From the NCBI GenBank assembly GCA_937921595.1, contig CAKZTD010000189.1, positions 1-64,000 of the forward strand: a stretch of DNA of 64,000 nt, written 5' to 3'. Position numbers and translations under genes: made by a program. Under the pieces are notes generated by a model, which saw only the letters and a list, made by a program, of their open reading frames with translations, had not been told where the DNA came from and did no database searches. Each line of letters begins with the position of its first letter. Position 1 is the first letter of the stretch. Positions 1 to 64,000 of the stretch are shown piece after piece. This stretch comes from an uncultured Saprospiraceae bacterium (GTDB lineage: Bacteria; Bacteroidota; Bacteroidia; Chitinophagales; Saprospiraceae).

Positions 1-124
1 TTGCTTTAGCATTTTTATAAATTTCGGTAGACTTTTTCAAAAACACACTTGCGTCTTCTTGCCCTTGAGAAAGAAGCGAAAAAGGAAAAATAAAAACGAG
101 AAATATTATTTTAAATCTGATCAT
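1..124 (-). CDS. Start of an exported protein (3' part outside window)
   Basis: Only about 41 codons lie in the window. The ATG at 124-122 overlaps the TGA stop of the upstream giant gene as ATGA, so translation is probably coupled. The first 20 residues are a clear signal peptide (basic MIRFK, hydrophobic IIFLVFIFPFSLL, then SQG), followed by a polar helix-like stretch DASVFLKKSTEIYKNAKA. The opening resembles periplasmic LolA-like or DUF-type exported proteins, but too little is visible to name it. Its place at the end of the RHS-type operon suggests a partner of the secreted giant; that is inference. Confidence 0.6.
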   Translation of the reverse strand, partial: MIRFKIIFLVFIFPFSLLSQGQEDASVFLKKSTEIYKNAKA

Positions 125-3100
125 TTTTGTGAGATGTTAGAGCGATTAATGGAAATAGTTTTTTTACCTCGGTCAGTTTCTACATTTTTTTGAATCAGCC
201 CTCCTTCAGAATCGTAAATAAATTCAACAAAATAATTATGGTCATTTAAGATTGCTTGGAGAGAATAATCTTTCGGATCGTAGACATAGGTTTTCATAGA
301 AGAATTAAAAGGCTGAATCCTCAAATCATCCAAAAGAACATCATCATCTTCCACTGTAAAGAGTCGCAACTTAAACTTAGAAGCACTCGTAGGCATTTCA
401 AATTCACCCTCCACTTTATACCAACCATCAATCATACTAGCCATAGGGTCTACCGTAAAAGTTTTCAAAACAGTATTACCAGAAAGCACTTGAACTTTAG
501 TTGGAGGTGGATTAAAAGGCATATTATTCCGATCACTAAACTTTGTCCAAAACGACAAGACATATTTCTTGTCAGTCTTAGGGGTAAAAAAAATTTCGGT
601 TCCGTTGAGATCGGATTCAAATTCAAAATAGCAAGTTGGACAAGCTAAGCCATCTGCGAGATTGAAACTATAAGCTCCAGTATGTCCTTCAGGGTAAAGC
701 CAATATCGATTGAAATTGAAATTTCCATGACCATCACCGAAATGATTATTTGTAGCATCTAAATCATAATCCTCAAATCCATCGAAAGCAATTTCTTGGT
801 GTTCCGCATTTTGAGCAGAAGCTGTTATGAGGAAATTTTTATAGCCCGATAAACTGGCAGTAAATTGATGCAAGCGATTTTCACCTTCTTCAGAATTTCC
901 ATTAGCGTGATATCGTGTCACATGATTGACCCACCGCCAATCTGCTCTTTCATTATACAAAGTATCTTCTACCCAATTAAAAGGGAAATAATCAAAAGTA
1001 CCATCTTCAGAGATTTTCAAGCCAGCACCTGCTCCTTTGACTGGATTTTCGTTCTGCTTTCGGGACTGAATATAAGCCCAAGTTCTCAATGCTCTTGGGA
1101 TTCCCAACTTCCCGAAAGCGTATGGATTCGCTGTTCCGTTTTCGTAAATATCGGATAAGGTTTTTCCATTAGCATTGGTTAATTGATCCGGTAAGCCTGA
1201 GAAATTTAAATCCCAATCTTCGATAAATTCTACGGCATTGGCTTGAAGGATTGGTTTCCTATAAACCTCTCCATTACTCATATCATTTGTAAAAAAATCA
1301 AAGCCGCTATGATCTTCCAATGACATGATTCCTCCTTTACTGACTGATTGTAAATTTCTAAATCCAGAGCGTTCGATGTAAGCTTTTTTCAAAGAACTTC
1401 CAGAGAGTGACAATCTAATATTCAATCGATCTTTTAAATCAAAATCGTTCGTATTTCTATTAATATTTGAAACGAAATACTTTTTCTGATCAATCATCAA
1501 TTCATCTCCTTCGAATAAAATATCAGCACAATTGGTTGTGACATCATTCAATTGAAACTTATTGCCACTCCCATCTTTCACATTGAAAGCTGCTCCTTGA
1601 TTTTTATAAGCTCCGTCCATTCGATCATAAGTCCAATGCGCTGGAAAGTTATACGAGTACACATTATCCTGAAACTCATTGGTTACTGCAGTAATAATAG
1701 GTTGCCCTGTTTCATAATCGTAAAATAAATTACTGGAGATTACTTTTGCTCCGTCTTTGTATTGGATGGTCTCTTTTAGTATTGGCGAATTGTAAATCAC
1801 TTTGGTGGTGGTTAGATAGCTACTGACGTTTTCGTAATATTGAATACTCGGCATCAGACTCGGCGCGGGGATAGGTGGCACCACATTAATCTTTATATCT
1901 GGTCGAATTCCACCACCCATTGTAATGTTTCCATTTTCGTATTGTTCAATATAAAAATCATACTCTTTACCTAAATAGGCATCCACTACTTCTCCTTCTT
2001 TTTTTAGAAACTTCACCTTGTTATCTAATGTAGATTCTGATAATTTTTTATAAACATATTCCACCATAGAAACAGGTTGTCCAGACGGCTCACCGAATGA
2101 ATAAGGATAAACACTTACTCTTTTTTGTCGTCCATAAATTCCATTATTCAGGGTAATCGCATAGCCCATTGTAAAACCGGCATTATTGATTCCGACATGA
2201 CCAATAAAAGGAATTTGAACATTGATTGGAGGAAATGCAGTTCGAAAAGGGTTACTCGTTTTCCGAACTTTCGTTGGAAAATCTTTTGCTGTAAAAAACT
2301 CAAAAACAGAAATACCGTCCTGAGATTTTGAAACATCAGGATTGGTCAATGCACGTTCAATAACACGACTATATCCAATCTTAGGTCCTGGATGCAAGCC
2401 TAAAGCATGTGGAGTTTCTACAAATGAATTTTCGGTTTCTTTCTGAATATATAAAACCTTATTACCTGTTGCTTGAGTATAGCGTTCTAGTTTTATTAAT
2501 GCATTTTCTTCATGTCCGGTGATTGGCTCCATTTCAGCAACTCCGGAAGATGTTCCGTCTGGTAAATCATAGGAATATTCTTTTCCGTATACATTTCCAT
2601 CTAGAGCCTTAGGGTCGAGTGTGATTTTTCGAACTCGATTTCCACCACCATACTTTTGATTAATACTATTAAGCTTTAAAAAACTTGGCTTTGTTTCTAC
2701 AACTATTTGCCCCCAGCCTTTGCTTGCTTTGTCTTTATAATAACCAGAAAAAAGCGGTTTGATCGCCTTGTATAATTTCGAAAAATTACCTTGCACCCAG
2801 GTTATGGGATTGCTTGTGTTAAACTCAAAAGAAGTTTGGATATCTGATCTAAAATTTCGGATATACTGAATCGTTGCAATTTGAATAGGATGTAGTTTAT
2901 AGGTTGCAGTATTGGTAGGAGCAACATAATTAATTTCTACAAAGCCTCCCCTAGTAGCCTCATAACCAATAGACGCAATGTCATTTCTTGAAATATAACC
3001 ATTGACATAATCTTCGTGATTCTTTGGACTTTGACCGATACTTTTTACTCGGTTTAAAAACATGAATACTTTAAAATTTAAATCTTTAATCCCCGCTGTT

Positions 3101-6060
3101 CTGGCTTTTGCTTCTGCTAGATTATTTGCTTTAAAATAAATACGATTCAACGTTTTCAGATCTACAATTTTGCTATCCGTGGCATTTGATGGAACGAAGG
3201 TAGACCCATTTCCATATCCCGTTATTGGGACATATTGCATGGCCTTTTTATTTTGAACAAAAGCATAGTCATCTTTTTCATAGTCCACTCTCAATTCACC
3301 ATCAGAAGGAAGTGTGATTTTTGAGAGACACCAAAGTGCAGCATTTTGATTCCGATTGGTATAGGTCTCCTGATAAGTATATGGATTTTCATAAGGATCA
3401 AAAGAACCAATCTTATCCTGATAAGCTCCCCATCGATCTTGGGTAAAAGCTACCGGATGAGGTATATTATTTTCATACTCAAAATGATATTTTGAATCCG
3501 CTCCTACTCTATTATTTTTATAAGTAAACCATAATTCTTTCAAAGTCAGTGTTCCATTTTGACCTGCTTGCCCAATCGGTGAAACTATATTATCAGTAGA
3601 AGCAATATTTTTATCAAAATTCGGAATAGTAGATTGATTGGAAGTATTTGCTTTGAGAGAATAATCATAGGCAAAATGCACTTCTTTGATTGGCGTCAAT
3701 CCGTGATTACTATTTAAATAAAACTCATCGACATATTTCGGATCAGACTTACTATACAAAGAAATCTTTTTTAAATATTTTTGAGGCTTAGATAGATTTG
3801 CATCGACGAGTGCCGTATTGCCTGTTTCAAAAATTGCAAAATGAGTTTTCGTTTCAATAGCTTTTGCATAATACAACTCTTTCAGCCCTTGCGTATATGT
3901 TGCCTTTTGATCATGATCATTAGTGAGGTAACCTTCGATGAAATCTGCCATCTGATTATCAAAAGGAAATCGCCATTTATATCCGTCGATTTTTTCATAA
4001 TAAAATTTAGTCCAAGATCCTAAATCATCGTCGGTGCATCCATCATTTTTGATATCTATATAATCCATCGAATGGATACTCGTCAAAAAGTAAGTATGCG
4101 CATATGCAGGTGTCACTTCTCTGGAGTAATAATCGTCACTCCCCTTTAAGTTATCACTGAGTTTATTCTCTACTCTATTCAATCCAGCTATGGGTACCTT
4201 CTTAGTTCTTCCCGGATCTTTTTGATCTGTAGCAAAAGTCACCTTCTCTTCGTCCCAATTATAAGCAGGGAGTGCATAATTATAGACGACACCGTTTGAT
4301 TTACGAACAGAAATTTCGTTGATGTGATGATCTTTTCCTCTATTGCTAACATAGTAAATTGGTTCTACACTATTTGTCTTGACAATGTGTTTTGCTTTAT
4401 AAACATTATCCGTGATCGTTCTGTCTACCAGTTGTTTTTTAGTTTTATATTCAATACTGATAACTCTAGGGTTTCGCTTATTACTTTTATTTAAAGACAG
4501 ATTATTTCGTCCTGAGTTATAGGTAGAAAAAGCTTTGGGTTTGAAAGACAGCGGCTTACTTAAAAGGTCAGAAACATCACCAAGATCAAAAGCAATTGGT
4601 TTATCTTTTTCCATATTATTCCATTCGGAAATCGGAAGTGGTGTTGACTCTCCTATGAGTTTAAAATAAGCTGGTTGATATAAAGGATTGGTAAGATTTT
4701 TACTTTTAAAATTATAATCTTTAAGGGTATTGATTCGTCTTGGCTCCCAGGTTCCTGAATAAGATTGCGTCATTGCGAAATTTGCATCAACCCCCATATC
4801 AATAACATTGGGTCCCACCCCTACATCTACTCCTAGGTCTATATTAGTTGCTTTACTTTCTGAATATTGAGGCTTGTACTGCCCTACCGAATTCCGATAT
4901 AATCTGAACGCTCCTCCTATGCCATGGCCTTGAATATTAAAAACATCAAAAGACTGAATCGTAAGTGGAAGTACCGGTGTTTCTTTCGAAACCGGAGTTT
5001 CGTTTTCTCGATAATAATCCATGACGCCTTGCTGGTCATTTTTTCTATGTTCAGTATATAGGGAGCCATACATTGGAACATTTTGCTGTGGATTTGTAAT
5101 ATTAGTTACCGAATAATTTCCCTGAAGGCTGATCGATTTATTTTTAAAATATAAGGCTGAAAAATCATAAGTTGTTGCGTAACTAAGACTCAGTGTATTC
5201 CGAGGTATGGATATAGAAGCGATCGGCGCATGTTTTGCAAACGAAAGATTGAATCCAGTCATGTAATCTTTTTCAGTAATTTGAATATCTCCTTTCTGGT
5301 CAAAATAGAGTCCGCTATAATGACCAACTCGAAATGATTTCAATTTATCTATTTTGCCTTGAACCGATTGGATGGTTTTTCCAATTCCTTTGTTTTTATC
5401 TTCCTCTGTTCCTCCATCGTTATCCTTTTCTTTTTTGGATAATAAATGATCCATTGACAAACGAGGTGTTAGCATCACTCCTTCTTTAGAATCAAAATTT
5501 AAACCTAACATCGAAGGACCGTTGGATTTCATTTTGCTTTCCGTATTTTCATGAACAGGTACTAGATCTACTCCTGCTTTCACTCCAAAGCCTTTATAAT
5601 TATCAAAGTAGAGCGTAAATTTTCCTTTAAGGCCAAGATCAGCACTGAATATTTCCATATCTATTGGAGCCAAAGTGATAGCGATATTTTTCTTGGGTTT
5701 TATGTATATCGTCTTGTCTAAAAGGTCTGGCGTATTTCCGTCTCCTCGGAAGTCATCAGGAATACCTCTTTTATTTCGAACGATTGCTCCTGCATTTAAA
5801 TTAAAACTTAGCCCTACCCAAGTTGGTACATCACCAGGAGTCACGTTGCTACTATAAGCCATATTGATCGGATAACCTCCATCGGGACCAGGCACTACCA
5901 ACAAAGGGATGTTATAATTAAAATCACCAGAATAAAGATCGACCATATCACTAGCTCCGATTGGCGTAAAAGAATTTACTTCCGGTTGAGTTGGCCCAGT
6001 GGTCTGAGCATGGAGCCACACACCAGTGCAACTCAATAGAAAAATGATTATTGATTTCAT
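121..6060 (-). CDS. Giant secreted RHS-type shell protein (1979 aa)
   Basis: Starts at the ATG at 6060, which opens a signal peptide MKSIIIFLLSCTGVWLHAQ and overlaps the preceding stop as TAATG; an upstream in-frame TTG at 6144 is not credible. The mature N-terminus has PEVNSFTPIGASDMVDLYSGDF followed by 'PINMAYSSN...WVGLSFNLNAGAIVRN', the signature of Bacteroidota proteins annotated as RHS or YD-repeat proteins. The body is a long beta-rich region without recognisable YD repeats. The tail (about residues 1920-1979) holds the family signature KTYVYDPKDYSLQAIL...NYFVEFIYDSEGGLIQKNVETDRGKK. No toxin domain and no type IX sorting domain are seen, so it may act as a cell-surface shell or carrier. 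Function is unproven; the family assignment is by recognition of these signatures. Confidence 0.75.
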   Translation of the reverse strand: MKSIIIFLLSCTGVWLHAQTTGPTQPEVNSFTPIGASDMVDLYSGDFNYNIPLLVVPGPDGGYPINMAYSSNVTPGDVPTWVGLSFNLNAGAIVRNKRGIPDDFRGDGNTPDLLDKTIYIKPKKNIAITLAPIDMEIFSADLGLKGKFTLYFDNYKGFGVKAGVDLVPVHENTESKMKSNGPSMLGLNFDSKEGVMLTPRLSMDHLLSKKEKDNDGGTEEDKNKGIGKTIQSVQGKIDKLKSFRVGHYSGLYFDQKGDIQITEKDYMTGFNLSFAKHAPIASISIPRNTLSLSYATTYDFSALYFKNKSISLQGNYSVTNITNPQQNVPMYGSLYTEHRKNDQQGVMDYYRENETPVSKETPVLPLTIQSFDVFNIQGHGIGGAFRLYRNSVGQYKPQYSESKATNIDLGVDVGVGPNVIDMGVDANFAMTQSYSGTWEPRRINTLKDYNFKSKNLTNPLYQPAYFKLIGESTPLPISEWNNMEKDKPIAFDLGDVSDLLSKPLSFKPKAFSTYNSGRNNLSLNKSNKRNPRVISIEYKTKKQLVDRTITDNVYKAKHIVKTNSVEPIYYVSNRGKDHHINEISVRKSNGVVYNYALPAYNWDEEKVTFATDQKDPGRTKKVPIAGLNRVENKLSDNLKGSDDYYSREVTPAYAHTYFLTSIHSMDYIDIKNDGCTDDDLGSWTKFYYEKIDGYKWRFPFDNQMADFIEGYLTNDHDQKATYTQGLKELYYAKAIETKTHFAIFETGNTALVDANLSKPQKYLKKISLYSKSDPKYVDEFYLNSNHGLTPIKEVHFAYDYSLKANTSNQSTIPNFDKNIASTDNIVSPIGQAGQNGTLTLKELWFTYKNNRVGADSKYHFEYENNIPHPVAFTQDRWGAYQDKIGSFDPYENPYTYQETYTNRNQNAALWCLSKITLPSDGELRVDYEKDDYAFVQNKKAMQYVPITGYGNGSTFVPSNATDSKIVDLKTLNRIYFKANNLAEAKARTAGIKDLNFKVFMFLNRVKSIGQSPKNHEDYVNGYISRNDIASIGYEATRGGFVEINYVAPTNTATYKLHPIQIATIQYIRNFRSDIQTSFEFNTSNPITWVQGNFSKLYKAIKPLFSGYYKDKASKGWGQIVVETKPSFLKLNSINQKYGGGNRVRKITLDPKALDGNVYGKEYSYDLPDGTSSGVAEMEPITGHEENALIKLERYTQATGNKVLYIQKETENSFVETPHALGLHPGPKIGYSRVIERALTNPDVSKSQDGISVFEFFTAKDFPTKVRKTSNPFRTAFPPINVQIPFIGHVGINNAGFTMGYAITLNNGIYGRQKRVSVYPYSFGEPSGQPVSMVEYVYKKLSESTLDNKVKFLKKEGEVVDAYLGKEYDFYIEQYENGNITMGGGIRPDIKINVVPPIPAPSLMPSIQYYENVSSYLTTTKVIYNSPILKETIQYKDGAKVISSNLFYDYETGQPIITAVTNEFQDNVYSYNFPAHWTYDRMDGAYKNQGAAFNVKDGSGNKFQLNDVTTNCADILFEGDELMIDQKKYFVSNINRNTNDFDLKDRLNIRLSLSGSSLKKAYIERSGFRNLQSVSKGGIMSLEDHSGFDFFTNDMSNGEVYRKPILQANAVEFIEDWDLNFSGLPDQLTNANGKTLSDIYENGTANPYAFGKLGIPRALRTWAYIQSRKQNENPVKGAGAGLKISEDGTFDYFPFNWVEDTLYNERADWRWVNHVTRYHANGNSEEGENRLHQFTASLSGYKNFLITASAQNAEHQEIAFDGFEDYDLDATNNHFGDGHGNFNFNRYWLYPEGHTGAYSFNLADGLACPTCYFEFESDLNGTEIFFTPKTDKKYVLSFWTKFSDRNNMPFNPPPTKVQVLSGNTVLKTFTVDPMASMIDGWYKVEGEFEMPTSASKFKLRLFTVEDDDVLLDDLRIQPFNSSMKTYVYDPKDYSLQAILNDHNYFVEFIYDSEGGLIQKNVETDRGKKTISINRSNISQK

Positions 6061-6470
6061 TATATGGAGTAGTTGAATTTTAAATATTGTTTTTGATTCT
6101 TGGCGTTGGTTACTTCGAGCAGTAGTGGACTTAATAATCCCCAATGAGCGAAAGTAGATTTTGGAAGTTTTAATTCAATATGATTACGGCCATAGCGAAT
6201 GGGAAAAACTTGATCAGTATTTGAAAAAACAATGGATCCATCATTGGCGTATATCTTATACTTCAAAGCATTATCATTGTATTTTTCATCATAAACGAAG
6301 CGTAATGTTTCCGTGATGTAACGGTAATCATTGGTGATCTGATAAGAAAGCTGAGAATAATCTTTTTTATCATTTGTAGGAACTGTAGGAATCGTATTAT
6401 GTATTCGAATACAGCTAAAAGTCATCAAACAGATTCCCAATAGAAATAAATAAATTAATTGCTTTTTCAT
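6060..6470 (-). CDS. Small lipoprotein, unknown function (136 aa)
   Basis: The ATG at 6470 begins a lipoprotein signal peptide, MKKQLIYLFLLGICLMTFSC, with the lipobox cysteine at residue 20; the longer GTG-initiated frame from 6515 would bury it. The mature part is a single beta-rich domain of about 115 residues (RYITETLRFVYDEKYND, ALKYKIYANDG, YGRNHIELKLPKSTFAHWGLLSPLLLEV). It follows the zinc-ribbon gene by 34 bp and its TAA overlaps the ATG of the giant RHS-type gene, so the two are probably made together. It may anchor or assist that protein at the outer membrane. No family recognised. Confidence 0.75.
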   Translation of the reverse strand: MKKQLIYLFLLGICLMTFSCIRIHNTIPTVPTNDKKDYSQLSYQITNDYRYITETLRFVYDEKYNDNALKYKIYANDGSIVFSNTDQVFPIRYGRNHIELKLPKSTFAHWGLLSPLLLEVTNAKNQKQYLKFNYSI

Positions 6471-6504
6471 TTTATTATTGCTTTGTCTGGTTTTAAGTAT
6501 CTGT

Positions 6505-7275
6505 TTAAATTTCACTTTCTTTATTATTCCTCCTCACCGCTTTCATCAGTTGATAAGCTTTTCCAAAAGTCATTTTGATAGCGCTTCTATTGTCATATTC
6601 TTCATTGACTTTTACATCTCGGATGTCGAGCATGGTTTCAATTTCTCTTTCTAAAAAATACACCTGATCCGCTTCCATAAATCCTCCAAGAATACCAACT
6701 TCACCTGCTCCATTTTTCAAGATACCTTGCAAGGAAAATCTAACAACTGATGTTTCATTGTTTTTGGTGATTATTTTTTTAGTATAAAACTGAGTAAAAT
6801 CTGTTAGCGGAAATATTTTGTCTTTTAAAAAAAATCCGGGAATCGAATGGGTAATTTTTAGTTCCTTTGGACTGATATGAATGATCCGCTTCCTAAAAGA
6901 TTTGACTACTTGAAGTATTCCGATTATTCCAAACAAGGCTAGCGGAATCAAATGCCAACCGAATGATAGCAATTGTGGTATTTGAAAAAATTGAAATCCT
7001 ACTACACCTATAAAAAATAATCCAAAGAGTATACTCATCCATGATCGCTGAAATTCAGAATCTATCGTAATTACTTTTGAGTTGATTTGATTTTCGATTT
7101 GTATTCCTTTGGGTGCTTGAGCAACTTGTTTATAGGATCGGTCGCTGATATTTACAACATGCCCTTCGACATGATAATGCGTCCCACATGCACTACATTC
7201 AATGAGTGCTTCTTTGAAAAATTCGGGCGATTTTGTATTTGCTTTTTGATTACAATTTGGACAACTGAGGTTCAT
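6505..7275 (-). CDS. Zinc-ribbon membrane protein (256 aa)
   Basis: The start is placed at ATG 7275; an upstream TTG at 7299 overlaps the preceding gene and is less likely. The N-terminus has two CxxC pairs (CPNCNQ near residue 4 and CSACGTHYH near residue 27), a rubredoxin-like zinc ribbon. Two hydrophobic segments follow at about residues 80-100 and 105-125 (WMSILFGLFFIGVVGFQFF; LIPLALFGIIGILQVV). The C-terminal half resembles a PH-like membrane-associated domain (HISPKELKITHSIPGFFLKDKIFPLTDF). Cytoplasmic ribbon plus membrane hairpin suggests a sensor or scaffold; the function is unknown. It lies between the DUF3592-like genes and the lipoprotein on one transcript. Confidence 0.75.
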   Translation of the reverse strand: MNLSCPNCNQKANTKSPEFFKEALIECSACGTHYHVEGHVVNISDRSYKQVAQAPKGIQIENQINSKVITIDSEFQRSWMSILFGLFFIGVVGFQFFQIPQLLSFGWHLIPLALFGIIGILQVVKSFRKRIIHISPKELKITHSIPGFFLKDKIFPLTDFTQFYTKKIITKNNETSVVRFSLQGILKNGAGEVGILGGFMEADQVYFLEREIETMLDIRDVKVNEEYDNRSAIKMTFGKAYQLMKAVRRNNKESEI

Positions 7276-7291
7276 TATACTGTATTTAGTT

Positions 7292-7801
7292 TTATGCAAT
7301 TTTATTTCTTCGGATCACCTCCATCTTTAAGTCGACTGGTAAGGTCTCGACGTAGACAGCATTGTTAGGCTTATCTGCATCGACTAAGAGTAAATATTTT
7401 TGAATATTTCTAGAAGGTCCAATGACTCGTTCTTCGCAGGTGTACTGCTGACCGTATAACTCGTAACCTATCTTCATTTTCACTAAAGGTTGATTTCCGA
7501 CCTTCGTTCCAGTTGTTTTGAATTCTAATAATTCCCCTTCGACACAAACCCCATTCTCTATGGCATTGATTATTCTTGGAAATGCTTTGATTGCCGGAAA
7601 CATGAGTAATAAACCAACGACAGGAAAAATGAACAGGATTAATATTTCTGGTTTTTGAAAAAAGATATCTGGTTTTTGAAGAGCCACAAGCATTACCATA
7701 AACATGCCCATAAGAAAAGCAACAGCACCCATTTTTGCTAAAGGTATATTCTTGAAAAGTTTTAGCTTTTCGGAGATAGTTAATTTTTTATTGAGATTCA
7801 T
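7292..7801 (-). CDS. DUF3592-like membrane protein, copy 2 (169 aa)
   Basis: Two transmembrane segments (about residues 25-45 and 51-70) precede a beta-strand domain with ENGVCVEGELLEF, KIGYELYGQQYTCEERV and NNAVYVETLPVDL, the strand pattern of DUF3592-like proteins. It is a clear paralogue of the next upstream gene at 8073-8600: both share NGVCVEGELL, IGYELYGK/QxY and VDADxPNNAVY. The tandem pair probably arose by duplication. It ends 16 bp before the zinc-ribbon gene starts, so they are likely one operon. Role unknown. Confidence 0.75.
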   Translation of the reverse strand: MNLNKKLTISEKLKLFKNIPLAKMGAVAFLMGMFMVMLVALQKPDIFFQKPEILILFIFPVVGLLLMFPAIKAFPRIINAIENGVCVEGELLEFKTTGTKVGNQPLVKMKIGYELYGQQYTCEERVIGPSRNIQKYLLLVDADKPNNAVYVETLPVDLKMEVIRRNKIA

Positions 7802-8072
7802 TTTGCTTTGCTTTGTCTGTGAGGAATTGTTTATTATTTATACCATGAGATACTGTTGTTATAATCGGTTCTTTGATTAAGGTTTTGTTAATATTATTTT
7901 GAATATTTTTTAAAAAAGGCATAGTTATCTTGGCACCTACTTGGGCAGGTGGGTTATGAAAATTATGCTTAAACAGATATAACTTTGGATCTTGTAAGTT
8001 AAAAAATTGTGTTCTCTTTTTTCTTTAAAACAGATCTTCGGTGATTCTAAAAAGAGTAACGGTAAATGTTTT

Positions 8073-8600
8073 TTATTTCAAAAATTGGTTTCGACGTTTC
8101 AATTCCTTTTTGATGTCATGTGGTAATTTTTCTAAGTAAACCGCATTATTTGGATCGTCGGCATCGACCATTAATAAATGTTGTTTAAACATTCCAACTG
8201 GTATTGTCACGTATTCCGTACAGATGTATTTTTTTCCGTAAAGCTCGTAACCGATCCGTATTTCTCTCAATGCCTTTTCATTTATTCTAGTATCTGTACT
8301 TTTAATTTTCAAGAGCTCTCCTTCTACACATACTCCATTTTCTAACGCGTAAAACATTCGTGGAAGTTCTCGGGCATTTCGATAAATTAGATAAAAACCT
8401 ATGATTGGAAACATTAGCAAAAGAAGAAGAAAAAAGAGCAATGCAATGTTTCCATTTTGAAATTTTAAATCAATTTTCGAAAAGATTGGAAGGACAATTA
8501 TTAGACTTACGACTAAAAACATAACACTCTCTTCTCCTCCTTGAAGATTGAAGAAGAGTTTCATTTTTTGTTTAATAGTTAATCTATTATTGAGCTTCAT
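8073..8600 (-). CDS. DUF3592-like membrane protein, copy 1 (175 aa)
   Basis: Paralogue of the gene at 7292-7801, with two hydrophobic segments (about residues 26-44 and 52-72) and the same C-terminal beta domain (NGVCVEGELLKI, EIRIGYELYGKKYIC, LLMVDADDPNNAVYLEKLP). It is the first sizeable gene of the minus-strand group leading to the giant RHS-type protein, although 271 bp without a gene separate it from copy 2, so copy 2 may have its own promoter. Function unknown. Confidence 0.72.
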   Translation of the reverse strand: MKLNNRLTIKQKMKLFFNLQGGEESVMFLVVSLIIVLPIFSKIDLKFQNGNIALLFFLLLLLMFPIIGFYLIYRNARELPRMFYALENGVCVEGELLKIKSTDTRINEKALREIRIGYELYGKKYICTEYVTIPVGMFKQHLLMVDADDPNNAVYLEKLPHDIKKELKRRNQFLK

Positions 8601-8679
8601 CAGTAATCTGTTTACTTTTTATCGTTGAAGCTTTGGGAATCTTACCTTTCGTTTTTAATTCTTTTACAAGTTTAGGCAT
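8587..8679 (-). CDS. Possible 30-residue small ORF upstream of the DUF3592-like pair
   Basis: An ATG at 8679 opens a short frame, MPKLVKELKTKGKIPKASTI..., that is lysine-rich and ends at a TAA inside the start of the next gene (14-bp overlap). The overlap is the type that allows translational coupling, so it could be a leader peptide or a small cationic protein. There is no family match and it may be chance; the 3' overlap and lack of internal stops are the only support. Confidence 0.25.
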   Translation of the reverse strand: MPKLVKELKTKGKIPKASTIKSKQITDEAQ

Positions 8680-8804
8680 TTTGATTGATAAAACTTAGGA
8701 CATTTTTGGTATTTTGTAATCGACTAAAAATATACTTTTATTTTTAATGACCTAATTACCAGTTAATTACATAATATTTTGCAATCGCCAAAACTCAATC
8801 TTAA

Positions 8805-10208
8805 ATGCAAAACGGCAAGCTAACTCTACTCATCCACGCACTTAAAACCGAAGAGTATAAGTCTTTTGGGAGTTTTCTACAATCTTCTTTTTTTACAAAA
8901 AGTGAAGGTGTAATTAGATTGTGGGATTTGCTTTTAAAATTGAAGAAACAATCCAAATTAGATCAAACGAAGAAAGAAATCATTTTTAAAATTCTATTTC
9001 CTAAAAATAAATATAGCGATGTAAAACTTAGGAATCTATTCCGAAAGCTTACAAAAGTCATAGAGGAGTTTTTAATTTTCAGAGAACATCAAAACCGACC
9101 AACTGATCGCGAAATACTACTCAACAAGATATACCGTAGACGCAATGTCTTTTCGCTTTTTGAAAAAAGTGGCAATAAAATTTCTAAAGAACTAGAAGAA
9201 CATCCAGAGCGAGGTAGTCATTATTTTTTAGAAAACTATCAATGGAGAAAGCAACATTATTTCCACCCAAATACGGAAAAGAATTCGACTTCTGTTTTAC
9301 AATTACAGGACGCCTTTCAACATTTGCACCATTTTTATTCGATTGAAAAATTACATATAGAAGTAGAACTGAGGAATCAGGAACGGATTTATGCTCAGCA
9401 ATATGATGAGAATTTTTTCAATACAAATATTGAACGCTTTGCAGCTCCTACCCTTTTGAAAAAAGTATCAGAATTGATTTCGACTCAAGACTTTGAGATT
9501 TACAAAGAGGTGAAGACATTGTTTTATGAAAGGATGGATGAATTGAATGAAGGGGATCGAAATATATCTTATACTGCTTTATTAAATTTTTTAATCACAA
9601 AATCTAGAATCGACCCTAAAATATACAACCCAGAAATATTCACTTTATATAAATCAGGTATTGAAAAGGAAATTTTATTTTCAGATAACAAGATTAGTGG
9701 TATTACTTTTTCGAATATTGTAACACTTGCCAGTCAACTTTCTTATTTTGACTGGGCAGATAATTTCATCAAAATTTACGCTGACAACATTTCAGATAAA
9801 AACAAATCAGATTTTACCACAATAGCGCTCAGTCAATTACAATTTCATCAGAAAAAGTATACTCAAACTTTAGCTACTCTTTTGAATTATAATTTCGAGA
9901 ATTATCGATTTAATTACAATGCAAAAATACTAACTATTAAAACTTATTATGAACAATTTTTAGCAGATGTAACGTATGGTGAATTGGTTGAAAGTTCTAT
10001 TTTATCTTTTGAAAAATATATCCAAAGAGATCAAAGACTCTCTTCTAATCAAAAACAGCATTATCGAAACTTTACATTCATCCTTCTTAACATCTACAAG
10101 AACAACAAATTGGACAAAAAGAAAAAAGAGAGCTTAAAGAAAATTAAAACACTAGATAATGTTTCGAATAAAATATGGTTGCAAGAAAAAATACGTGGGA
10201 AAGCTTAA
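8805..10208 (+). CDS. Large helical protein of unknown function (467 aa)
   Basis: Starts at ATG 8805 (MQNGKLTLLIHALKTEEYKSFGSFLQSSFF). No signal peptide or transmembrane segment is visible, so it should be cytoplasmic. It is rich in amphipathic helices with aromatic and Lys/Glu repeats throughout, of the kind seen in TPR-like solenoids (for example NIVTLASQLSYFDWADNFIKIYADN and ALSQLQFHQKKYTQTLATLL at about residues 305-365). The N-terminal third (VIRLWDLLLKLKKQSKLDQTKKEIIFKILFP) resembles a type of multicopy hypothetical protein that I associate with Saprospira/Lewinella relatives. It is monocistronic, facing away from the DUF3592-like genes. Function not known. Confidence 0.7.
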   Translation: MQNGKLTLLIHALKTEEYKSFGSFLQSSFFTKSEGVIRLWDLLLKLKKQSKLDQTKKEIIFKILFPKNKYSDVKLRNLFRKLTKVIEEFLIFREHQNRPTDREILLNKIYRRRNVFSLFEKSGNKISKELEEHPERGSHYFLENYQWRKQHYFHPNTEKNSTSVLQLQDAFQHLHHFYSIEKLHIEVELRNQERIYAQQYDENFFNTNIERFAAPTLLKKVSELISTQDFEIYKEVKTLFYERMDELNEGDRNISYTALLNFLITKSRIDPKIYNPEIFTLYKSGIEKEILFSDNKISGITFSNIVTLASQLSYFDWADNFIKIYADNISDKNKSDFTTIALSQLQFHQKKYTQTLATLLNYNFENYRFNYNAKILTIKTYYEQFLADVTYGELVESSILSFEKYIQRDQRLSSNQKQHYRNFTFILLNIYKNNKLDKKKKESLKKIKTLDNVSNKIWLQEKIRGKA

Positions 10209-10234
10209 TTACTTCCCCACTCCTTTAATTATAG

Positions 10235-10570
10235 TTAGCTTATTATTTCTTCAATGATGATAATGGAACTTCCATTAGCAAATTTCGCTCTCACAACAAT
10301 CACATAAGTCCCCGAAGGAATTCCTCCTAAAGAAACAGACGTCCCAGAAGTCTCATAATGAAACTTTTGATTAGTCACCACATTCTCAAGATCGACCGTA
10401 TAACTAAGGGCTCCAAAAACTGCATTCCAGGAATACGATCCTGAAGTATTCATCAATAAATTTTGTTCAATTACGACGTTTCTTACTTGCACATTGGCAA
10501 AAGAAGAAACCGTCAATCCAGAAAAAAGCATACACATAGCAAGCATTGAAATTTTTAAATTCGTTTTCAT
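10235..10570 (-). CDS. Small secreted Fn3-like protein (111 aa)
   Basis: The ATG at 10570 gives a good signal peptide (MKTNLKISMLAMCMLFSGLTVSSFA, cleavage after about residue 25). The mature part of about 85 residues fits one fibronectin-type-III-like strand pattern: SYSWNAVFGALSYTVDLEN, TNQKFHYETSGTSVSL and GIPSGTYVIVVRAKFANG. A longer frame from ATG 10636 reads through a hairpin-forming leader and lacks a signal start, so it was not used. Convergent with the upstream gene (26-bp gap). Likely periplasmic or surface; role unknown. Confidence 0.65.
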   Translation of the reverse strand: MKTNLKISMLAMCMLFSGLTVSSFANVQVRNVVIEQNLLMNTSGSYSWNAVFGALSYTVDLENVVTNQKFHYETSGTSVSLGGIPSGTYVIVVRAKFANGSSIIIIEEIIS

Positions 10571-10575
10571 AATAA

Positions 10576-10612
10576 CATAGGTTTTAGAGGGCTCTACAGG
10601 GTAGAACCTATG
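10576..10612 (-). promoter_or_regulatory. Hairpin in the leader of the small secreted gene
   Basis: CATAGGTT (10576-10583) pairs with AACCTATG (10605-10612), and a second short stem TAGAG/CTCTA lies inside. The structure ends 5 bp upstream of the ATG at 10570, where it could sequester the translation start. Whether it is a functional element is not known. Confidence 0.35.
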
Positions 10613-10760
10613 ACTCGGATGTACCGGCCTTGTCATGTTGGGTTAAAAAAGATTACAGTAGATTTACTGTTATTTTATACCCTGATATCGAATTGGATAA
10701 TGGAATCTTACCGCTTGTTTTGTCAAGGGAATCTTAAGATTTGTTAAGGGGTGTTAAGAG

Positions 10761-10851
10761 ATTTCGATGAATCGAAATAGGGATAGATTACCTACGGTGA
10801 TAGGGATAGTCCCGATTTAAAATCGAGAAGGAATAGATTCGCTACGCGAAT
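10761..10851. repeat. Cluster of short covarying palindromes (upstream cluster)
   Basis: At least three imperfect or perfect hairpins are strung together, separated by variants of the spacer ATAGGGATAG: ATTTCGAT-GA-ATCGAAAT (10761-10778), ATTACC-TAC-GGTGAT (10787-10801, one G-T pair) and ATTCGC-TAC-GCGAAT (10837-10851), with a weaker CGATT-TAA-AATCG at 10813-10825. Stems differ in sequence but stay paired, while the spacer is kept. A second cluster follows the sigma gene at 11574-11615. The rest of the 10571-11018 gap holds the leader hairpin, a GAGAGCTCTC palindrome near 10872 and CTCTGTGGAGCTC-like low-complexity text, but no gene. Confidence 0.6.
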
Positions 10852-11018
10852 AGTGAAAGGTAAAAAGTGAAGAGAGCTCTCGGAGTTTTAAAATTAATCC
10901 TTATTCTCTGTGGAGCTCAGCGCTTCCTATGCTTTCTCAGTGTCCATCTTGAGGTATGAAAGGATAAGTTTTGGAACATGGGCATATTTTCTTAAAGAAT
11001 TTTTATCTTTCGAGTATT

Positions 11019-11573
11019 ATGAAGAGACACGAAGACCACCGCTATATTGAGGCCTTGCGAAAAGGTGATAATCTATTATTGGAAGAGCTCTATGAAAATT
11101 ATTCTAAGACGGTCACTCGCTGGATTATGAACAACAGTGGGAATATGGCTGATGCTAGAGATATTTTCCAAGAGGCGATTATTGCCATGTATAATAAGGC
11201 TTGTGATCCGACTTATGTCCTCTCCTGCCCTATCGGTGGTTTATTGGTTCAGATTTGTAAAAATAAGTGGATTGATCAGATTCGTAAAAAAAGTAAGGAC
11301 ACGGAGGTAAGAAATATAGAAAAGGAACGATATACTAACGAACAGGAGACTGCTTCTCAATTGGAAATCATCGAAGAAGAGGAGATTCGGCAATCAAAAT
11401 TGGAAAAAGCTTTTGCTCAATTGAGTGATCTTTGCCAAAAACTTTTGAAACTCTATGCGGAGGGTTTGAAAGCTGAGGCGATTCGGGTGAAGATGGAAAT
11501 GGAGAATGTGAATACGCTTTACCGAAGGAAGAATGCTTGTACGGAACGGTGGAAGGTGGTTTATGAGGGATAG
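11019..11573 (+). CDS. ECF-type RNA polymerase sigma factor (184 aa)
   Basis: Starts at ATG 11019 (MKRHEDHRYIEALRKGDNLLLEELYENYSKTV). Region 2 is clear at about residues 8-90: YIEALRKGDNLLLEELYENY, then GNMADARDIFQEAIIAMY (the region 2.2 DxxDxxQE-like helix) and LVQICKNKWIDQIRKK. Region 4 (about 130-180) is recognisable only in its first helix (EKAFAQLSDLCQKLLKLYAEGLKAEAIRVKM) and ends LYRRKNACTERWKVVYEG. It should direct RNA polymerase to a small regulon and be controlled by the membrane protein encoded next (104 bp downstream). The last codons and stop (GAG GGA TAG) lie within the palindromic repeat unit, so the repeat may have shaped the C-terminus. Confidence 0.85.
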   Translation: MKRHEDHRYIEALRKGDNLLLEELYENYSKTVTRWIMNNSGNMADARDIFQEAIIAMYNKACDPTYVLSCPIGGLLVQICKNKWIDQIRKKSKDTEVRNIEKERYTNEQETASQLEIIEEEEIRQSKLEKAFAQLSDLCQKLLKLYAEGLKAEAIRVKMEMENVNTLYRRKNACTERWKVVYEG

Positions 11574-11615
11574 ATTTCGACGGAGTCGAAATAGGGATAG
11601 ATTCGCTGCGCAAAT
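11574..11615. repeat. Cluster of short covarying palindromes (downstream cluster)
   Basis: ATTTCGAC-GGA-GTCGAAAT (11574-11592) and ATTCGC-TGC-GCAAAT (11601-11615, one mismatch) separated by AGGGATAG, the same spacer as in the cluster at 10761-10851. The first hairpin abuts the sigma-factor stop codon. Confidence 0.6.
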
Positions 11616-11677
11616 AGAGAAACAATGAGGAGGAGTTGGTTTGAAGTTTTTTAGTAAGTCATATAAATAAAAGAGAG

Positions 11678-12430
11678 ATGGAGAATTTCGACAAATTATT
11701 TGAAGATTATTTGGAAAGCAAAATGGATGGGAAGTCGCGAGAAGCTTTTGAGGCTCGACTTGTGAAAGATCCTGCTTTTGCGGAGGCTTTTCAATTGCAT
11801 AAAAGTATGAATGCTTTTTTGGTGAAGGAAAATAGAAAAGGAGCTTTGATGCCGAAACTGGAGGCTCTTGGAAAAAAACATTTTGAAGACGAAGATGCTA
11901 AAACCTCTAATCCTCCTAAAGAAGCTAAAGTGGTTGGTTTTAATCGTCGTCGATTGTTTACTGGCTTGGCGATTGCGGCTTCTATGGTTGTTATCCTTTT
12001 TGCTTTAAGTCAGTTATTTCAGCAACCTTTATATGAGCAGTATGCTTTTCACCAAGATATAAATCTCATAGAAAAGAGTGAAAATAATCCTAAGGCCATC
12101 GAAGCTCAAAACTTTTTCAACAATAAAGATTATCAAAATGCTGCTCAGAGTTTGACGGAATATCTACGAGATTCACCGAATGACACCAAAGCGATTTTGG
12201 CTCGTGGGATTTGTTCACTTGAGCTGGGCCAACTGGATCAAGCTGTGGAGATTTTTACGCCGATTCATAATGGTCGAACGGCTTTGAAAGCGACGGGTAC
12301 TTGGTATTTGGCTTTGACTCATTTAAAGATGGAGGATATTGAATTGGCGAAAGAGTATTTGGAATTGGTGCCAGAGGAAGAAGGTGGTTTGTATAAGAAG
12401 GCGCAAGAGTTGTTGGGGAAACTGAAATGA
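11678..12430 (+). CDS. TPR membrane protein, probable anti-sigma partner (250 aa)
   Basis: The N-terminal 80 residues (MENFDKLFEDYLESKMDGKSREAFEARLVKDPAFAEAFQLHKSM) follow the pattern of Bacteroidota anti-sigma-type cytoplasmic domains, where FxxYLxxxMxxxExxxFExxLxxDPxxxxAF is common. One transmembrane helix lies at about residues 92-114 (RRRLFTGLAIAASMVVILFALSQLF). The periplasmic part carries TPR-like helices (NFFNNKDYQNAAQSLTEYLRDSPNDTKAILARGICSLELGQLDQAVEIF, then TWYLALTHLKMEDIELAKEYL). Order and spacing after the ECF sigma gene suggest it restrains that factor in response to an envelope signal. The anti-sigma role is inferred from context. Confidence 0.75.
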   Translation: MENFDKLFEDYLESKMDGKSREAFEARLVKDPAFAEAFQLHKSMNAFLVKENRKGALMPKLEALGKKHFEDEDAKTSNPPKEAKVVGFNRRRLFTGLAIAASMVVILFALSQLFQQPLYEQYAFHQDINLIEKSENNPKAIEAQNFFNNKDYQNAAQSLTEYLRDSPNDTKAILARGICSLELGQLDQAVEIFTPIHNGRTALKATGTWYLALTHLKMEDIELAKEYLELVPEEEGGLYKKAQELLGKLK

Positions 12431-12437
12431 GTTAGAG

Positions 12438-12518
12438 GAATGAGCGAATGAATGAATGAATGAATGAATGAATGAATGAGTGAGTGAGTGAGTGAGTGAA
12501 TGAGTGAGTGAGTGAATG
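12438..12518. repeat. GAAT/GAGT tetranucleotide microsatellite
   Basis: Directly after the TPR gene stop the sequence is about 80 bp of GAAT units changing to GAGT units and back (GAATGAATGAAT..., GAGTGAGTGAGT...). Each unit contains overlapping start and stop codons (ATGA). Such tracts are prone to length change by slippage. Confidence 0.85.
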
Positions 12519-12950
12519 TTGGGCTCTGCTCTAAGTCTTATATTTTTTTATAGTTAGGAGGACATTCAACAATTATTTAGCTATTCTAACAACATCCTTT
12601 GTATTCTTCCCTCTTTTCTTTAAGCTAATGATCAATACGAATTTTGTTCTTAAAAACCCCTTCAAGGAGATTCGCTCTTTTAGCTTTATTCGTCTTTCTA
12701 ATTCTTCCTTAAATTTTTCCTTACCCTTCTATTTGTTCATCCTACCTATAAAAATTCGGATACTTAAGGTCTCAAAAGTCATTATCCAAAGAACTTGAGA
12801 AAAATAGACACACTTTCTTAATGGTATAGACATTACATATGTATATTTGCGTTATAAGTTTTTAGACTTAACTCGCCTGCTCCGCGATCGGACAGGAGGT
12901 TATCAAAAGTATTGAGCCGTCACTTACCAATGAAATCAATGTTCCAATAA
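12519..12950 (+). promoter_or_regulatory. Intergenic region before tamB with possible promoter and hairpin
   Basis: No gene is seen in this stretch, part of which is pyrimidine-rich. TATATTTG at 12842-12849 matches the Bacteroidota -7 element TAnnTTTG, but no TTTG is present at the expected -33 position, so the promoter is tentative. At 12876-12896 a hairpin forms (CCTG, bulged C, TCCG, loop CGAT, CGGA, CAGG); it resembles the short CCTG...CAGG palindromes scattered between genes in Bacteroidota and would lie in the tamB leader, 54 bp before the ATG. Confidence 0.4.
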
Positions 12951-15900
12951 ATGCGGCAACGCTTAAAAAAAATATCAAAACTGCTCTTCCGACTGGTGCT
13001 GTTTAGCTTTCTGGTATTCTTTCTATGCGCCATCCTGATCCAAATCCCAGCTGTACAAAAATACCTTACTGGAAAAACAGAAAATTATCTCCAAGAGAAA
13101 TTTCAAACAACAGTCGATATTGAATCCATTCGTTTAAGATTTCCAGAATCTTTGGTTCTAAAAGGAGTCTATATTGAGGATACTCAACAAGATACTTTTT
13201 TGAATGTTGGAGAACTGGCCATAAATTTCAAATTAAATAAATTACTAAGCCGAAGTATTCAATTTGATCAAATCACTTTAAAGGATGGAGCTTCAAATAT
13301 TTGGATAACAAAAGACAGTTCGAATTTTGATTTTATTTTAGATGCATTTGGATCAAAGGAGGAAATTTCAAATTCGACTACAGAAGTCGATCCGGCAAAT
13401 AGTAATCCTTGGACTTTAACCTTCGATGATGCTACACTGGATTTGCAAAATATAAATTTCAAATATCTGGATGCAAAGGCTTTAGATTTAAGTACACAAA
13501 TTGGCCATTTAAAAGGAAGCATCAAACAAATTGATTTAGTAAAAATGCGATACGAATTGGGTCAATTAGAATTGAAAGATACTCATATTGATTTGACCTT
13601 GATAGAAAATGAAACGGATCTTAAAAAATCTCCTTCTTTAGATACGGTTTTATTTTTCATCGCTGCGGATGTCCTCAGTATGGAGGAAGTAAGTTTTGAT
13701 TTAAAAATGTCAAACCTGGAACTATCAACCAAAATCTATCAATTACAAAGTACCGCTACTTCTTTTGATCTCCGAGGAAATGATATAAATCTTAAAATAC
13801 CAAGTGCAAAAATTCATAAAACGGATTTCAAATACGATGCTTTAAATGCACCGAGGTCTGGAGGTTTTGATTATAATCACATGGATTTGCAAAACATCAC
13901 AGCAGACTTAAGCGATTTCGAATATGACAATTTAAATATCGTTGCGAATATTAAAATGCTATCGGGGATGGCAAATGAAAATTTTGAAGTAAAAAAACTA
14001 CAAAGCAATTTTAGCTTTACCGAAGAGCGAATTGTTTTAAAAAATTTAGATTTCGTTTCTACTCAATCTGTCCTCAAAAGCAAACACACCATTCTCCGTT
14101 ATCCTTTTTTAGAAAAAGTAATCGATCCTTTATCTCAATTAAAAATTGAATCTGATTTGATCGCAGACTTTAAAAGCAGTACTGATCTTTCTTATTTTTA
14201 TCCACCATTAGATAGTATTTCTTTTTTCAGAAACCGTAAGGATCTACCTTTAAAACTAAACGCCAATATTAATGGTGATTTTAACAATTTAAACATTCAA
14301 ACTTTTGATCTCGACGGCTTCAATATGAAGTTGAATGCTGATGGAAATATAAAAAACCTCTCTCAGCAAAACCTGCTAAACTGGGACATAAACTTACATA
14401 CCTTTAAAGCTCTTGGCAATGAGATCGTCTCTTACATTCCGGACGGAGTCTTACCAGAATTTATCGAACTTCCAGACACGATCGCTGTATCGGGAACGAC
14501 TAGCGGTAATCTTCGGAATTTTCAAACTCAACTAATTGCACAAACCAATAGGAAAGATTCTCCTGTCCCGACGCAAATAAAAGCGAATGGCATTTTAAAA
14601 AATATTTTAGATACGGATAGTGCTTATCTCAATATTCAGGTAGATACTTTTTCCACATCCAAAGCAGATATTTTAGCCTATTTGCCAAAAGATATTATTC
14701 CAGACTACGTCAATTTACCAGATCGTTTCACACTTAGTGGTTGGCTAAAAGGTCCGTTTTCAAAGCTGGAATCCAATCTTGGTTTACTCACTTATAGCGA
14801 TAACGAAACCAATGAACTTAAAGCGATCGGAAGTATCCACGGTTTATTTACAGTGCAACAACCAACCTTTGACGTTACGCTCGACGCCTCCGCTATAAGC
14901 CAGACGCAATTAGCAGCCTTGTTACCAGAAGGAATATTACCTGCTTATTTCGAACTACCTTTCATCAACAAACTCTCTGGTTTCTTCCGAGGTGACATAG
15001 AAAATTTTAATACTAATTTTGAGTTGGCATCCAACACCGGTCAATGGTCAGTCGATGCTTCCTTAAAACAAGACGCCTATAAATTGAAACTCAACGTTGA
15101 TGAATTTGAAGCGCAATCTCTTTTCACTCAAGGGTATCTTGACAGCCTCACCGGTTATTCTGTTTTACCTTTAAACATAGACATTCGATTAGAAGGCCAG
15201 GGATTTGAATTCACAGATCAAGCTTCTTCTGACTTTAAAGTCACTTTAAAAAGTGCTGTGGACACAACGATGAAAGGTTTAATCATTGATGGAAAACTGG
15301 GCAATCAGGTATTAACGGCAGGGGCTTTTGCTGACGAAGAGGCAATAAAAATTGCGGCTGATTTCGAACTAGATTATACCGAAACGATCCCAGAATGGAA
15401 TCTCAATTTTCTGTTAGACCATTTGGATTTACAAGTTTTGCAATACGCTGAAGTACCTTTTGTACTGAATGGCCGGTTCAGTTCTCAAGTCAATGGCTAT
15501 GCCCTAGATCATTTAAACGGAGAGGTTTTATTCTCTGATTGGGGAATCTTATATGATGAAAAAACAGCGCAAATTGACAGCTTATTATTGCTCGCAGATT
15601 TAGATACTAATTTAAATCAGGTCAAAATAAATTCTGACTTTTTCAATGCTGCTATAAATGGAAAAATGCAATTTCCTCAAGTAACCGATGCTTTACAACA
15701 ACAAATTTATAATTATTGGGAAGTAGATTATCCGGATTCATTGATTGGAAAAACTAAGGATTATTTTGATTTCGAGCTTAGCTTATTTCGGCCAGAAATT
15801 TTGACAATGGGGTTTATTCCGGGACTTGAAGATTTGTCAAATTTAGAATTGGAAGGACATTATGATAATTCAAATGGAGAGATTGAAATGTATGCAGACC

Positions 15901-18275
15901 TCCCTTTTATCAAATGGCAAGAATCAGATTTTGAAAAATTAGCGCTTCAAGCAAAAGGAGATGAAAAAAAATTAGATTATCAATTTAAATTTGAAGAAGC
16001 CAATATTCAAAACTCCTTGAATCTAAACAACTTCAACAGTTTTGGATCTTTGGCCGATAATATTTTAGAAAACACAAGTCAAATTTTAGATCATCAACAG
16101 ACGAAACGTTTCGAATTAAAATCCACTTCTACGTTTTCAGAAGATCAGAAATTTCAATTTTCTCTTGCTCCAAAACAAATTTTAAATTATCAAAAATGGG
16201 AAGTAAGCCAAGAGAATCAAATCAACTTAGTTGGCGATAATCTCTCTATTAGTGATTGGCAATTATTCACTGATCAGGAAGCAATTGAAATCAAAAAATT
16301 AGAAAATGAAGAGTTAGAACTTCTTTTCAAACAATTCGATCTCAATATCTTTTCTGACTTACTGAGTCCTCCGGTCAAATCAACAGACAAACTAAAGGAT
16401 CAAGCGACCGTCAATCTCGACGGCATTGTCAATGGAAGTTTTACCATCGCTGACCCCAAACAAGAATCTGCAATTACTTCTAGGCTAAAGATCGACAGCC
16501 TGATTGTATTCGATGCACTACTAGGAAATTTAAATCTCTACGCTGAAACAGAAAGAGGAAGTCTTGTCGAAGGAGAAGCGGTACTTCGCGGAAATGGAAA
16601 TGATCTAAGACTACTTGGAGGTATTGATTTGGATCAAGAGTTTGATGCCTTAAATTTCCAATTGGATATTCCGGCTTTAAACTTAAATTCAATCGAAGCA
16701 CTAACTTTTGGTTATCTTGAAAACATGGAAGGTCTGGCTAAAGGTTCTGTACAAATTAATGGTTCATTTCGCCAACCTGATCTCACCGGAAAAATCAATT
16801 TTGAAAATACAGCCTTTGATATAGCTTTAGCGAAAGCTCGTTTGCGTTTAGGAAATGAGGCCATAATTTTTGACTCGAATGTCATAGAATTTAAAGACCT
16901 TCAGATTTTTGATAGCAATGGCAACAAAGGTATTATGTCTTCCTATGTCCTCACTGACGATTATCGGGATTTCTATTTGCAGTCTAACATCAAGGTCGAA
17001 AATTTTCAAATTTTAAATACAACGGCAAAGGATAATGATCTATATTTCGGCAAATTATTCGTTGATGCTATTATTGATTTAAACGGAAACATCTCTGAAC
17101 CGATCATCGATATTACTGCCCTTCCTACAAAAAACTCTGACATCACTTACATCTATAGCGCAGTGTCGAATCAGATTGAATCTCATGAAGGTGTTGTGGA
17201 GTTTATAAAACCAAAAGAAGAGGAAGAGCGAAGAGTGGTCAGCAAAAGATTGGAAGCCATTTCGAATGATTTTAATATGAAAGTTACCGTAAAGATTGCG
17301 GTCAATGAGAGCCTTAATTTCACTGCGATAACCGATCCTATTACAGGTGATTATTTTGAAGGAAAAGCAAAAGGAGATTTAGTTTATGTACAGCATCCCG
17401 ATGGCAAGATGGAATTAAACGGGAGGCTTGAACTCGTAAAAGGGGAATATCTTTTTACTTATCAAAAATTAATTCGTCGTCCTTTCAGCGTAGAACCTGG
17501 TGGAACAATTTCTTGGACTGGAGATCCTTTTGAACCAAGAATGGACATTAATGTCTTATACAAAGTAAAAACATCTACCTATCCCCTTTTGGCTTCAGAG
17601 TCTAACCCAGGAGACAATCAAGTTGGTTTAAAACAAACTTTTTTTGTAAAACTAAATATTGGCGGCACACTAAATAAAACAGAAATCAAAACATCAATCG
17701 ATTATCCGAGTGGTCATGGCAATTCGAGTGATTCAGATGTTTCAGCAGCGATTGACAGAATTAATCAAGATCCGGGGCAGCAAAATACTCAGGCATTTTC
17801 TATGATTTTATTCAATGGTTTTTTAGCTAACAATCTTGAAAACTCTGAATTCAAGATCATTGATTTTTCCGGGAACATCAATAATATGATTACGACACAG
17901 TTAAATAATATAGCCAATCGGTATATTAAATTTGTAGAATTAGATTTTGATTTAGATACGGAGAATAATGGCGCAAATGGTTCTAACACAGATTTTCGGG
18001 TTAGTATTCGAAAGCGATTTTTAAATGATCGATTGACCATTAGTCTTGATGGAAAAGCAACCAGTGAGACCAGAAATAACGAAAGTGAATCTCAAAGTTA
18101 TCTGGACAATGTCACTGTAGAATATGCATTGACACCAGATGGACGGTTTAAAATCAAGGTCTATAATTCTAGAGGTTTTGATGAATTTATTGGAGATACT
18201 GGAGTAAAGCTTGGTGGAGCTTTTGTATTTTCAAAAGATTTTAATGGGGTGCGATTATTTAAGAAAAAGAAGTAG
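12951..18275 (+). CDS. tamB: TamB-family translocation and assembly module protein (1774 aa)
   Basis: TamB proteins are inner-membrane-anchored periplasm-spanning beta-taco proteins that act with a BamA-type barrel in outer-membrane biogenesis and lipid transport. Here residues 10-32 form the N-terminal anchor (LLFRLVLFSFLVFFLCAILIQI), followed by the AsmA-like start 'VQKYLTGKTENYLQEKFQTTVDIESIRLRFPESLVLKGVYIED'. The long middle consists of repeated beta segments. The C-terminal TamB/DUF490 domain (about residues 1400-1774) includes 'GDYFEGKAKGDLVYVQHPDGKMELNGRLELVKGEYLFTYQ', 'GGTISWTGDPFEPRMDINVLYKV' and 'FSMILFNGFLANN'. The next gene is its barrel partner, 146 bp downstream, so this is a tamB-tamL locus. 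The start codon is the first ATG before the anchor. Confidence 0.9.
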   Translation: MRQRLKKISKLLFRLVLFSFLVFFLCAILIQIPAVQKYLTGKTENYLQEKFQTTVDIESIRLRFPESLVLKGVYIEDTQQDTFLNVGELAINFKLNKLLSRSIQFDQITLKDGASNIWITKDSSNFDFILDAFGSKEEISNSTTEVDPANSNPWTLTFDDATLDLQNINFKYLDAKALDLSTQIGHLKGSIKQIDLVKMRYELGQLELKDTHIDLTLIENETDLKKSPSLDTVLFFIAADVLSMEEVSFDLKMSNLELSTKIYQLQSTATSFDLRGNDINLKIPSAKIHKTDFKYDALNAPRSGGFDYNHMDLQNITADLSDFEYDNLNIVANIKMLSGMANENFEVKKLQSNFSFTEERIVLKNLDFVSTQSVLKSKHTILRYPFLEKVIDPLSQLKIESDLIADFKSSTDLSYFYPPLDSISFFRNRKDLPLKLNANINGDFNNLNIQTFDLDGFNMKLNADGNIKNLSQQNLLNWDINLHTFKALGNEIVSYIPDGVLPEFIELPDTIAVSGTTSGNLRNFQTQLIAQTNRKDSPVPTQIKANGILKNILDTDSAYLNIQVDTFSTSKADILAYLPKDIIPDYVNLPDRFTLSGWLKGPFSKLESNLGLLTYSDNETNELKAIGSIHGLFTVQQPTFDVTLDASAISQTQLAALLPEGILPAYFELPFINKLSGFFRGDIENFNTNFELASNTGQWSVDASLKQDAYKLKLNVDEFEAQSLFTQGYLDSLTGYSVLPLNIDIRLEGQGFEFTDQASSDFKVTLKSAVDTTMKGLIIDGKLGNQVLTAGAFADEEAIKIAADFELDYTETIPEWNLNFLLDHLDLQVLQYAEVPFVLNGRFSSQVNGYALDHLNGEVLFSDWGILYDEKTAQIDSLLLLADLDTNLNQVKINSDFFNAAINGKMQFPQVTDALQQQIYNYWEVDYPDSLIGKTKDYFDFELSLFRPEILTMGFIPGLEDLSNLELEGHYDNSNGEIEMYADLPFIKWQESDFEKLALQAKGDEKKLDYQFKFEEANIQNSLNLNNFNSFGSLADNILENTSQILDHQQTKRFELKSTSTFSEDQKFQFSLAPKQILNYQKWEVSQENQINLVGDNLSISDWQLFTDQEAIEIKKLENEELELLFKQFDLNIFSDLLSPPVKSTDKLKDQATVNLDGIVNGSFTIADPKQESAITSRLKIDSLIVFDALLGNLNLYAETERGSLVEGEAVLRGNGNDLRLLGGIDLDQEFDALNFQLDIPALNLNSIEALTFGYLENMEGLAKGSVQINGSFRQPDLTGKINFENTAFDIALAKARLRLGNEAIIFDSNVIEFKDLQIFDSNGNKGIMSSYVLTDDYRDFYLQSNIKVENFQILNTTAKDNDLYFGKLFVDAIIDLNGNISEPIIDITALPTKNSDITYIYSAVSNQIESHEGVVEFIKPKEEEERRVVSKRLEAISNDFNMKVTVKIAVNESLNFTAITDPITGDYFEGKAKGDLVYVQHPDGKMELNGRLELVKGEYLFTYQKLIRRPFSVEPGGTISWTGDPFEPRMDINVLYKVKTSTYPLLASESNPGDNQVGLKQTFFVKLNIGGTLNKTEIKTSIDYPSGHGNSSDSDVSAAIDRINQDPGQQNTQAFSMILFNGFLANNLENSEFKIIDFSGNINNMITTQLNNIANRYIKFVELDFDLDTENNGANGSNTDFRVSIRKRFLNDRLTISLDGKATSETRNNESESQSYLDNVTVEYALTPDGRFKIKVYNSRGFDEFIGDTGVKLGGAFVFSKDFNGVRLFKKKK

Positions 18276-18421
18276 TCAAACCCGTCCCTAGACCTTCTCT
18301 TGAAAAAGGGAAGAAAATGAAATCCGCTTCAAAAATTAACGGACAATTTGGTTTACAAAACACGCTTTAAAAACATAATAATCATAAAATCTAGCGTCTT
18401 TCAGTGGCAATAAATAAATTT

Positions 18422-20782
18422 ATGAGTCTCAGATTAATTATATTTTTTATCAGCATCATTTTTCTTTCTAGCTGTTCGCTCAAACGTAGCTTACCAGAGG
18501 GAGGGCATTTATATATTGGCTCCAAAGTCAAAGTCATCAAAGCTGATAAAAAAACTAAAACCAACCAATTAGAAGCGACTTATAACACCCTCATAAAACA
18601 ACCAAAACCCAATAAAACTTTTTTAGGAATTCGATGGAAATTACGGCGTTATAGTCTTTTTGCAAAAACAAATAAAAGAAGAACATTAAAAGGGAGAAAA
18701 AATTTGATCGGAAAAGCTCCTGTTGTTTATGATGATCGGATCACTAAGCAAATGGTAGCGGTCATGGAAAACAAAGCTTTTAACGAAGGATTTTTCAATG
18801 TGGTGGTCAGTAGTAAAGTCAAAAAACGTTGGAATAAAGCTCGTGTAAAATACACTGTTGAACTAAAAGAACCTTTTCTAGTAAATCGAATTTCCAACAA
18901 TGTAGAAGACTCTATAATTCGTCGTCATATTCTGCAAATCCAAAACGCTTCTCTCATAGAAACCGATCAACTTTATAGTTTACAAAAACTTAAACTCGAA
19001 CGAGAAAGGATTACTAATTCGCTTCGTCAAAAAGGGTTTTATTTTTTTAGAGCAGACTATTTAAAATTTCTCGCAGATACCATCAATACTAAAAACCAGG
19101 TAAAATTAAATCTCGTTTTAAAAGAAACAGCTGACTCCAGTCATCTAAAACCAAAAACGATCCATCAAATTTTTCTCTATCCAGATTTAAACAATCAAAT
19201 ATCCGAAAGGATTAATCCGGACACGCTCGACTATAAAGGACTAAAGATTATTTTTCAAAATACAGAAATGCTTCCTTCTGTTCTTCGCGATGCAATTACT
19301 TTAAAAAAAGGACAAAGATATTCACCTAAAAAACATCAAAGTTCTCTGGAACGATTGTCTTATCTTCGGAATTATCAATTTATTGATTTCCAATTCAAGC
19401 CATCCGAAGTCTCTGACACCTTGCTCAATGTTTTTATAAAGCTAAGTCCTAGAAAAAAAGAAGCCATTGAAGGTTCATTTGGATTAGCATTTACTCCGAG
19501 ATTCTACATCGGTCCAGAAGTTTCACTGACCTATCTCAATCGGAATTTATTTAAAGGAGCCGAACAATTCCGAGTGACTACTTTCGGAGAATTTAATTTT
19601 CCGATTGCTAAAGATTTAGCCTTGCGACAAGAAGCAGGTGTCAAACTATCTCTTTCAAAACCGGGAATGATTATACCATTCAGAAAAAAAGATTGGCCAG
19701 ATAAACTGATTGCTAAAACTAAAATTGAATTGGCTTACTCGAGCGAAAAAATACGCCTCCCACTTACAGGTTTAGAAGACTTAGTCGACGACGAACCCGC
19801 ATTTATGACTTTATCAGAAAACCTTGCAGCAGATCCGAATTACGCTCCGTTTATCGCATTAAACAAATTAGAATTAAACCTAGCTTATCAATGGCGAAAA
19901 CGGATCGATATACTCCATGAGCTTTCTCCGGTTAATTTTACTTTCCAAATTCCTAGATATGAAAATTTAGAACTAAAACTTTTTCTTCAGTACCTTAATA
20001 CAATTATTCCTTCTGAGAATTTACAACTGAATCTGGAGAAGATGTTTATTCTAAAACCAAGCTATTCTTTTCTTTACGATAGCCGTTTAAAAAAAACGAA
20101 AGCTCAAAATTACTTCTACCTTGGAAAGCTTGCCCTGGCTGGAAACAAAATCCTTTCTCCTGATAATAACACTCCATTAGATGTTTTGGAAAGTCAATTC
20201 CTTCAATTGGAAAATGATTTTAGATACTTCCGTCGTTTCTCGAAATCACAAACCATCGCAGCTCGTTTTGCAATCAAAGCTTCTATCCCTTTTAAGAACG
20301 AAGTGATCCTACCTTTCTTCGACTTGTATACCCTTGGCGGACCAAATGGTGTTCGTGCTTTCCGCCCCAGATCTGTTGGCCCTGGAAGTGTGGAGCCCGT
20401 AGATCAGCTTTTCTTTATTTCTGGAACTGGTGATTTTCATTTAGAAAGTAATTTGGAATGGCGACCAAAACTCAATGATTTTGTGGAGTTAGGATTTTTT
20501 ATTGATGCCGGAAATGTTTGGCTTTTTAAAGGCGGCATAGATAATAATGAATTGGCAACTTTCCGCTTCAAAAACTTTTACAAACAATTGGCGATTGGAA
20601 CTGGAGTGGGTTTGCGTTTGGATTTTGAGATCATCATCTTTCGTTTAGATTTTGCAACGCCACTGACCAAGCCTTGGCTTCCAGAAGGGGATCGCTGGGT
20701 TGGAGATAAAATAACATTAGGCAATTTCAATTGGTTGCGGGAAAATTTGACTTTGAATCTGGGCTTTGGGTATTCGTTTTAA
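18422..20782 (+). CDS. tamL: TamL-type BamA/TamA-family outer-membrane lipoprotein (786 aa)
   Basis: The ATG at 18422 opens MSLRLIIFFISIIFLSSC, a lipoprotein signal with LSSC lipobox; the GTG at 18404 only adds six residues in front. In Bacteroidota the TamA homologue is a lipoprotein called TamL, which fits. POTRA-like segments occupy roughly residues 30-350 (PFLVNRISNNVEDSIIRRHI, YSLQKLKLERERITNSLRQKGFYFF, KGQRYSPKKHQSSLERLSYLRNYQFIDFQF). The C-terminal bacterial surface antigen barrel follows (EGSFGLAFTPRFYIGPEVSLTYLNRNLFKGAEQFRV; FDLYTLGGPNGVRAFRPRSVGPGS, where the usual lid motif is GGxxxxRGF/Y; final strand LTLNLGFGYSF with terminal Phe). It should pair with TamB encoded just upstream. 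Confidence 0.88.
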   Translation: MSLRLIIFFISIIFLSSCSLKRSLPEGGHLYIGSKVKVIKADKKTKTNQLEATYNTLIKQPKPNKTFLGIRWKLRRYSLFAKTNKRRTLKGRKNLIGKAPVVYDDRITKQMVAVMENKAFNEGFFNVVVSSKVKKRWNKARVKYTVELKEPFLVNRISNNVEDSIIRRHILQIQNASLIETDQLYSLQKLKLERERITNSLRQKGFYFFRADYLKFLADTINTKNQVKLNLVLKETADSSHLKPKTIHQIFLYPDLNNQISERINPDTLDYKGLKIIFQNTEMLPSVLRDAITLKKGQRYSPKKHQSSLERLSYLRNYQFIDFQFKPSEVSDTLLNVFIKLSPRKKEAIEGSFGLAFTPRFYIGPEVSLTYLNRNLFKGAEQFRVTTFGEFNFPIAKDLALRQEAGVKLSLSKPGMIIPFRKKDWPDKLIAKTKIELAYSSEKIRLPLTGLEDLVDDEPAFMTLSENLAADPNYAPFIALNKLELNLAYQWRKRIDILHELSPVNFTFQIPRYENLELKLFLQYLNTIIPSENLQLNLEKMFILKPSYSFLYDSRLKKTKAQNYFYLGKLALAGNKILSPDNNTPLDVLESQFLQLENDFRYFRRFSKSQTIAARFAIKASIPFKNEVILPFFDLYTLGGPNGVRAFRPRSVGPGSVEPVDQLFFISGTGDFHLESNLEWRPKLNDFVELGFFIDAGNVWLFKGGIDNNELATFRFKNFYKQLAIGTGVGLRLDFEIIIFRLDFATPLTKPWLPEGDRWVGDKITLGNFNWLRENLTLNLGFGYSF

Positions 20783-20787
20783 AAAAT

Positions 20788-20820
20788 AAAAAAGCAAAGA
20801 AAGTAAGCTTTTGCTTTTTT
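20788..20820. terminator. Bidirectional intrinsic terminator
   Basis: AAAAAAGCAAA (20788-20798) and TTTGCTTTTTT (20810-20820) form an 11-bp stem flanked by A and T tracts on both sides, between the convergent tamL and leucine-rich-repeat genes. Confidence 0.8.
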
Positions 20821-20852
20821 TGGCCTATGACTTGTGTCTAGTGAATAAATCA

Positions 20853-22379
20853 TCACACAAACTCGCAACCAGGCAGCAACGTTTTTAATCGTTCTAAAGT
20901 CTTATCCCTATCAGACCTATAACTCATTCTAAAAACATTCATTTTTTTCAGACCTCTAAGATTACTTATCTCAGAAGGGATTTCTTTTTTACTAGATGAC
21001 ACAGGGCTGAATGAGCTTGCCATATACAATTCTTCTAAATCGCTCAAGGAAAAGAATCCGGTAGGAAAATCAATAAAGGAATTACCACTTAAATTTAAGA
21101 CTCTTAATGATTTTAAATTTGAAAGATCTGGAAGATCGGATAATAAATTATATTCCAAATTAAGTCCTTTAAGATTAGTCAATTCATTGATGACAGCAAT
21201 TCTTTCTCTGTCCATCGGTTGGAAACGTTTTTCATCTTTCAAATTGCCTTGTCCATATCTAGCACCAATTTTACTCCGGCTTAAATTTAAATACTGAATA
21301 TTAAATTCCTTAAGTTCAACAGGTAAGTGCTCTAAGTAGATATTTGAAAAGTCCATTGTTTTCGTCGAAGTATTATAGTAATCTTTAAGGACCTTTCTGA
21401 TACTTTCTGGCTTCCCAAATTTGAGGATATGTGCAATGACTCCTTTATCTCCTTGATCGTAAGCGGCGTCAGCTATTTTAAGTGGATCAAGATCAATAGG
21501 ATTACCAATCACCTTACTAATCTGAGGGAAATTTGAATAGGTTCGACCAAAAGGAAAACTAAGACTTAATTCTTTCAAGTTCTTCATATTAAAAAACTCC
21601 AGAGGCAATTCTTCTGCTACGCGTGAAGAACTTCGCAAACCAATAAGACTTAATCGACGAAGTTGATGGCATTCAAAAATATGAGTCGGTAGTTCTTTAG
21701 AATAATTATTTCTACTCAGATCCAAAACCTCTAGGTGTTTTAGCTTCGTGATATTTTTATGAATACCCGCTATTTTATTTTTGTTTAAATGAAGTTCTTT
21801 TAAATGAGTGAATACTTCTATCTGCTTCGTAATAGAAGTTATCTTATTGTCAGAAAGATCAATCACGGTAAGGTCTGTAAATTCGAAAAGCTCCGAAGGA
21901 AACTTAGTTAGTGCTTTGCCATTCAACCGAAAGGTTGTTCCGGAAATAAATGTACGAAGCATTTCTTTTCTCTCCTCAGGAGGTGTATTCGTCAGAAGGT
22001 ATGTCGCACCATAACCAAATTTCTTGTATAATGCCGTGGCAAGTTTTGAACCATCTAATTCATTATACTGAGTATATTGAATGATGTTTTTCATAATCGT
22101 TTTCTCCGTTCCTCCCATATGCCCTTTCCCCTCTCCTAGTGCATACTTCTTGGTCATCACAAAATTAACTTCTTTCGATCCATGTTCTTTCAAAATAGCT
22201 TCCGCTTTCGCTTTTAGCTCTGGATGTTTTGTAATTTTATAAATCGCAAAAACCTCTGTAATCAATTCTTTTGGAAAACCTTGCTGTTGAAGAATTTCAA
22301 AAGCAATCTGAGTATTCGAATCTTCAGGACTCAGCAGTAATACCGAAAGTTTTGCAATTTGTTCTTTATCTAAAGACAT
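20853..22379 (-). CDS. Leucine-rich-repeat protein, copy B (508 aa)
   Basis: No signal peptide or membrane helix. Residues 1-130 form a helical N-terminal region (MSLDKEQIAKLSVLLLSPEDSNTQIAFEILQQ) with no family recognised. From about residue 145 there are bacterial LRRs: LTVIDLSDNKITSI, LKELHLNKNKIAGI, LEVLDLSRNNYS, LRRLSLIGL, LKELSLSFPF, and, after a non-LRR insert at about 285-355, IQYLNLSRSKIG, LKGLNLEYNLLSDL, LRVLNLSGNSFIDFP and LEELYMASSF. It is a paralogue of the gene 30 bp upstream (22410-23951). LRRs bind protein partners; the target is unknown. Likely co-transcribed with copy A. Confidence 0.85.
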   Translation of the reverse strand: MSLDKEQIAKLSVLLLSPEDSNTQIAFEILQQQGFPKELITEVFAIYKITKHPELKAKAEAILKEHGSKEVNFVMTKKYALGEGKGHMGGTEKTIMKNIIQYTQYNELDGSKLATALYKKFGYGATYLLTNTPPEERKEMLRTFISGTTFRLNGKALTKFPSELFEFTDLTVIDLSDNKITSITKQIEVFTHLKELHLNKNKIAGIHKNITKLKHLEVLDLSRNNYSKELPTHIFECHQLRRLSLIGLRSSSRVAEELPLEFFNMKNLKELSLSFPFGRTYSNFPQISKVIGNPIDLDPLKIADAAYDQGDKGVIAHILKFGKPESIRKVLKDYYNTSTKTMDFSNIYLEHLPVELKEFNIQYLNLSRSKIGARYGQGNLKDEKRFQPMDRERIAVINELTNLKGLNLEYNLLSDLPDLSNLKSLRVLNLSGNSFIDFPTGFFSLSDLEELYMASSFSPVSSSKKEIPSEISNLRGLKKMNVFRMSYRSDRDKTLERLKTLLPGCEFV

Positions 22380-22409
22380 ATTTTAATGCATTTATTTTAC
22401 CGTCCCGGT

Positions 22410-23951
22410 TTAATATCCCATAATCTCACAATCAGATGGCAACATATTCCGAATAATAGTGTCACAAAGATATTCTCCTTTCTTAATTCCTCGAATACTT
22501 CCAAATTGTATTTTTTTAAGCCCCGTAAGATTTTTCAATTCTGTTGGAATATCATCAGCTGTTAATTCATGATAATAGTGTGTTGCTCGTTGCAGGTATA
22601 ATTCTTCCAAATTCGATAGTCCAAAATATCCATATGGAAAACATCGGAATTCATTATTTAATAAATTCAAAACCTTGAGTTCCTGTAATTCTGAAAGGTC
22701 AGAAAGTCCACTCAACACATTATCAAAAAGATTTAAACTACGCAGCGTTTTCATCTGACCAAGCACTGCCGTTCGTTCTAAATCTTCTGCAGTAAGTTGT
22801 TCATTTGACTTAACATGTCCACCACTGTAAACCGCTCCTAATTTGCATCCTCTCAGATTTAAATGTTGAACATCCAACTCCGCCATCTCTGCCGGCAAAT
22901 GTTCCAAATAGATATTGGTAAAATCCATAGTACCCGTTGAAGCATCGAAGTGATCATTAAGAATTTTTAGAATGTTCTCCGAATTTCCAAATTTAAAAAT
23001 ATATGAAACTGGAGATTTATCTCCTTGATCATACGCCGCATATGCCGCTGCTAAAGGGTCAAGATCAATTGGATTTCCAGTGACTTTTGCAATCTGAGGA
23101 AAGTTATCATAAGTTCGAAATCGCCCTTTTGCTAATTGGAGTTCTTCTAATTCTTTCATATTAAAAAAACCATCAGGTAAACTTCTTCGAGCACTCCAAT
23201 TGCCTTTTACATTAATCAAATTGAGTCGCTTTAGTTGGGGCATCTCAAAGATCATTTCAAAATTCTTTTGGACGAAATTATTATCGTTCACCATCAAAAC
23301 TTCAAGTCCTTTCAACTTTAAAACATTCTTATGAATACTTTTGAGTTTGTTATTTCCAAGATTTAATTCTTTTAAATTTTTAAAAACTTCTATCTGCTTT
23401 GGAATGGAGGTGATCTTATTATTTGATAAATCTATGGAGGTCAATTCTGGAAATTCAAAAATCTCTGGTGGAAATTTGGTCAGCGCTTTTTTATTCAGCT
23501 GGAAAGATGTTCCTGAAATAAAGGTTTTGAGCATTTCTTTTCTTTGCTCCTGAGGTGTCGCTGTCAAAAGGTAGGTGGCACCGAATCCGAATTTCTTGTA
23601 CAATGCTTTCGCCAGTTTTATCCCATCAAGTTCATTATTATGCACATACATGATGATGTTCTTCTTGATGGTCTTTTCCGTTGCTCCCATATCGGAATTA
23701 TTACTCCCTAGCGCATATTTTAATTTCATCGCCATATGAAGCTCATCAGAACCATGGGTTTCTAAAATCTTTTTCGCTCTATTTTTTATAGGCTTATTTT
23801 TAGAAATTTTGAAGATGGCAAAAACCTCTGTCAACAACTCTAAAGGAAATTCATGTTGCTCTAATATTTCAAAAGCGATGTTGGTATTTACATCTTCTGA
23901 ACTGAGTAATAATTCTGAAAGATTTTCTATTTGTTCTTTATCTAATGACAT
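22410..23951 (-). CDS. Leucine-rich-repeat protein, copy A (513 aa)
   Basis: Same architecture as the adjacent copy: helical N-terminal region (MSLDKEQIENLSELLLSSEDVNTNIAFEILEQ), a conserved segment 'KYALG...MGATEKTIKKNIIMYVHNNELDGIKLAKALYKKFGFGATYLLT', then LRRs (LTSIDLSNNKITSI, LKELNLGNNKLKSI, LEVLMVNDNNF), an insert ending in GNPIDLDPLAAAYAAYDQGDKSPVSYIFKFG, and a second LRR run (VQHLNLRGCKLG, LRSLNLFDNVLSGL, LKVLNLLNNEF). Cytoplasmic by lack of any export signal. The two copies are strongly similar over their whole length, including the insert, showing gene duplication rather than only shared repeats. Confidence 0.85.
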   Translation of the reverse strand: MSLDKEQIENLSELLLSSEDVNTNIAFEILEQHEFPLELLTEVFAIFKISKNKPIKNRAKKILETHGSDELHMAMKLKYALGSNNSDMGATEKTIKKNIIMYVHNNELDGIKLAKALYKKFGFGATYLLTATPQEQRKEMLKTFISGTSFQLNKKALTKFPPEIFEFPELTSIDLSNNKITSIPKQIEVFKNLKELNLGNNKLKSIHKNVLKLKGLEVLMVNDNNFVQKNFEMIFEMPQLKRLNLINVKGNWSARRSLPDGFFNMKELEELQLAKGRFRTYDNFPQIAKVTGNPIDLDPLAAAYAAYDQGDKSPVSYIFKFGNSENILKILNDHFDASTGTMDFTNIYLEHLPAEMAELDVQHLNLRGCKLGAVYSGGHVKSNEQLTAEDLERTAVLGQMKTLRSLNLFDNVLSGLSDLSELQELKVLNLLNNEFRCFPYGYFGLSNLEELYLQRATHYYHELTADDIPTELKNLTGLKKIQFGSIRGIKKGEYLCDTIIRNMLPSDCEIMGY

Positions 23952-24028
23952 TTTAGCTTTGTTTTCTTATTGATACCATAAAGAGGATTTTCATAATAGA
24001 ATTATTGGTTGGAAAATTATCCCCATTC

Positions 24029-27000
24029 TTAATCCTCTCCCAATTGATACTTTTTCTTCGATTTTTTAAAAAGAGGCCATTTTAAAAAGAAACGCATTCG
24101 GGCTTTTTTATCAGGTCGGGCTTCCAGATGTATCCGCATACCTTTACGTTTTGCTTTTCCACTTTTGATTTTATCGCTACTGAGGTGTCTTCGAAAAAGA
24201 TTGCCAGAAGGAACAGAAAGCAGCAGACGGGTTTTGTTATTTGAACCTAAACTGTAAACACCCTGAACTCCAAAATCATAGGAACTGGAGTGCAAATAAA
24301 ATTTATCAATAAACAAATCACTCCCTCGGATATACACAGTCGTTTCTATCGTATCGATAAGAATATGTTCTAGTTTTCTTTTCTTAAATAAAAAGCCAGA
24401 CTTTGTCTCAAGCGCCTCCACTCCTATCAATTCTCCTCCACTAACCTTAAATCGAATGTCTCCTTTCATGGTTTCAGGTAAGATAGAATAGTTGGAATTG
24501 ATGTCTGTTTTGAAATTAATGGAAGCAGATGCGAGGCCTTTCATATTTTTATAGCCAAGAGACTCCTGCCCAAAATCTTCAAACTGTCGAAAGACTTCCC
24601 GGATATCGTTTTCTTTAAATTGTACATCCATCTCCATCTTGGGTTTATGGAGTACGATATTAGAAATAGAACCATCGATTTTAAAATTACCATCAGCAAT
24701 ATCGACTTGTATCCCTTTCAACTGGACGGTATCTGGCTGCATTGAAATATTCCCCTTCAGATTGGAAGATTTAAATTTTTGGTAGAATATTTCCTTAATA
24801 TCTGTCTTCATATTTATTGACCCCTTGTTCAATAATTGATCAATAACACTTCCTGTTTTTTCCATAATTCCTCTAGTCTCATCCATTGGATTTTTGGCAA
24901 GAAACTTTGATCTAATCCGAACAGAATCTTTCCCGATCCTAGCAGGTGTTTTAAATTTGTCAAAATTAAAACTTGGTGAACTTACTTCTAAATCAAGATG
25001 TGCTCGCCGACCTGGTAAAATAAAAAAAGGAAAAAAATCTTTCGACCGACCACTAATATGGAGCAGATTATCATTTACTTCCATTTTCATATCTGGGATA
25101 TAAAGCGCTTCTTCATCAAACCGCATTTTCCCATAGATATTATCAAAAGTAAAATCCCGATAATTATAATAGATCTTTCCATTTACTATTTCTGCCTCTC
25201 CATCGATATTGGCTCTTAGCAGATAATTTTCTGCATTGATCGTATCATGAAGCATAGATTGATAACTCAGATCTAATTTAAAATAACCTTTCTTGAGCTT
25301 AATATAATTCGATGGCAAAAGCTTTGCTAATCGATTAAACTTCATACGCATCTTAAGCTGAGCGTCTACTTGAGGAGCATCAGGGTTTGTAATTCTTAGA
25401 TGACCTTTGACGTTATTCTTCTTTCCAAATCCAAAATTAAAACTATCCACCATCACCTGATGTTGTGATGGATTGTTATCATCTGGAATTAATTGAACAT
25501 TAAAAATAAATGGCTTGAACAAGTGATCATTAGTTAAAATAGAATCTACTTGAAAATCTATTTTTCCAGTAGCATAATGAAATATCGTATCTAAGGATTG
25601 GAATAATTCCGTTGGTACAAATTGATTTTTACTTTCTTTCTTTTTTGATTGGTCTATTCCAATATGTTCCTCTCTAAAGTTCAAGTACTCCCCTTTGACT
25701 TGTAAAGACACCAATGCTTTTTTATTCTCTCCTTTTTCAAAAAATAAATAATCATCAATTTGACCATTGAGTACAAAAGGAGATTTTTTATATTGAAAAT
25801 TCAAATCTTCAAAAAAGACTTGATTATTATTAAACATAAACGCTCCAGTCATCTTGTTGACTGGCCAAGGAAACGTACTTAGGCTGGCTTCAACTTCATC
25901 AAAGATTACTTTCCCTTTATAATTGAGATTCGACAATAATGTTTTGGGTTGAAACAAAGCCTCCAATGAACATTCCGTAGATAAATCCAAGCTTGCATAT
26001 CCACTATTGATCCCATTACCTTTGGGTAGAAATTCATTCACAAAATATTCTGCCGAAGGTGCATGAACACCAAGTCGTAGCTTTTGTACGGAATCCCGAT
26101 ATAATCCAATATCTATGGTTATCGGCGATTCTCCCATGAAATCAGTAGTCAATTTTTCAATCTGAATCATAGCCGAATCCGCGTACTCTCTTTGAAATGG
26201 AGAGCGTAATTTAAAATTGGTTTTTAAGTCTGTAAAAAATAAAGTGTCATAAATGAGCTCGTCAATTTCGAGTTGAATATTTCCATTGATATTTGCCGCT
26301 ACCTTTTGGGCAATTCTTTCAAGGTTATCATAGACTAGATTTTTTGTCTCTCCTTTTCTGACGACATTGTCTTTTTGATTTAAATACTGATTTAGATCAA
26401 ATCGATCAAAATGTAATCGAAGATCACTCTTCAGTGCTTCGGTTTGAAAAAACAAAAACTCTGGCAAGTTGCTCAATTTACCACTTAGGTGAATGTTAGA
26501 ACCACGCCAATTTAAAGACAAATCCTGCAAGGTTGTTTCAGCATCACCAAAAGATAAATGCCCATCAAGCAAAGGTAAAATCTGCTTTTGATCCGAAACA
26601 TCTAATCTAATATTTTCAAAAGAAACAGTTCCATTTGTCCGGACTTTTTCTTCATCAAATGGATCAATCAAGATATCTTTTAGTGCTGCAGCATATTTAA
26701 AATCGAGCAAGGCATGCCCATCTAAAAAGGTAACTTTATTCTTGGCTGCCAACATGGAATTGAGTCGAGGTAAGGTGATATCCATTTGACCAGTTACATC
26801 AACTTGCGGGTCTTTCAGCTTATTTATTTGCCCGACTAGCTCAACAGGTATAACATCAAAAAGATCACCTTTTAACTCCTGAACAGAAATACAATTTGTA
26901 GCAGGATCTCCGATACCATCTTCATCACAATCATTAGAAAAATAACCACTAAGCTTGGCATCCGAAACATTAATGTCTTTGAATTGGATGGCAGCTGAAT

Positions 27001-28003
27001 CTGTTTCAAAATCAACTTTAACGACATCTATTCTACCAGGAATAAATTTCTTATCCATGAAAAACGATGCCCGAATTGGTTGATCAATATTTACATCTCG
27101 TAAAGCATAATTTATTTTATTTGAAAGCAAAGGCATTACCTCAGACATCCGTACTCCTTCATTACTGATTTTTAATTTCAAGTGTTTTGGATTTCCTTGC
27201 AGGAAAGACCCCTCTATGAAATATTTATTTTGTCCTGACAATAAAGAAGACTCTTTTAATTCTATTGAACGTCCGTGATCTGCTATGGTGAAATGCAAAT
27301 CCAATTTACCAGGAGTATCCATTAAAAAACCACCTCTTCCTTCATTAAAAACTAAACCGTCAAAATAACATTTACTTAATAATTGAATACTTGCTACGCC
27401 ATCCTTTTTAAACGTTGGTTGAAGCTTAGGATCTTGTAATTTTACTCGTTGCCATTTATTTTTAAAATCGTTTTGAATATAAAAATCTAGAAAATTAATC
27501 TGCAGCGGTGGAAGTTCACTTAGCTTTTCCTCCCAATTAAAGCTTTTTCTTTTTTTAGGCTTTTTAGAAGCTTTTTTATTAAAAGCCAAATTACTATGAT
27601 CAAGGGAATCTTTGTAAATATTAACCCAAACACTATCGAGTGATAATGATTTGACTTGAATATCTCCTGACACCAGATCCCAAGGATTAAATTCAGTTGT
27701 TGTGTTATTTATTATAAAAACTGGATGTTCTTCATAATTCTGAGCAGCAAAACTTAGTCCACGGACTTGCAGACGCAACTTAGAAAAGGGTTTCGTCCAT
27801 TGAAATTCATAACCTTCTAATTCTAAATCCGCATTCCATTTAGTCTGAGCATGTTCTTCAATTTTTTGAATAACAAATGGATGATCAGACCTTAGCACAA
27901 ACCAAGTTATGCTTAGCACCAGCATAAGGAGTAGCACCAGCATAAGCACGAGTCTTAGCAGGCGTTTGCCTATATGTAATATTTTTTGGTTGCTGATGGC
28001 CAT
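24029..28003 (-). CDS. AsmA-family inner-membrane-anchored periplasmic protein (1324 aa)
   Basis: One N-terminal anchor (about residues 15-37, LLRLVLMLVLLLMLVLSITWFVL) is followed by the AsmA-type start 'SDHPFVIQKIEEHAQTKWNADLELEGYEFQWTKPFSKLRLQVRGLSF'. The remaining 1250 residues are beta-rich. The C-terminal part matches the AsmA-like C-terminal domain: 'IRFKVSGGELIGVEALETKSGFLF', 'LIDTIETTVYIRGSDLFIDKFYLHSSSYDFGVQGVYSLG'. The final 50 residues are very basic (KIKSGKAKRKGMRIHLEARPDKKARMRFFLKWPLFKKSKKK). AsmA/TamB-like proteins bridge the periplasm and are linked to lipid trafficking. A short insertion near residue 355 (NDCDEDGIGDPATNC) resembles a thrombospondin-type-3 calcium loop, unusual for this family. 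Confidence 0.82.
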   Translation of the reverse strand: MAISNQKILHIGKRLLRLVLMLVLLLMLVLSITWFVLRSDHPFVIQKIEEHAQTKWNADLELEGYEFQWTKPFSKLRLQVRGLSFAAQNYEEHPVFIINNTTTEFNPWDLVSGDIQVKSLSLDSVWVNIYKDSLDHSNLAFNKKASKKPKKRKSFNWEEKLSELPPLQINFLDFYIQNDFKNKWQRVKLQDPKLQPTFKKDGVASIQLLSKCYFDGLVFNEGRGGFLMDTPGKLDLHFTIADHGRSIELKESSLLSGQNKYFIEGSFLQGNPKHLKLKISNEGVRMSEVMPLLSNKINYALRDVNIDQPIRASFFMDKKFIPGRIDVVKVDFETDSAAIQFKDINVSDAKLSGYFSNDCDEDGIGDPATNCISVQELKGDLFDVIPVELVGQINKLKDPQVDVTGQMDITLPRLNSMLAAKNKVTFLDGHALLDFKYAAALKDILIDPFDEEKVRTNGTVSFENIRLDVSDQKQILPLLDGHLSFGDAETTLQDLSLNWRGSNIHLSGKLSNLPEFLFFQTEALKSDLRLHFDRFDLNQYLNQKDNVVRKGETKNLVYDNLERIAQKVAANINGNIQLEIDELIYDTLFFTDLKTNFKLRSPFQREYADSAMIQIEKLTTDFMGESPITIDIGLYRDSVQKLRLGVHAPSAEYFVNEFLPKGNGINSGYASLDLSTECSLEALFQPKTLLSNLNYKGKVIFDEVEASLSTFPWPVNKMTGAFMFNNNQVFFEDLNFQYKKSPFVLNGQIDDYLFFEKGENKKALVSLQVKGEYLNFREEHIGIDQSKKKESKNQFVPTELFQSLDTIFHYATGKIDFQVDSILTNDHLFKPFIFNVQLIPDDNNPSQHQVMVDSFNFGFGKKNNVKGHLRITNPDAPQVDAQLKMRMKFNRLAKLLPSNYIKLKKGYFKLDLSYQSMLHDTINAENYLLRANIDGEAEIVNGKIYYNYRDFTFDNIYGKMRFDEEALYIPDMKMEVNDNLLHISGRSKDFFPFFILPGRRAHLDLEVSSPSFNFDKFKTPARIGKDSVRIRSKFLAKNPMDETRGIMEKTGSVIDQLLNKGSINMKTDIKEIFYQKFKSSNLKGNISMQPDTVQLKGIQVDIADGNFKIDGSISNIVLHKPKMEMDVQFKENDIREVFRQFEDFGQESLGYKNMKGLASASINFKTDINSNYSILPETMKGDIRFKVSGGELIGVEALETKSGFLFKKRKLEHILIDTIETTVYIRGSDLFIDKFYLHSSSYDFGVQGVYSLGSNNKTRLLLSVPSGNLFRRHLSSDKIKSGKAKRKGMRIHLEARPDKKARMRFFLKWPLFKKSKKKYQLGED

Positions 28004-28349
28004 TATTTATGCATTCCGAATACCTTAATTTTCTATGGTATACGATTTTAAGTTAAGATAGTTTACCTGATAATTAGGCTGACATTATTTTAACGAATAA
28101 CATTCCCAAGGTGTTTTGACCACAGCGTGTGGGTTTGAGTTTTAACGTGATTAGGAGTCTAATATAGATCTATATTGTTGGTAATTGAAAAGATTTAAGT
28201 TAAAGCATGCTCCGTTTAGATAATTAATTCAAATTGCAAGCAAGGAATAAATTTTTTATGTGTCTTATGTGCCTCGCAAAAACGCGTTTAATCGAAACAC
28301 ATAGGGCACATAGAATGAGTGAAATTTAATTTGGAATTTATTTTGGAAT
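28004..28349. other. Intergenic region without a gene; short inverted repeats
   Basis: No coding frame is convincing. It contains TATGTGCC (28266-28273) and its complement GGCACATA (28305-28312), embedded in near-repeats of the phrase ATGTGYCYTATGTG, and an AAACGCGTTT palindrome (28280-28289) between them. These resemble dispersed intergenic repeats of Bacteroidota. The part next to 28003 should hold the promoter of the AsmA-like gene, but no clear -7/-33 pair is seen. Confidence 0.5.
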
Positions 28350-29081
28350 TTATTTTCCAAGAATCAAACGAATCTGTTTTTTAGTCTCTGAAGGAAAATC
28401 AGAATCGAGTACCCACTTTGCATAAGATGCGGTTTCGGAAACTAGCTTTCCTTTATGCTTTCCAAAACGCCAATAGATACCGCCATCTTTTTGATATAGT
28501 TTCCCAGCGTAATCTACACGCTTATTATCTCCCTGGCAGTAAGCGTCAATGGCTGCTGCATCTTTTGGAAGCTCTTCGTTTTTCTCTAGTTGCCTATTAA
28601 AAATTTCCAAGGTTGCTCTTACATCTGCTAAGGCATCATGCGCACCTTTCAATTCTTCTCCGGTATATCTTTTATACGTATTTTCTAAAGTGTGGCTATT
28701 GACCATTCGCTCCATTTTCAATACATCGATAAAGTTCGTCCCTTCTTCTGGAAACTCAATTCCTGCTCTGCTAAATTCTTCGATCAACATCGGCACATCA
28801 AAATTATCGGAGTTGTATCCTGCCAAATCACAACCAGCTAACCACGATGCAAAACTCTTTGCTACCTGAACAAACTTAGGTTTATCTTGTACATCTTCAT
28901 TCGAAATACCATGAACCATCGTTGCTCCTTCCGGGATTGGAATAGTCGGATTGATCAATACATTTTTGACTTCTTCGGTACCGTCGGCTAGACGCTTAAT
29001 TGCTCCGATCTGTACAATGCGATCACTGCTGGTATTAACGCCAGTGGTTTCAAGATCAAAGAATACTATAGGTTTTTGCAT
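28350..29081 (-). CDS. DnaQ-like 3'-5' exonuclease (243 aa)
   Basis: DEDDh exonuclease fold of the DNA polymerase III epsilon superfamily. ExoI motif FFDLETTG (D9, E11), ExoII region 'DLAGYNSDNFDVPMLIEEF', and ExoIII motif HDALADVRAT with the catalytic His and Asp are all present, so the domain should be active on DNA or RNA 3' ends. Residues 190-243 form a small C-terminal domain (YAGKLYQKDGGIYWRFGKHKGKLVSETASYAKWVLDSDF) of the DUF3820/exodeoxyribonuclease-X-tail type that is often fused to stand-alone exonucleases. It lacks the clamp-binding linker of true epsilon, so a repair or RNA-trimming role is more likely. It sits 126 bp downstream of malic enzyme with a large inverted repeat between. 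Confidence 0.85.
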   Translation of the reverse strand: MQKPIVFFDLETTGVNTSSDRIVQIGAIKRLADGTEEVKNVLINPTIPIPEGATMVHGISNEDVQDKPKFVQVAKSFASWLAGCDLAGYNSDNFDVPMLIEEFSRAGIEFPEEGTNFIDVLKMERMVNSHTLENTYKRYTGEELKGAHDALADVRATLEIFNRQLEKNEELPKDAAAIDAYCQGDNKRVDYAGKLYQKDGGIYWRFGKHKGKLVSETASYAKWVLDSDFPSETKKQIRLILGK

Positions 29082-29140
29082 TTGTTATTTTTTGCAAAGG
29101 TAGGGAAATATTGTAAAATGGATGTGCTATCGAATTAAGA

Positions 29141-29189
29141 ATTAGTCATCGGTCATTAGGATATACTCACCTAATGACCGATGACTAAT
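29141..29189. repeat. Perfect 20-bp inverted repeat with 9-nt loop
   Basis: The arm at 29141-29160 begins ATTAGTCATCGG and is matched exactly by the complementary arm at 29170-29189; the loop is 29161-29169. It lies between the malic-enzyme stop and the exonuclease start, both on the minus strand. There is no T-tract, so it is either a REP-like element, an mRNA-stabilising 3' hairpin of maeB, or a weak terminator. Confidence 0.75.
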
Positions 29190-29207
29190 CTATCAATCAG
29201 TTCTAAT

Positions 29208-31493
29208 TTATTTATCTTGCGCATGGATCGCTGCAATACCAACCATATCCACAATCTTTCTAACATCTGCTCCCATTTGTAATACGTGAATTGGTTTATT
29301 CAAGCCTAATAAAACTGGTCCGATAACATCTACATCAGAAACACTTCCGATAAGATTGTAAGCGATGTTTGCAGAAGAAAGATTTGGAAAAATCAAGGTA
29401 TTTGCCTGATGTCCTTTTAGTTTTGAAAACGGATAAAACTGTTCCAACATCTCTGGTTTTAAAGCCATATGTGCTTGCATCTCTCCGTCAACGATCCAGT
29501 CTGGATGCCTCTCATGAAGGATAGCTGTAGCTTGTCTCATCAAGATCGCAGACTCACCATTTTTCACTGTTCCGAAATTAGAGTAGGTCACCAATGCGAT
29601 CTTTGGTTCGATATTAAACCGTCGAACCTCTGCTTCAACTAATTCAGTAATGCCTGCAATATCTTCAGCAGTCAGGTGATGATTGATCGTCGTATCTGCC
29701 AAAAATAAAGGCCCTGATTTCGTCATCAAAATGTGCATCCCGGCAACTTTATTCACACCAGGTCGAGCACCAACGATTTGCAAAGCTGGTCGAACGGTAT
29801 CTGGAAAACGTTTGGCTAAACCTCCGATCATCGCATCCGCATCTCCGTTTTCTACCATAAGTGCTCCATAGTGAATTCTAGACCGAACAGCATCGCAAGA
29901 CTCTTGATAGGTAAAGCCTTTCCGCTTCTTCTTTTCATATAATAAATCACTGTAATCGAGAATTCGTTTTGCTTCCGTATCATTGATCGTATTCTTTGGA
30001 TCAATGATCTGCACATTCGGTAATTCGATGCCATACTCCTTCAACATTTCCTGAATGACTTCATGATTTCCAAGTAGAATTGGAAGTGCGATTCGCTCTT
30101 CGACAACAACTTTTACTGCTTTTAAAACAGAAGCATTTTCTGCATCAGCAAAGACAATTTTCTTGAGGTCTTGCTTTGCTTTAGTTTCTATAATTTTAGA
30201 TAAGGTATTGGTACTTCCCAAACGAATATCCAATTTAGTTTTGTATGCTTCCCAATCCTGTATTGGTTCTTGAGCAACGCCAGATTCCATCGCCGCTTTT
30301 GCAACAGAAGGAGCTACGGTTGTCAACAAACGAGGATCTACCGGTTTTGGAATGATGTAGTCTTTTCCAAATTTTAGATCGGCATTATTATATGCCATAT
30401 TAACGATATCTGGTACTGGCTTTTTTGCTAATTCTGCTAATGCATAAACAGCACCGAGTTTCATCGCTTCGTTAATCTCGGAAGCTCTTACATCCAATGC
30501 TCCTCTGAAAATAAAAGGAAACCCAAGTACATTATTTACTTGGTTAGGATAATCCGATCTGCCGGTTGCCATGATACAATCTGGTCTTGCTTCTTTGGCA
30601 TCTTCATAACTGATTTCCGGAGTTGGATTCGCCATCGCAAAAATGATGCAATCTTTGGCCATCGGTTTAATCATTTCTTGATTCAAAACATTCCCCCTGG
30701 ATAATCCAACGAATACATCTGCTCCATTTAAAATGTCAGCCAAAGACGTATCTGCTGGCATGGTATTATTGATAAATTCTGGTTTCTTTCCATTGAGATT
30801 ATCTCTATCACCGTGAATCAAACCTTTGCTATCATACATAAAAATGTTTTCCTTCTTGGCACCTAAGGAGACATAAATACGGGTACATGAAATCGCTGAT
30901 GCTCCGGCACCATTGACGACAATTTTCACCTTTGAAATGTCTTTATCGACCAATTCCAAAGCATTCAATAATGCAGCGCCACTAATGATAGCTGTACCGT
31001 GTTGGTCATCATGCATGACCGGGATATTGAGTTCCTTTTTTAAACGTTCCTCTATTTCAAAACACGCTGGAGCAGATATATCTTCGAGATTGACACCTCC
31101 GAAAGTAGGTTCCAAAATTTTAACCGTCCGTACAAATTCGTCAACGTCTTTAGTATCTAATTCCAGATCAAAGCAATCGATATCTGCATAGATTTTAAAT
31201 AAAAGACCTTTCCCTTCCATCACTGGTTTTCCAGCTTCTGGGCCGATATCTCCCAAACCTAAAACGGCTGTACCATTACTGATAACCGCTACTAAGTTTC
31301 CTTTGGCGGTATATTTATAGACATCATCGACATTCTCTGCAATCGCCAAACAAGGTTCCGCTACTCCTGGCGAATAAGCCAAGGACAGGTCTCTTTGATT
31401 TGCATGTCCTTTTGTAGGAATGACTTCGATTTTCCCGGGTTTGCCAGCTGAATGATAATCAAGAGCCGCTTGTTTTAATGAATCCTTTTTCAT
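29208..31493 (-). CDS. maeB: NADP-dependent malic enzyme with phosphotransacetylase-like domain (761 aa)
   Basis: Oxidatively decarboxylates malate to pyruvate, yielding NADPH. The start is ATG 31493 ([22 protein letters not shown]); the frame can be extended 25 codons upstream only with a poor N-terminus. Residues 1-420 are the malic domain: YSPGVAEPC, the metal/substrate segment [12 protein letters not shown], the Rossmann segment [12 protein letters not shown], and the nucleotide-binding '[14 protein letters not shown]'. Residues 430-761 are phosphate acetyltransferase-like ([92 protein letters not shown]). The length of about 760 residues equals typical MaeB; in that family the PTA part is regulatory, binding acetyl-CoA. 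Confidence 0.95.
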
Positions 31494-31705
31494 AATCGAT
31501 GAGGGTATTTTATTTTGAAAGCATACTCCAAACGAAATGGTACCGATTGATCGGTATATCCAGCTCAAAAAATACTTTGTTTTTCTATTAAAAAGTTGTT
31601 GAAATGAAAAAAGGACAAAAGTAGGTAATTTTATTCCTTAAAGAAACTATGTGCTATTTTTTTGACCTGCCTATTGCAAAACTAGGCTGTCTCCCAAAGT
31701 ATCAA

Positions 31706-31719
31706 TTGATAAAAGTCAA
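31706..31719 (+). promoter_or_regulatory. FNR/CRP-type operator upstream of the DnaJ operon
   Basis: TTGAT-AAAA-GTCAA, one mismatch from the FNR-family palindrome TTGAT-N4-ATCAA. A further TTGAT follows at 31728-31732, exactly 22 bp after the first. The same arrangement precedes the acetyl-CoA synthetase gene (37328-37341) and the gene at 43814-44350. The binding regulator is inferred, not seen. Confidence 0.65.
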
Positions 31720-31796
31720 TAATAGCATTGATTATTGTACGCTTTTTTATGGGGCACCCTTGGTATATTGTGGGTATAAGAATTAAAACAGTCTAT

Positions 31797-31843
31797 ATGG
31801 CCAATCCCTTTATTCAAAAAGGGCTCTGTCAATTGGAAAACTT
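31797..31843 (+). pseudogene. Decayed 5' end of an acetyl-CoA synthetase gene
   Basis: ATGGCCAATCCC...AAAAAGGG...TTGGAAAA aligns with the first 46 bp of the acetyl-CoA synthetase gene at 37416 (ATGGCTCTCCCC...AAAAAAAGG...TTGGAAAA) with a net 2-bp length difference. The upstream 90 bp, including the FNR-type box, also align. It looks like a relic of a duplicated promoter plus gene start, now part of the leader of the 31879 gene. The remaining gap 31494-31705 shows no gene; it should hold the maeB promoter. Confidence 0.6.
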
Positions 31844-31878
31844 GTTATTCGTTTTATCAATTTCTAAAAAACAAATAC

Positions 31879-32217
31879 ATGATAGCTGAAAATAATAATC
31901 ATAGATTTGACAACCTTTTACAAGCTGTCAAGCAAATTAGGAAAGAAGGCTTCACCATTGAATTTGTTTCTAGTGAACATGGATTTGTCAATCCTGAAAA
32001 TAATAAAACTTATTTGCCAAAAAGTATTTGTATGGTTGAAGTCATTAGATTAAATGCCCCTCTTTCAGAACCTGACGAGGAAAGTATTTTGTATTTATTA
32101 AAAACGGATGATGGCCAAAAAGGATGGATAAGTGATTCTTATTCGATTTATGCAGATACTAATTTGATAGAACATATCAACAGCATCAGAGAACATATTA
32201 GTACCATTACAAAATGA
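31879..32217 (+). CDS. Small conserved protein, 'phosphoribosylpyrophosphate synthetase'-labelled family (112 aa)
   Basis: No signal peptide. The start [29 protein letters not shown] and the end [33 protein letters not shown] fit a family of about 100-residue Bacteroidota proteins that databases often label 'phosphoribosylpyrophosphate synthetase'; their pattern is a predicted helix, a small sheet, then SxDGxKGxLxxAYGxYAD. The label is probably wrong, since no PRPP-synthetase motif is present. The stop overlaps the DnaJ start as ATGA, so both are one operon, and the FNR-type box lies 160 bp upstream. A stress role is inferred from that context. Confidence 0.65.
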
Positions 32218-33143
32218 ATTATAAAGATTATTACAAAACATTGGGCGTAAAGAAAGATGCTTCTCAAAAAGAGATTAAAAAAGCTTATCGAAAACTAGCC
32301 TCCAAGTATCACCCTGACAAAAATCAAGGAGACAAAACTGCCGAAGAAAAATTTAAAGAAATAAATGAGGCATATGAAGTGATCGGCAATGCTGATAAAC
32401 GAAAAAAATATGACACCCTCGGTTCTAATTGGGAAGCCTACCAGCAAGGAGGTGGAGACTGGGAACAGTACGCTCAGCAAGGTCAACGAAGAAGTGGAAG
32501 AGGAGGTGGACAAACTTACACTTTTGAAGGTGACCCTTCTAGTTTCTTTGAGATGTTCTTTGGAGGCGGCGGTGAAGGTTTTTCCAGCCAAGGTCGTAGA
32601 CAAAGAAATTTTCGCGGTCAAAGTATTGAAGCAGAGATGCCTGTTACTTTGCTCGAGGCCTATCAGGGTAGTAAGCGGACATTTGAACTAAATGGAAAAA
32701 AAATGCGGATTACCATTAAGCCAGGTGCTTATAATAACCAAAGACTTCGGATCAAAGGCAAAGGTCAGTCAGGTGCAAACGGTGGGGCTCCGGGAGATCT
32801 TTTTATTATCCTAAAAATTCAACGGGACGCTCGATTTACAAGAAAAGGTGATGACCTGAAACTCGATGCTAATGTGGATTTGTATACCGCTATTTTGGGT
32901 GGAAAGATTGAAATTCCAACCATGACGGGTTCCGTAAAATTACCCATTCCAAAAGGAAGCGAAAGTGGAAAAGTTCTTCGTTTAAAAAATAAAGGAATGC
33001 CTAAATATGGGAAATCTGGCGAGTTTGGTCATTTGTTAGTTAAACTCCATGTGACACTACCGAAAAAATTAAGCGAAAAAGAAGAGGATTTATTTAAAAA
33101 ATTAAAGGCACTTCAGGAAGTTGAACCGGTGAATAGTCAGTAA
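32214..33143 (+). CDS. cbpA: CbpA-type DnaJ co-chaperone (309 aa)
   Basis: J domain at residues 1-70 with the catalytic HPD (KYHPDKNQG), which stimulates the ATPase of DnaK/Hsp70. A Gly/Phe-rich stretch follows (about 80-130: [29 protein letters not shown]), and then the two C-terminal substrate-binding beta domains ([92 protein letters not shown]). The DnaJ zinc finger is absent, as in CbpA/DnaJ-B proteins. Translationally coupled to the small gene before it; the pair sits behind an FNR-type operator. The gene symbol is by domain type. Confidence 0.9.
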
Positions 33144-33192
33144 TAGTACTTTAGTGCATCAAGCCATATTCATTGATCAAAAATTGTAAAAA

Positions 33193-33545
33193 ATGGAACT
33201 TGTAATTTTTCAACAAGAATATAATTTTGAAGAATCTTTAAACAATTTTAGAGACTTGCTTTATAGTAGTCAAACGAAATATCTCGCAAGTGATTTACTC
33301 CAGGAAGGCTTACCATATATAGAGATCCGAATGGTCCCGTACAAAAAGCAATGACCATTTGTCAAACTGCCGAAATGGAAATCAGACAACATTTTATTCC
33401 TCTTTACACCCAAGTCGATGGAATTTTGATTAATGACTACAAACTCTCTCGATTGGCTTATAGTTTAGTGATCTTAAATGCGGATGTAAGTAATCCTCTA
33501 GTAGCATATTGGCAACTCAAAGTGATGAAGGATTTTTTGAAGTAA
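33193..33545 (+). pseudogene. DinD/BRO-N-like small protein split by a -1 frameshift
   Basis: Frame 1 starts at ATG 33193 (MELVIFQQEYNFEESLNNFRDLLYSSQTKYLASDLLQEGLPYIEI...) and stops at TGA 33352-33354. The -1 frame continues from 33348 (AMTICQTAEMEIRQHFIPLY, then INDYKLSRLAYSLVILNADVSNPLVAYWQL) to 33545. Joined, the product of about 117 residues matches the order of conserved blocks in the N-terminal part of E. coli DinD (ARxLxxLLGY; KAxxxCxxxG; DHF; LSRxACYLVxxNxDxxxPxIAxxQ). The shift falls exactly at a run of five A followed by G (33343-33348), so a lost A or a programmed slip at AAAAAG are both possible. It lies 49 bp after the DnaJ gene. Confidence 0.6.
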
Positions 33546-33594
33546 AACAACAACATTCGATTTTTTATACCTCATATTATTTTTCAATTTGGTA

Positions 33595-34572
33595 TCACAA
33601 AATGACATTGAATAAATACCCAGAAATAATAATACAGAGCGTCACTACTCCGAAAAATATACCGATTAATTTCATCGTCATTACTTTCTTCAAAAGCATA
33701 GCTTCTGGTAAGGAAAGTCCGACCACGCCCATCATAAATGCAATGGCAGTTCCCAAGGGAATTCCTTTGGCTACCAAAACTTGAACAATAGGTAAAGTTC
33801 CAGCTGCATTAGAGTACATGGGTACCGCTAAAATCGTAGCCATCGGTACTGCAAATAAATTATCCTTGCCCATGTATTGTTCAAAAAATCCTTCAGGAAT
33901 ATAGCCATGCATCAAACCACCTATAGCAATACCAACGAGAACATAAAGCACTACATCTTTGAGGATATTTATTACTTCATTCCAGATGATTGGGAGCCGT
34001 TCTTTGAATGGAGTTTTTTCTTCAGCAAAAGCTTCTCCTTCTCTCTCGGCATTGGCAATGACTTCTTTTGTCCAAGCAGTCAGGAACTGTTCTAATTTGA
34101 ATTTACTCAAAATGATGCCTGCAGTCGTGCCCAACAAAACACCACTGAGGACATAGATCAAAGTTATTTTTATACCAAACAACCCTACAAATAAACCAAT
34201 CGCTACTTCATTCACCAATGGCGAAGTGATGAGAAAAGAAAAAGTGACTCCAAGTGGAATTCCTCCTCTCACAAAACCTATAAATAATGGAACGGAAGAA
34301 CAAGAACAAAAGGGAGTGACCACTCCAAAAAGAGCAGCCATTAAATATTCGAGTCCATAGAACTTATTGCGAGATAAAAAATTTCTTACTTTTTCTATCG
34401 GAAAATAACTGTTGACAATCCCCATCAAAAAGATGACAACAAAAAGCAATAATAATATTTTTACACTATCGTAAATAAAAAAATTAAGCGCTTCTGCCAA
34501 ATGTTGTCCATGTTTCATACCGAGCAAATCAAAGACGATCCAATCTGCCATTCTTTCTATCCATTCAAACAT
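33595..34572 (-). CDS. ArsP/DUF318-type permease (325 aa)
   Basis: Polytopic membrane protein with about eight to ten hydrophobic helices in two halves. It carries the family cysteine motif VVTPFCSCSSVPLF (C89, C91), the segment GGIPLGVTFSFLITSPLVNEVA, and in the second half MATILAVPMYSNAAGTLPIVQVLVAKGIPLGTAIAFMMGVVGLSLPEA, typical of the UPF0718/DUF318 permeases. Members include ArsP, which exports organoarsenicals, and putative Cu/Zn or metal-thiol exporters. A hydrophilic loop lies at about residues 170-200. Its start overlaps the OsmC stop by 8 bp, and the operon begins with a thioredoxin-like protein; this trio suggests a thiol- or metal-linked efflux system. The substrate cannot be told from sequence. 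Confidence 0.85.
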   Translation of the reverse strand: MFEWIERMADWIVFDLLGMKHGQHLAEALNFFIYDSVKILLLLFVVIFLMGIVNSYFPIEKVRNFLSRNKFYGLEYLMAALFGVVTPFCSCSSVPLFIGFVRGGIPLGVTFSFLITSPLVNEVAIGLFVGLFGIKITLIYVLSGVLLGTTAGIILSKFKLEQFLTAWTKEVIANAEREGEAFAEEKTPFKERLPIIWNEVINILKDVVLYVLVGIAIGGLMHGYIPEGFFEQYMGKDNLFAVPMATILAVPMYSNAAGTLPIVQVLVAKGIPLGTAIAFMMGVVGLSLPEAMLLKKVMTMKLIGIFFGVVTLCIIISGYLFNVIL

Positions 34573-34981
34573 AATCTTCTTTTTTCACTATTGAACCAGA
34601 AATGGAACAAGCTTTTTGCACTGTGTTGAAAATAGTTCCGAACTTCTCTACATTCTTTTTCAATAATTCAATCCTTAATTTTTCGTCCTTACTAAATATC
34701 GTCAGCTCATAACGAATGTCATCTATCCTAGGAGGCTTCTCCAATCGGGTAGCCCTTACTTTTATCTCTGCTTTATCATAATCAAAATGGAGCAAACTCG
34801 AAAATCGTTCAACGTTTTTCAATATACATGCAGCAAAGGAACTAAGAAATAACTCGGCAGGATTAGGAAGTTCGTTGGCTGTTTTTTCAGTAGTACCAAA
34901 AGCTATATTGGATTGCTTGATATTGAGATTAGCATCATTTTTTGAAACTGAATTTGCGGAGACTGAATATTCCATAATCAT
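34565..34981 (-). CDS. OsmC/Ohr-family thiol peroxidase-like protein (138 aa)
   Basis: OsmC-like fold with the two conserved cysteines: ELFLSSFAACILKNVERF (first Cys near residue 52) and VQKACSISGSI near the C-terminus (second Cys). The usual PxELxxxSLAxCxxxT block is present as NPAELFLSSFAACILKNV. OsmC proteins reduce organic hydroperoxides. The start at 34981 overlaps the preceding stop as ATGA; a second Met two codons on (34975) is also possible. Second gene of the thioredoxin-like/OsmC/permease operon. Confidence 0.85.
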   Translation of the reverse strand: MIMEYSVSANSVSKNDANLNIKQSNIAFGTTEKTANELPNPAELFLSSFAACILKNVERFSSLLHFDYDKAEIKVRATRLEKPPRIDDIRYELTIFSKDEKLRIELLKKNVEKFGTIFNTVQKACSISGSIVKKEDYV

Positions 34982-35229
34982 TGTTTTTTAACAGCTAACA
35001 AAGCTGTAAGCTCCGTTTTAGAAGGCACTCGTCCTTTAATCGCTATTTTTTCATCAATGACTATCACCGGTGTTGAGAGTACATTATATTTCATGATTTC
35101 TATGATGTCCTCGACCTTTTCTATCGTAGCTTCGATACCAGTTTCATTGACAACTGTTTCTACAAGAGCAGAGATCTGTTTACACTTTGGGCAACCGGTT
35201 CCCAAGATTTTTATACTTTTCATTTTCAT
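34978..35229 (-). CDS. Thioredoxin-fold redox-active disulfide protein (83 aa)
   Basis: Small thioredoxin-like protein with the active site TGCPKCKQ (C13, C16) after the first strand, and a cis-Pro segment STPVIVIDEKIAIKG. This is the redox-active disulfide protein 2 family, commonly encoded next to DUF318 permeases and arsenic genes. Cytoplasmic. First gene of the operon leading to OsmC (ATGA overlap) and the permease. Confidence 0.87.
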   Translation of the reverse strand: MKMKSIKILGTGCPKCKQISALVETVVNETGIEATIEKVEDIIEIMKYNVLSTPVIVIDEKIAIKGRVPSKTELTALLAVKKQ

Positions 35230-35276
35230 TTATTTTATCGTCAATCTTTATTTTCGATTGATTTTGTTAAAAAATA

Positions 35277-36101
35277 TTATCCAAGGGCAACATCCAAAGT
35301 CATCATCAAAGCAAAGCCAATTATTGCAAAAATTGTTGCCAAATCAGTGTTTCCTTCCTGATGTGATTCTGGGATCAATTCTTCGATGACCACAAAGATC
35401 ATAGCACCTGCCGCAAATGACAAAGCATAAGGCAAAATTGCCTGCATACTCATTACCAATAAAGCACCTAAAACTCCTGCAATAGGTTCTACCATTCCGG
35501 ATAACTGTCCGTAGAAAAATGATTTACGTCTGGACATTTTCTCTCTTCTCAATGGAACGGATACCGCAGTTCCTTCTGGGAAATTTTGCAAACCAATACC
35601 AATGGTCAAAGCAATAGCCGCACCCATTGTAGCTGATGGTATTCCGTATGCGACCGCTCCAAATGCTACTCCAATCGCTAAACCTTCCGGAATATTATGC
35701 AAGGTAATCGCCAAGACCAATAACACACTTCTATGCCAACTTGTAGAGATGCCTTCGGTTTTACTTTCATCCAGGCCAGGATGCAAATGCGGTAATATTT
35801 TATCTAAAACAGCCAAAAAAAAACCTCCGGAAAGAAAGCCAATCAGTGCAGGCACCCACACTGGCAGATCACTAACATGTTCTGCCATTTCTATGGCTGG
35901 AGCCAGTAAAGACCAAAAACTCGCTGCGATCATTATCCCTGCCGCAAAGCCTAGCATAGCATCCAAAATTCGTTGATTGAATGTTTTAAATAAAAAGACA
36001 ACTGCTGCCCCTAAAGCCGTAACGCCCCAAGTAAATAATGTAGCAAAAAGTGCTTGTATTGCAGGATGGAATTGTATCAAAAAGTCTTCAATAGCTTGCA
36101 T
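35277..36101 (-). CDS. ZIP-family metal transporter, GufA/ZupT type (274 aa)
   Basis: Eight membrane segments with the ZIP metal-site helices IV and [12 protein letters not shown] (H135, N136, E139) and [11 protein letters not shown] (Q172, N173, E176), where Gln replaces the more common His. A conserved [13 protein letters not shown] ends the barrel part, and a His-poor loop ([19 protein letters not shown]) lies between helices III and IV. It should import Zn2+ or related divalent metals. It ends 47 bp before the thioredoxin-like gene, so it could head that operon. A perfect palindrome 12 bp upstream of its start may be its operator. Confidence 0.87.
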
Positions 36102-36113
36102 TTCTTATTTGGA

Positions 36114-36127
36114 TTTGATATATCAAA
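36114..36127 (-). promoter_or_regulatory. TTTGATATATCAAA palindrome, candidate operator of the ZIP gene
   Basis: A perfect 14-bp palindrome ending 12 bp before the ZIP start codon. The half-site spacing differs from the FNR-type boxes elsewhere in the window (TTGAT halves 2 bp apart rather than 4), so a different regulator, for example a metal sensor, is conceivable. Its position so close to the ATG suggests repression or overlap with the transcript start. Confidence 0.4.
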
Positions 36128-36175
36128 AACGTACAACTATCTCTACATAAAACAAGACCTTCCCTCTTACCCCTT

Positions 36176-36688
36176 CTAACTCTCAATAGAAACTGAAATC
36201 ACAGTATTTCCTTCTCCCGACATAACCGATACTGCCGTTTTATCTTTCTCCGCAGTTAAGTGTGCTCCTTTTGCTCCCATGGTAATGAGTGCATTAATTT
36301 TAAAGCCTTTACTTTTAAGTTCATCCCTATATTCTTTAAGGCCATTCTCAGGTACATTTTCATAAGAAACCGTCCAGGTTTTACCTTCCCCCATCTCAAT
36401 AGTGGATACATTTATTATTTCACCTTCATCAAAAGGAGGAACATAATCTGGAATTTCTTTAGGCCAGGTATTGACGGTTCCATCAACAGTATAACTACCA
36501 TCCTCGGTTTCGATGACCATTTTTTCATCATCAATATCTACATCAGCATCTTTACCAATGGCCTTTTCTATCATTTTTTCACCAGCTTTTTCGGATGATT
36601 TTTTACAGGAAAATGGCAGAATAACAAAAGTAAAAGCAAGCAAAAACAAAATAATTCGGATTATCATAAATGACTTTAAGTAGTTCAT
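36176..36688 (-). CDS. Lipoprotein of unknown function (170 aa)
   Basis: The start is placed at ATG 36688 (MNYLKSFMIIRIILFLLAFTFVILPFSC), with lipobox cysteine at residue 28; ATG 36667 would also keep the lipobox. The mature protein has a Lys/Glu/Asp-rich linker (KKSSEKAGEKMIEKAIGKDADVDIDDEK), then a beta-alpha domain with WTVSYENVPENGLKEYRDELKSKGFKINALI and a repeat-like end AEKDKTAVSVMSGEGNTVISVSIES. The last 100 residues resemble periplasmic proteins binding a helix-plus-strand partner. No family could be named. Same strand as the DUF6567 lipoprotein gene, 92 bp downstream of it. Confidence 0.7.
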   Translation of the reverse strand: MNYLKSFMIIRIILFLLAFTFVILPFSCKKSSEKAGEKMIEKAIGKDADVDIDDEKMVIETEDGSYTVDGTVNTWPKEIPDYVPPFDEGEIINVSTIEMGEGKTWTVSYENVPENGLKEYRDELKSKGFKINALITMGAKGAHLTAEKDKTAVSVMSGEGNTVISVSIES

Positions 36689-36780
36689 ATTGTTTATAAT
36701 TTTGAGACGATGGAAATTTATTTTATAATTAAGTACAGCATCGATTAAGAAGAAATTATTAAACACTATGCAAAAGCTTA

Positions 36781-37152
36781 TCACCTGACAAACTCAATAA
36801 CATGAGCACTAACTGTAATCGTTCTGGTATAATAAAAAGGAGGAACACCACCTATATGTTCTTCAGTAACAATATTGATTAGTGCTTTTGAATCAGCCAT
36901 GAGATTTGCATTATTCACCATATCAGCATAAGCATTTTCATATAATTGTTTCCGATTTTTGCCTCCAAAAAACAGTACATAATCTACCTCAGCACTTCCA
37001 GTGATTCTTTCCACTGTTTTATAATTATTTGTAGTAAGATGAACCTGAGTAGAATTTTGATTTAGATTGGCTACTAATGCATTATTGACCCCACAAGAAT
37101 TAAAAAAAAGCAGGGAGGTCAAAAGCATTATTGAAAATATTTTTTTTTTCAT
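36781..37152 (-). CDS. DUF6567-family lipoprotein (123 aa)
   Basis: Signal peptide MKKKIFSIMLLTSLLFFNSC with lipobox cysteine at residue 20. The mature domain (NSTQVHLTTNNYKTVERITGSAEVDYVLFFGGKNRKQLYENAYADMVNNANLMADSKALINIVTEEH and TITVSAHVIEF) has the DUF6567 pattern, a small outer-membrane or periplasmic fold also related to TRL-like proteins. An exact FNR-type palindrome lies 64 bp upstream with a TAATTTAC -7-like element in between, the best promoter architecture in this island. Function unknown. Confidence 0.75.
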   Translation of the reverse strand: MKKKIFSIMLLTSLLFFNSCGVNNALVANLNQNSTQVHLTTNNYKTVERITGSAEVDYVLFFGGKNRKQLYENAYADMVNNANLMADSKALINIVTEEHIGGVPPFYYTRTITVSAHVIEFVR

Positions 37153-37215
37153 AATTAATATTTTTTTTTAAATTGAAAGACAAGTGTAAATTATATCAAC
37201 TACATGAAATCTTTA

Positions 37216-37229
37216 TTGATTAACATCAA
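37216..37229 (-). promoter_or_regulatory. Perfect FNR-type operator upstream of the DUF6567 gene
   Basis: TTGAT-TAAC-ATCAA, an exact TTGAT-N4-ATCAA palindrome. Reading on the minus strand, TAATTTAC (similar to the -7 box TAnnTTTG) starts at 37193, about 30 bp from the operator centre, which places the operator near -41, the usual class II activator position. Confidence 0.7.
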
Positions 37230-37327
37230 TTGCTATTGTGATTTTTATTATGCTTTTCAAAATCACAAATCCACCATTCCGAATCAATAGTATCACCTTA
37301 CTTTGATTTTTCTATCCAAAACATTCA

Positions 37328-37341
37328 TTGATAAAAGTCAA
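37328..37341 (+). promoter_or_regulatory. FNR-type operator upstream of acetyl-CoA synthetase
   Basis: TTGAT-AAAA-GTCAA with a second TTGAT at 37350-37354, 22 bp after the first, identical in layout to the box at 31706-31719. Located 75-88 bp before the acetyl-CoA synthetase ATG. It and the perfect box at 37216 are divergent. Confidence 0.65.
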
Positions 37342-37415
37342 CAACCGCATTGATAAATATGAGTTTTTTTATGCCTCATACTAACTAAATTGAGTAAAGT
37401 AATAAAACAATCAAT

Positions 37416-39170
37416 ATGGCTCTCCCCCCTACTTTAAAAAAAGGAACTGACAGTTGGAAAATCAAACCCAACTTATATGATTACCAAACCGTCAGTAAAA
37501 ACTTTAGTTGGAAATCTGTAAAATCAGCATTGGCAGGTTTGCCAAAAGGAAAAGGAATCAACATTGCTTATGAAGCCGTGGATCGTCATGCTAATGCTGA
37601 TCTTGCCCATCATACCGCTATCCGTTGGATCAGTAAAAAAGGGGAAACCCAGGATATCACTTATCAGGAGTTAAAAGCACAAACCAATCGCTTTGCCAAC
37701 GTCCTTCAACAATTGAAAATAAAAAAAGGAGAAGCTGTGTTTTCTATGATGGGACGTATTCCCGAATTGTATTTCACAGCTTTAGGTACTCTAAAAAATA
37801 CGAGTATTTTTTGCCCACTTTTCTCTGCTTTTGGACCAGAACCCATCTTACAAAGAATGGGAAAAGGCAAGGCTACGGTCTTGGTCACCACCACCAAATT
37901 ATATCAAAGGAAAATAAACAACATCTTGGAGCAACTACCTTCTTTAAGGTATGTTTTATTGACAGATGCTGAAAAAGACCTGAACGAAAAAGTACTTTCT
38001 CTTTCTGCATTAATGGAAGAGGCTTCGCATGATTTTGAAATCCCACCAACAGATCCAAATGATCCCGCTTTATTACATTTCACAAGTGGTACCACAGGAA
38101 TGCCCAAAGGAGCAGTACATATTCACAATGCAGTTTTGACTCATTATATGACTGGGAAATACGTTCTTGATTTTCAAGAAGGAGATATCTTTTGGTGTAC
38201 CGCTGATCCGGGTTGGGTCACTGGAACTTCCTATGGAATCATTTCTCCACTACTTCATGGAGTAACGAATATTGTCGCTGAAGCGGAGTTTGATGCCATT
38301 CAATGGTTCGAAATTTTGCAGCGAGAAAAGATCAACATCTGGTATACCGCACCTACTGCCATCCGAAGATTGATGCGGCTTGAAATAAAACCTAAAGATG
38401 TTTTTGACCTCAGCGCCCTTCGGCTCATTCATAGTGTTGGCGAACCTTTAAATCCTGAAGCTATTCTTTGGGCTCAGGATGCTTTGGGCATGCCTATTCA
38501 TGACAATTGGTGGCAGACAGAAACCGGTGGTATCATGATTAGTAATTTTCCTTCTGTTGAGATTAGACCAGGATCTATGGGCTTGCCTCTACCAGGAATC
38601 GAGGTAGTTATTTTAAAAAATAATAAAGAAGAATGGCAAGAAATCGATACGCCAGATACCGTTGGCGAACTAGCATTAAAAGTAGGATGGCCTTCTATGT
38701 TTGTCGCTTATCTGGAAGAAGAAGAGCGCTATAAAAAATGTTTTTATGGTGATTGGTATTTGACGGGAGATCTCGCAAAGGTAGACCAAGACGGATACTA
38801 TTGGTTTGTTGGCAGGAGCAAAGATATCATCAAAACTTCTGGCCATATGGTCGGTCCATTCGAAGTAGAATCCGCTTTAATGGAACATGAAGCAGTTGCA
38901 GAAGCAGCTGTCATCGGTATCCCTGACGAAGTAGCTGGAGAGATCGTCAAAGCCTTTGTTTCACTTAACAAAAATTATATCTGGGATGAAAAATTAAGAT
39001 TAGAGCTCATTGGTTTTTGCAGAAAAAAATTAGGCGCTGCGGTAGCTCCGAAAGTCATCGATTGTATAGCAAATCTACCAAAAACAAAAAGCGGAAAAAT
39101 CATGCGTCGTTTATTAAAAGCTCGTGAATTGGGATTACCGGAAGGTGATACATCTACTTTAGAAAAATAA
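37416..39170 (+). CDS. acsA: Acetyl-CoA synthetase, AcsA type (584 aa)
   Basis: AMP-forming acetate-CoA ligase, adenylating acetate with ATP and transferring it to CoA. Adenylation core motifs: [17 protein letters not shown] (P-loop-like A3), [23 protein letters not shown] (A5), [38 protein letters not shown] (A7/A8) and the C-terminal [12 protein letters not shown] with the catalytic Lys whose acetylation controls such enzymes. Length and the NWWQTE motif fit the AcsA subgroup rather than longer Acs. It is the first gene of a run leading into pyruvate dehydrogenase subunits (9-bp gap to the next), so acetate and pyruvate both feed acetyl-CoA from one locus. Confidence 0.92.
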
Positions 39171-39179
39171 ATACCCCTT

Positions 39180-40172
39180 ATGGATACTACAAGTAAAGAT
39201 TTAAAAATTCAATTGCCAGAAAAAGAAAAGGCACTGGATTTATTATACCAAATGATTTTGATCCGGCGCTTTGAAGAACGTTCGGCTGCTTTATATACGG
39301 AGCAAAAAATCAGAGGTTTTCTGCATTTATATATTGGAGAAGAAGCCGTGGCTGTCGGGGTTATGGATGCCCTAAGCAAAGACGATGCAGTACTTGCTAC
39401 CTATCGCGAACACGGTCATGCACTTGCTCGTGGAATGTCTGCCGAATCTATCATGGCAGAGATGTATGGCAAAGTAGAAGGCTGTAGCCGAGGCAGAGGA
39501 GGCTCTATGCATTTATTTGACAAAGCTTTAAAATTCTATGGTGGAAACGCGATCGTTGGTGGGCATCTTCCTTTAGCTGTTGGAATGGCATTGGCCAATA
39601 AAATGCAAGGAAAGAATCACATTGCCGTTTGTTTTTTTGGAGAAGGAGCAGTAGCAGAAGGAGAGTTTCATGAATCCATGAACCTTGCCGCTTTGTGGCA
39701 ATTGCCTGTTTTATTTGTTTGTGAAAACAATTTATACGCGATGGGAACTGCTTTGGAGATATCCGAATCTGAAATGGATATTTATAAAAAAGCAGCTAGT
39801 TATAAAGTAGCCTCTAGTCCGGTAGACGGCATGGATGTACTTGCTGTACAAAAAGCTGCCAAAGCAGCAGTGGATTATATCAAATCCGGGAAAGGGCCTT
39901 ATTTACTCGAAGCAAAAACGTACCGTTTTAAAGCTCACTCTATGTTCGATGCTCAACTATATCGCCAAAAATCTGAAGTGGAAGAATGGAAAGAGAAAGG
40001 GCCTATTGTCACTTTTACCGAACGATTAAAAGCAGCACAATTACTCGACGATGATACGCTTTCTAATATTGAAACCCGAGTAAGAAAGGAGATAGAACAT
40101 GCGGTACAATTTGCAGAAGACGGAAATTTAGAACCACTTGAGGATTTGAAAAAATTTGTGTACTCAACTTAG
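39180..40172 (+). CDS. pdhA: Pyruvate (2-oxoacid) dehydrogenase E1 alpha subunit (330 aa)
   Basis: Thiamine-diphosphate-dependent E1 alpha chain. Key blocks: [73 protein letters not shown], and the ThDP-Mg motif [20 protein letters not shown] ending [10 protein letters not shown]. The motif has GEG where GDG is usual, a variant I associate with a PdhA/AcoA subgroup. [14 protein letters not shown] near 258-270 is the phosphorylation-loop region ([16 protein letters not shown]). Nine bp follow acsA. The partner E1 beta is not adjacent: a lipoprotein gene and 518 bp separate them. Confidence 0.92.
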
Positions 40173-40690
40173 AAAACCTGGTCGTATAACTAAAAGTGTT
40201 GATGCTCTGAGAAGCTTACTCATAGGTAGGGGTATCCAAAAGAGGCATATAAAACGAAGCCACTTTTTTCTTCGATTCTTTTTTTCTGATACAAAAAGAA
40301 CCAAAAAAATCAAGGCTGTATACTTTTTTAAACGCAAAAATCAGTTCAAAATCCTAAATTCTAAATTCTAAAAACTCGGCTATGAGTTCTTTTTTCACAA
40401 ATGAATCAGTGATTATATTAGTTCCTGAAATAGTTCTTAGTATTGTGATGGCTCAAACAATTTATAATTCTTAACGGATCTTGAACTGATTTTTTCTAAA
40501 AAGTAAAAGGCCTATTCGAGTTTTGCCCTTAGTATCAGGAAATAATTTAATGAAAATATTTTTATAAAAATGGCTTCATAAAACAAATCTGAAATACATT
40601 ATTTTGAACAATCTGCAATGCAGATTTTATCCACCTTATTAACACATAAAAACACTATCGAAAATCTTAATCCATTTTAAAAATTTTATC
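40173..40690 (+). other. 518-bp gap inside the PDH cluster; hairpin and operator-like palindrome
   Basis: No gene is supported. TTCTTTTT (40276-40283) pairs with AAAAAGAA (40293-40300) to form a hairpin about 105 bp after pdhA that may end or slow the acsA-pdhA transcript. At 40610-40626 AATCTGCA-A-TGCAGATT is a perfect 8-1-8 inverted repeat 64 bp before the next ATG, so it may be the operator of the lipoprotein gene. Between them the sequence is A+T rich with short direct repeats (CTAAATTCTAAATTCTAAA near 40353). Confidence 0.5.
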
Positions 40691-41245
40691 ATGAAAATAT
40701 ATAAAATAATTTTAGCTTCATTAATAATCCTAGGCCTTTCTACTTGTTCAACTACTTCAACAATCACCAGCGAATATAAAAAAGGAAGTAGTCTCGATAT
40801 TTCTAAAACTTATCAATTATTAAAACAAGAGGACGATTTCTCTTATGGTGTAAATCCTATTCACCAACAGTATATTGAAAGTGCTATTACACAAAACATG
40901 ATGATGCTTGATTATAAATTAAGCTCGGAACCTGATCTGCTCGTTTCTTATTTTGTAAAAGAAAAACTAGTTCAGGAAAAAGAGATTAAATACCGAGGCT
41001 ATTATAACCAAGCAGGTCTTCCACTTTGGGAAAATGTCATCGAATATGAGGAAGGCACTTTGATTATTGATCTCATCAATCAAGATGACAATAAGGTCAT
41101 CTGGCATGGTGCAGCAGCAAGAAAAATCTCTGATAAATTGTCCAATGCTAAGGCTGAAGAAAATATTACAAAAACAGTACAATCACTCCTTCAACGATTC
41201 GATCAAGAAGTGATTTTTTCTGAAGGATTAACAAATACCAACTAA
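40691..41245 (+). CDS. DUF4136-family lipoprotein (184 aa)
   Basis: Lipoprotein signal [19 protein letters not shown] (lipobox Cys19), followed by [25 protein letters not shown] and the DUF4136 core: [28 protein letters not shown], then [31 protein letters not shown] and the terminal helix [17 protein letters not shown]4136 proteins are periplasmic or outer-membrane lipoproteins of unknown function. It ends 10 bp before the E1 beta gene, so they probably share a transcript, an odd position inside a metabolic cluster. Confidence 0.82.
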
Positions 41246-41255
41246 AAATAGTAGC

Positions 41256-42263
41256 ATGCTTGAAGTACAACAAGACACCATCGAAACCACTTATCGAGAA
41301 GCCATCCGAATGGCAATCCGAGAAGCGATGCAAAATGATGAACGTGTTTTTTTAATGGGCGAAGATGTAGGAAACTATGGTGGTTGCTTTGCAGTCAGCA
41401 TGGGATTACTCGAGGAATTTGGCCCGGAAAGAATCAGAGATACTCCCCTATCCGAATCCGCATTTGTAGGTATTGGAATTGGTGCCGCTTTAGCAGGTAT
41501 GAAACCCATCGTCGAAGTCATGACCGTCAATTTTAGTCTGCTCGCTTTGGATCAAATCATGAATAATGCGGCGACTCTACTGCACATGTCCGGAGGCTTG
41601 TTTAATGTTCCAGTGGTCATCCGAATGGCGACTGGAGGAGGCAAGCAATTAGCAGCTCAACACTCCCATAGTCTGGAAGGTTGGTATGCTCATATTCCAG
41701 GATTAAAAGTATTAACTCCTGCGACTTTGGAAGATGCACGATGGATGCTGGCTGCAGCACTTGAAGATCCTGACCCTGTTTTGATTTTTGAAAATTCTAC
41801 TTTATACAATAAAAAAGGAAGTATTTCTACTGAAGTAAACAAAGTTAATATTGACAAAGCCAGCGTCGTCAGAAACGGCAAAGACCTGAGCATCATAACT
41901 TACGGAATCGGACTCTCTAAATCTTTGGAAGCCGCAGAGATTTTAAAAAATGAAGGCATTGATGTGGAGGTGATCGATCTACGGATTTTAAGACCACTCG
42001 ACACCGAGACTATTATTCAATCTGTCAAAAAAACACATCGTGTATTGATCGTAGATGAAGGCTGGCGTAGCGGTGGTATCTCTGCAGAAATTAGCGCCCG
42101 AATCAACGAAAATGCGTTCTATGATCTGGACACTCCAGTGAGTCGACTTTGTGGAGAAGAAGTACCGATGCCTTATGCTAAACATTTGGAACATGCTTCA
42201 GTCCCTCAAATAGAAACAATTGTTAAACAATGCAAAAATATATTACAACATGAGCGAGTATAA
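41256..42263 (+). CDS. pdhB: Pyruvate (2-oxoacid) dehydrogenase E1 beta subunit (335 aa)
   Basis: Transketolase-like E1 beta chain that completes the E1 active site. Blocks: [108 protein letters not shown], and the C-terminal transketolase-like part ([46 protein letters not shown]). It overlaps the E2 start by 14 bp. Confidence 0.93.
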
Positions 42264-43563
42264 AATGCCCAGCCTAGGTGCTGATATGGAAGATGCTATT
42301 CTGATAGAATGGAAAGTCAAAGAAGGAGACTCGGTTCAAAATGGAGATATCATCGCTGAAATCGAAACTGTAAAAGGAGACATAGATGTGGAAGTTTTTG
42401 AAGATGGTGTCGTCGAAAAAATCATCGCCCAACCGGGGCAAAAACTCCCAGTAGGAACAGTATTAGCTTATATCAAAACAGATATCTCAAGCAGTCCGAA
42501 AGAAGCCCCCGATGAGCAGCCTCCAAAAGAAATTCCTCCGGTAGAAATTCCTCCGGTAAGCGATCCACCACCGACTATTCCTCCGGTTGAAATACCGTCG
42601 CCAGCTCCTGATCCGATACGCGAGCCAAGTCCACCAGAGATCACTCCAGTGAAAGATCCGATTCGAAAACCTACTCCTCCGGAAGTCGTCCTTCCTATGA
42701 CAAGTATCAATGAAAAAAACAGACCAAGAGCTTCCCCGCTTGCTAGAAAAATGGCTCAGAATCTCGGGATCGATTTACAGCAAATAAAAAGCAGTAATGA
42801 ATCTGGAGTTATTCATAAAGTGGATATCGAAAGCTTTATAAAAAACAAAAGTAAGAATCTCAAACCAGTCATTCAAGTTAAAGAACCGCAGGAGTCAAAG
42901 AAAAATAAAATGCGCTCTGCTATAGCAGCAGCTATGAGTAAATCAAATCGAGAAATTCCTCATTATTATTTGGAGACTTCTATTGATATGAAAATAGCAT
43001 TGGATTGGCTAAGGAAAGAAAATAGCAAACGCTCCATTAGTGACCGTGTCCTTCCTGCAGCGCTTTTAATCAAAGCGACAGCACTTGCACTTGCTGAAGT
43101 TCCAAACCTAAATGCCTATTGGACAAATGAAGGACTCCAACAAAAAGAAAATATTAATATCGGATTTACCATTTCGCTTAGACAAGGAGGACTGGTCATT
43201 CCTGCAATTCAGAAAGCGAACCAAAAAACACTGGATGTTTTAATGGAAGAATTATCAGATATTATCCAAAGGGCACGTACTGCAAAATTGCGAAGTTCTG
43301 AATTGACGACAGGTACGGTTACGATTACCAATGTCGGAGAAAGAGGGGCAGAAAAAGTATTCGGAATCATCTATCCTCCGCAAGTTGCATTGATTGGTTT
43401 TGGAAAGATTATTGAAAAGCCCTGGGCCATAAATGGTCTCTTAGGTATTCGTCCTGTTTTGAGTGTTACGCTAGCTGCTGATCATCGAGCTACAGATGGA
43501 ATAATCGGCTCTCGTTTTTTAGAAAAATTAAATCAATTATTACAAAATCCTCATCAATTATGA
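42250..43563 (+). CDS. pdhC: Dihydrolipoamide acyltransferase, E2 subunit (437 aa)
   Basis: The start is ATG 42250 ([27 protein letters not shown]), inside the end of pdhB; an upstream TTG frame is not needed. One lipoyl domain at residues 1-77, with the lipoylated Lys at K42 in IETVKGDI. A Pro-rich linker (about 85-160) contains repeated IPPVE and PxPxE units. The peripheral-subunit-binding domain ([37 protein letters not shown]) is at about 165-205, and the catalytic acetyltransferase domain at 225-437 ends with DHRATDG, the catalytic HRxxxDG. It forms the core that binds E1 and E3. No E3 (dihydrolipoamide dehydrogenase) gene is in the window. The stop overlaps the acyl carrier protein start. 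Confidence 0.92.
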
Positions 43564-43811
43564 ATACGTCTGACCCTGAATTTATAAAAACGGAGATTCT
43601 GAAAATCCTGAATAAAATTGCTCCTGAAATTGATCCGGATACCGTCGATCCTCAAAATGAAATTACCTACGAATTCGAAATAGATTCCATGGATTTCTTA
43701 AGGATGGTGGTCAAGATCGACGAGGTATTTGGTATCGAAATACCGGAAGCGGAATATGGCGAAATTACGACACTGGAAAAACTATTAACTTATCTTGCAA
43801 AAAGCAATTAG
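43560..43811 (+). CDS. Acyl carrier protein (83 aa)
   Basis: Four-helix ACP with the phosphopantetheine attachment serine S43 in FEIDSMDFLRM, flanked by acidic residues (PEIDPDTVDPQNEITYEFEIDSMDF; EVFGIEIPEAEYGEITTLEKL). It differs from the housekeeping ACP (DSLD) and starts at ATG 43560, overlapping the E2 stop as ATGA, so it is made with the PDH complex. Its carrier role with PDH is unknown: it could receive acetyl groups from this acetyl-CoA source or belong to an unseen acyl pathway. Confidence 0.88.
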   Translation: MNTSDPEFIKTEILKILNKIAPEIDPDTVDPQNEITYEFEIDSMDFLRMVVKIDEVFGIEIPEAEYGEITTLEKLLTYLAKSN

Positions 43812-43813
43812 GT

Positions 43814-44350
43814 TTAAGCTTCGTAATTAGTGCTTTGAATAAAAGCACTTTCTAAAACATAGTCATTTTTACGATAAGAAAGATCATCCAATTCTTCTTC
43901 CATCACTAAATCGCCATCACCATCAACACTAAATCGCTCTTCCATTTCGTCTCGTTCTACTTTTGTATAATTGTCAATATTTTTAAAAAAGGTATTATCA
44001 AAATCAACTTCTATGATGGTATCTTCAATCAATTCTTTCGCCTTAGCAAAAAGCCAGTTAAAAAGATGTACATCTCCTTTTACTTTTTGATTGTGATCAT
44101 AAGCCATAATGTACAAATCATCGACTAAGTCTTCTGCTTTATATTTCCCTCCAGGAATAATATTATTTTTCTCCAACTTCGATAATTGCCAACTAAAAAA
44201 TTCTTTAATCCTTGGTAAGAAACCGACCATTCTTTGATTAAAAACTACTAACTCATTCTGAGAAATTACCCGTTCTCCAGAGGCAGGAATAGTTGCCGTA
44301 AATGTTTGAATCACTCGTTGCCAAATTTGTTCTTTAATTATATTTTTCAT
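43814..44350 (-). CDS. Sigma-70-region-2-like protein of unknown function (178 aa)
   Basis: Cytoplasmic, acidic. Residues 20-115 resemble the region 2 helices of sigma-70 factors: FNQRMVGFLPRIKEFFSWQLSK, then KYKAEDLVDDLYIMAYDHNQKVKGDVHLFNWLFAKAKELIEDT, where AEDLVDDLYIMAY has the pattern of the sigma core-binding helix (AEDLVQETFLRAW). No region 4 follows; the rest is acidic (ERDEMEERFSVDGDGDLVMEEELDDL). It could be a partial sigma-like or anti-sigma-mimic protein. Convergent with the ACP gene (2-bp gap). A box TTGAT-AAAA-CTCAA lies 70 bp upstream. The sigma relationship is tentative. Confidence 0.6.
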   Translation of the reverse strand: MKNIIKEQIWQRVIQTFTATIPASGERVISQNELVVFNQRMVGFLPRIKEFFSWQLSKLEKNNIIPGGKYKAEDLVDDLYIMAYDHNQKVKGDVHLFNWLFAKAKELIEDTIIEVDFDNTFFKNIDNYTKVERDEMEERFSVDGDGDLVMEEELDDLSYRKNDYVLESAFIQSTNYEA

Positions 44351-44419
44351 CGTATTATTATTTTACTTAAAGTTTTAAAAAATTACCAATTCAGACTATG
44401 AAGTAAATCAATCGAGGCT

Positions 44420-44433
44420 TTGAGTTTTATCAA
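44420..44433 (-). promoter_or_regulatory. FNR-type operator between divergent genes 44350 and 44520
   Basis: On the minus strand TTGAT-AAAA-CTCAA, one mismatch from the palindrome, with a further TTGAT 22 bp from the first, the same layout as the boxes at 31706 and 37328. It may control the sigma-like gene, and possibly the DUF4386 gene on the other side. Confidence 0.55.
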
Positions 44434-44519
44434 TTCAACTCCAATTCCTTTCCCATAACTTAATAATCTTATCTCCAAAACAGAGCTTCTCAAAAATATA
44501 GTTCATCACATCCATAAAA

Positions 44520-45236
44520 ATGAATTCAATTAAAAACACAGGAAAGATTATCGGCGCCTTTTTTCTAATTGTAATGCTATTGTGGTACATAGGGTTTGCC
44601 TTGATAGACCCCATTCTAGATTCTCCAGATTATCTGATTCTAATTCCTCAAAACCAAACTAAAATAACCATTGGAGTACTCTCCGAATTAATCGAAATAG
44701 CTGGAGTAATGGGTATTACTTTTTTGATTTTTCCAATCTTAAAAAAGTATGAAGAAAACATGGCCATTGCCTATGTTGGATTCAGGGTTTTTGAATGCAT
44801 CATGCTTCTTGTTGCGCTAATTTGTCCACTAATCCTAATCACATTGAGCCAACAATATACCGAAGGAGGGGTTCCGGATAATTCCTATTTTCAGATCTTT
44901 GGTATTCTACTAATCGAAATCCGACAATACTGGAGTCTTTTCATACTTTCGTTTTTTCATCCTCTTGCTGCTTTGATTTTCTATTACTATTTGTATCAGA
45001 CAAAACTAGTTCCCAAATTCCTTTCCGTCTGGGGATTTTTAGCTGCTTCATTTCTTTTAATCGATCAAGTTGTGTTAGAATCTTTCGGCCTTGGACTTGG
45101 AAGAGAATTAGGAAATATTATAACCGGTAGCCTTATGGGTTTAAATGAAATAGCGCTAGGCATCTGGTTGCTTATCAAGGGATTCAATCCATCCGTGATC
45201 ATTGATAAATCTGTTAAAAAAGGTCTTGTTATGTAA
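44520..45236 (+). CDS. DUF4386-family membrane protein (238 aa)
   Basis: Six or seven hydrophobic segments and the DUF4386 pattern: an N-terminal helix (GKIIGAFFLIVMLLWYIGFALIDPIL), ITIGVLSELIEIAGVMGITFLIFPILKKYEENMAIAYVGFRVFECIMLL, and SLMGLNEIALGIWLLIKGFNP at the end. The helix IAYVGFRVFECI is the family signature. Integral to the inner membrane; function unknown. A decayed second copy follows. Confidence 0.82.
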   Translation: MNSIKNTGKIIGAFFLIVMLLWYIGFALIDPILDSPDYLILIPQNQTKITIGVLSELIEIAGVMGITFLIFPILKKYEENMAIAYVGFRVFECIMLLVALICPLILITLSQQYTEGGVPDNSYFQIFGILLIEIRQYWSLFILSFFHPLAALIFYYYLYQTKLVPKFLSVWGFLAASFLLIDQVVLESFGLGLGRELGNIITGSLMGLNEIALGIWLLIKGFNPSVIIDKSVKKGLVM

Positions 45237-45266
45237 ACTGAAATCAGGTTTTATAAATTCAACTAT

Positions 45267-45941
45267 ATGAAAAAACCTAGTCCCAAATCTATCACAATAT
45301 AAAGCAGCAAGGTTCGCCGGTTTCCTATTCCTTTTTATTTTAACCGCTATTGTGCTTAATCCCCTTGCATTCTCCAATATTATTGACACCGAAAATGCCC
45401 CTTAAATACGGTTAAGAATATCATTACTAAAACCTGGTTACTTCGAATAGGTATCATCAATGAGTTGATTCTATCTGTTGCTACAATATTTTTAGCTTTA
45501 GCGCTTTTCAAAACACTCCAACCGATAAACAAATATCTCGCGCTACTTGGGTTTTCTTTGAAACTCGCTGAAGCGGCCCTTTCGGCCACTATCGCATTGC
45601 TCAGTTTTATTGCTTTGCAATTTTTAGATCAAGCAAGCGATTTGACAATAAATTCTTCAAAAGAACTACATATTTTTTTCAACAAGCATGATACCCTCTA
45701 TACTATACCAATGGTATTTCTTGGATTGAACTTAGTCGTGTTATCTTATTTATTTTTCAAGTCCGGATATATTCCAAAGCTTTTAGCAGGCTTAGGAATC
45801 ATTTCCTATGCCCTTGTTTTCATTTTTGCAATCACAAGTATTTTGCTTCCAACATACAATATGTTAATCCTGACTATACCAAGTATATTTTTCGAATTGA
45901 TCATTGGTATTTGGCTTTTAATTAAAGGGAATGGAAGCTAA
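45267..45941 (+). pseudogene. Second DUF4386 copy, broken by at least two frameshifts
   Basis: From ATG 45267 the reading frame shifts at about 45298 (after MKKPSPKSITI), resumes as QYKAARFAGFLFLFILTAIV and ends at a stop near 45404, then resumes again as NTVKNIITKTWLLRIGIINELILSV and runs to the true family end GIWLLIKGNGS at 45941. The last 158 codons have no ATG at their beginning. Together the pieces reproduce the DUF4386 order seen in the upstream gene, so this is a degenerating tandem duplicate, unless sequencing errors caused the shifts. Confidence 0.75.
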
Positions 45942-45978
45942 AAAAATCTTATTTAAATAAAAAAAAGCCTCTCCTTCA

Positions 45979-45992
45979 TTGATTGCAATCAA
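45979..45992 (+). promoter_or_regulatory. Perfect FNR-type operator upstream of the CCPxF/CPKC gene
   Basis: TTGAT-TGCA-ATCAA, an exact palindrome, 92 bp before the ATG at 46085. The following TCAATAATCAGCAT resembles TCAATAATAGCAT after the box at 31706. Confidence 0.65.
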
Positions 45993-46084
45993 TAATCAGC
46001 ATATCAAAAATCAATTTAACTAAGCCTCAAATAGATTACTTTTAAAAATAGACTTCCAATAATTCAGTTCCAATAAAAAAAATC

Positions 46085-46624
46085 ATGAATACTACAAGCA
46101 CCAAAACCACCTCAGAATGTTGTCCAGTATTTCATTCTGAAAAATGGGATAATAAAACATTCAATTGGAATAAAAAGAAATTTTTAATCGCCTCCATCCC
46201 TACTCTTTTTCATATTCCTTTTCCTCCAATGATTGCAAAAAAGGTAACGAAGATGATGAAAATGGCAGAAGATGCTCATCAAACGATGAATGACAAAGAA
46301 AATATTCTATTGCTTTTCACAGACCCTCATCCATTTAAAACAGAAATGTATTTATCCGTAAAAGGTCTAGTACCTGAAGCAAAGAACACTACTCTTTCGG
46401 GAGCATTTATAAGCAAAACTTTTAAAGGTGATCATAGAGATATTCCAAATTTCATAAAACAAATGGACACCTATTTAAAGGAGCAGAATAAACAGGCTGA
46501 AGAATTCTATGTGCATTATGCTTATTGCCCAAAATGTGCTAAAGAAGCTGGACATAATTATATGGTATTTTTCGCCAAGGTTGGTGAATCTGAAGCAATA
46601 TTAAAAAATCTTAAAATCAAATAA
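46085..46624 (+). CDS. CCPxF/CPKC cysteine-motif protein, 'hydrolase'-labelled family (179 aa)
   Basis: No export signal. The N-terminus carries TSECCPVFHSEKWDNKTFNWNKKKFL (C13, C14) and the C-terminus HYAYCPKCAKEAGHNYMVFFAKV (C154, C157). Between them lies a domain with IPFPPMIAKKVTKMMKMAEDA and LSGAFISKTFKGDHRDIPNFIKQMDTYL. This double-cysteine arrangement (CCPxF ... CPKCAKxxGxNY) marks a small family often annotated only as hydrolase; no catalytic triad supports that name. Redox or metal binding through the cysteines is possible. The stop overlaps the next start as TAATG. Confidence 0.72.
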   Translation: MNTTSTKTTSECCPVFHSEKWDNKTFNWNKKKFLIASIPTLFHIPFPPMIAKKVTKMMKMAEDAHQTMNDKENILLLFTDPHPFKTEMYLSVKGLVPEAKNTTLSGAFISKTFKGDHRDIPNFIKQMDTYLKEQNKQAEEFYVHYAYCPKCAKEAGHNYMVFFAKVGESEAILKNLKIK

Positions 46625-47541
46625 TGAAAAATAAGCAGACTATCATCATTGCTGGAGCAACCGGAAATATCGGAAAAGCTGCTGCGATTGCTTTAGCAAA
46701 ACGAGGTACTAGAATTGTATTACTTGGACGTAATCCGGGGAAATTAAAAATGACAGCTGGATCTATCTTTAATATTTTAAAAGAAACAGGAATTGATTAT
46801 AAAGACAGGGACATCGCCACCTTAGCAATCGACTTCTCGGATATGGAATCAGTGAAACTCGCAGCGAAAGAAGCTTTAAATCGATTCCCAACCATCAATG
46901 GCCTTGTATTATCTGTAGGTGCCTTTATTCAAAATGGTCCAAATATTTTGCCGAGTGGTCATGAGCGGATGTTTGCTACGAATGTAATGGGACCATTTCT
47001 GTTCACCCAATTGTTAATCAATAGACTAGAACAATCAGAAGGAATTATTCTGCATGTCATCGCACGATTTAAAAAAGAAATAGACTGGGACAATCTTGAA
47101 AGTATCAACAACCATAAAGCAATGACTGCATTCAATCGGACTAAGGTGTTTAACCGAATAATTGCTGGAGAGTTGGCTCGACGATATGCAGGAAAAATAT
47201 CCTCTGTAGCTTTTGACCCTACATACGTCATAGATAAAACAGACCCAAGTTTAAAAGATAGATGGCCATCTGGATTAAGGGGATTCTTCTGGAGGATCAT
47301 GACACTATTGTTTGCAAAACATCCAGCGTTCGCAGGTGAACCTATTGCAAATCACATGCTTTCTCATGAAAATCGTCATGCAATCAATGGGGCTTTATTT
47401 AAGTTAGATAAGCTTGTCAAAAAACCTGAACAAGCAATGAATGATGAGATAGCAGGAAAGCGATTATGGGATCAGTTAGTTAAAAAAACAGGTTTAATAT
47501 CTGAGGAGTCAGCCAATAATAAGATGTTAACTTCTAGCTAG
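46624..47541 (+). CDS. Atypical short-chain dehydrogenase/reductase (305 aa)
   Basis: Rossmann-fold SDR with IIIAGATGNIGKAAAIALAKRGTRIVLLGRN as dinucleotide-binding segment (GxxGxxG, extended-like) and LAIDFSDMESVKLA for the second strand. The catalytic region departs from classical SDRs: the YxxxK tetrad appears as FNRTK with F170 in place of Tyr and K174 kept, and the Ser strand reads HVIARFK without a Ser. The retinol-dehydrogenase-like later part (FDPTYVID, HPAFAGEPIANHMLS) is present. It may bind nucleotide without classical oxidoreductase chemistry. Coupled to the preceding gene. Confidence 0.8.
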   Translation: MKNKQTIIIAGATGNIGKAAAIALAKRGTRIVLLGRNPGKLKMTAGSIFNILKETGIDYKDRDIATLAIDFSDMESVKLAAKEALNRFPTINGLVLSVGAFIQNGPNILPSGHERMFATNVMGPFLFTQLLINRLEQSEGIILHVIARFKKEIDWDNLESINNHKAMTAFNRTKVFNRIIAGELARRYAGKISSVAFDPTYVIDKTDPSLKDRWPSGLRGFFWRIMTLLFAKHPAFAGEPIANHMLSHENRHAINGALFKLDKLVKKPEQAMNDEIAGKRLWDQLVKKTGLISEESANNKMLTSS

Positions 47542-47586
47542 GATTTTTGGACTTCTTACTTAAGCCATAGAAAAGTGACATTAAAT

Positions 47587-48045
47587 ATGAATACAAAAAG
47601 TTATATCGGATTTAGAATACTCATAATCTTTAGTATAATATTATTGATCTTTTTATTGGTCGGTCAGAGTTTTGCACTAATCAATTACGATTTTTTGGTA
47701 TCCATAGGATTGCAAGAATCTGTTGAAGAAATTACACTTGTTGGAATTGCTTTTGCTAAAGGTTTTGCTTTTGGAGATACGGTGATTTACATCCCTTTAA
47801 TTATCGCCGGAGTAGTTGGATTATTAAAAAGAAAACGCTGGGGGTTTCATGCATTTTTTGGCAGTTTAGCCATCTCTGTTTACTGGCCATTGGTTCATCT
47901 TTTTGCTATTATTATAGAACAAGAAGCCATTACCTTACCCCCTGGCAAATATCTTTCGTTCTATATTATCTTACCCTTGATTGCCAGCTATGGTTTATGG
48001 GGAATGTGGTACCTGTACAAGCATCAAAACATATTGATGAAATAA
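47587..48045 (+). CDS. Small four-helix membrane protein (152 aa)
   Basis: The start is placed at ATG 47587 (MNTKSYIGFRILIIFSIILLIFLLVGQ); the GTG four codons earlier is less likely. Four hydrophobic segments at about residues 8-28, 55-78, 85-108 and 123-145, with basic short loops (LLKRKRWGFHAFF). Inner membrane. No family recognised. A hairpin ATTGTTTG-AAA-CAAACAAT follows at 48071-48089, possibly its terminator. Confidence 0.68.
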   Translation: MNTKSYIGFRILIIFSIILLIFLLVGQSFALINYDFLVSIGLQESVEEITLVGIAFAKGFAFGDTVIYIPLIIAGVVGLLKRKRWGFHAFFGSLAISVYWPLVHLFAIIIEQEAITLPPGKYLSFYIILPLIASYGLWGMWYLYKHQNILMK

Positions 48046-48827
48046 AACTTAAACCCCATTCAACAAATTGATTGTTTGAAACAAACAATAGATTAAGCCT
48101 TTAGCATTTTTACTATGGCAACTACTTTTGCCTCTAAACAAATTGTGATTCCTGAGCATTTTGAATTTAGCAATTCTTATTTTCTATCTTCTACATACAT
48201 ATAAAATAAATCAATTGATCAATAACAATTCACCAATTGACGAGCATCATTTGACAAAGCTGAAACTCGACGTATATTTGAATTATCAAGTGAGAGATAA
48301 AAGACAGGTCGGAATGACGACCAGAATAAATTGACAATAACCCGGAAATTTTTTCTTCCTCGGAAGCGAAATCGGGAAGGTGCAATTGTTACTTTAATCA
48401 GATTCCAGGCTAATATTTTCTTCGAAATTATTATGAATGGATGAAGTCTCAATAACTGTAACTTGGCATGTTTTAGTGTTTTTAAATGCTATAAACTGGA
48501 ACGGGAATTCTTTTTATTAAGGATTCCCGTTTGTGTGTTTAGTAGACTAAAAACAACATCATTAGCTCCTCTTCATTTTCACCCCAAAGCTTTTTATAAA
48601 ACAGAGCAAGCCTTTACCTTCATCCGCATCCATTTTATTTTAGATGGTCGTCCCATATTTTTATAGTCTCGATGATGGTTATCCTTTAATTTTAAGCACA
48701 ACAGGAACAAGAACAGATATGGCAATAAACTTTTGCCTTGATATAGATCAAAAAACAATTGTTAGTCCGAAAGAAAACCTCCCTTCATATCTTATGCACA
48801 TTACCTGACTTTGCCAAGTAGAACAGA
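48046..48827. other. 782-bp gene-poor region with hairpins and possible gene relics
   Basis: No intact gene is supported. Contents: a hairpin at 48071-48089 (8-bp arms); a stretch near 48240-48440 with scattered short frames (for example EGAIVTLIRFQANIFFEIIMNG on the plus strand) that look like relics without recognisable parents; a strong hairpin AACGGGAAT (48500-48508) / ATTCCCGTT (48523-48531); and an FNR-type palindrome at 48738. The strand of any relic is uncertain. Confidence 0.45.
48738..48751. promoter_or_regulatory. Perfect FNR-type palindrome without an obvious target gene
   Basis: TTGAT-ATAG-ATCAA. The nearest gene on either side is oriented toward it (gene ending at 48828 on the minus strand) or absent for over 2 kb (plus strand). 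It may mark the promoter of a decayed gene or of a small RNA. Confidence 0.45.
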
Positions 48828-49094
48828 TCAGTTATCCTTCTTCAACTCTTTATCAATCATTCGGTCAAGGAGCTTAGGTTTTCCAGTAAACAGGAATACA
48901 GTCAAAGCATGAAACAACAAACCAATCCCCCAACCCATAAATGGATATTTGACCCAAAAAAATTCCGGATTACTATTTAAGTTGACCATCAAGAGTAAAA
49001 TATTCACAGCTATAAAAACGGAAAGGTGAATATAAAAACCCATTTTGGCTTTTGCTCTTTTTTTAGCTTTTTGATACATTTCTTGATTTTCCAT
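48828..49094 (-). CDS. 2TM-domain protein (88 aa)
   Basis: Matches the 2TM domain pattern: a charged start (MENQEMYQKAKKRAKAKMGFYIHLSVFIAVNILLLMVNL), an aromatic loop (NSNPEFFWVKYPFMGWGIGLLFHALTVFLF) and a basic tail (KPKLLDRMIDKELKKDN). Two transmembrane helices in hairpin form, cytosolic ends. Such domains occur alone or fused to LytTR regulators and histidine kinases in Bacteroidota. Downstream of the barrel protein gene by 49 bp on the same strand. Role unknown. Confidence 0.85.
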   Translation of the reverse strand: MENQEMYQKAKKRAKAKMGFYIHLSVFIAVNILLLMVNLNSNPEFFWVKYPFMGWGIGLLFHALTVFLFTGKPKLLDRMIDKELKKDN

Positions 49095-49143
49095 AATTCT
49101 TTATTTTGGTTATTAAACCTTATTTATACAAGATTTTTTTCAT

Positions 49144-49764
49144 TTAAAAACAGTACCCTATTGTCATCAACCACCTACTTGGGCTCTGAGAAAAATCAAT
49201 TTGCTTTTCTCCAACATTCATATGCTCCCCAAAATCATTGAAATTGCCTTCGTATCGAACATCTACTAAAAGATTAAAAATATCCAAACCAATTCCAGCT
49301 TGATAACCTAGAGTAAAATCTTTAAAGTTTTGCGAATACTCTTTTATAGCAAACAACTCTGACTTATTCTTTAAATAAGCATGACCAACCGGGCCAACTT
49401 CTAAGCGTAAGGCTCCTATTTTATAACCTGCCATCAGCGGAATATCAAGGTATTGATATTTTTCATTTAACACTTTGTTGACCAAACCATTTCCTGAGTC
49501 ATCTATATCAAAATCAACTCTGTTAGAATTAAATAATACCTCTGGCTGTAAATAAACTTTTTCAGAAAAAGTTACTCTACTAAAAAAGCCAAAATGAAAA
49601 CCATACTTCGCTTCTTTTATGGCTATTTTCAAACTGCTCTCTTCTATGGTTTCTTTTTGCAAATTAGAAGTAGAAAGACCCGCTCTTATTCCGACTTTAA
49701 ATTGAGTGTGTCCAGTAAACGGAAAGAGCAAAGATACTATGACGAAAAACATTACATTTTTCAT
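49144..49764 (-). CDS. PorT-family outer-membrane beta-barrel protein (206 aa)
   Basis: The ATG at 49764 gives a signal peptide MKNVMFFVIVSLLFPFTGHTQ; a longer frame to 49812 is less likely. Opening VGIRAGLSTSNL, YGFHFGFFSRVTFSEKVYLQPEVLFNSNRV, YLDIPLMAGYKIGALRLEVGPVG and the last strand ...RWLMTIGYCF are typical of the outer-membrane beta-barrel (PorT/OMP_b-brl) family, 8-stranded. Terminal Phe supports Bam-dependent insertion. Upstream, at 49864-49936, is a large inverted repeat. Confidence 0.82.
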   Translation of the reverse strand: MKNVMFFVIVSLLFPFTGHTQFKVGIRAGLSTSNLQKETIEESSLKIAIKEAKYGFHFGFFSRVTFSEKVYLQPEVLFNSNRVDFDIDDSGNGLVNKVLNEKYQYLDIPLMAGYKIGALRLEVGPVGHAYLKNKSELFAIKEYSQNFKDFTLGYQAGIGLDIFNLLVDVRYEGNFNDFGEHMNVGEKQIDFSQSPSRWLMTIGYCF

Positions 49765-49863
49765 GGTTATATTATTTTGATTTTCAGATCTTTTTTTAAC
49801 TTTCTTTAACAAAACTGTAGAAAATTCGGAAGTGCTAATTCAATGTATTGATAAGATGGATAG

Positions 49864-49936
49864 AACCTCCGGGGTTTAAAAACAAGCCATTTATTGAATT
49901 TTAGTTTCGGAATTACTTTGAGCAACCCCCGAGGTT
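49864..49936. repeat. Inverted repeat AACCTCCGGGGTT ... AACCCCCGAGGTT
   Basis: Thirteen-bp arms at 49864-49876 and 49924-49936 with one mismatch, separated by 47 bp. It sits between the PRTase stop and the outer-membrane barrel start. Likely a dispersed intergenic element; a boundary or terminator role is possible. Confidence 0.5.
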
Positions 49937-49975
49937 TTTCAGAGCATCAACATTTGAAGAGACACTACCAAAAAT

Positions 49976-50611
49976 TCAATCCATACTTAAGGATGAAGCT
50001 TGAGTGAGCAATCTCTTGACTTCTTCATCCGTGACCTGTTGAAAATTTTCGTAATAACGTCCAACCGAACGAAAGTCTCTTGGTATCCGAAGGCTAATTA
50101 TTTCGTCAGGTATTGAAGACGCCCTCAACATTTCGACAGAACTTCGAGAACAAACAGGAGTGGCAATCACAATCTTCTTTGGTTGCTGCTCTTGGATCAA
50201 TTCTAATGTCGAAAGCATCGTATAACCCGTTGCTATTCCATCATCTACAATGATCACATTTTTATCCGTCAGAGGAATATGAGCTTTGTCTTCATAATAC
50301 CAATGAAATCGCTCTCGGAGTAATTCACGTAGACGTTTCGTTTCGTTTTCGATATAAAAATCAGGAACATCAATAGAACCATCCAATACTCGACTTTCCA
50401 AACTTACTGCACCAATAGCATACTCTTTTTGAAGTGGATGACTGATTTTTTTAGATAAAACAATCTCTAAAGGGAAACCTAAATAATCTGCAACTATTTT
50501 CCCTATGGGCACCCCTCCTCGTGGAATAGCGATGACCACACCTTCAGTATTTTTATAGGATTCTAATTTTTTAGCAAGCTGTTTTCCAGCATCAATTCGG
50601 TTTTCAAACAT
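49976..50611 (-). CDS. Phosphoribosyltransferase-family protein (211 aa)
   Basis: The start is ATG 50611 (MFENRIDAGKQLAKKLESYKNTEGVVIAIPRGGVPIG). Type I PRTase fold: VVIAIPRGGVPIGKIVADYLGFPLEIV, KISHPLQKEYAIGAVS (flexible loop) and the PRPP-binding signature KNVIIVDDGIATGYTM. The 'FxxRxxAGxxLA ... RGGVPxA' beginning belongs to the stand-alone predicted PRTase group often encoded near universal-stress genes and dienelactone hydrolase-like fusions; nucleotide salvage is not shown. A one-mismatch FNR-type box lies 47 bp upstream. Confidence 0.85.
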   Translation of the reverse strand: MFENRIDAGKQLAKKLESYKNTEGVVIAIPRGGVPIGKIVADYLGFPLEIVLSKKISHPLQKEYAIGAVSLESRVLDGSIDVPDFYIENETKRLRELLRERFHWYYEDKAHIPLTDKNVIIVDDGIATGYTMLSTLELIQEQQPKKIVIATPVCSRSSVEMLRASSIPDEIISLRIPRDFRSVGRYYENFQQVTDEEVKRLLTQASSLSMD

Positions 50612-50657
50612 AATGTTATTTTGCAATACAAAATAAGCTCTTCTCTTTTTACTTCCT

Positions 50658-50671
50658 TTGATCAATCTCAA
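50658..50671 (-). promoter_or_regulatory. FNR-type operator upstream of the PRTase gene
   Basis: On the minus strand TTGAG-ATTG-ATCAA, one mismatch from TTGAT-N4-ATCAA, 47 bp before the ATG. Confidence 0.4.
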
Positions 50672-50876
50672 TTTATAGCTTGACTATTATCACACCACAA
50701 TATCTTTTGAAATTATATTTTTAGTGGCGAAATAGTTCGGGCTTACAAAAGTCAGATTTGTTTAAAAATTAATTCCTGACAGACTCCGTACTATTTCGTT
50801 TAGTATAACGATCAACCATTCTAGAACAATTAATTTATCTACTACAAATTTAACCACTTTTCTAAAATCTGAAATC

Positions 50877-53800
50877 ATGACACTAAAACTTACCTCCTCA
50901 GGTAGTAGCAATGATTCTACTATTTATTCCTTTCAAAAAGTAATTTCATTCTTATTTTTCTGTTGTCTAGGAATCACTATACCCTTCCAATCAAATGGAG
51001 AAACGCTTACAAACAATCACAATATTACCTTACACTCTGAACCAGGTGATTTCCAAATTGCAGACCTCACGCTGACCTTAGCAACCAATAATACCAACTA
51101 TAATATTTATGAAAATGTAACCTATGAAGTTGTCGTTCAAAACCTCGGCCCTGCGGTCGCAAGCAATGTTAGTGTCAGCTTTCCATTGCCAACAGGTATG
51201 GTATATTCTAATAGTAATGCCACTCAAGGTGAATACAATCTTTTTTACCAAACCTGGGAAATTGGAGATTTAGAGGTAGGCCAAACGGTTCTACTTTTCC
51301 TCACTCTTTTCACCCTCGATGAAGATGGTCCTAAAGTCGCTTTTGCTCAAGTACAAACAGTTGACCAAACAGATCCTGATTCCAATCCTGGTAATGACAC
51401 CGATCAAACACCCGACGAAGATGACGAAGCATTAGTCACCATCTATCCGCAAAATTCCGGTGATACGACTGATCTCCGTATCGAATTATTAAATGATGAA
51501 GCAGGTGATTATTTTGACGGAGGCGAAATGACTGTTGTTGTACATAATGACGGCCCGTCTAATGCAACTGGCGTATCAGTCCGATTGATAAGCAGTCTTA
51601 ACAGCATCGTAGTCACTGGTGTAGATCCATCTCAGGGAACGACTACCCTTGAACCTTTTGACTATAACTTCTCAGATGAAAACTGGGTTGTCGGAACTAT
51701 AAATCCAGGATCTTCAGCAACATTAATAATTGATTTACAATTCGTGGATCAATATAACTCTGCATACACCTATGCACAAATTCAAGCCTCCGATCAGTCA
51801 GATCCTGACTCTTCTCCAGGAAATAAACCTGTCGCTCCTTTCACTCCGGACGAAGATGATGAAGCAGTTTTGTTTTCATTAGGTGGCGGCGGTCCTCCAG
51901 CTGACCTCGAACTTTTTGCAACAGCCAGCCAGCCGACTGCTCAGGTAGGAGACCAGATTACTTTCTCCATCACCATGGAAAACAATGGCTCCTACCCTTC
52001 CAATAATGTAAGCGTGGAATACTTATTACCTTCAGGACTTACCTATGTTTCTTCCTTCGCATCCCGTGGAACTTATGATCCTATATCTGGTCTTTGGGAT
52101 ATTGGATTTGTGGCAGAGATGACCTATCCTACTTCCAGTCTTATCACCGAAGCGACATTAAATCTCATAGCTACTGTCAATAATATAGACGTACCAATTA
52201 TCAATTTTGCTCAGGTTGAAACAGGTTATGATATTGATGCGACTCCAGGTAATGATACGGATCAGGTAGTGGACGAAGATGACGAAGCTAAGGTAACGAT
52301 ATATGAAGATGGTTATGCTTTTCCTGATTTGGCTATAACCGCTTTTTCAAATTTCCAGCCATTTCCTCCAGGCGGAACAGTAGTCACTTTTTTTGACCTT
52401 TTTAATATTGGAACAGGCCCAACACCTGAGGACTTTAGAGTTGCGGTATTCTTATCGACAGATGATGAACTATCAGAATTTGATTATCTAGTAGGTGAAA
52501 GAATGATCACTGATGTGGTTTCGGGTCCAGGGGGTATTCCTGAGGTTGCGATAGAAGTGACTGCTCCGGCCTTCTTGTCTCCGGGCGATTATTATTTGTT
52601 TTATGTCATTGACGCTGATTTTATTATTGATGAATCCAATGAAAATAATAATGTCGATATGCTGGCTATAGAAGTATCGAGTTTCTGTGCTGGAGATATC
52701 ATTCTAACTTCTCAAGCTGAAGTGGATGCCATCGGAATTTGTACAGAGATTGAAGGTAATCTATATATTGGAAACAGCTCCTCCAGCGATATTACTGATC
52801 TGTCACCATTGTATCAAATCACTAGTGTAGGTGGTTATGTAATCATTGAAAACAATCCAAATCTTTCTAATTTGCTGGGTTTAAATTCGCTTGCTTCTGT
52901 TGGAGCTTGGTTCTTTATTGAAAACAATGCAAGTTTGACTTCTTTAGGAGGATTATTTTCGCTTCATTCCGTTTCAGGTACTTTGGTAATTCGGAATAAT
53001 GATGCACTATTACAGATAAACGACCTTCAACAGCTTACGAGTGTCGGTAATGATTTATTCATTGACGACAATGCATCTCTTGAAGATGTCACTGGCTTAT
53101 CTGGTCTGATCTCGGTTGGAGAAACTTTCGCGATTAATAATAATGAGGCCTTACAAACCATCACTGGTATTTCCTCTTTAACAACGACTGGTTCTGGTTT
53201 ATGGATAGAAAGCAATGCCGTATTGACGGACATAAATGGTTTTTCTAATCTGAATTCTATTGGCTCTGATGATTTATCTATTCGACTCAATCCTTCACTG
53301 CCCTCATTTGAGCCTTTTCCACTTTTACAAAACATCGGAGCGACTGTAAGAATTGAAAACAATAATGCACTAATCAATCTTGATGGCCTTTCGGAAATAA
53401 ATTCCATTGGTAATAATATCTGGATTTTTGGAAATCCAGTTCTGAATGATTGTTGTGGAATTTACGAACTCCTCGACAATAATGGAATTGGTGGTGATAT
53501 AAATATTTTCAATAACCCTGCTGGTTGTAGCAATCCTCAGGATATTTTATCCCATTGTGTGGAACAAGATTATTGTGAATCCTACGGAGACTTCCCTTGG
53601 CATGAGTGGATTAGTCAGGTACAAGTCAACACCCTTAATCATTCATCTGAAAAATCTAAGTATAGCGATTTCACCAACCTAAGTACCCATTTACAAGGTG
53701 GTAGTAACTATCCTATTGTTTTGGAGACTAGCTTTAGTTATACGACTTATGATGAATACTGGAAAGTCTGGATTGACTTTAATCAAAACGGTTCTTTTTC

Positions 53801-55538
53801 TGATCCTGGAGAAATGGTTCTGGACCAGATTTTAAACAGTCCGCCAAATGGAACTGCCACTGCTTCCATCACCGGGAACATTTCAATCCCTTCGAATGCT
53901 CTTGCTGGAAATACCAGAATGCGGGTGTCTATGCAAAGAGGAAGTAGTCCTTCACCATGCGATGTGATACCATTTGGAGAAGTAGAAGATTATACGGTTA
54001 CTATTCTTGATGTCGATCCTTTAGCAGAATTGAGCATTCCAAATTATGAAGTTATTCAATCTAGTGGACCAAACCTTTGCTATTCTGAAATTGGAGCCGA
54101 TTTCGGTTTCTTCGGTGGAACAATCGTAAATTTTGGTACGGTAGCCAGCGGCCCTTTTAAACTAAAAATCACCTTTTCAAAAGATGACCAAATCAGTCCT
54201 AATGATGTATTATGGCAGGAGTTTCAATTCTCCGGCCTGGGGCCCAATCAAGATGCAACAGGATATACTGTTACCAATCTGGTTCCGACTTCATTAGACC
54301 CCGGCATATATTATGCGATTACTCAATTAGATTCAGATAATGAGGTTCCCGAATTATATGAAAACAATAATATTGTTATTTCCAGTGTTCAACTCAATGC
54401 AGCCGATTTTACTGTGTCTCAAGTAGATGGTATTCCTGCAATGGCCACGTCAGGAAATACTTTTACTATAAATTCAACGATTACCAATTTATTACCCTTT
54501 CCACTCTTGGAATTATCAGACGATCTCCCTGTTCAGGTCTTCCTTTCAGAAGATGAAGATTTGAATATCAATAATGATTTAAATATCGGATCGACTACTA
54601 TTGATTATGATCAGTTTAGTAATGCCCCGTTTTTTGAAGGAGGTTCTGCAAATGTAAATTTAGCCACGACAATACCAACTAGTATTAGCGACGGAGATTA
54701 CTACCTATTTGTTTTGGTCGGTACTACTTGTGAAACAGATTTGACGAATAACCAATCCGATCCATATCCGATTCAGATTCAAAACGGAGGGCCTGTGGAC
54801 TATTGCGAATCAGAAGGAAATTATCCCTGGCATGAGTGGATTGGAAAGGTGACTTTTGCCAACCTTAATAATGCATCTGGCAAATCGAAATACAGCGACT
54901 TCACATCGATGACTGCATTTGTAGAAACCGATAATGATTATCCGATCAGTTTACAAACTGATTTTAGTTATACGACTTATGATGAATACTGGAGGGTTTG
55001 GATTGATTTTAATCAAAATGGTTCTTTCGATGATTCAGGAGAAATGGTTTTGAATGAGGTCTTATCTGCTCCACCAAACGGGACAGATTTTGCAACAATA
55101 TCTGGCAGTATTTCAATTCCAGGAAATGCCTTCTCAGGAGATACGAGAATGCGGGTTTCAATGCAACGTGGAAGTGTGCCTTCCTCTTGTGGTATAATTC
55201 CTTTTGGTGAAGTAGAGGATTATACGATAAACATTATTAACTCATTCAATGGTGCTGTGACACAAATGAGATCCCAAGAGGTACAAGTCGAATTATTTCC
55301 AAATCCGGTACTTCAAGAAGTTTATGCAAATCTTTTTAAACATGCAGGCCAAAGTGCTAGTATCCGTATATATAACCTTTACGGTCATGTTTTATTAGAT
55401 CAGCAAATTGATCAAATCCCTAATTATCCTATTCGACTCAATTTGAATGATATAGAAAATGGTTTGTATTTTCTCAGTATCAAAGTTGACAATTTAAAAA
55501 TGACGACAAAGAGAATAGTGGTTGAAAACACTAAATAA
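50877..55538 (+). CDS. Giant secreted multidomain surface protein with T9SS sorting domain (1553 aa)
   Basis: A long-leader signal region (hydrophobic VISFLFFCCLGITIPF at about 22-38). Three DUF11-type Ig-like domains (about 60-190, 195-335, 340-475), each followed by an acidic linker of the type GNDTDQTPDEDDEA. A CARDB-like domain (485-600) precedes a receptor-L-domain-like repeat block (about 605-890; LSPLYQITSVGGYVIIENNPNL type units). Then a GEVED domain (about 897-1045), two CARDB-like domains (1050-1300), and a second GEVED (1307-1455) very similar to the first. The end (about 1475-1553) is the type A T9SS sorting domain (VELFPNPVLQEVYANL ... ENGLYFLSIKVDNLKMTTKRIVV). Exported by type IX secretion; adhesin-like role inferred from domains. 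Stand-alone, with a terminator after it. Confidence 0.9.
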   Translation: MTLKLTSSGSSNDSTIYSFQKVISFLFFCCLGITIPFQSNGETLTNNHNITLHSEPGDFQIADLTLTLATNNTNYNIYENVTYEVVVQNLGPAVASNVSVSFPLPTGMVYSNSNATQGEYNLFYQTWEIGDLEVGQTVLLFLTLFTLDEDGPKVAFAQVQTVDQTDPDSNPGNDTDQTPDEDDEALVTIYPQNSGDTTDLRIELLNDEAGDYFDGGEMTVVVHNDGPSNATGVSVRLISSLNSIVVTGVDPSQGTTTLEPFDYNFSDENWVVGTINPGSSATLIIDLQFVDQYNSAYTYAQIQASDQSDPDSSPGNKPVAPFTPDEDDEAVLFSLGGGGPPADLELFATASQPTAQVGDQITFSITMENNGSYPSNNVSVEYLLPSGLTYVSSFASRGTYDPISGLWDIGFVAEMTYPTSSLITEATLNLIATVNNIDVPIINFAQVETGYDIDATPGNDTDQVVDEDDEAKVTIYEDGYAFPDLAITAFSNFQPFPPGGTVVTFFDLFNIGTGPTPEDFRVAVFLSTDDELSEFDYLVGERMITDVVSGPGGIPEVAIEVTAPAFLSPGDYYLFYVIDADFIIDESNENNNVDMLAIEVSSFCAGDIILTSQAEVDAIGICTEIEGNLYIGNSSSSDITDLSPLYQITSVGGYVIIENNPNLSNLLGLNSLASVGAWFFIENNASLTSLGGLFSLHSVSGTLVIRNNDALLQINDLQQLTSVGNDLFIDDNASLEDVTGLSGLISVGETFAINNNEALQTITGISSLTTTGSGLWIESNAVLTDINGFSNLNSIGSDDLSIRLNPSLPSFEPFPLLQNIGATVRIENNNALINLDGLSEINSIGNNIWIFGNPVLNDCCGIYELLDNNGIGGDINIFNNPAGCSNPQDILSHCVEQDYCESYGDFPWHEWISQVQVNTLNHSSEKSKYSDFTNLSTHLQGGSNYPIVLETSFSYTTYDEYWKVWIDFNQNGSFSDPGEMVLDQILNSPPNGTATASITGNISIPSNALAGNTRMRVSMQRGSSPSPCDVIPFGEVEDYTVTILDVDPLAELSIPNYEVIQSSGPNLCYSEIGADFGFFGGTIVNFGTVASGPFKLKITFSKDDQISPNDVLWQEFQFSGLGPNQDATGYTVTNLVPTSLDPGIYYAITQLDSDNEVPELYENNNIVISSVQLNAADFTVSQVDGIPAMATSGNTFTINSTITNLLPFPLLELSDDLPVQVFLSEDEDLNINNDLNIGSTTIDYDQFSNAPFFEGGSANVNLATTIPTSISDGDYYLFVLVGTTCETDLTNNQSDPYPIQIQNGGPVDYCESEGNYPWHEWIGKVTFANLNNASGKSKYSDFTSMTAFVETDNDYPISLQTDFSYTTYDEYWRVWIDFNQNGSFDDSGEMVLNEVLSAPPNGTDFATISGSISIPGNAFSGDTRMRVSMQRGSVPSSCGIIPFGEVEDYTINIINSFNGAVTQMRSQEVQVELFPNPVLQEVYANLFKHAGQSASIRIYNLYGHVLLDQQIDQIPNYPIRLNLNDIENGLYFLSIKVDNLKMTTKRIVVENTK

Positions 55539-55567
55539 TTTTAAAAACTAATCTCATCAACTATCTG

Positions 55568-55595
55568 CCCTGGCTTTCTTTCTTGAAAGTCGGGG
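55568..55595 (+). terminator. Intrinsic terminator after the giant secreted gene
   Basis: CCCTGGCTTTC and GAAAGTCGGGG form an 11-bp stem with two G-T pairs and a 6-nt loop, followed by TATTTTATTT. Confidence 0.7.
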
Positions 55596-55834
55596 TATTT
55601 TATTTAGGTAAATTATCATCATATCCTTTAGTGATCCTCAATATTTACAGGGCGAGTAACAATGCCCTTTCATCTCAATTTAGTTAAAAAATTATGTGAC
55701 TTTTTTGTTTTTATTTTTAAAAAAAATCCTCTATCTTAGTAATAATCATATAAATCCCATCTACTTTTCTCGAGCATTAATGCTAAAGCTAGCGCTGCAA
55801 TATCCTATTAGATAACGCCCAAATTCCCTTTGCT

Positions 55835-56218
55835 ATGAGTACAATACTCGTTATTGAAGACAATGCAGATATCCTCGAAAATCTCGAAGAACTTTTAATC
55901 CTATCAGATTATGAAGTTCTCACAGCAAGTAATGGTTGTACTGGTGTTGACTTAGCTCAAAAAGAGATTCCTGATCTTATTTTGTGTGATATTACAATGC
56001 CAAAAAAAAACGGCTATGAAGTTTTAGAAGCTTTAAAAAGTCAAATTTCCCAACACAGTATTCCGTTTATATTTCTTACCGCAAATGCTCAGGAAAAAGA
56101 TATCGCAATGGGTAAATCTTCTAAAGCAGATTATTATATTACTAAACCTTTTAAGGTCTCTGAATTATTGAAAGTTATTCGACTATTTTTAAATAAAAAA
56201 ATACCTCAAGTTAGGTGA
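55835..56218 (+). CDS. Stand-alone response regulator receiver protein (127 aa)
   Basis: A CheY-like receiver domain only. Acidic pocket E8/D9, phosphoacceptor D52 (DLILCDITMPKKNGYEVL), switch Thr near 83 (FIFLTANAQEKD) and Lys in DYYITKPFKVSELL. No output domain and no histidine kinase next to it, so it should receive phosphate from an orphan kinase elsewhere or act by protein contact. The gap before it contains TAAATCC-like text but no clear promoter; a hairpin ACGATTT/AAATCGT at 56223-56241 follows the stop. Confidence 0.92.
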   Translation: MSTILVIEDNADILENLEELLILSDYEVLTASNGCTGVDLAQKEIPDLILCDITMPKKNGYEVLEALKSQISQHSIPFIFLTANAQEKDIAMGKSSKADYYITKPFKVSELLKVIRLFLNKKIPQVR

Positions 56219-56334
56219 AATAACGATTTGTTTAAAATCGTCAGTTCTTTAATCGTTAAGAAAAACAAATCCTTCCATTTAATAACAGCTATTTCATAAC
56301 TTGCATTTTTTCATTTCAAAGATACAAGCAAGTC

Positions 56335-58659
56335 ATGATGAAATACGCTGCATTTTTCTTACTCGTCTTATTTCTTTTTTCCAATTCAACTTGCTCTGTA
56401 AGTAATCAACCTGCGAAACTAAATGTCACTCAAACGGAAGAAAATACTATTCCTAGCCAAAGACAACTCAGAAGAAATTTTTATAAAAAAGGAGAGGTCC
56501 TTGTTGTTTATGGTGCTCAGAAAAAATCATTGCAGCAAAAATACGAGTCTCTTTTAACAGAGATTTCCAAAGTGCCTCAATACAATTGGAGGAGGCAGAT
56601 CGCTGTAAAATTTAAACCTGTTTCGGAGCTTACGGATCAGGATATTAAAAACAATGTTCTTTTTGTCGTCGGTACTCCAGATGACAATGAACTCTTGCCT
56701 CGACTAACTAAAAATACAGCACTTAATTTTTCTGATGCTGGAATATCTTTCGATGAGATTCCTTATTATTCAAAATCAGAGACCTTATCTTGTTCTTACT
56801 TTCCAAATCCTGAAAATCAAGATCTTCCTTTTCTTTTTTTAACGGGTAATGATCCGCAAACGGTTTTTAATTTCTTAGAAAACAAGTACAAAACTCAGGG
56901 TGGTATTATTGGTCAAAATATGGATTACGAAATTTACCGAAATGGTTCAAAAATCATCATGGGTAACTTTAATAAAGAATGGAAAGTCGACAAATCAATT
57001 TACTTCGATTATTCTGAAAACAATGACACTATTTTCGAAAGCAAACATTTTCAATTCCTTGCTCATCAAAAAGCAATCACCCTTGACAAGCATAATGAAT
57101 TTTCGCTCGCAGCTCAGGTTGAAACATCAAGTAGAGATTTAATTCAGTTTATTGGTTCTAAAAAAAGAATACCAAAAATCACTTACCATATCTACAAAAC
57201 GGCAGAGGATAAAGGCCTGATGTTAGGCAATACCAATCAAGCTCATTTTGATACGACTGACAACTCCGTTCATACGATCATCAATGAACAATACCAAGAT
57301 AATTTCATACAACAAGAACATGACTTGATTATTCATCTTCTCTTAGGTGCTCCCAAAACTTTAGCTTTAAAAAACGGTTTGGCCATTTATTTTACGAAGC
57401 AATGGCAAAGAGAAGGTTTCCACTATTGGTCGGCTCGCTTAGCCGAATCGGATAACACCCTTTCATTAAAAGAATTATTTGATGAGGAATTAATTCAAAA
57501 AGAATCTCCATTATTAAGCGATTGTATGTCTGCCTCTCTCGTAGCTTTTTTAATTGACCAATGGGGAAAGGAAGTTTTTTTAAAAAAATATAAAAGCTGG
57601 ATTCCTGATACTTCAGAGATTGAAACCTTAGGCCCTCTTTGGCAAGGTTATTTATCTAAACTTCCTCTCTCCTATCCAAAAAAAGAAAAAATCGCTAAGT
57701 CAAAAACTTATTTAAAAGGCTTTAATTTCGCTCATGAAGGTTACAGCATTTACAATGGATACCTTTCTAGTATGGCGACCCAAGCTTTGGAAAAACAAGC
57801 AACATTGGGTGCTAATGCGACGGCGATTGTTCCTTATAGTTACATAAGAATGGATGAACCACCGACCTATCTTCCGATCAGCCAAAACGCCGGTTCTGAA
57901 AATGATCAAGGTGTCATTCACTCTGCTTTTGAAGCTAAGAAACTAGGGATGTCGACCATGCTTAAGCCTCAAGTATTTTTTGGAAATAGTTGGCCAGGGG
58001 CGCTGGATATGAAAAACGAAAAAGATTGGGCTTTGTTTTTTGATTACTATTATCGATGGATTCGACATTATGCTTTGTTAGCTGAAATTCATGACATGGA
58101 TATGCTGTGCATGGGTGTGGAATTTAGTATTGCAACTTTGACGCATGAGGAGGAATGGACTAAGATGTTTCGAAAAGTCAGAAAGCTTTATCATGGCCAA
58201 ATGACTTATGCTGCAAATTGGGGCGATGAATTTGAAAAGGTTGGTTTTTGGAATGAGCTAGATTTTATTGGCCTCAATTGTTATTATCCACTCAGTAAAA
58301 AAGATAATCCGACGAATAAGGAATTGAAACAAAATTTCGAATCAATAAAAAAGAAAATTGAAACCGTTGCGCAAAAATACCAGAAGAAAATTGTTTTTAC
58401 AGAAATTGGTTTTAGGAGTATAAATGCGCCTTGGAAAAATCCTCATGCAGAGGGTGATGATAGTTTTAATGAGCAACATCAGGAACGTTGCTATGATGTT
58501 GTTTTTAAAGGGATTCAAAATGCAGATTGGTGTAATGGGATTTTGTGGTGGAAATTCCCGACGTATTTAAATTATCGGGGGCGAGAGAATTCTGCTTTTA
58601 CGCCTAATAATAAAACAACGGAACAAGTGGTGAAGCGTTTTTTCAGGAGTGAAGAGTAA
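56335..58659 (+). CDS. Lipoprotein with degenerate peptidase-like domain and GH113 glycosidase domain (774 aa)
   Basis: Lipoprotein signal MMKYAAFFLLVLFLFSNSTC (lipobox near residue 20). Residues about 40-440 form a non-GH part whose section 320-370 (QQEHDLIIHLLLGAPKTLALKNGLAIYF) resembles the gluzincin peptidase pattern HExxH...GLA, but with EHDLIIH in place of HExxH. Residues about 461-774 match glycoside hydrolase family 113 (beta-1,4-mannanase type): KGFNFAHEGYSIYNGYLSS, 'MLCMGVEFS' (E596, candidate acid/base), 'TYAANWGDEF', 'LDFIGLNCYYPL' and 'VFTEIGFRSINAPWKNPHAEG' (E690, candidate nucleophile). It likely acts on beta-mannoside or related glycans at the cell surface. Tail-to-tail with fpg. 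Confidence 0.85.
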   Translation: MMKYAAFFLLVLFLFSNSTCSVSNQPAKLNVTQTEENTIPSQRQLRRNFYKKGEVLVVYGAQKKSLQQKYESLLTEISKVPQYNWRRQIAVKFKPVSELTDQDIKNNVLFVVGTPDDNELLPRLTKNTALNFSDAGISFDEIPYYSKSETLSCSYFPNPENQDLPFLFLTGNDPQTVFNFLENKYKTQGGIIGQNMDYEIYRNGSKIIMGNFNKEWKVDKSIYFDYSENNDTIFESKHFQFLAHQKAITLDKHNEFSLAAQVETSSRDLIQFIGSKKRIPKITYHIYKTAEDKGLMLGNTNQAHFDTTDNSVHTIINEQYQDNFIQQEHDLIIHLLLGAPKTLALKNGLAIYFTKQWQREGFHYWSARLAESDNTLSLKELFDEELIQKESPLLSDCMSASLVAFLIDQWGKEVFLKKYKSWIPDTSEIETLGPLWQGYLSKLPLSYPKKEKIAKSKTYLKGFNFAHEGYSIYNGYLSSMATQALEKQATLGANATAIVPYSYIRMDEPPTYLPISQNAGSENDQGVIHSAFEAKKLGMSTMLKPQVFFGNSWPGALDMKNEKDWALFFDYYYRWIRHYALLAEIHDMDMLCMGVEFSIATLTHEEEWTKMFRKVRKLYHGQMTYAANWGDEFEKVGFWNELDFIGLNCYYPLSKKDNPTNKELKQNFESIKKKIETVAQKYQKKIVFTEIGFRSINAPWKNPHAEGDDSFNEQHQERCYDVVFKGIQNADWCNGILWWKFPTYLNYRGRENSAFTPNNKTTEQVVKRFFRSEE

Positions 58660-58666
58660 GAAGTAT

Positions 58667-59458
58667 CTAAGTGTATTTCTTTTGCCAGCCTTTGCTGAAG
58701 TAGGTGGTGCGCCCAGCGATGGTAGCGGATTCTACTTTGCTTTTTTTATCTGGTGCGATGGTTCCATCTACTCGCCATTGGAATAAATAATTTTCTGGAT
58801 AATCCTTATAATTTACACTTCGATCGATCGCATATTGAAGGATCTCTTGCATTTTTTGAAACAGCTCTTGTTTCTTCTTTTTAGGAATTTTATTGCTCAC
58901 TGATTCTGGATGTATTCTAGTTTGGTAACAAACTTCATCGGCATAGAGATTTCCCATTCCGGCAAGGATAGACTGGTTAAGTAAAAAACCTTTGATTGAT
59001 CCTTTCTTGCTTTTCATTTTTTCTAAAAAATAATCTTCGGTAATTCGTTGCGCATCTTCTCCAAGTTTTTTCTCTTCGATATAATTTTCTAGGTTTTCTA
59101 TGTAAGAAATTCTCGCAAATTTCCGTGGACAATCAAAACCTAAGATGTAACCATTTTCAAAATGAAAAGCGAAACGTTCATGCCTTGGCTGATCTTCTAC
59201 TTCGCTATAATACACCAAATCTCCAGTCATTCCAAAATGCAATAAAAGGTGATGACCATTATCTAAAATTCCAAATAAATATTTCCCTCTTCGATAAGAT
59301 CCAGTAAAAGTTCTTCCGGTCAGCAAATCAATAAATTCATCACCACTTACATTTCGGATGATTTTGTCATCCTGAACTTTTACTATTACTATTTTTTGCT
59401 TCAAAGATGTTTCATCGAAGTATCGCTGAAAGGTATTGACTTCTGGTAATTCTGGCAT
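58667..59458 (-). CDS. Fpg/Nei-family DNA glycosylase, zinc-less finger (263 aa)
   Basis: Begins MPELPEVNTF, with Pro1/Glu2 after Met removal as the catalytic pair of formamidopyrimidine and Nei glycosylases (base excision repair of oxidised bases). The Lys of RRGKYL, and the helix-two-turn-helix LLNQSILAGMGNLYADEVCYQTRIHPE, are in place. At the C-terminus the usual CxxC...CxxC zinc finger is missing: residues 228-263 read WRVDGTIAPDKKSKVESATIAGRTTYFSKGWQKKYT, with RTTYF in the position of the 'RGTxFCPxCQ' loop. This is a 'zinc-less finger' variant as in NEIL1-type and some bacterial enzymes. Monocistronic on the minus strand. Confidence 0.9.
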   Translation of the reverse strand: MPELPEVNTFQRYFDETSLKQKIVIVKVQDDKIIRNVSGDEFIDLLTGRTFTGSYRRGKYLFGILDNGHHLLLHFGMTGDLVYYSEVEDQPRHERFAFHFENGYILGFDCPRKFARISYIENLENYIEEKKLGEDAQRITEDYFLEKMKSKKGSIKGFLLNQSILAGMGNLYADEVCYQTRIHPESVSNKIPKKKKQELFQKMQEILQYAIDRSVNYKDYPENYLFQWRVDGTIAPDKKSKVESATIAGRTTYFSKGWQKKYT

Positions 59459-59522
59459 TTCTTATTTTGATTTTTATCCCATAAAGGTAAGAGAAGAAGA
59501 GATAAGTTGTATTCTCAATTTC

Positions 59523-59565
59523 AAAAAAAAACGCCATCCTGAAAAATCAGAATGGCGTTTTTTTA
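59523..59565 (-). terminator. Intrinsic terminator after the 59584-60162 gene
   Basis: A run of A, then ACGCCAT, a short inner stem and TGGCGT followed by a run of T form one long hairpin with a single internal mismatch, 20 bp after the barrel gene stop. The T-tract on the minus strand is strong. It lies before the fpg start. Confidence 0.85.
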
Positions 59566-59583
59566 ATATAAAATAAGAATCAA

Positions 59584-60162
59584 TTATTTACCACCGAAAC
59601 GGTAACCAACTGCTAACTTACCTGTAAGCATAAGATTAGGTAGATCGATAGAACCTACTTCTTCTCCATCTGCATCAAATTTAGTTTTGTCAACAAAAGC
59701 TTTTCCAGCTCCAAATCCAATATCGAATACAAAACCGCCATCAGAAACGATTTTATAACCTACACCAAATCCTAATCCAAAACGAGTATTAGAATAATCT
59801 GCATAGTTAAAAGTATTGTCTCCTTCAATTGTATAGCTTCTTGTTACAAATTTCAAGAATGCATCTGCATAAAATTTATCTGCACCATCATCTGGGCTGA
59901 AGTAATACTTACCAAAAACAGTAACAGGAAGTCCAAAATATTTAGACTCATCATCATTAAGCCCGATGTCACTTTTTCCAAAAGCAAGTCCTATCTGAGC
60001 TTCAATACTTAAGTTTTCAGAAAGTACAAAGTCAGCACTACCATTAAAACCACCAAAAAGAAGGGTTAATGGATTTACAGTAACATCAACTTGAGCATTG
60101 GATTGGTTAAAAGAAAAAACGGAAAGACAAAATAACAGAGACAGTAATTTAAAAGTTTTCAT
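59584..60162 (-). CDS. Outer-membrane beta-barrel protein (192 aa)
   Basis: The ATG at 60162 opens the signal peptide MKTFKLLSLLFCLSVFSFNQSNAQ (AxxA-like QSNA|Q); the frame to 60285 extends through 5' noncoding text. Barrel strands alternate throughout: VDVTVNPLTLLFGGFNGSADFVLSENLSIEAQIGLAFG, YFGLPVTVFGKYYFSPDD, YADAFLKFVTRSYTIEG, RFGLGFGVGYKIVSDGGFVFDIGFGAGKAF and the last strand LTGKLAVGYRFGGK. Similar to the DUF3575-like OMP family in Bacteroidota. Function unknown. A strong terminator follows. Confidence 0.8.
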   Translation of the reverse strand: MKTFKLLSLLFCLSVFSFNQSNAQVDVTVNPLTLLFGGFNGSADFVLSENLSIEAQIGLAFGKSDIGLNDDESKYFGLPVTVFGKYYFSPDDGADKFYADAFLKFVTRSYTIEGDNTFNYADYSNTRFGLGFGVGYKIVSDGGFVFDIGFGAGKAFVDKTKFDADGEEVGSIDLPNLMLTGKLAVGYRFGGK

Positions 60163-60372
60163 AAAAGGTTTAGTTTTTTTGTGTAAAATAAAGATGCAAG
60201 ATAATACAGATATTATTATTTCAAATAAAATAGCCGAATATATTTTTTTATTTATTTCACAACACCTTTTATAGAAAACTGACAAAATTTTAATTACTTT
60301 CTAAAAAAACTTACTGTACTTTTTACAATAATTAATTTTAATTAAAATTAATTATTTAACCTAATTGTTTTT

Positions 60373-60407
60373 AATTCAGGTGGAGGTACCTTACCACCAC
60401 CTGAATT
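60373..60407. terminator. Strong hairpin after the OmpA-family gene
   Basis: AATTCAGGTGGAGGT and ACCACCACCTGAATT form a 15-bp stem with one mismatch and a 5-nt loop, 20 bp downstream of the OmpA-family stop. There is no long T-tract, so it may stop or stabilise the 3' end of that mRNA. Confidence 0.55.
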
Positions 60408-60426
60408 ATAGCATTATTTATTTTAC

Positions 60427-61353
60427 TTAATCTGGTACATTATCTGGATTTAACAAATCATAGAATTGATCCAATTTTGGTAAAATAATAATTCTGGTTC
60501 TTCGATTAATTGAACGACCTTCAGAAGTAGAATTATCCGCCAATGGCAAAAACTCACTACGTCCAGCTGCCACCAAACGATTCGGTGCAACACCATAATC
60601 TTTTTGTAAAACTCGAACTACAGCAGTTGCTCGACTTACACTCAAATCCCAGTTGTCCTTAATACTCACACTTGTAATCGGCACATTATCTGTATGTCCT
60701 TCGACCATCACCTCCAACTCAGGACGAGACTCAATAATCTTTGCAATCTTACCCAATACCTCTTTTGCTCTTGGAGTCAAAACGGCACTACCGCTGGTAT
60801 AAAGCATCTTATCAGAAAGGTTGATAAAGACTACAGTTTTGTCTACTTTGATTTCAACATCATCGTCGCTAAGTCCTTGACTTAACACACCTTTTAGATT
60901 GACGGCAAGTGCCAAGTTGATCGAATCCGCTTTTGTTTTTGCTGCTTGAATCAATTGGATATATTTATCTTTTTTACTCAACTGATTAAGCGTCTCTGCA
61001 ATATTATCATTTGCAGATTTAGAGAGTACGGTTAAGTCTCCAACTTGAGAAACTTGTTGATCTCTTTGTTTTTTCAGATCAGCGATTTGATTTTTTAAAT
61101 CATTAATTTGCTCTTGTCTTAAAGTCGTATTGCTTTCTGAATTTTTGACTTCATTCATCAACTGGGCTTTCTCTTTTTCACAAGCAGATAATTGAGCCAT
61201 GTAGTCATTGAGTGATTCTCCACATTTTCCAAGATCTTTATTTGCCATCTCTAATTCTGATTGAACAGAGAGCATTTTTTTCTTGGAGATACAAGAGAAC
61301 ATAGAAAAAGTCAGTGTACACAGAAGCAGGATTTTTACGATTGTTTGCATCAT
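60427..61353 (-). CDS. OmpA-family lipoprotein with coiled coil (308 aa)
   Basis: Lipoprotein signal MMQTIVKILLLCTLTFSMFSC (lipobox near residue 21). Residues 25-130 are a Glu/Lys/Gln-rich coiled coil (LNDYMAQLSACEKEKAQLMNEVKNSESN ... NDLKNQIADLKKQRDQQVSQ). Residues about 175-300 are the OmpA C-terminal peptidoglycan-binding domain: 'LYTSGSAVLTPRAKEVLGKIAKIIE', 'VEGHTDNVPI', 'NWDLSVSRATAVVRVLQ' with the diaminopimelate-binding Asp and Arg (DLSxxRA), and 'NRRTRIIILP'. It anchors the outer membrane to peptidoglycan. Two possible starts (61353, 61350). Confidence 0.92.
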   Translation of the reverse strand: MMQTIVKILLLCTLTFSMFSCISKKKMLSVQSELEMANKDLGKCGESLNDYMAQLSACEKEKAQLMNEVKNSESNTTLRQEQINDLKNQIADLKKQRDQQVSQVGDLTVLSKSANDNIAETLNQLSKKDKYIQLIQAAKTKADSINLALAVNLKGVLSQGLSDDDVEIKVDKTVVFINLSDKMLYTSGSAVLTPRAKEVLGKIAKIIESRPELEVMVEGHTDNVPITSVSIKDNWDLSVSRATAVVRVLQKDYGVAPNRLVAAGRSEFLPLADNSTSEGRSINRRTRIIILPKLDQFYDLLNPDNVPD

Positions 61354-61539
61354 TACTTAATTTTATAAAATTTGTATGAATAGTTTGTTATTAGAATTCA
61401 ATATAGAATCTAAGATTCAATTAAAATAAGGTTCGTTTATTATTTAACAGATTACTAAATCAAAATCTCTTATTGGTCAACGAATGTATTGTCGTTTATG
61501 TTTGTTAATAGAGTTATAAATTCAACTTACACTTAACAA

Positions 61540-64000
61540 TTACCTCACGAAAAAACCGATTTTAAAACTAAATAAAAAATCGTTTTGATCAGACTGCGCT
61601 GCTGTAAAAGTCAAATTAAAACTATCCACATAAGGCACTAAATAAATCCCTCCTCCATAGGCATAATGCAATTGCTCCGACGACTCCCCTTCTACCCATG
61701 TACGCCCCACATCGAAAAGACCAAAGATTCCATATTTGATCGGAATAATTGGTGTAACCGTTTTTCCAAAATGAAACCGTAGATCTGTATTCAAATATGC
61801 TACATGATCTCCACCGAATCGATTTTTTAAAAACCCTCGATGATTTCCTTGCTGGCCAAGATAAGCTTTATAATAAAAAGGTACATCTCCATAAGTGCCG
61901 ATGTATCCACTCCTCATAGCAAGCGTTACCGGCATTTTAATTCCAGCAGTAAAAAAGGCAGAAAGCTCAGATTCCAAACGGCCTCCTGTACCAAAATCAT
62001 CTGCGGTATTGAAGAACGTAAAATTTTGCACTTTTATTTGCATGCCTTTCGTTGGAAAAAGGCCACTGTTTCTAAGATCCAGATTTAAATTGAGTCGAGG
62101 CCCGAAAAGCAAGGTTTCATCTTGTCCATTAAAAAAAGGCACATCATCATAAATGGTTTCTTCTTGACCATCTTCAGCATCAGGATCAATGTCTCTAAAA
62201 TCAAAATGACCAGTAATAGAAAAATTTGATTTATTCCAAAAATTCCGACTCAGTCCTAAATGTGCTTTTATTGAACTGGTTTCATTGGTATAAAAACCTT
62301 TACGTCTCAAGTCCTCATCAAGTACAGATTCATTACTTAAACCATAATAATTTCTAAAAGATTTATCCTGACTTGCTAATGAAAATCCAGTGATCAAATC
62401 CCACTTGTGCACAGCCTCTCGAAACTGAACTCCAAAACCTAAGTTATAATTTCCTCTCGTCGTAAAAGAACCATTAAAAGTGTACCTTTTACCAAATCCT
62501 GGTTTATTAAATCCTTGCTGAAGGTAAGAACCACTAAGCCCAATATTAAATCCATCATCTGCATTATAAGATAGATTAGGAAGTACCTTGAGGTAATTAT
62601 AATTAAAAAATTCTTGAGATTGAAAAGTAAGAATTTCGGGAGTATTGAGCTTTTTGGCTTCCGTGTTCAGGTTTAGTTCATCTTTTCCTCGTTTATCATA
62701 AACCTTCGTCATCTTTCTTAAGCCACGTACTTTTGATAGATCCTCCACGATGTCAGCGCCTTTGCCACCAATAACGCGAATCAATATACTTTTATTGGTT
62801 GTACCTGTAATAACGAAACGATCTTTTTTGCCAAGACCATGTAAAATAATTTCTTTTGTTTCACTTTTTTTAATCAGGCGATCATATAATTTCTTTCCTT
62901 TTTCTCCTTTTTTATTTACTTTAAAAACACAGGCATGAACATCCCCATTTTCTTTTCTTTCCAACTCAAATAACTCTCTTGAATTACTACCAACCAGATC
63001 GATTTGTTTTGCTAATTTTTTATAATACTTTTGAATTTCTTTTTTCAAAGATGCTCTTCGTATTTTAAATATTCTCGTCATTCGCTTTCGAACAAGGTCT
63101 TGAGTTTCCAAGGGCAAATTAGAGATTGCCTCTTCAATCGCTTCGTCAGACATTAGGTTTACAAAATGATCTACCGCTTTCATCCAATCCTCATAAGTGT
63201 AGGAATTGGCCAACCAACGATCCATCGTTTTATTTTTATAATTGAGGTACTTAAGGTTGGAGTAATGTTTTCTAAAGCTGGCTTTATCTTTTTGAATATG
63301 AAACTGCTCAATAAAATAATACATCCCTTGATACAAGGACAAAGCTTTATCTCGATCTTTTGGAAATGGTTTATAAGTCCTAGTTTTTCCATCTTTGAAA
63401 ACTAGCCATTTATAATTATTGACATGGCGATCCCAATCCGAAATCCAAATATCAAAAAGTCGAGCAGTGACAAATTTATCTACATCAACGACATGATCAT
63501 TATCATCCAACATTTTACGATACATCTCATTGGTACTAACTACTTTATTCGCATCTTCAAAAGCTTGACGCCCTTTCTTTTTTCCTTTTGGCTTTACTTC
63601 GAGTGTTCCAAACATACCGCCAAATTCTGCGCGAAACGGGCCAAGTTTTGGAGAGTCTGGCATCAAATATAACTTAGGCCGAGAGTGTGGGATATCTAAT
63701 CGATCCATCAGCGATCCTAAGATCGTAGAGCTGTATGGATGCTGGTGTGAAGTTTTGTCTTGAGTTATTTTTCCATAAACTCCTGGCTTTAGATCTTTAT
63801 CCATCCGCTGAGTCGGTGTCTTATTGATGGATCGAAAAGCGAAGGTTTGACCATCTTCTGATTTGAACTTCACGGAAGTCGTCTGCGCTCCACCTCCCCT
63901 TGAATAAGCTCTCAATCCACCGAAGGCTGTATCTAAATCTAAATAAGGAATATTATTTAATGGCTTGATCCAAGTCGATCGATAGTGTTTTCCTAGTATT
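61540..64000 (-). CDS. BamA/TamA-type outer-membrane barrel protein, N-terminus beyond window
   Basis: The frame runs off the right edge; the codons 63916-63999 continue it (GKHYRSTWIKPLNNIPYLDLDTAFGGLRAYS), so no start is in the window. The first part, YLDLDTAFGGLRAYSRGGGAQTTSVKF, then FAFRSINKTPTQ and FDIWISDWDRHVNNYKWLVF, is the non-barrel domain found after a metallophosphoesterase in Bacteroidota surface-antigen proteins; the phosphoesterase, if present, is outside. The second half (about 460 to the end) is the bacterial surface antigen (D15) barrel: LSYNADDGFNIGLSGSYLQQGF, FFTAGIKMPVTLAMRSGYIGTYGDVPFYYKAYLGQQGNHRGFLKNRFGGD and last strands FLFSFKIGFFVR. RGFLKNRF is the lid motif. No POTRA seen. 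Role: surface-exposed or assembly porin-like; inferred. Confidence 0.85.
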   Translation of the reverse strand, partial: ILGKHYRSTWIKPLNNIPYLDLDTAFGGLRAYSRGGGAQTTSVKFKSEDGQTFAFRSINKTPTQRMDKDLKPGVYGKITQDKTSHQHPYSSTILGSLMDRLDIPHSRPKLYLMPDSPKLGPFRAEFGGMFGTLEVKPKGKKKGRQAFEDANKVVSTNEMYRKMLDDNDHVVDVDKFVTARLFDIWISDWDRHVNNYKWLVFKDGKTRTYKPFPKDRDKALSLYQGMYYFIEQFHIQKDKASFRKHYSNLKYLNYKNKTMDRWLANSYTYEDWMKAVDHFVNLMSDEAIEEAISNLPLETQDLVRKRMTRIFKIRRASLKKEIQKYYKKLAKQIDLVGSNSRELFELERKENGDVHACVFKVNKKGEKGKKLYDRLIKKSETKEIILHGLGKKDRFVITGTTNKSILIRVIGGKGADIVEDLSKVRGLRKMTKVYDKRGKDELNLNTEAKKLNTPEILTFQSQEFFNYNYLKVLPNLSYNADDGFNIGLSGSYLQQGFNKPGFGKRYTFNGSFTTRGNYNLGFGVQFREAVHKWDLITGFSLASQDKSFRNYYGLSNESVLDEDLRRKGFYTNETSSIKAHLGLSRNFWNKSNFSITGHFDFRDIDPDAEDGQEETIYDDVPFFNGQDETLLFGPRLNLNLDLRNSGLFPTKGMQIKVQNFTFFNTADDFGTGGRLESELSAFFTAGIKMPVTLAMRSGYIGTYGDVPFYYKAYLGQQGNHRGFLKNRFGGDHVAYLNTDLRFHFGKTVTPIIPIKYGIFGLFDVGRTWVEGESSEQLHYAYGGGIYLVPYVDSFNLTFTAAQSDQNDFLFSFKIGFFVR

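Follow-up and report, generated by a model that had tools for sequence, protein, structure and literature searches.

Paired DNA switches appear, from sequence comparison, to activate genes for survival at low oxygen in an uncultured Saprospiraceae bacterium and in some of its relatives. We assign a probability of roughly three in four to the reading as a whole, in which a FixL-like kinase and a fused Crp/Fnr regulator would act on tandem operators to control a low-oxygen survival regulon. The window, a 64,000-nucleotide stretch of this genome, had initially been annotated as carrying a local block of metabolic and stress genes turned on together through TTGAT-N4-ATCAA palindromes by an Fnr-family regulator, perhaps in response to oxygen. 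The low-oxygen idea is largely right and is refined here to paired operators, a two-component sensor, and a genome-wide regulon.

Single palindromes and tandem operators

The palindromes were found where the initial annotation had placed them, with exact copies at 37216, 45979, and 48738 and one-mismatch copies at 31706, 37328, 44420, and 50658. Further exact copies in the window (16624 and 55003) are both intragenic. All 11 exact or one-mismatch matches in the first 31 kb are also intragenic, and the earlier reader was therefore correct that none lies upstream of a gene there. The boxes precede genes as described, except for the exact palindrome at 48738..48751, which is sited in a 782-bp gap between the convergent genes 47587-48045 (+) and 48828-49094 (-) and falls outside the tandem system, its best match at 22 bp being only 5/8.

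As single elements, the boxes are not special genome-wide. Dinucleotide shuffles (5 exact boxes versus 0.34 expected) overstate their enrichment, and the reversed-pattern control (112 versus 16) exaggerates it because the stop codon TAG is part of the reversed pattern. In a 731-kb sample of the window's own genome, picked by contig number, the N4 spacer occurred in 2 intergenic and 8 coding copies versus means of 0.9 and 6.6 for 16 other spacers between 0 and 16, and the looser single TGAY-N4-RTCA showed no excess upstream of genes (9 versus 5.2 on average and at most 13 with other spacers). Single-box counts were discarded as evidence because these spacer controls removed the genome-wide enrichment. 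The window exceeds the sample rate, with three exact boxes within 7.0 kb of intergenic DNA versus approximately 0.15 predicted from a rate based on only 2 sites. A genome-wide box count, proposed beforehand as a refuting test, went against single boxes under spacer controls and in favor of the paired operator.

The consensus unit genome-wide is TGAY-N4-RTCA, N10, TGAY-N4-RTCA, that is, Crp/Fnr-type boxes as first proposed, but in tandem 22 bp apart rather than as one palindrome. A partner matching at least 6/8 positions was present at offset 22 for six of the seven window boxes, as compared with no more than 2/7 at each of the remaining offsets between 13 and 45 (P ~5e-9 against the window's intergenic background). 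Across gaps of 3-20 in the own genome, 19 of 24 tandem pairs had a gap of 10, three had a gap of 9 or 11, and two lay elsewhere; the reversed control gave 2 pairs in this genome and 0 among the genomes listed in the phylum-wide tandem scan. The Bacteroidota -7 element, TAnnTTTG, often follows 23 bp past the tandem: a match of at least 5/6 was located exactly at +23 in 38 of 96 oriented exact tandems, with 0-3 at other offsets. This position therefore centres the two boxes near -41.5 and -63.5. Class II geometry (box centre at -41.5) fits if TAnnTTTG spans -12 to -5 (passages of PMC9723704), the start sites being predicted.

A matrix was trained on 38 promoters outside the window, chosen by a -7 match of 5/6 or better; because of this selection, it is the scans of the window (matrix, 22-bp partner, and an independent profile, R1), which lay outside the training, that serve as independent tests. 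The matrix returned 10 oriented promoters in the window, all intergenic and located at 37.2-50.7 kb, versus a mean of 0.41 and a maximum of 4 for altered-spacing controls. In a 1.37-Mb scan, 7 of 70 oriented matches with at least 19 bits were intragenic, the sample including stretches chosen for boxes. It is very improbable that the palindromes are merely chance words of an A+T-rich genome. Single exact boxes are indeed about as common as those with other spacers in the 731 kb, and chance is the best reading for 48738 and the intragenic copies; for the tandem set, it is contradicted by the 22-bp phasing, the -7 phasing, the co-occurrence with a regulator, and the exclusively intergenic window matches.

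Composite promoters and their genes in the window

Among the window tandems, the partner box matched 8/8 only at 50681 and 7/8 or 6/8 elsewhere. The tandem operator TGATTAACATCA (37217) and TGATTTTTATTA (37239), 22 bp apart, belongs to a minus-strand composite promoter at 37186..37250 directed toward the DUF6567 gene 36781-37152 (partner 7/8 at +22; 21.4 bits; R1, 20.3 bits), with the -7 element ending 34 bp from the gene start. On the plus strand, a composite promoter at 37329..37393, comprising TGATAAAAGTCA (37329), TGATAAATATGA (37351), and TAAATTGA (37386), precedes an acetate-CoA ligase/2-oxoacid dehydrogenase operon (partner 7/8; 21.3 bits; R1, 15.7 bits), and its -7 element ends 23 bp before the ATG at 37416.

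This probable operon (37416..43811, +) encodes acetate-CoA ligase (37416), E1 alpha (39180), a lipoprotein-like ORF (40691), E1 beta (41256), E2 (42250), and an acyl carrier protein (43560), the products other than the lipoprotein-like ORF being assigned by Pfam. The ligase scored above the cut-off for NCBIfam acetate-CoA ligase NF003313. Among 80 genomes of the family, only the window's own held a homologue at E <=1e-100, and relatives were spread over many phyla (75 loci). In one relative (L107), 72% identical, the ligase gene is likewise preceded by a tandem promoter, and the gene order is similar by eye. A hand-picked set of 41 of these loci, with most Chloroflexi omitted, held seven TGAY-N4-RTCA boxes upstream of the ligase, distributed over six loci, two of which share the same box sequence; other spacers averaged 1.3. 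This excess is suggestive only.

Two sites scored no better in R1 than intragenic matches. The tandem TGAAGTAAATCA (44399) and TGAGTTTTATCA (44421), at 44399..44432, lies between the divergent genes 43814-44350 (-), with a weak sigma-70 match, and 44520-45236 (+), a DUF4386 gene (Pfam); its partner matched 7/8 at -22, and it scored 18.9 bits (+) and 18.5 bits (-) with the matrix but 11.8 bits in R1, equal to an intragenic match. The plus-strand composite promoter at 45980..46044, comprising TGATTGCAATCA, TATCAAAAATCA (46002), and TACTTTTA, stands 41 bp before the Bact_hydrolase (CCPxF) gene 46085, followed by the SDR gene 46624 (partner 6/8; 17.7 bits), and its weak R1 score of 7.7 bits was under several intragenic matches.

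At the other end of the block, the tandem TGATCAATCTCA (50659) and TGACTATTATCA (50681), within 50628..50723, is common to the phosphoribosyltransferase gene 49976-50611 (-; Pribosyltran, Pfam) and the gene 50877-55538 (+) for a 1553-aa protein, scoring 20.3 bits on the minus strand, 17 bp from the start, and 27.2 bits on the plus strand, 154 bp from the start. A weaker tandem, TGATAAAAGTCA and TGATTATTGTAC (31707..31740; partner 6/8), separates the malic enzyme-phosphotransacetylase gene 29208-31493 (-) from the DnaJ pair 31879-33143 (+). It was absent among matches of at least 13 bits at strict spacing and reached 13.5 (+) and 21.2 (-) bits given 1-bp freedom; R1 gave 21.1 bits on the minus strand.

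The best match of the window (28.8 bits; R1, 20 bits) was the plus-strand composite promoter at 48216..48280, comprising TGATCAATAACA, TGACGAGCATCA (48238), and TATATTTG (48273). No convincing ORF was found downstream of it, the next being a 67-aa ORF (48463-48666) that overlaps a terminator. This region holds a candidate small RNA at 48285..48535 (+), with both ends predicted and a strong intrinsic terminator at its end (terminator scan, stem 48499-48532; hairpin -22.4 kcal/mol, z -5.45). It had no Rfam match, and in the DNA compared, BLAST of 48281-48620 matched only itself. A second small-RNA candidate (C91), of 431 bases, has another copy (84%) in the own genome; of 150 genomes searched, the 149 others of the family gave no long match, only matches of 29-36 bases in four of them.

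A receiver-fused Crp/Fnr protein beside a FixL-like kinase

The protein P0002 joins a receiver domain to a Crp/Fnr body (Response_reg, 95.5 bits; cNMP_binding, 75.2 bits; HTH_Crp, 51.6 bits; Pfam, the Crp pair above cut-offs), and its gene overlaps by 29 bp that of a FixL-like kinase, which is preceded by its own tandem. The expectation of an Fnr-family regulator thus holds for the Crp/Fnr body but not for an Fe-S Fnr, the single Cys51 sitting in the receiver. The kinase PAS domain aligned to the FixL PAS chain 1dp6 (E 3.1e-30), including the HDxY histidine and the GIGR arginine, which correspond to the proximal His and the GIGR Arg that have established roles in the FixL heme-PAS domain; with 172 bits versus a cut-off of 850, the kinase scored below the NCBIfam FixL equivalog.

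Recognition-helix residues E and R were kept in all 32 regulator loci counted, P0002 included. The idea that a recognition-helix serine reads the first T of TTGAT found no support and was dropped, T occupying 0.05 of 20 S-type flanks versus 0.30 of 64 I-type flanks. Upstream DNA of 29 regulator loci in other genomes contained 30 TGAY-N4-RTCA boxes versus 1.75 on average with 12 other spacers, where only the spacer contrast counts because the consensus was read by eye from these loci. The exact tandem was found in 28 of 43 Bacteroidota genomes with the fused regulator (absent in 15) versus 10 of 253 without it (P 3e-20), and within the same class in 28/43 versus 4/30 (P 1e-5), kinship being ignored in both tests.

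These data suggest that the fused protein is likely the regulator of the tandems. The own genome encodes two regulator paralogues plus other Crp-family proteins, and we consider it unlikely that one of the latter type, such as the stand-alone protein C110 (helix ASREAVSRLL), binds the same tandems while the fusion merely co-occurs. C110 has the E-SR helix and its own gene beside a tandem, and 27 of the 38 tandem genomes encode relatives of it (E <=1e-40). In the five tandem genomes without the fusion whose stand-alone Crp homologue was inspected, that homologue carries a CxxC near the N terminus and a helix of the same type. However, the C110 type adds nothing within fused-regulator genomes (P 1.0), the fusion-tandem association holds in genomes with (P 7e-8) and without (P 3e-6) the C110 type, and a tandem is located before the FixL-like kinase gene.

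In the own genome, composite promoters precede genes for a CcoI-type ATPase, universal stress proteins, HSP20, ClpB, and the FixL-like kinase, and one is located 294 bp upstream of CcoNO cytochrome oxidase, in agreement with the low-oxygen or dormancy character first proposed. With relatives counted as well, the target set takes in CcoI, CcoNO, universal stress proteins, HSP20, NrdD, and genes for heme synthesis; Pfam was run on 26 of 50 listed target genes, picked partly by appearance. The proposal of one regulator over the block is supported, and the regulon, rather than being local, is genome-wide and clustered in islands. Six of the 32 regulator loci have no kinase directly upstream, and among the 26 that do, nine kinases carry the FixL signature; the signal may therefore differ from oxygen at some loci. 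With the signature missing in the other 17, a real circuit responding to redox state, NO, or energy instead is a minor but appreciable possibility; set against it, both kinases of the own genome have the signature, one with the PAS domain aligned to FixL, and the targets include CcoI and CcoNO.

Proposed mechanism and known oxygen-responsive systems

We infer that the sensor of low oxygen is probably the FixL-like heme-PAS histidine kinase, which would phosphorylate the REC-cNMP_binding-HTH_Crp response regulator. Two regulator dimers would then occupy adjacent boxes near -63.5 and -41.5, a distance of two helical turns, and the inner dimer would contact RNA polymerase at the sigma-A -7 element as in class II activation. 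Genes for acetate/2-oxoacid metabolism, a chaperone, a phosphoribosyltransferase, redox proteins, and perhaps a small RNA would thereby be switched on, these island genes forming part of a genome-wide low-oxygen survival regulon.

FNR has an E..(S)R recognition helix and a TGAY...RTCA half-site. FNR, FnrN, and ANR share with the present system the Crp/Fnr domains, this helix, these half-sites, and, with start sites as predicted, class II spacing, whereas the regulator here is without the Fe-S cysteine set and scored 82 bits versus a cut-off of 228 for NCBIfam Fnr. FixJ consists of a receiver plus a LuxR-type HTH, whereas the HTH here is of the Crp type; unlike stand-alone FixK, the regulator is receiver-fused (NCBIfam FixK, 71 bits versus a cut-off of 300). 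The mycobacterial DosRST dormancy regulon, with heme-based sensing and with stress protein, alpha-crystallin, and phosphoribosyltransferase targets, is similar in sensing and target kinds, but DosR is a LuxR-type response regulator and the output here is Crp/Fnr. FnrS is a small RNA of enterobacteria under an Fnr-type operator, as the candidate small RNA may be.

The rhizobial FixL-FixJ-FixK and the hFixL-FxkR-FixK systems share a FixL-type PAS kinase, a Crp/Fnr output, a related box, and cco and heme synthesis targets (passages of PMC4999443 for the targets). By analogy, the FixJ and FixK steps appear fused here: with receiver and Crp/Fnr body in one protein, there would be no separate fixK step. 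TTGAT-N4-ATCAA is termed the 'anaerobox' in passages of PMC7888657, where the activating anaeroboxes listed for Rlv3841 lie between -32 and -34, with an additional anaerobox at -2 of fnrN acting in repression; unlike those of the rhizobial FixK route, the operators here are tandem, 22 bp apart. In Flavobacterium psychrophilum, cbb3 oxidase and heme synthesis are induced by oxygen limitation (passages of PMC9723704, the main text of which is without the words Crp or Fnr), and titles and abstract starts listed in one open-access library yielded no description of a Bacteroidota regulator or operator of this kind.

We consider it somewhat probable that a broad Bacteroidota group has an undescribed low-oxygen regulon in which a FixL-like kinase would directly phosphorylate a Crp/Fnr-type activator, active only as two dimers on 22-bp-phased tandem boxes, the FixL-FixJ-FixK relay being collapsed into one step, and which would control high-affinity respiration, dormancy proteins, the acetyl-CoA module, and small RNAs. 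It would exemplify cleanly how a one-component sensor body can be rewired to serve as the output of a two-component system. With boxes 22 bp apart and a -7 element 23 bp beyond them, the composite rule predicts regulon members at the level of single bases, and it renders oxygen control in Bacteroidota directly testable.

Single palindromes and tandem boxes

All seven TTGAT-N4-ATCAA palindromes listed in the initial annotation were present (exact at 37216, 45979 and 48738; one mismatch at 31706, 37328, 44420 and 50658), and its remark that none precedes a gene in the first 31 kb was confirmed, all 11 exact or one-mismatch matches there being inside genes. The single palindrome did not stand out genome-wide: in 731 kb of the same genome (60 contig pieces chosen by contig number), it occurred in two intergenic and eight coding positions, where the same half-sites with other spacers of 0–16 averaged 0.9 and 6.6, respectively. 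Because the N4 counts resemble those of other spacers, most of its exact occurrences in the genome (112 in 8.04 Mb) are probably chance words. The window was locally unusual, with three intergenic exact copies in 7.0 kb.

A looser box, TGAY-N4-RTCA, was first spotted by eye in intergenic DNA around a fused receiver–cNMP_binding–HTH_Crp regulator and counted afterwards; its listing in the genome showed many pairs at 22 bp spacing. Scanning the entire genome for boxes separated by 3–20 bp returned 24 pairs (19 with gap 10, one with gap 9, two with gap 11, and two elsewhere), versus two pairs in the reversed control. For the seven palindromes, the summed best partner match was 46/56 at offset 22 versus at most 30 at other offsets of 13–45. 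A partner with at least 6/8 positions at offset 22 accompanied six of the seven, matching fully (8/8) in only one, and in most window tandems one of the two boxes was imperfect. The sole palindrome without a partner, 48738, also lies between convergent genes.

Promoter geometry and matches in the window

Among 96 oriented exact tandems in the DNA scanned for them, TAnnTTTG (at least 5/6 positions) stood exactly 23 bp past the second box in 38, versus zero to three such −7 elements at each other offset from 0 to 99. A study on F. psychrophilum places this type of −7 element at −12 to −5 (PMC9723704); with that placement, the boxes are predicted from sequence to be centred at −41.5 and −63.5, as expected of a class II promoter. 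Every column in the stretch separating the second box from the −7 element stayed below 0.4 bits. Placement of this genome in Bacteroidota draws on its −7 element and on its relatives.

A matrix trained on these 38 promoters, none from the window, gave ten oriented window matches of at least 14 bits, all intergenic and between 37,186 and 50,723 (control over 117 altered spacings: mean 0.41, maximum 4). Seven lay 17–57 bp or 154 bp before a gene start, namely those of the DUF6567 gene (36781–37152), the acetate-CoA ligase (operon 37416–43811, plus strand), the two genes that diverge at 44.4 kb, the hydrolase, the phosphoribosyltransferase, and the 1553-aa protein (50877–55538). Two others (16.7 and 16.2 bits), with the next start 135 and 146 bp away, are probably the opposite face of the same tandems, and the best-scoring match had no convincing ORF behind it. 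In a profile from the same 38 sequences, the 31.7-, 37.2-, 37.3-, 48.2-, and 50.7-kb sites outranked all in-gene matches; the sites at 44.4 kb, with 11.8 bits, and at 46.0 kb, with 7.7 bits, failed to do so. The 31.7-kb site matched the composite promoter (tandem plus −7 element) only if 1-bp freedom was allowed. The −7 stretches of the twin promoters at 31764 (TATATTGT) and 37386 (TAAATTGA) were nearer the TAnnTTGY (SM5) type known in F. psychrophilum than TAnnTTTG.

At 48216–48535, the window's strongest tandem promoter was followed by approximately 250 nt in which no ORF was convincing, and then by a strong terminator, a layout that makes this segment a candidate low-oxygen small RNA. The DNA piece L042 (9025–10177, minus strand) held two further composite promoters with no ORF near. 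The approximately 400 nt behind each were 84% identical to each other, had a hairpin-like end resembling the window's terminator by eye, and among 150 family genomes were found in this genome only.

Three further features were judged by eye. In a genome of the same genus (L308), a look-alike of the ZIP-type transporter at 35277–36101 adjoins the fused regulator. The segments 33194–33540 and 45240–45941 resembled broken gene remains, the latter adjoining an intact DUF4386 gene. A protein of approximately 115–123 aa sharing a PFLRIE/PYLRIE-type stretch (L027:4117–4482, L191, and L240) repeatedly adjoined the fused regulator or a tandem promoter.

Predicted targets in the genome and in relatives

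The same profile, of 65 positions, gave 93 oriented matches (E ≤1) in the genome. Those of 17 bits or more represented 38 distinct sites. Five contigs, together constituting 3.2% of the genome, carried 25 of these. Four of the five had contributed training sites; the fifth, the window's contig, had contributed none and held five sites versus 0.35 expected. Among the predicted targets, Pfam identified HSP20, a CBS protein, and three universal stress proteins, in a batch where 4/10 target proteins were unmatched. It likewise identified a fourth universal stress protein, a CcoI-type ATPase, a CcoNO fusion (COX1 plus FixO; promoter of 21.7 bits, 294 bp upstream), ClpB (21.4 bits, 157 bp), a beta-CASP nuclease, an acetyl-CoA hydrolase, a P-type ATPase, a sulfate permease, and a phospholipase D-type synthase.

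In other genomes, 20 genes beside the first listed tandem were picked by eye among 29 loci, so that unrecognised gene classes are under-represented, and some of these tandems were without the −7 element. The 20 genes encoded HemA (twice), HemH, a HemN-like radical-SAM protein, NiFe hydrogenase, HypA, a PAS kinase, five universal stress proteins, CcoI, HSP20, NrdD, flavodoxin, two P-type ATPases, an S30AE protein, and a BON protein.

The ligase had its nearest named relative, at 72% identity, in a Bacteroidetes MAG (L107), in seemingly the same cassette by eye. The tandem in front, of 23-bp period, scored 30.9 bits in the ligase direction and 34.2 bits in the direction of a divergent CBS-like gene; this ligase promoter was outside the training set, which included a different L107 promoter. 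Occurrence of the ligase was sporadic: at E 1e-100 it was found in 1/80 genomes of the family, while its relatives were spread over delta-, epsilon-, and betaproteobacteria, Chloroflexi, and other groups. Five proteobacterial ligase loci (L132 and L135–L138) each had one TTGAY-N4-GTCAA box upstream.

The fused regulator and its distribution

Seven proteins of the genome exceeded the Pfam HTH_Crp cut-off, and two of these were receiver–cNMP_binding–HTH_Crp fusions, each directly preceded by a histidine kinase gene. The PAS domain of the kinase at locus C271 matched FixL (1dp6) at E 3e-30, and both the histidine that ligates heme and the arginine of GIGR were aligned. This FixL-like kinase gene was itself a predicted target, with a strong tandem upstream, and the kinase at C150 matched the same signature pattern. 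Fusion homologues (E ≤1e-60) occurred in 43/296 Bacteroidota genomes. DNA upstream of 29 fusion loci contained 30 TGAY-N4-RTCA boxes versus 1.75 for other spacers, and the E and R of the recognition helix were kept in all 32 loci read. Only 9/26 kinases directly upstream of the fused regulator carried the FixL signature.

With genomes counted as independent, the exact tandem was found in 28/43 genomes with the fusion versus 10/253 without (P 3e-20), and within the same class in 28/43 versus 4/30 (P 1e-5). The tandem pattern might instead be explained by the Crp protein at C110, which adjoins a tandem; however, a C110-type protein failed to explain the pattern once the fusion was accounted for. 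Turning back to the fused regulator, in the ten tandem genomes without it, none of the matches listed spanned both fusion parts. A stand-alone Crp homologue was read in five of the ten (L310, L312, L313, L314, and L317), and all five carried CxxC near the N terminus together with a helix of the same type. These proteins are a possible ancestral Fnr-like form, and since they occur in genomes with the tandem, the operator may be older than the fusion.
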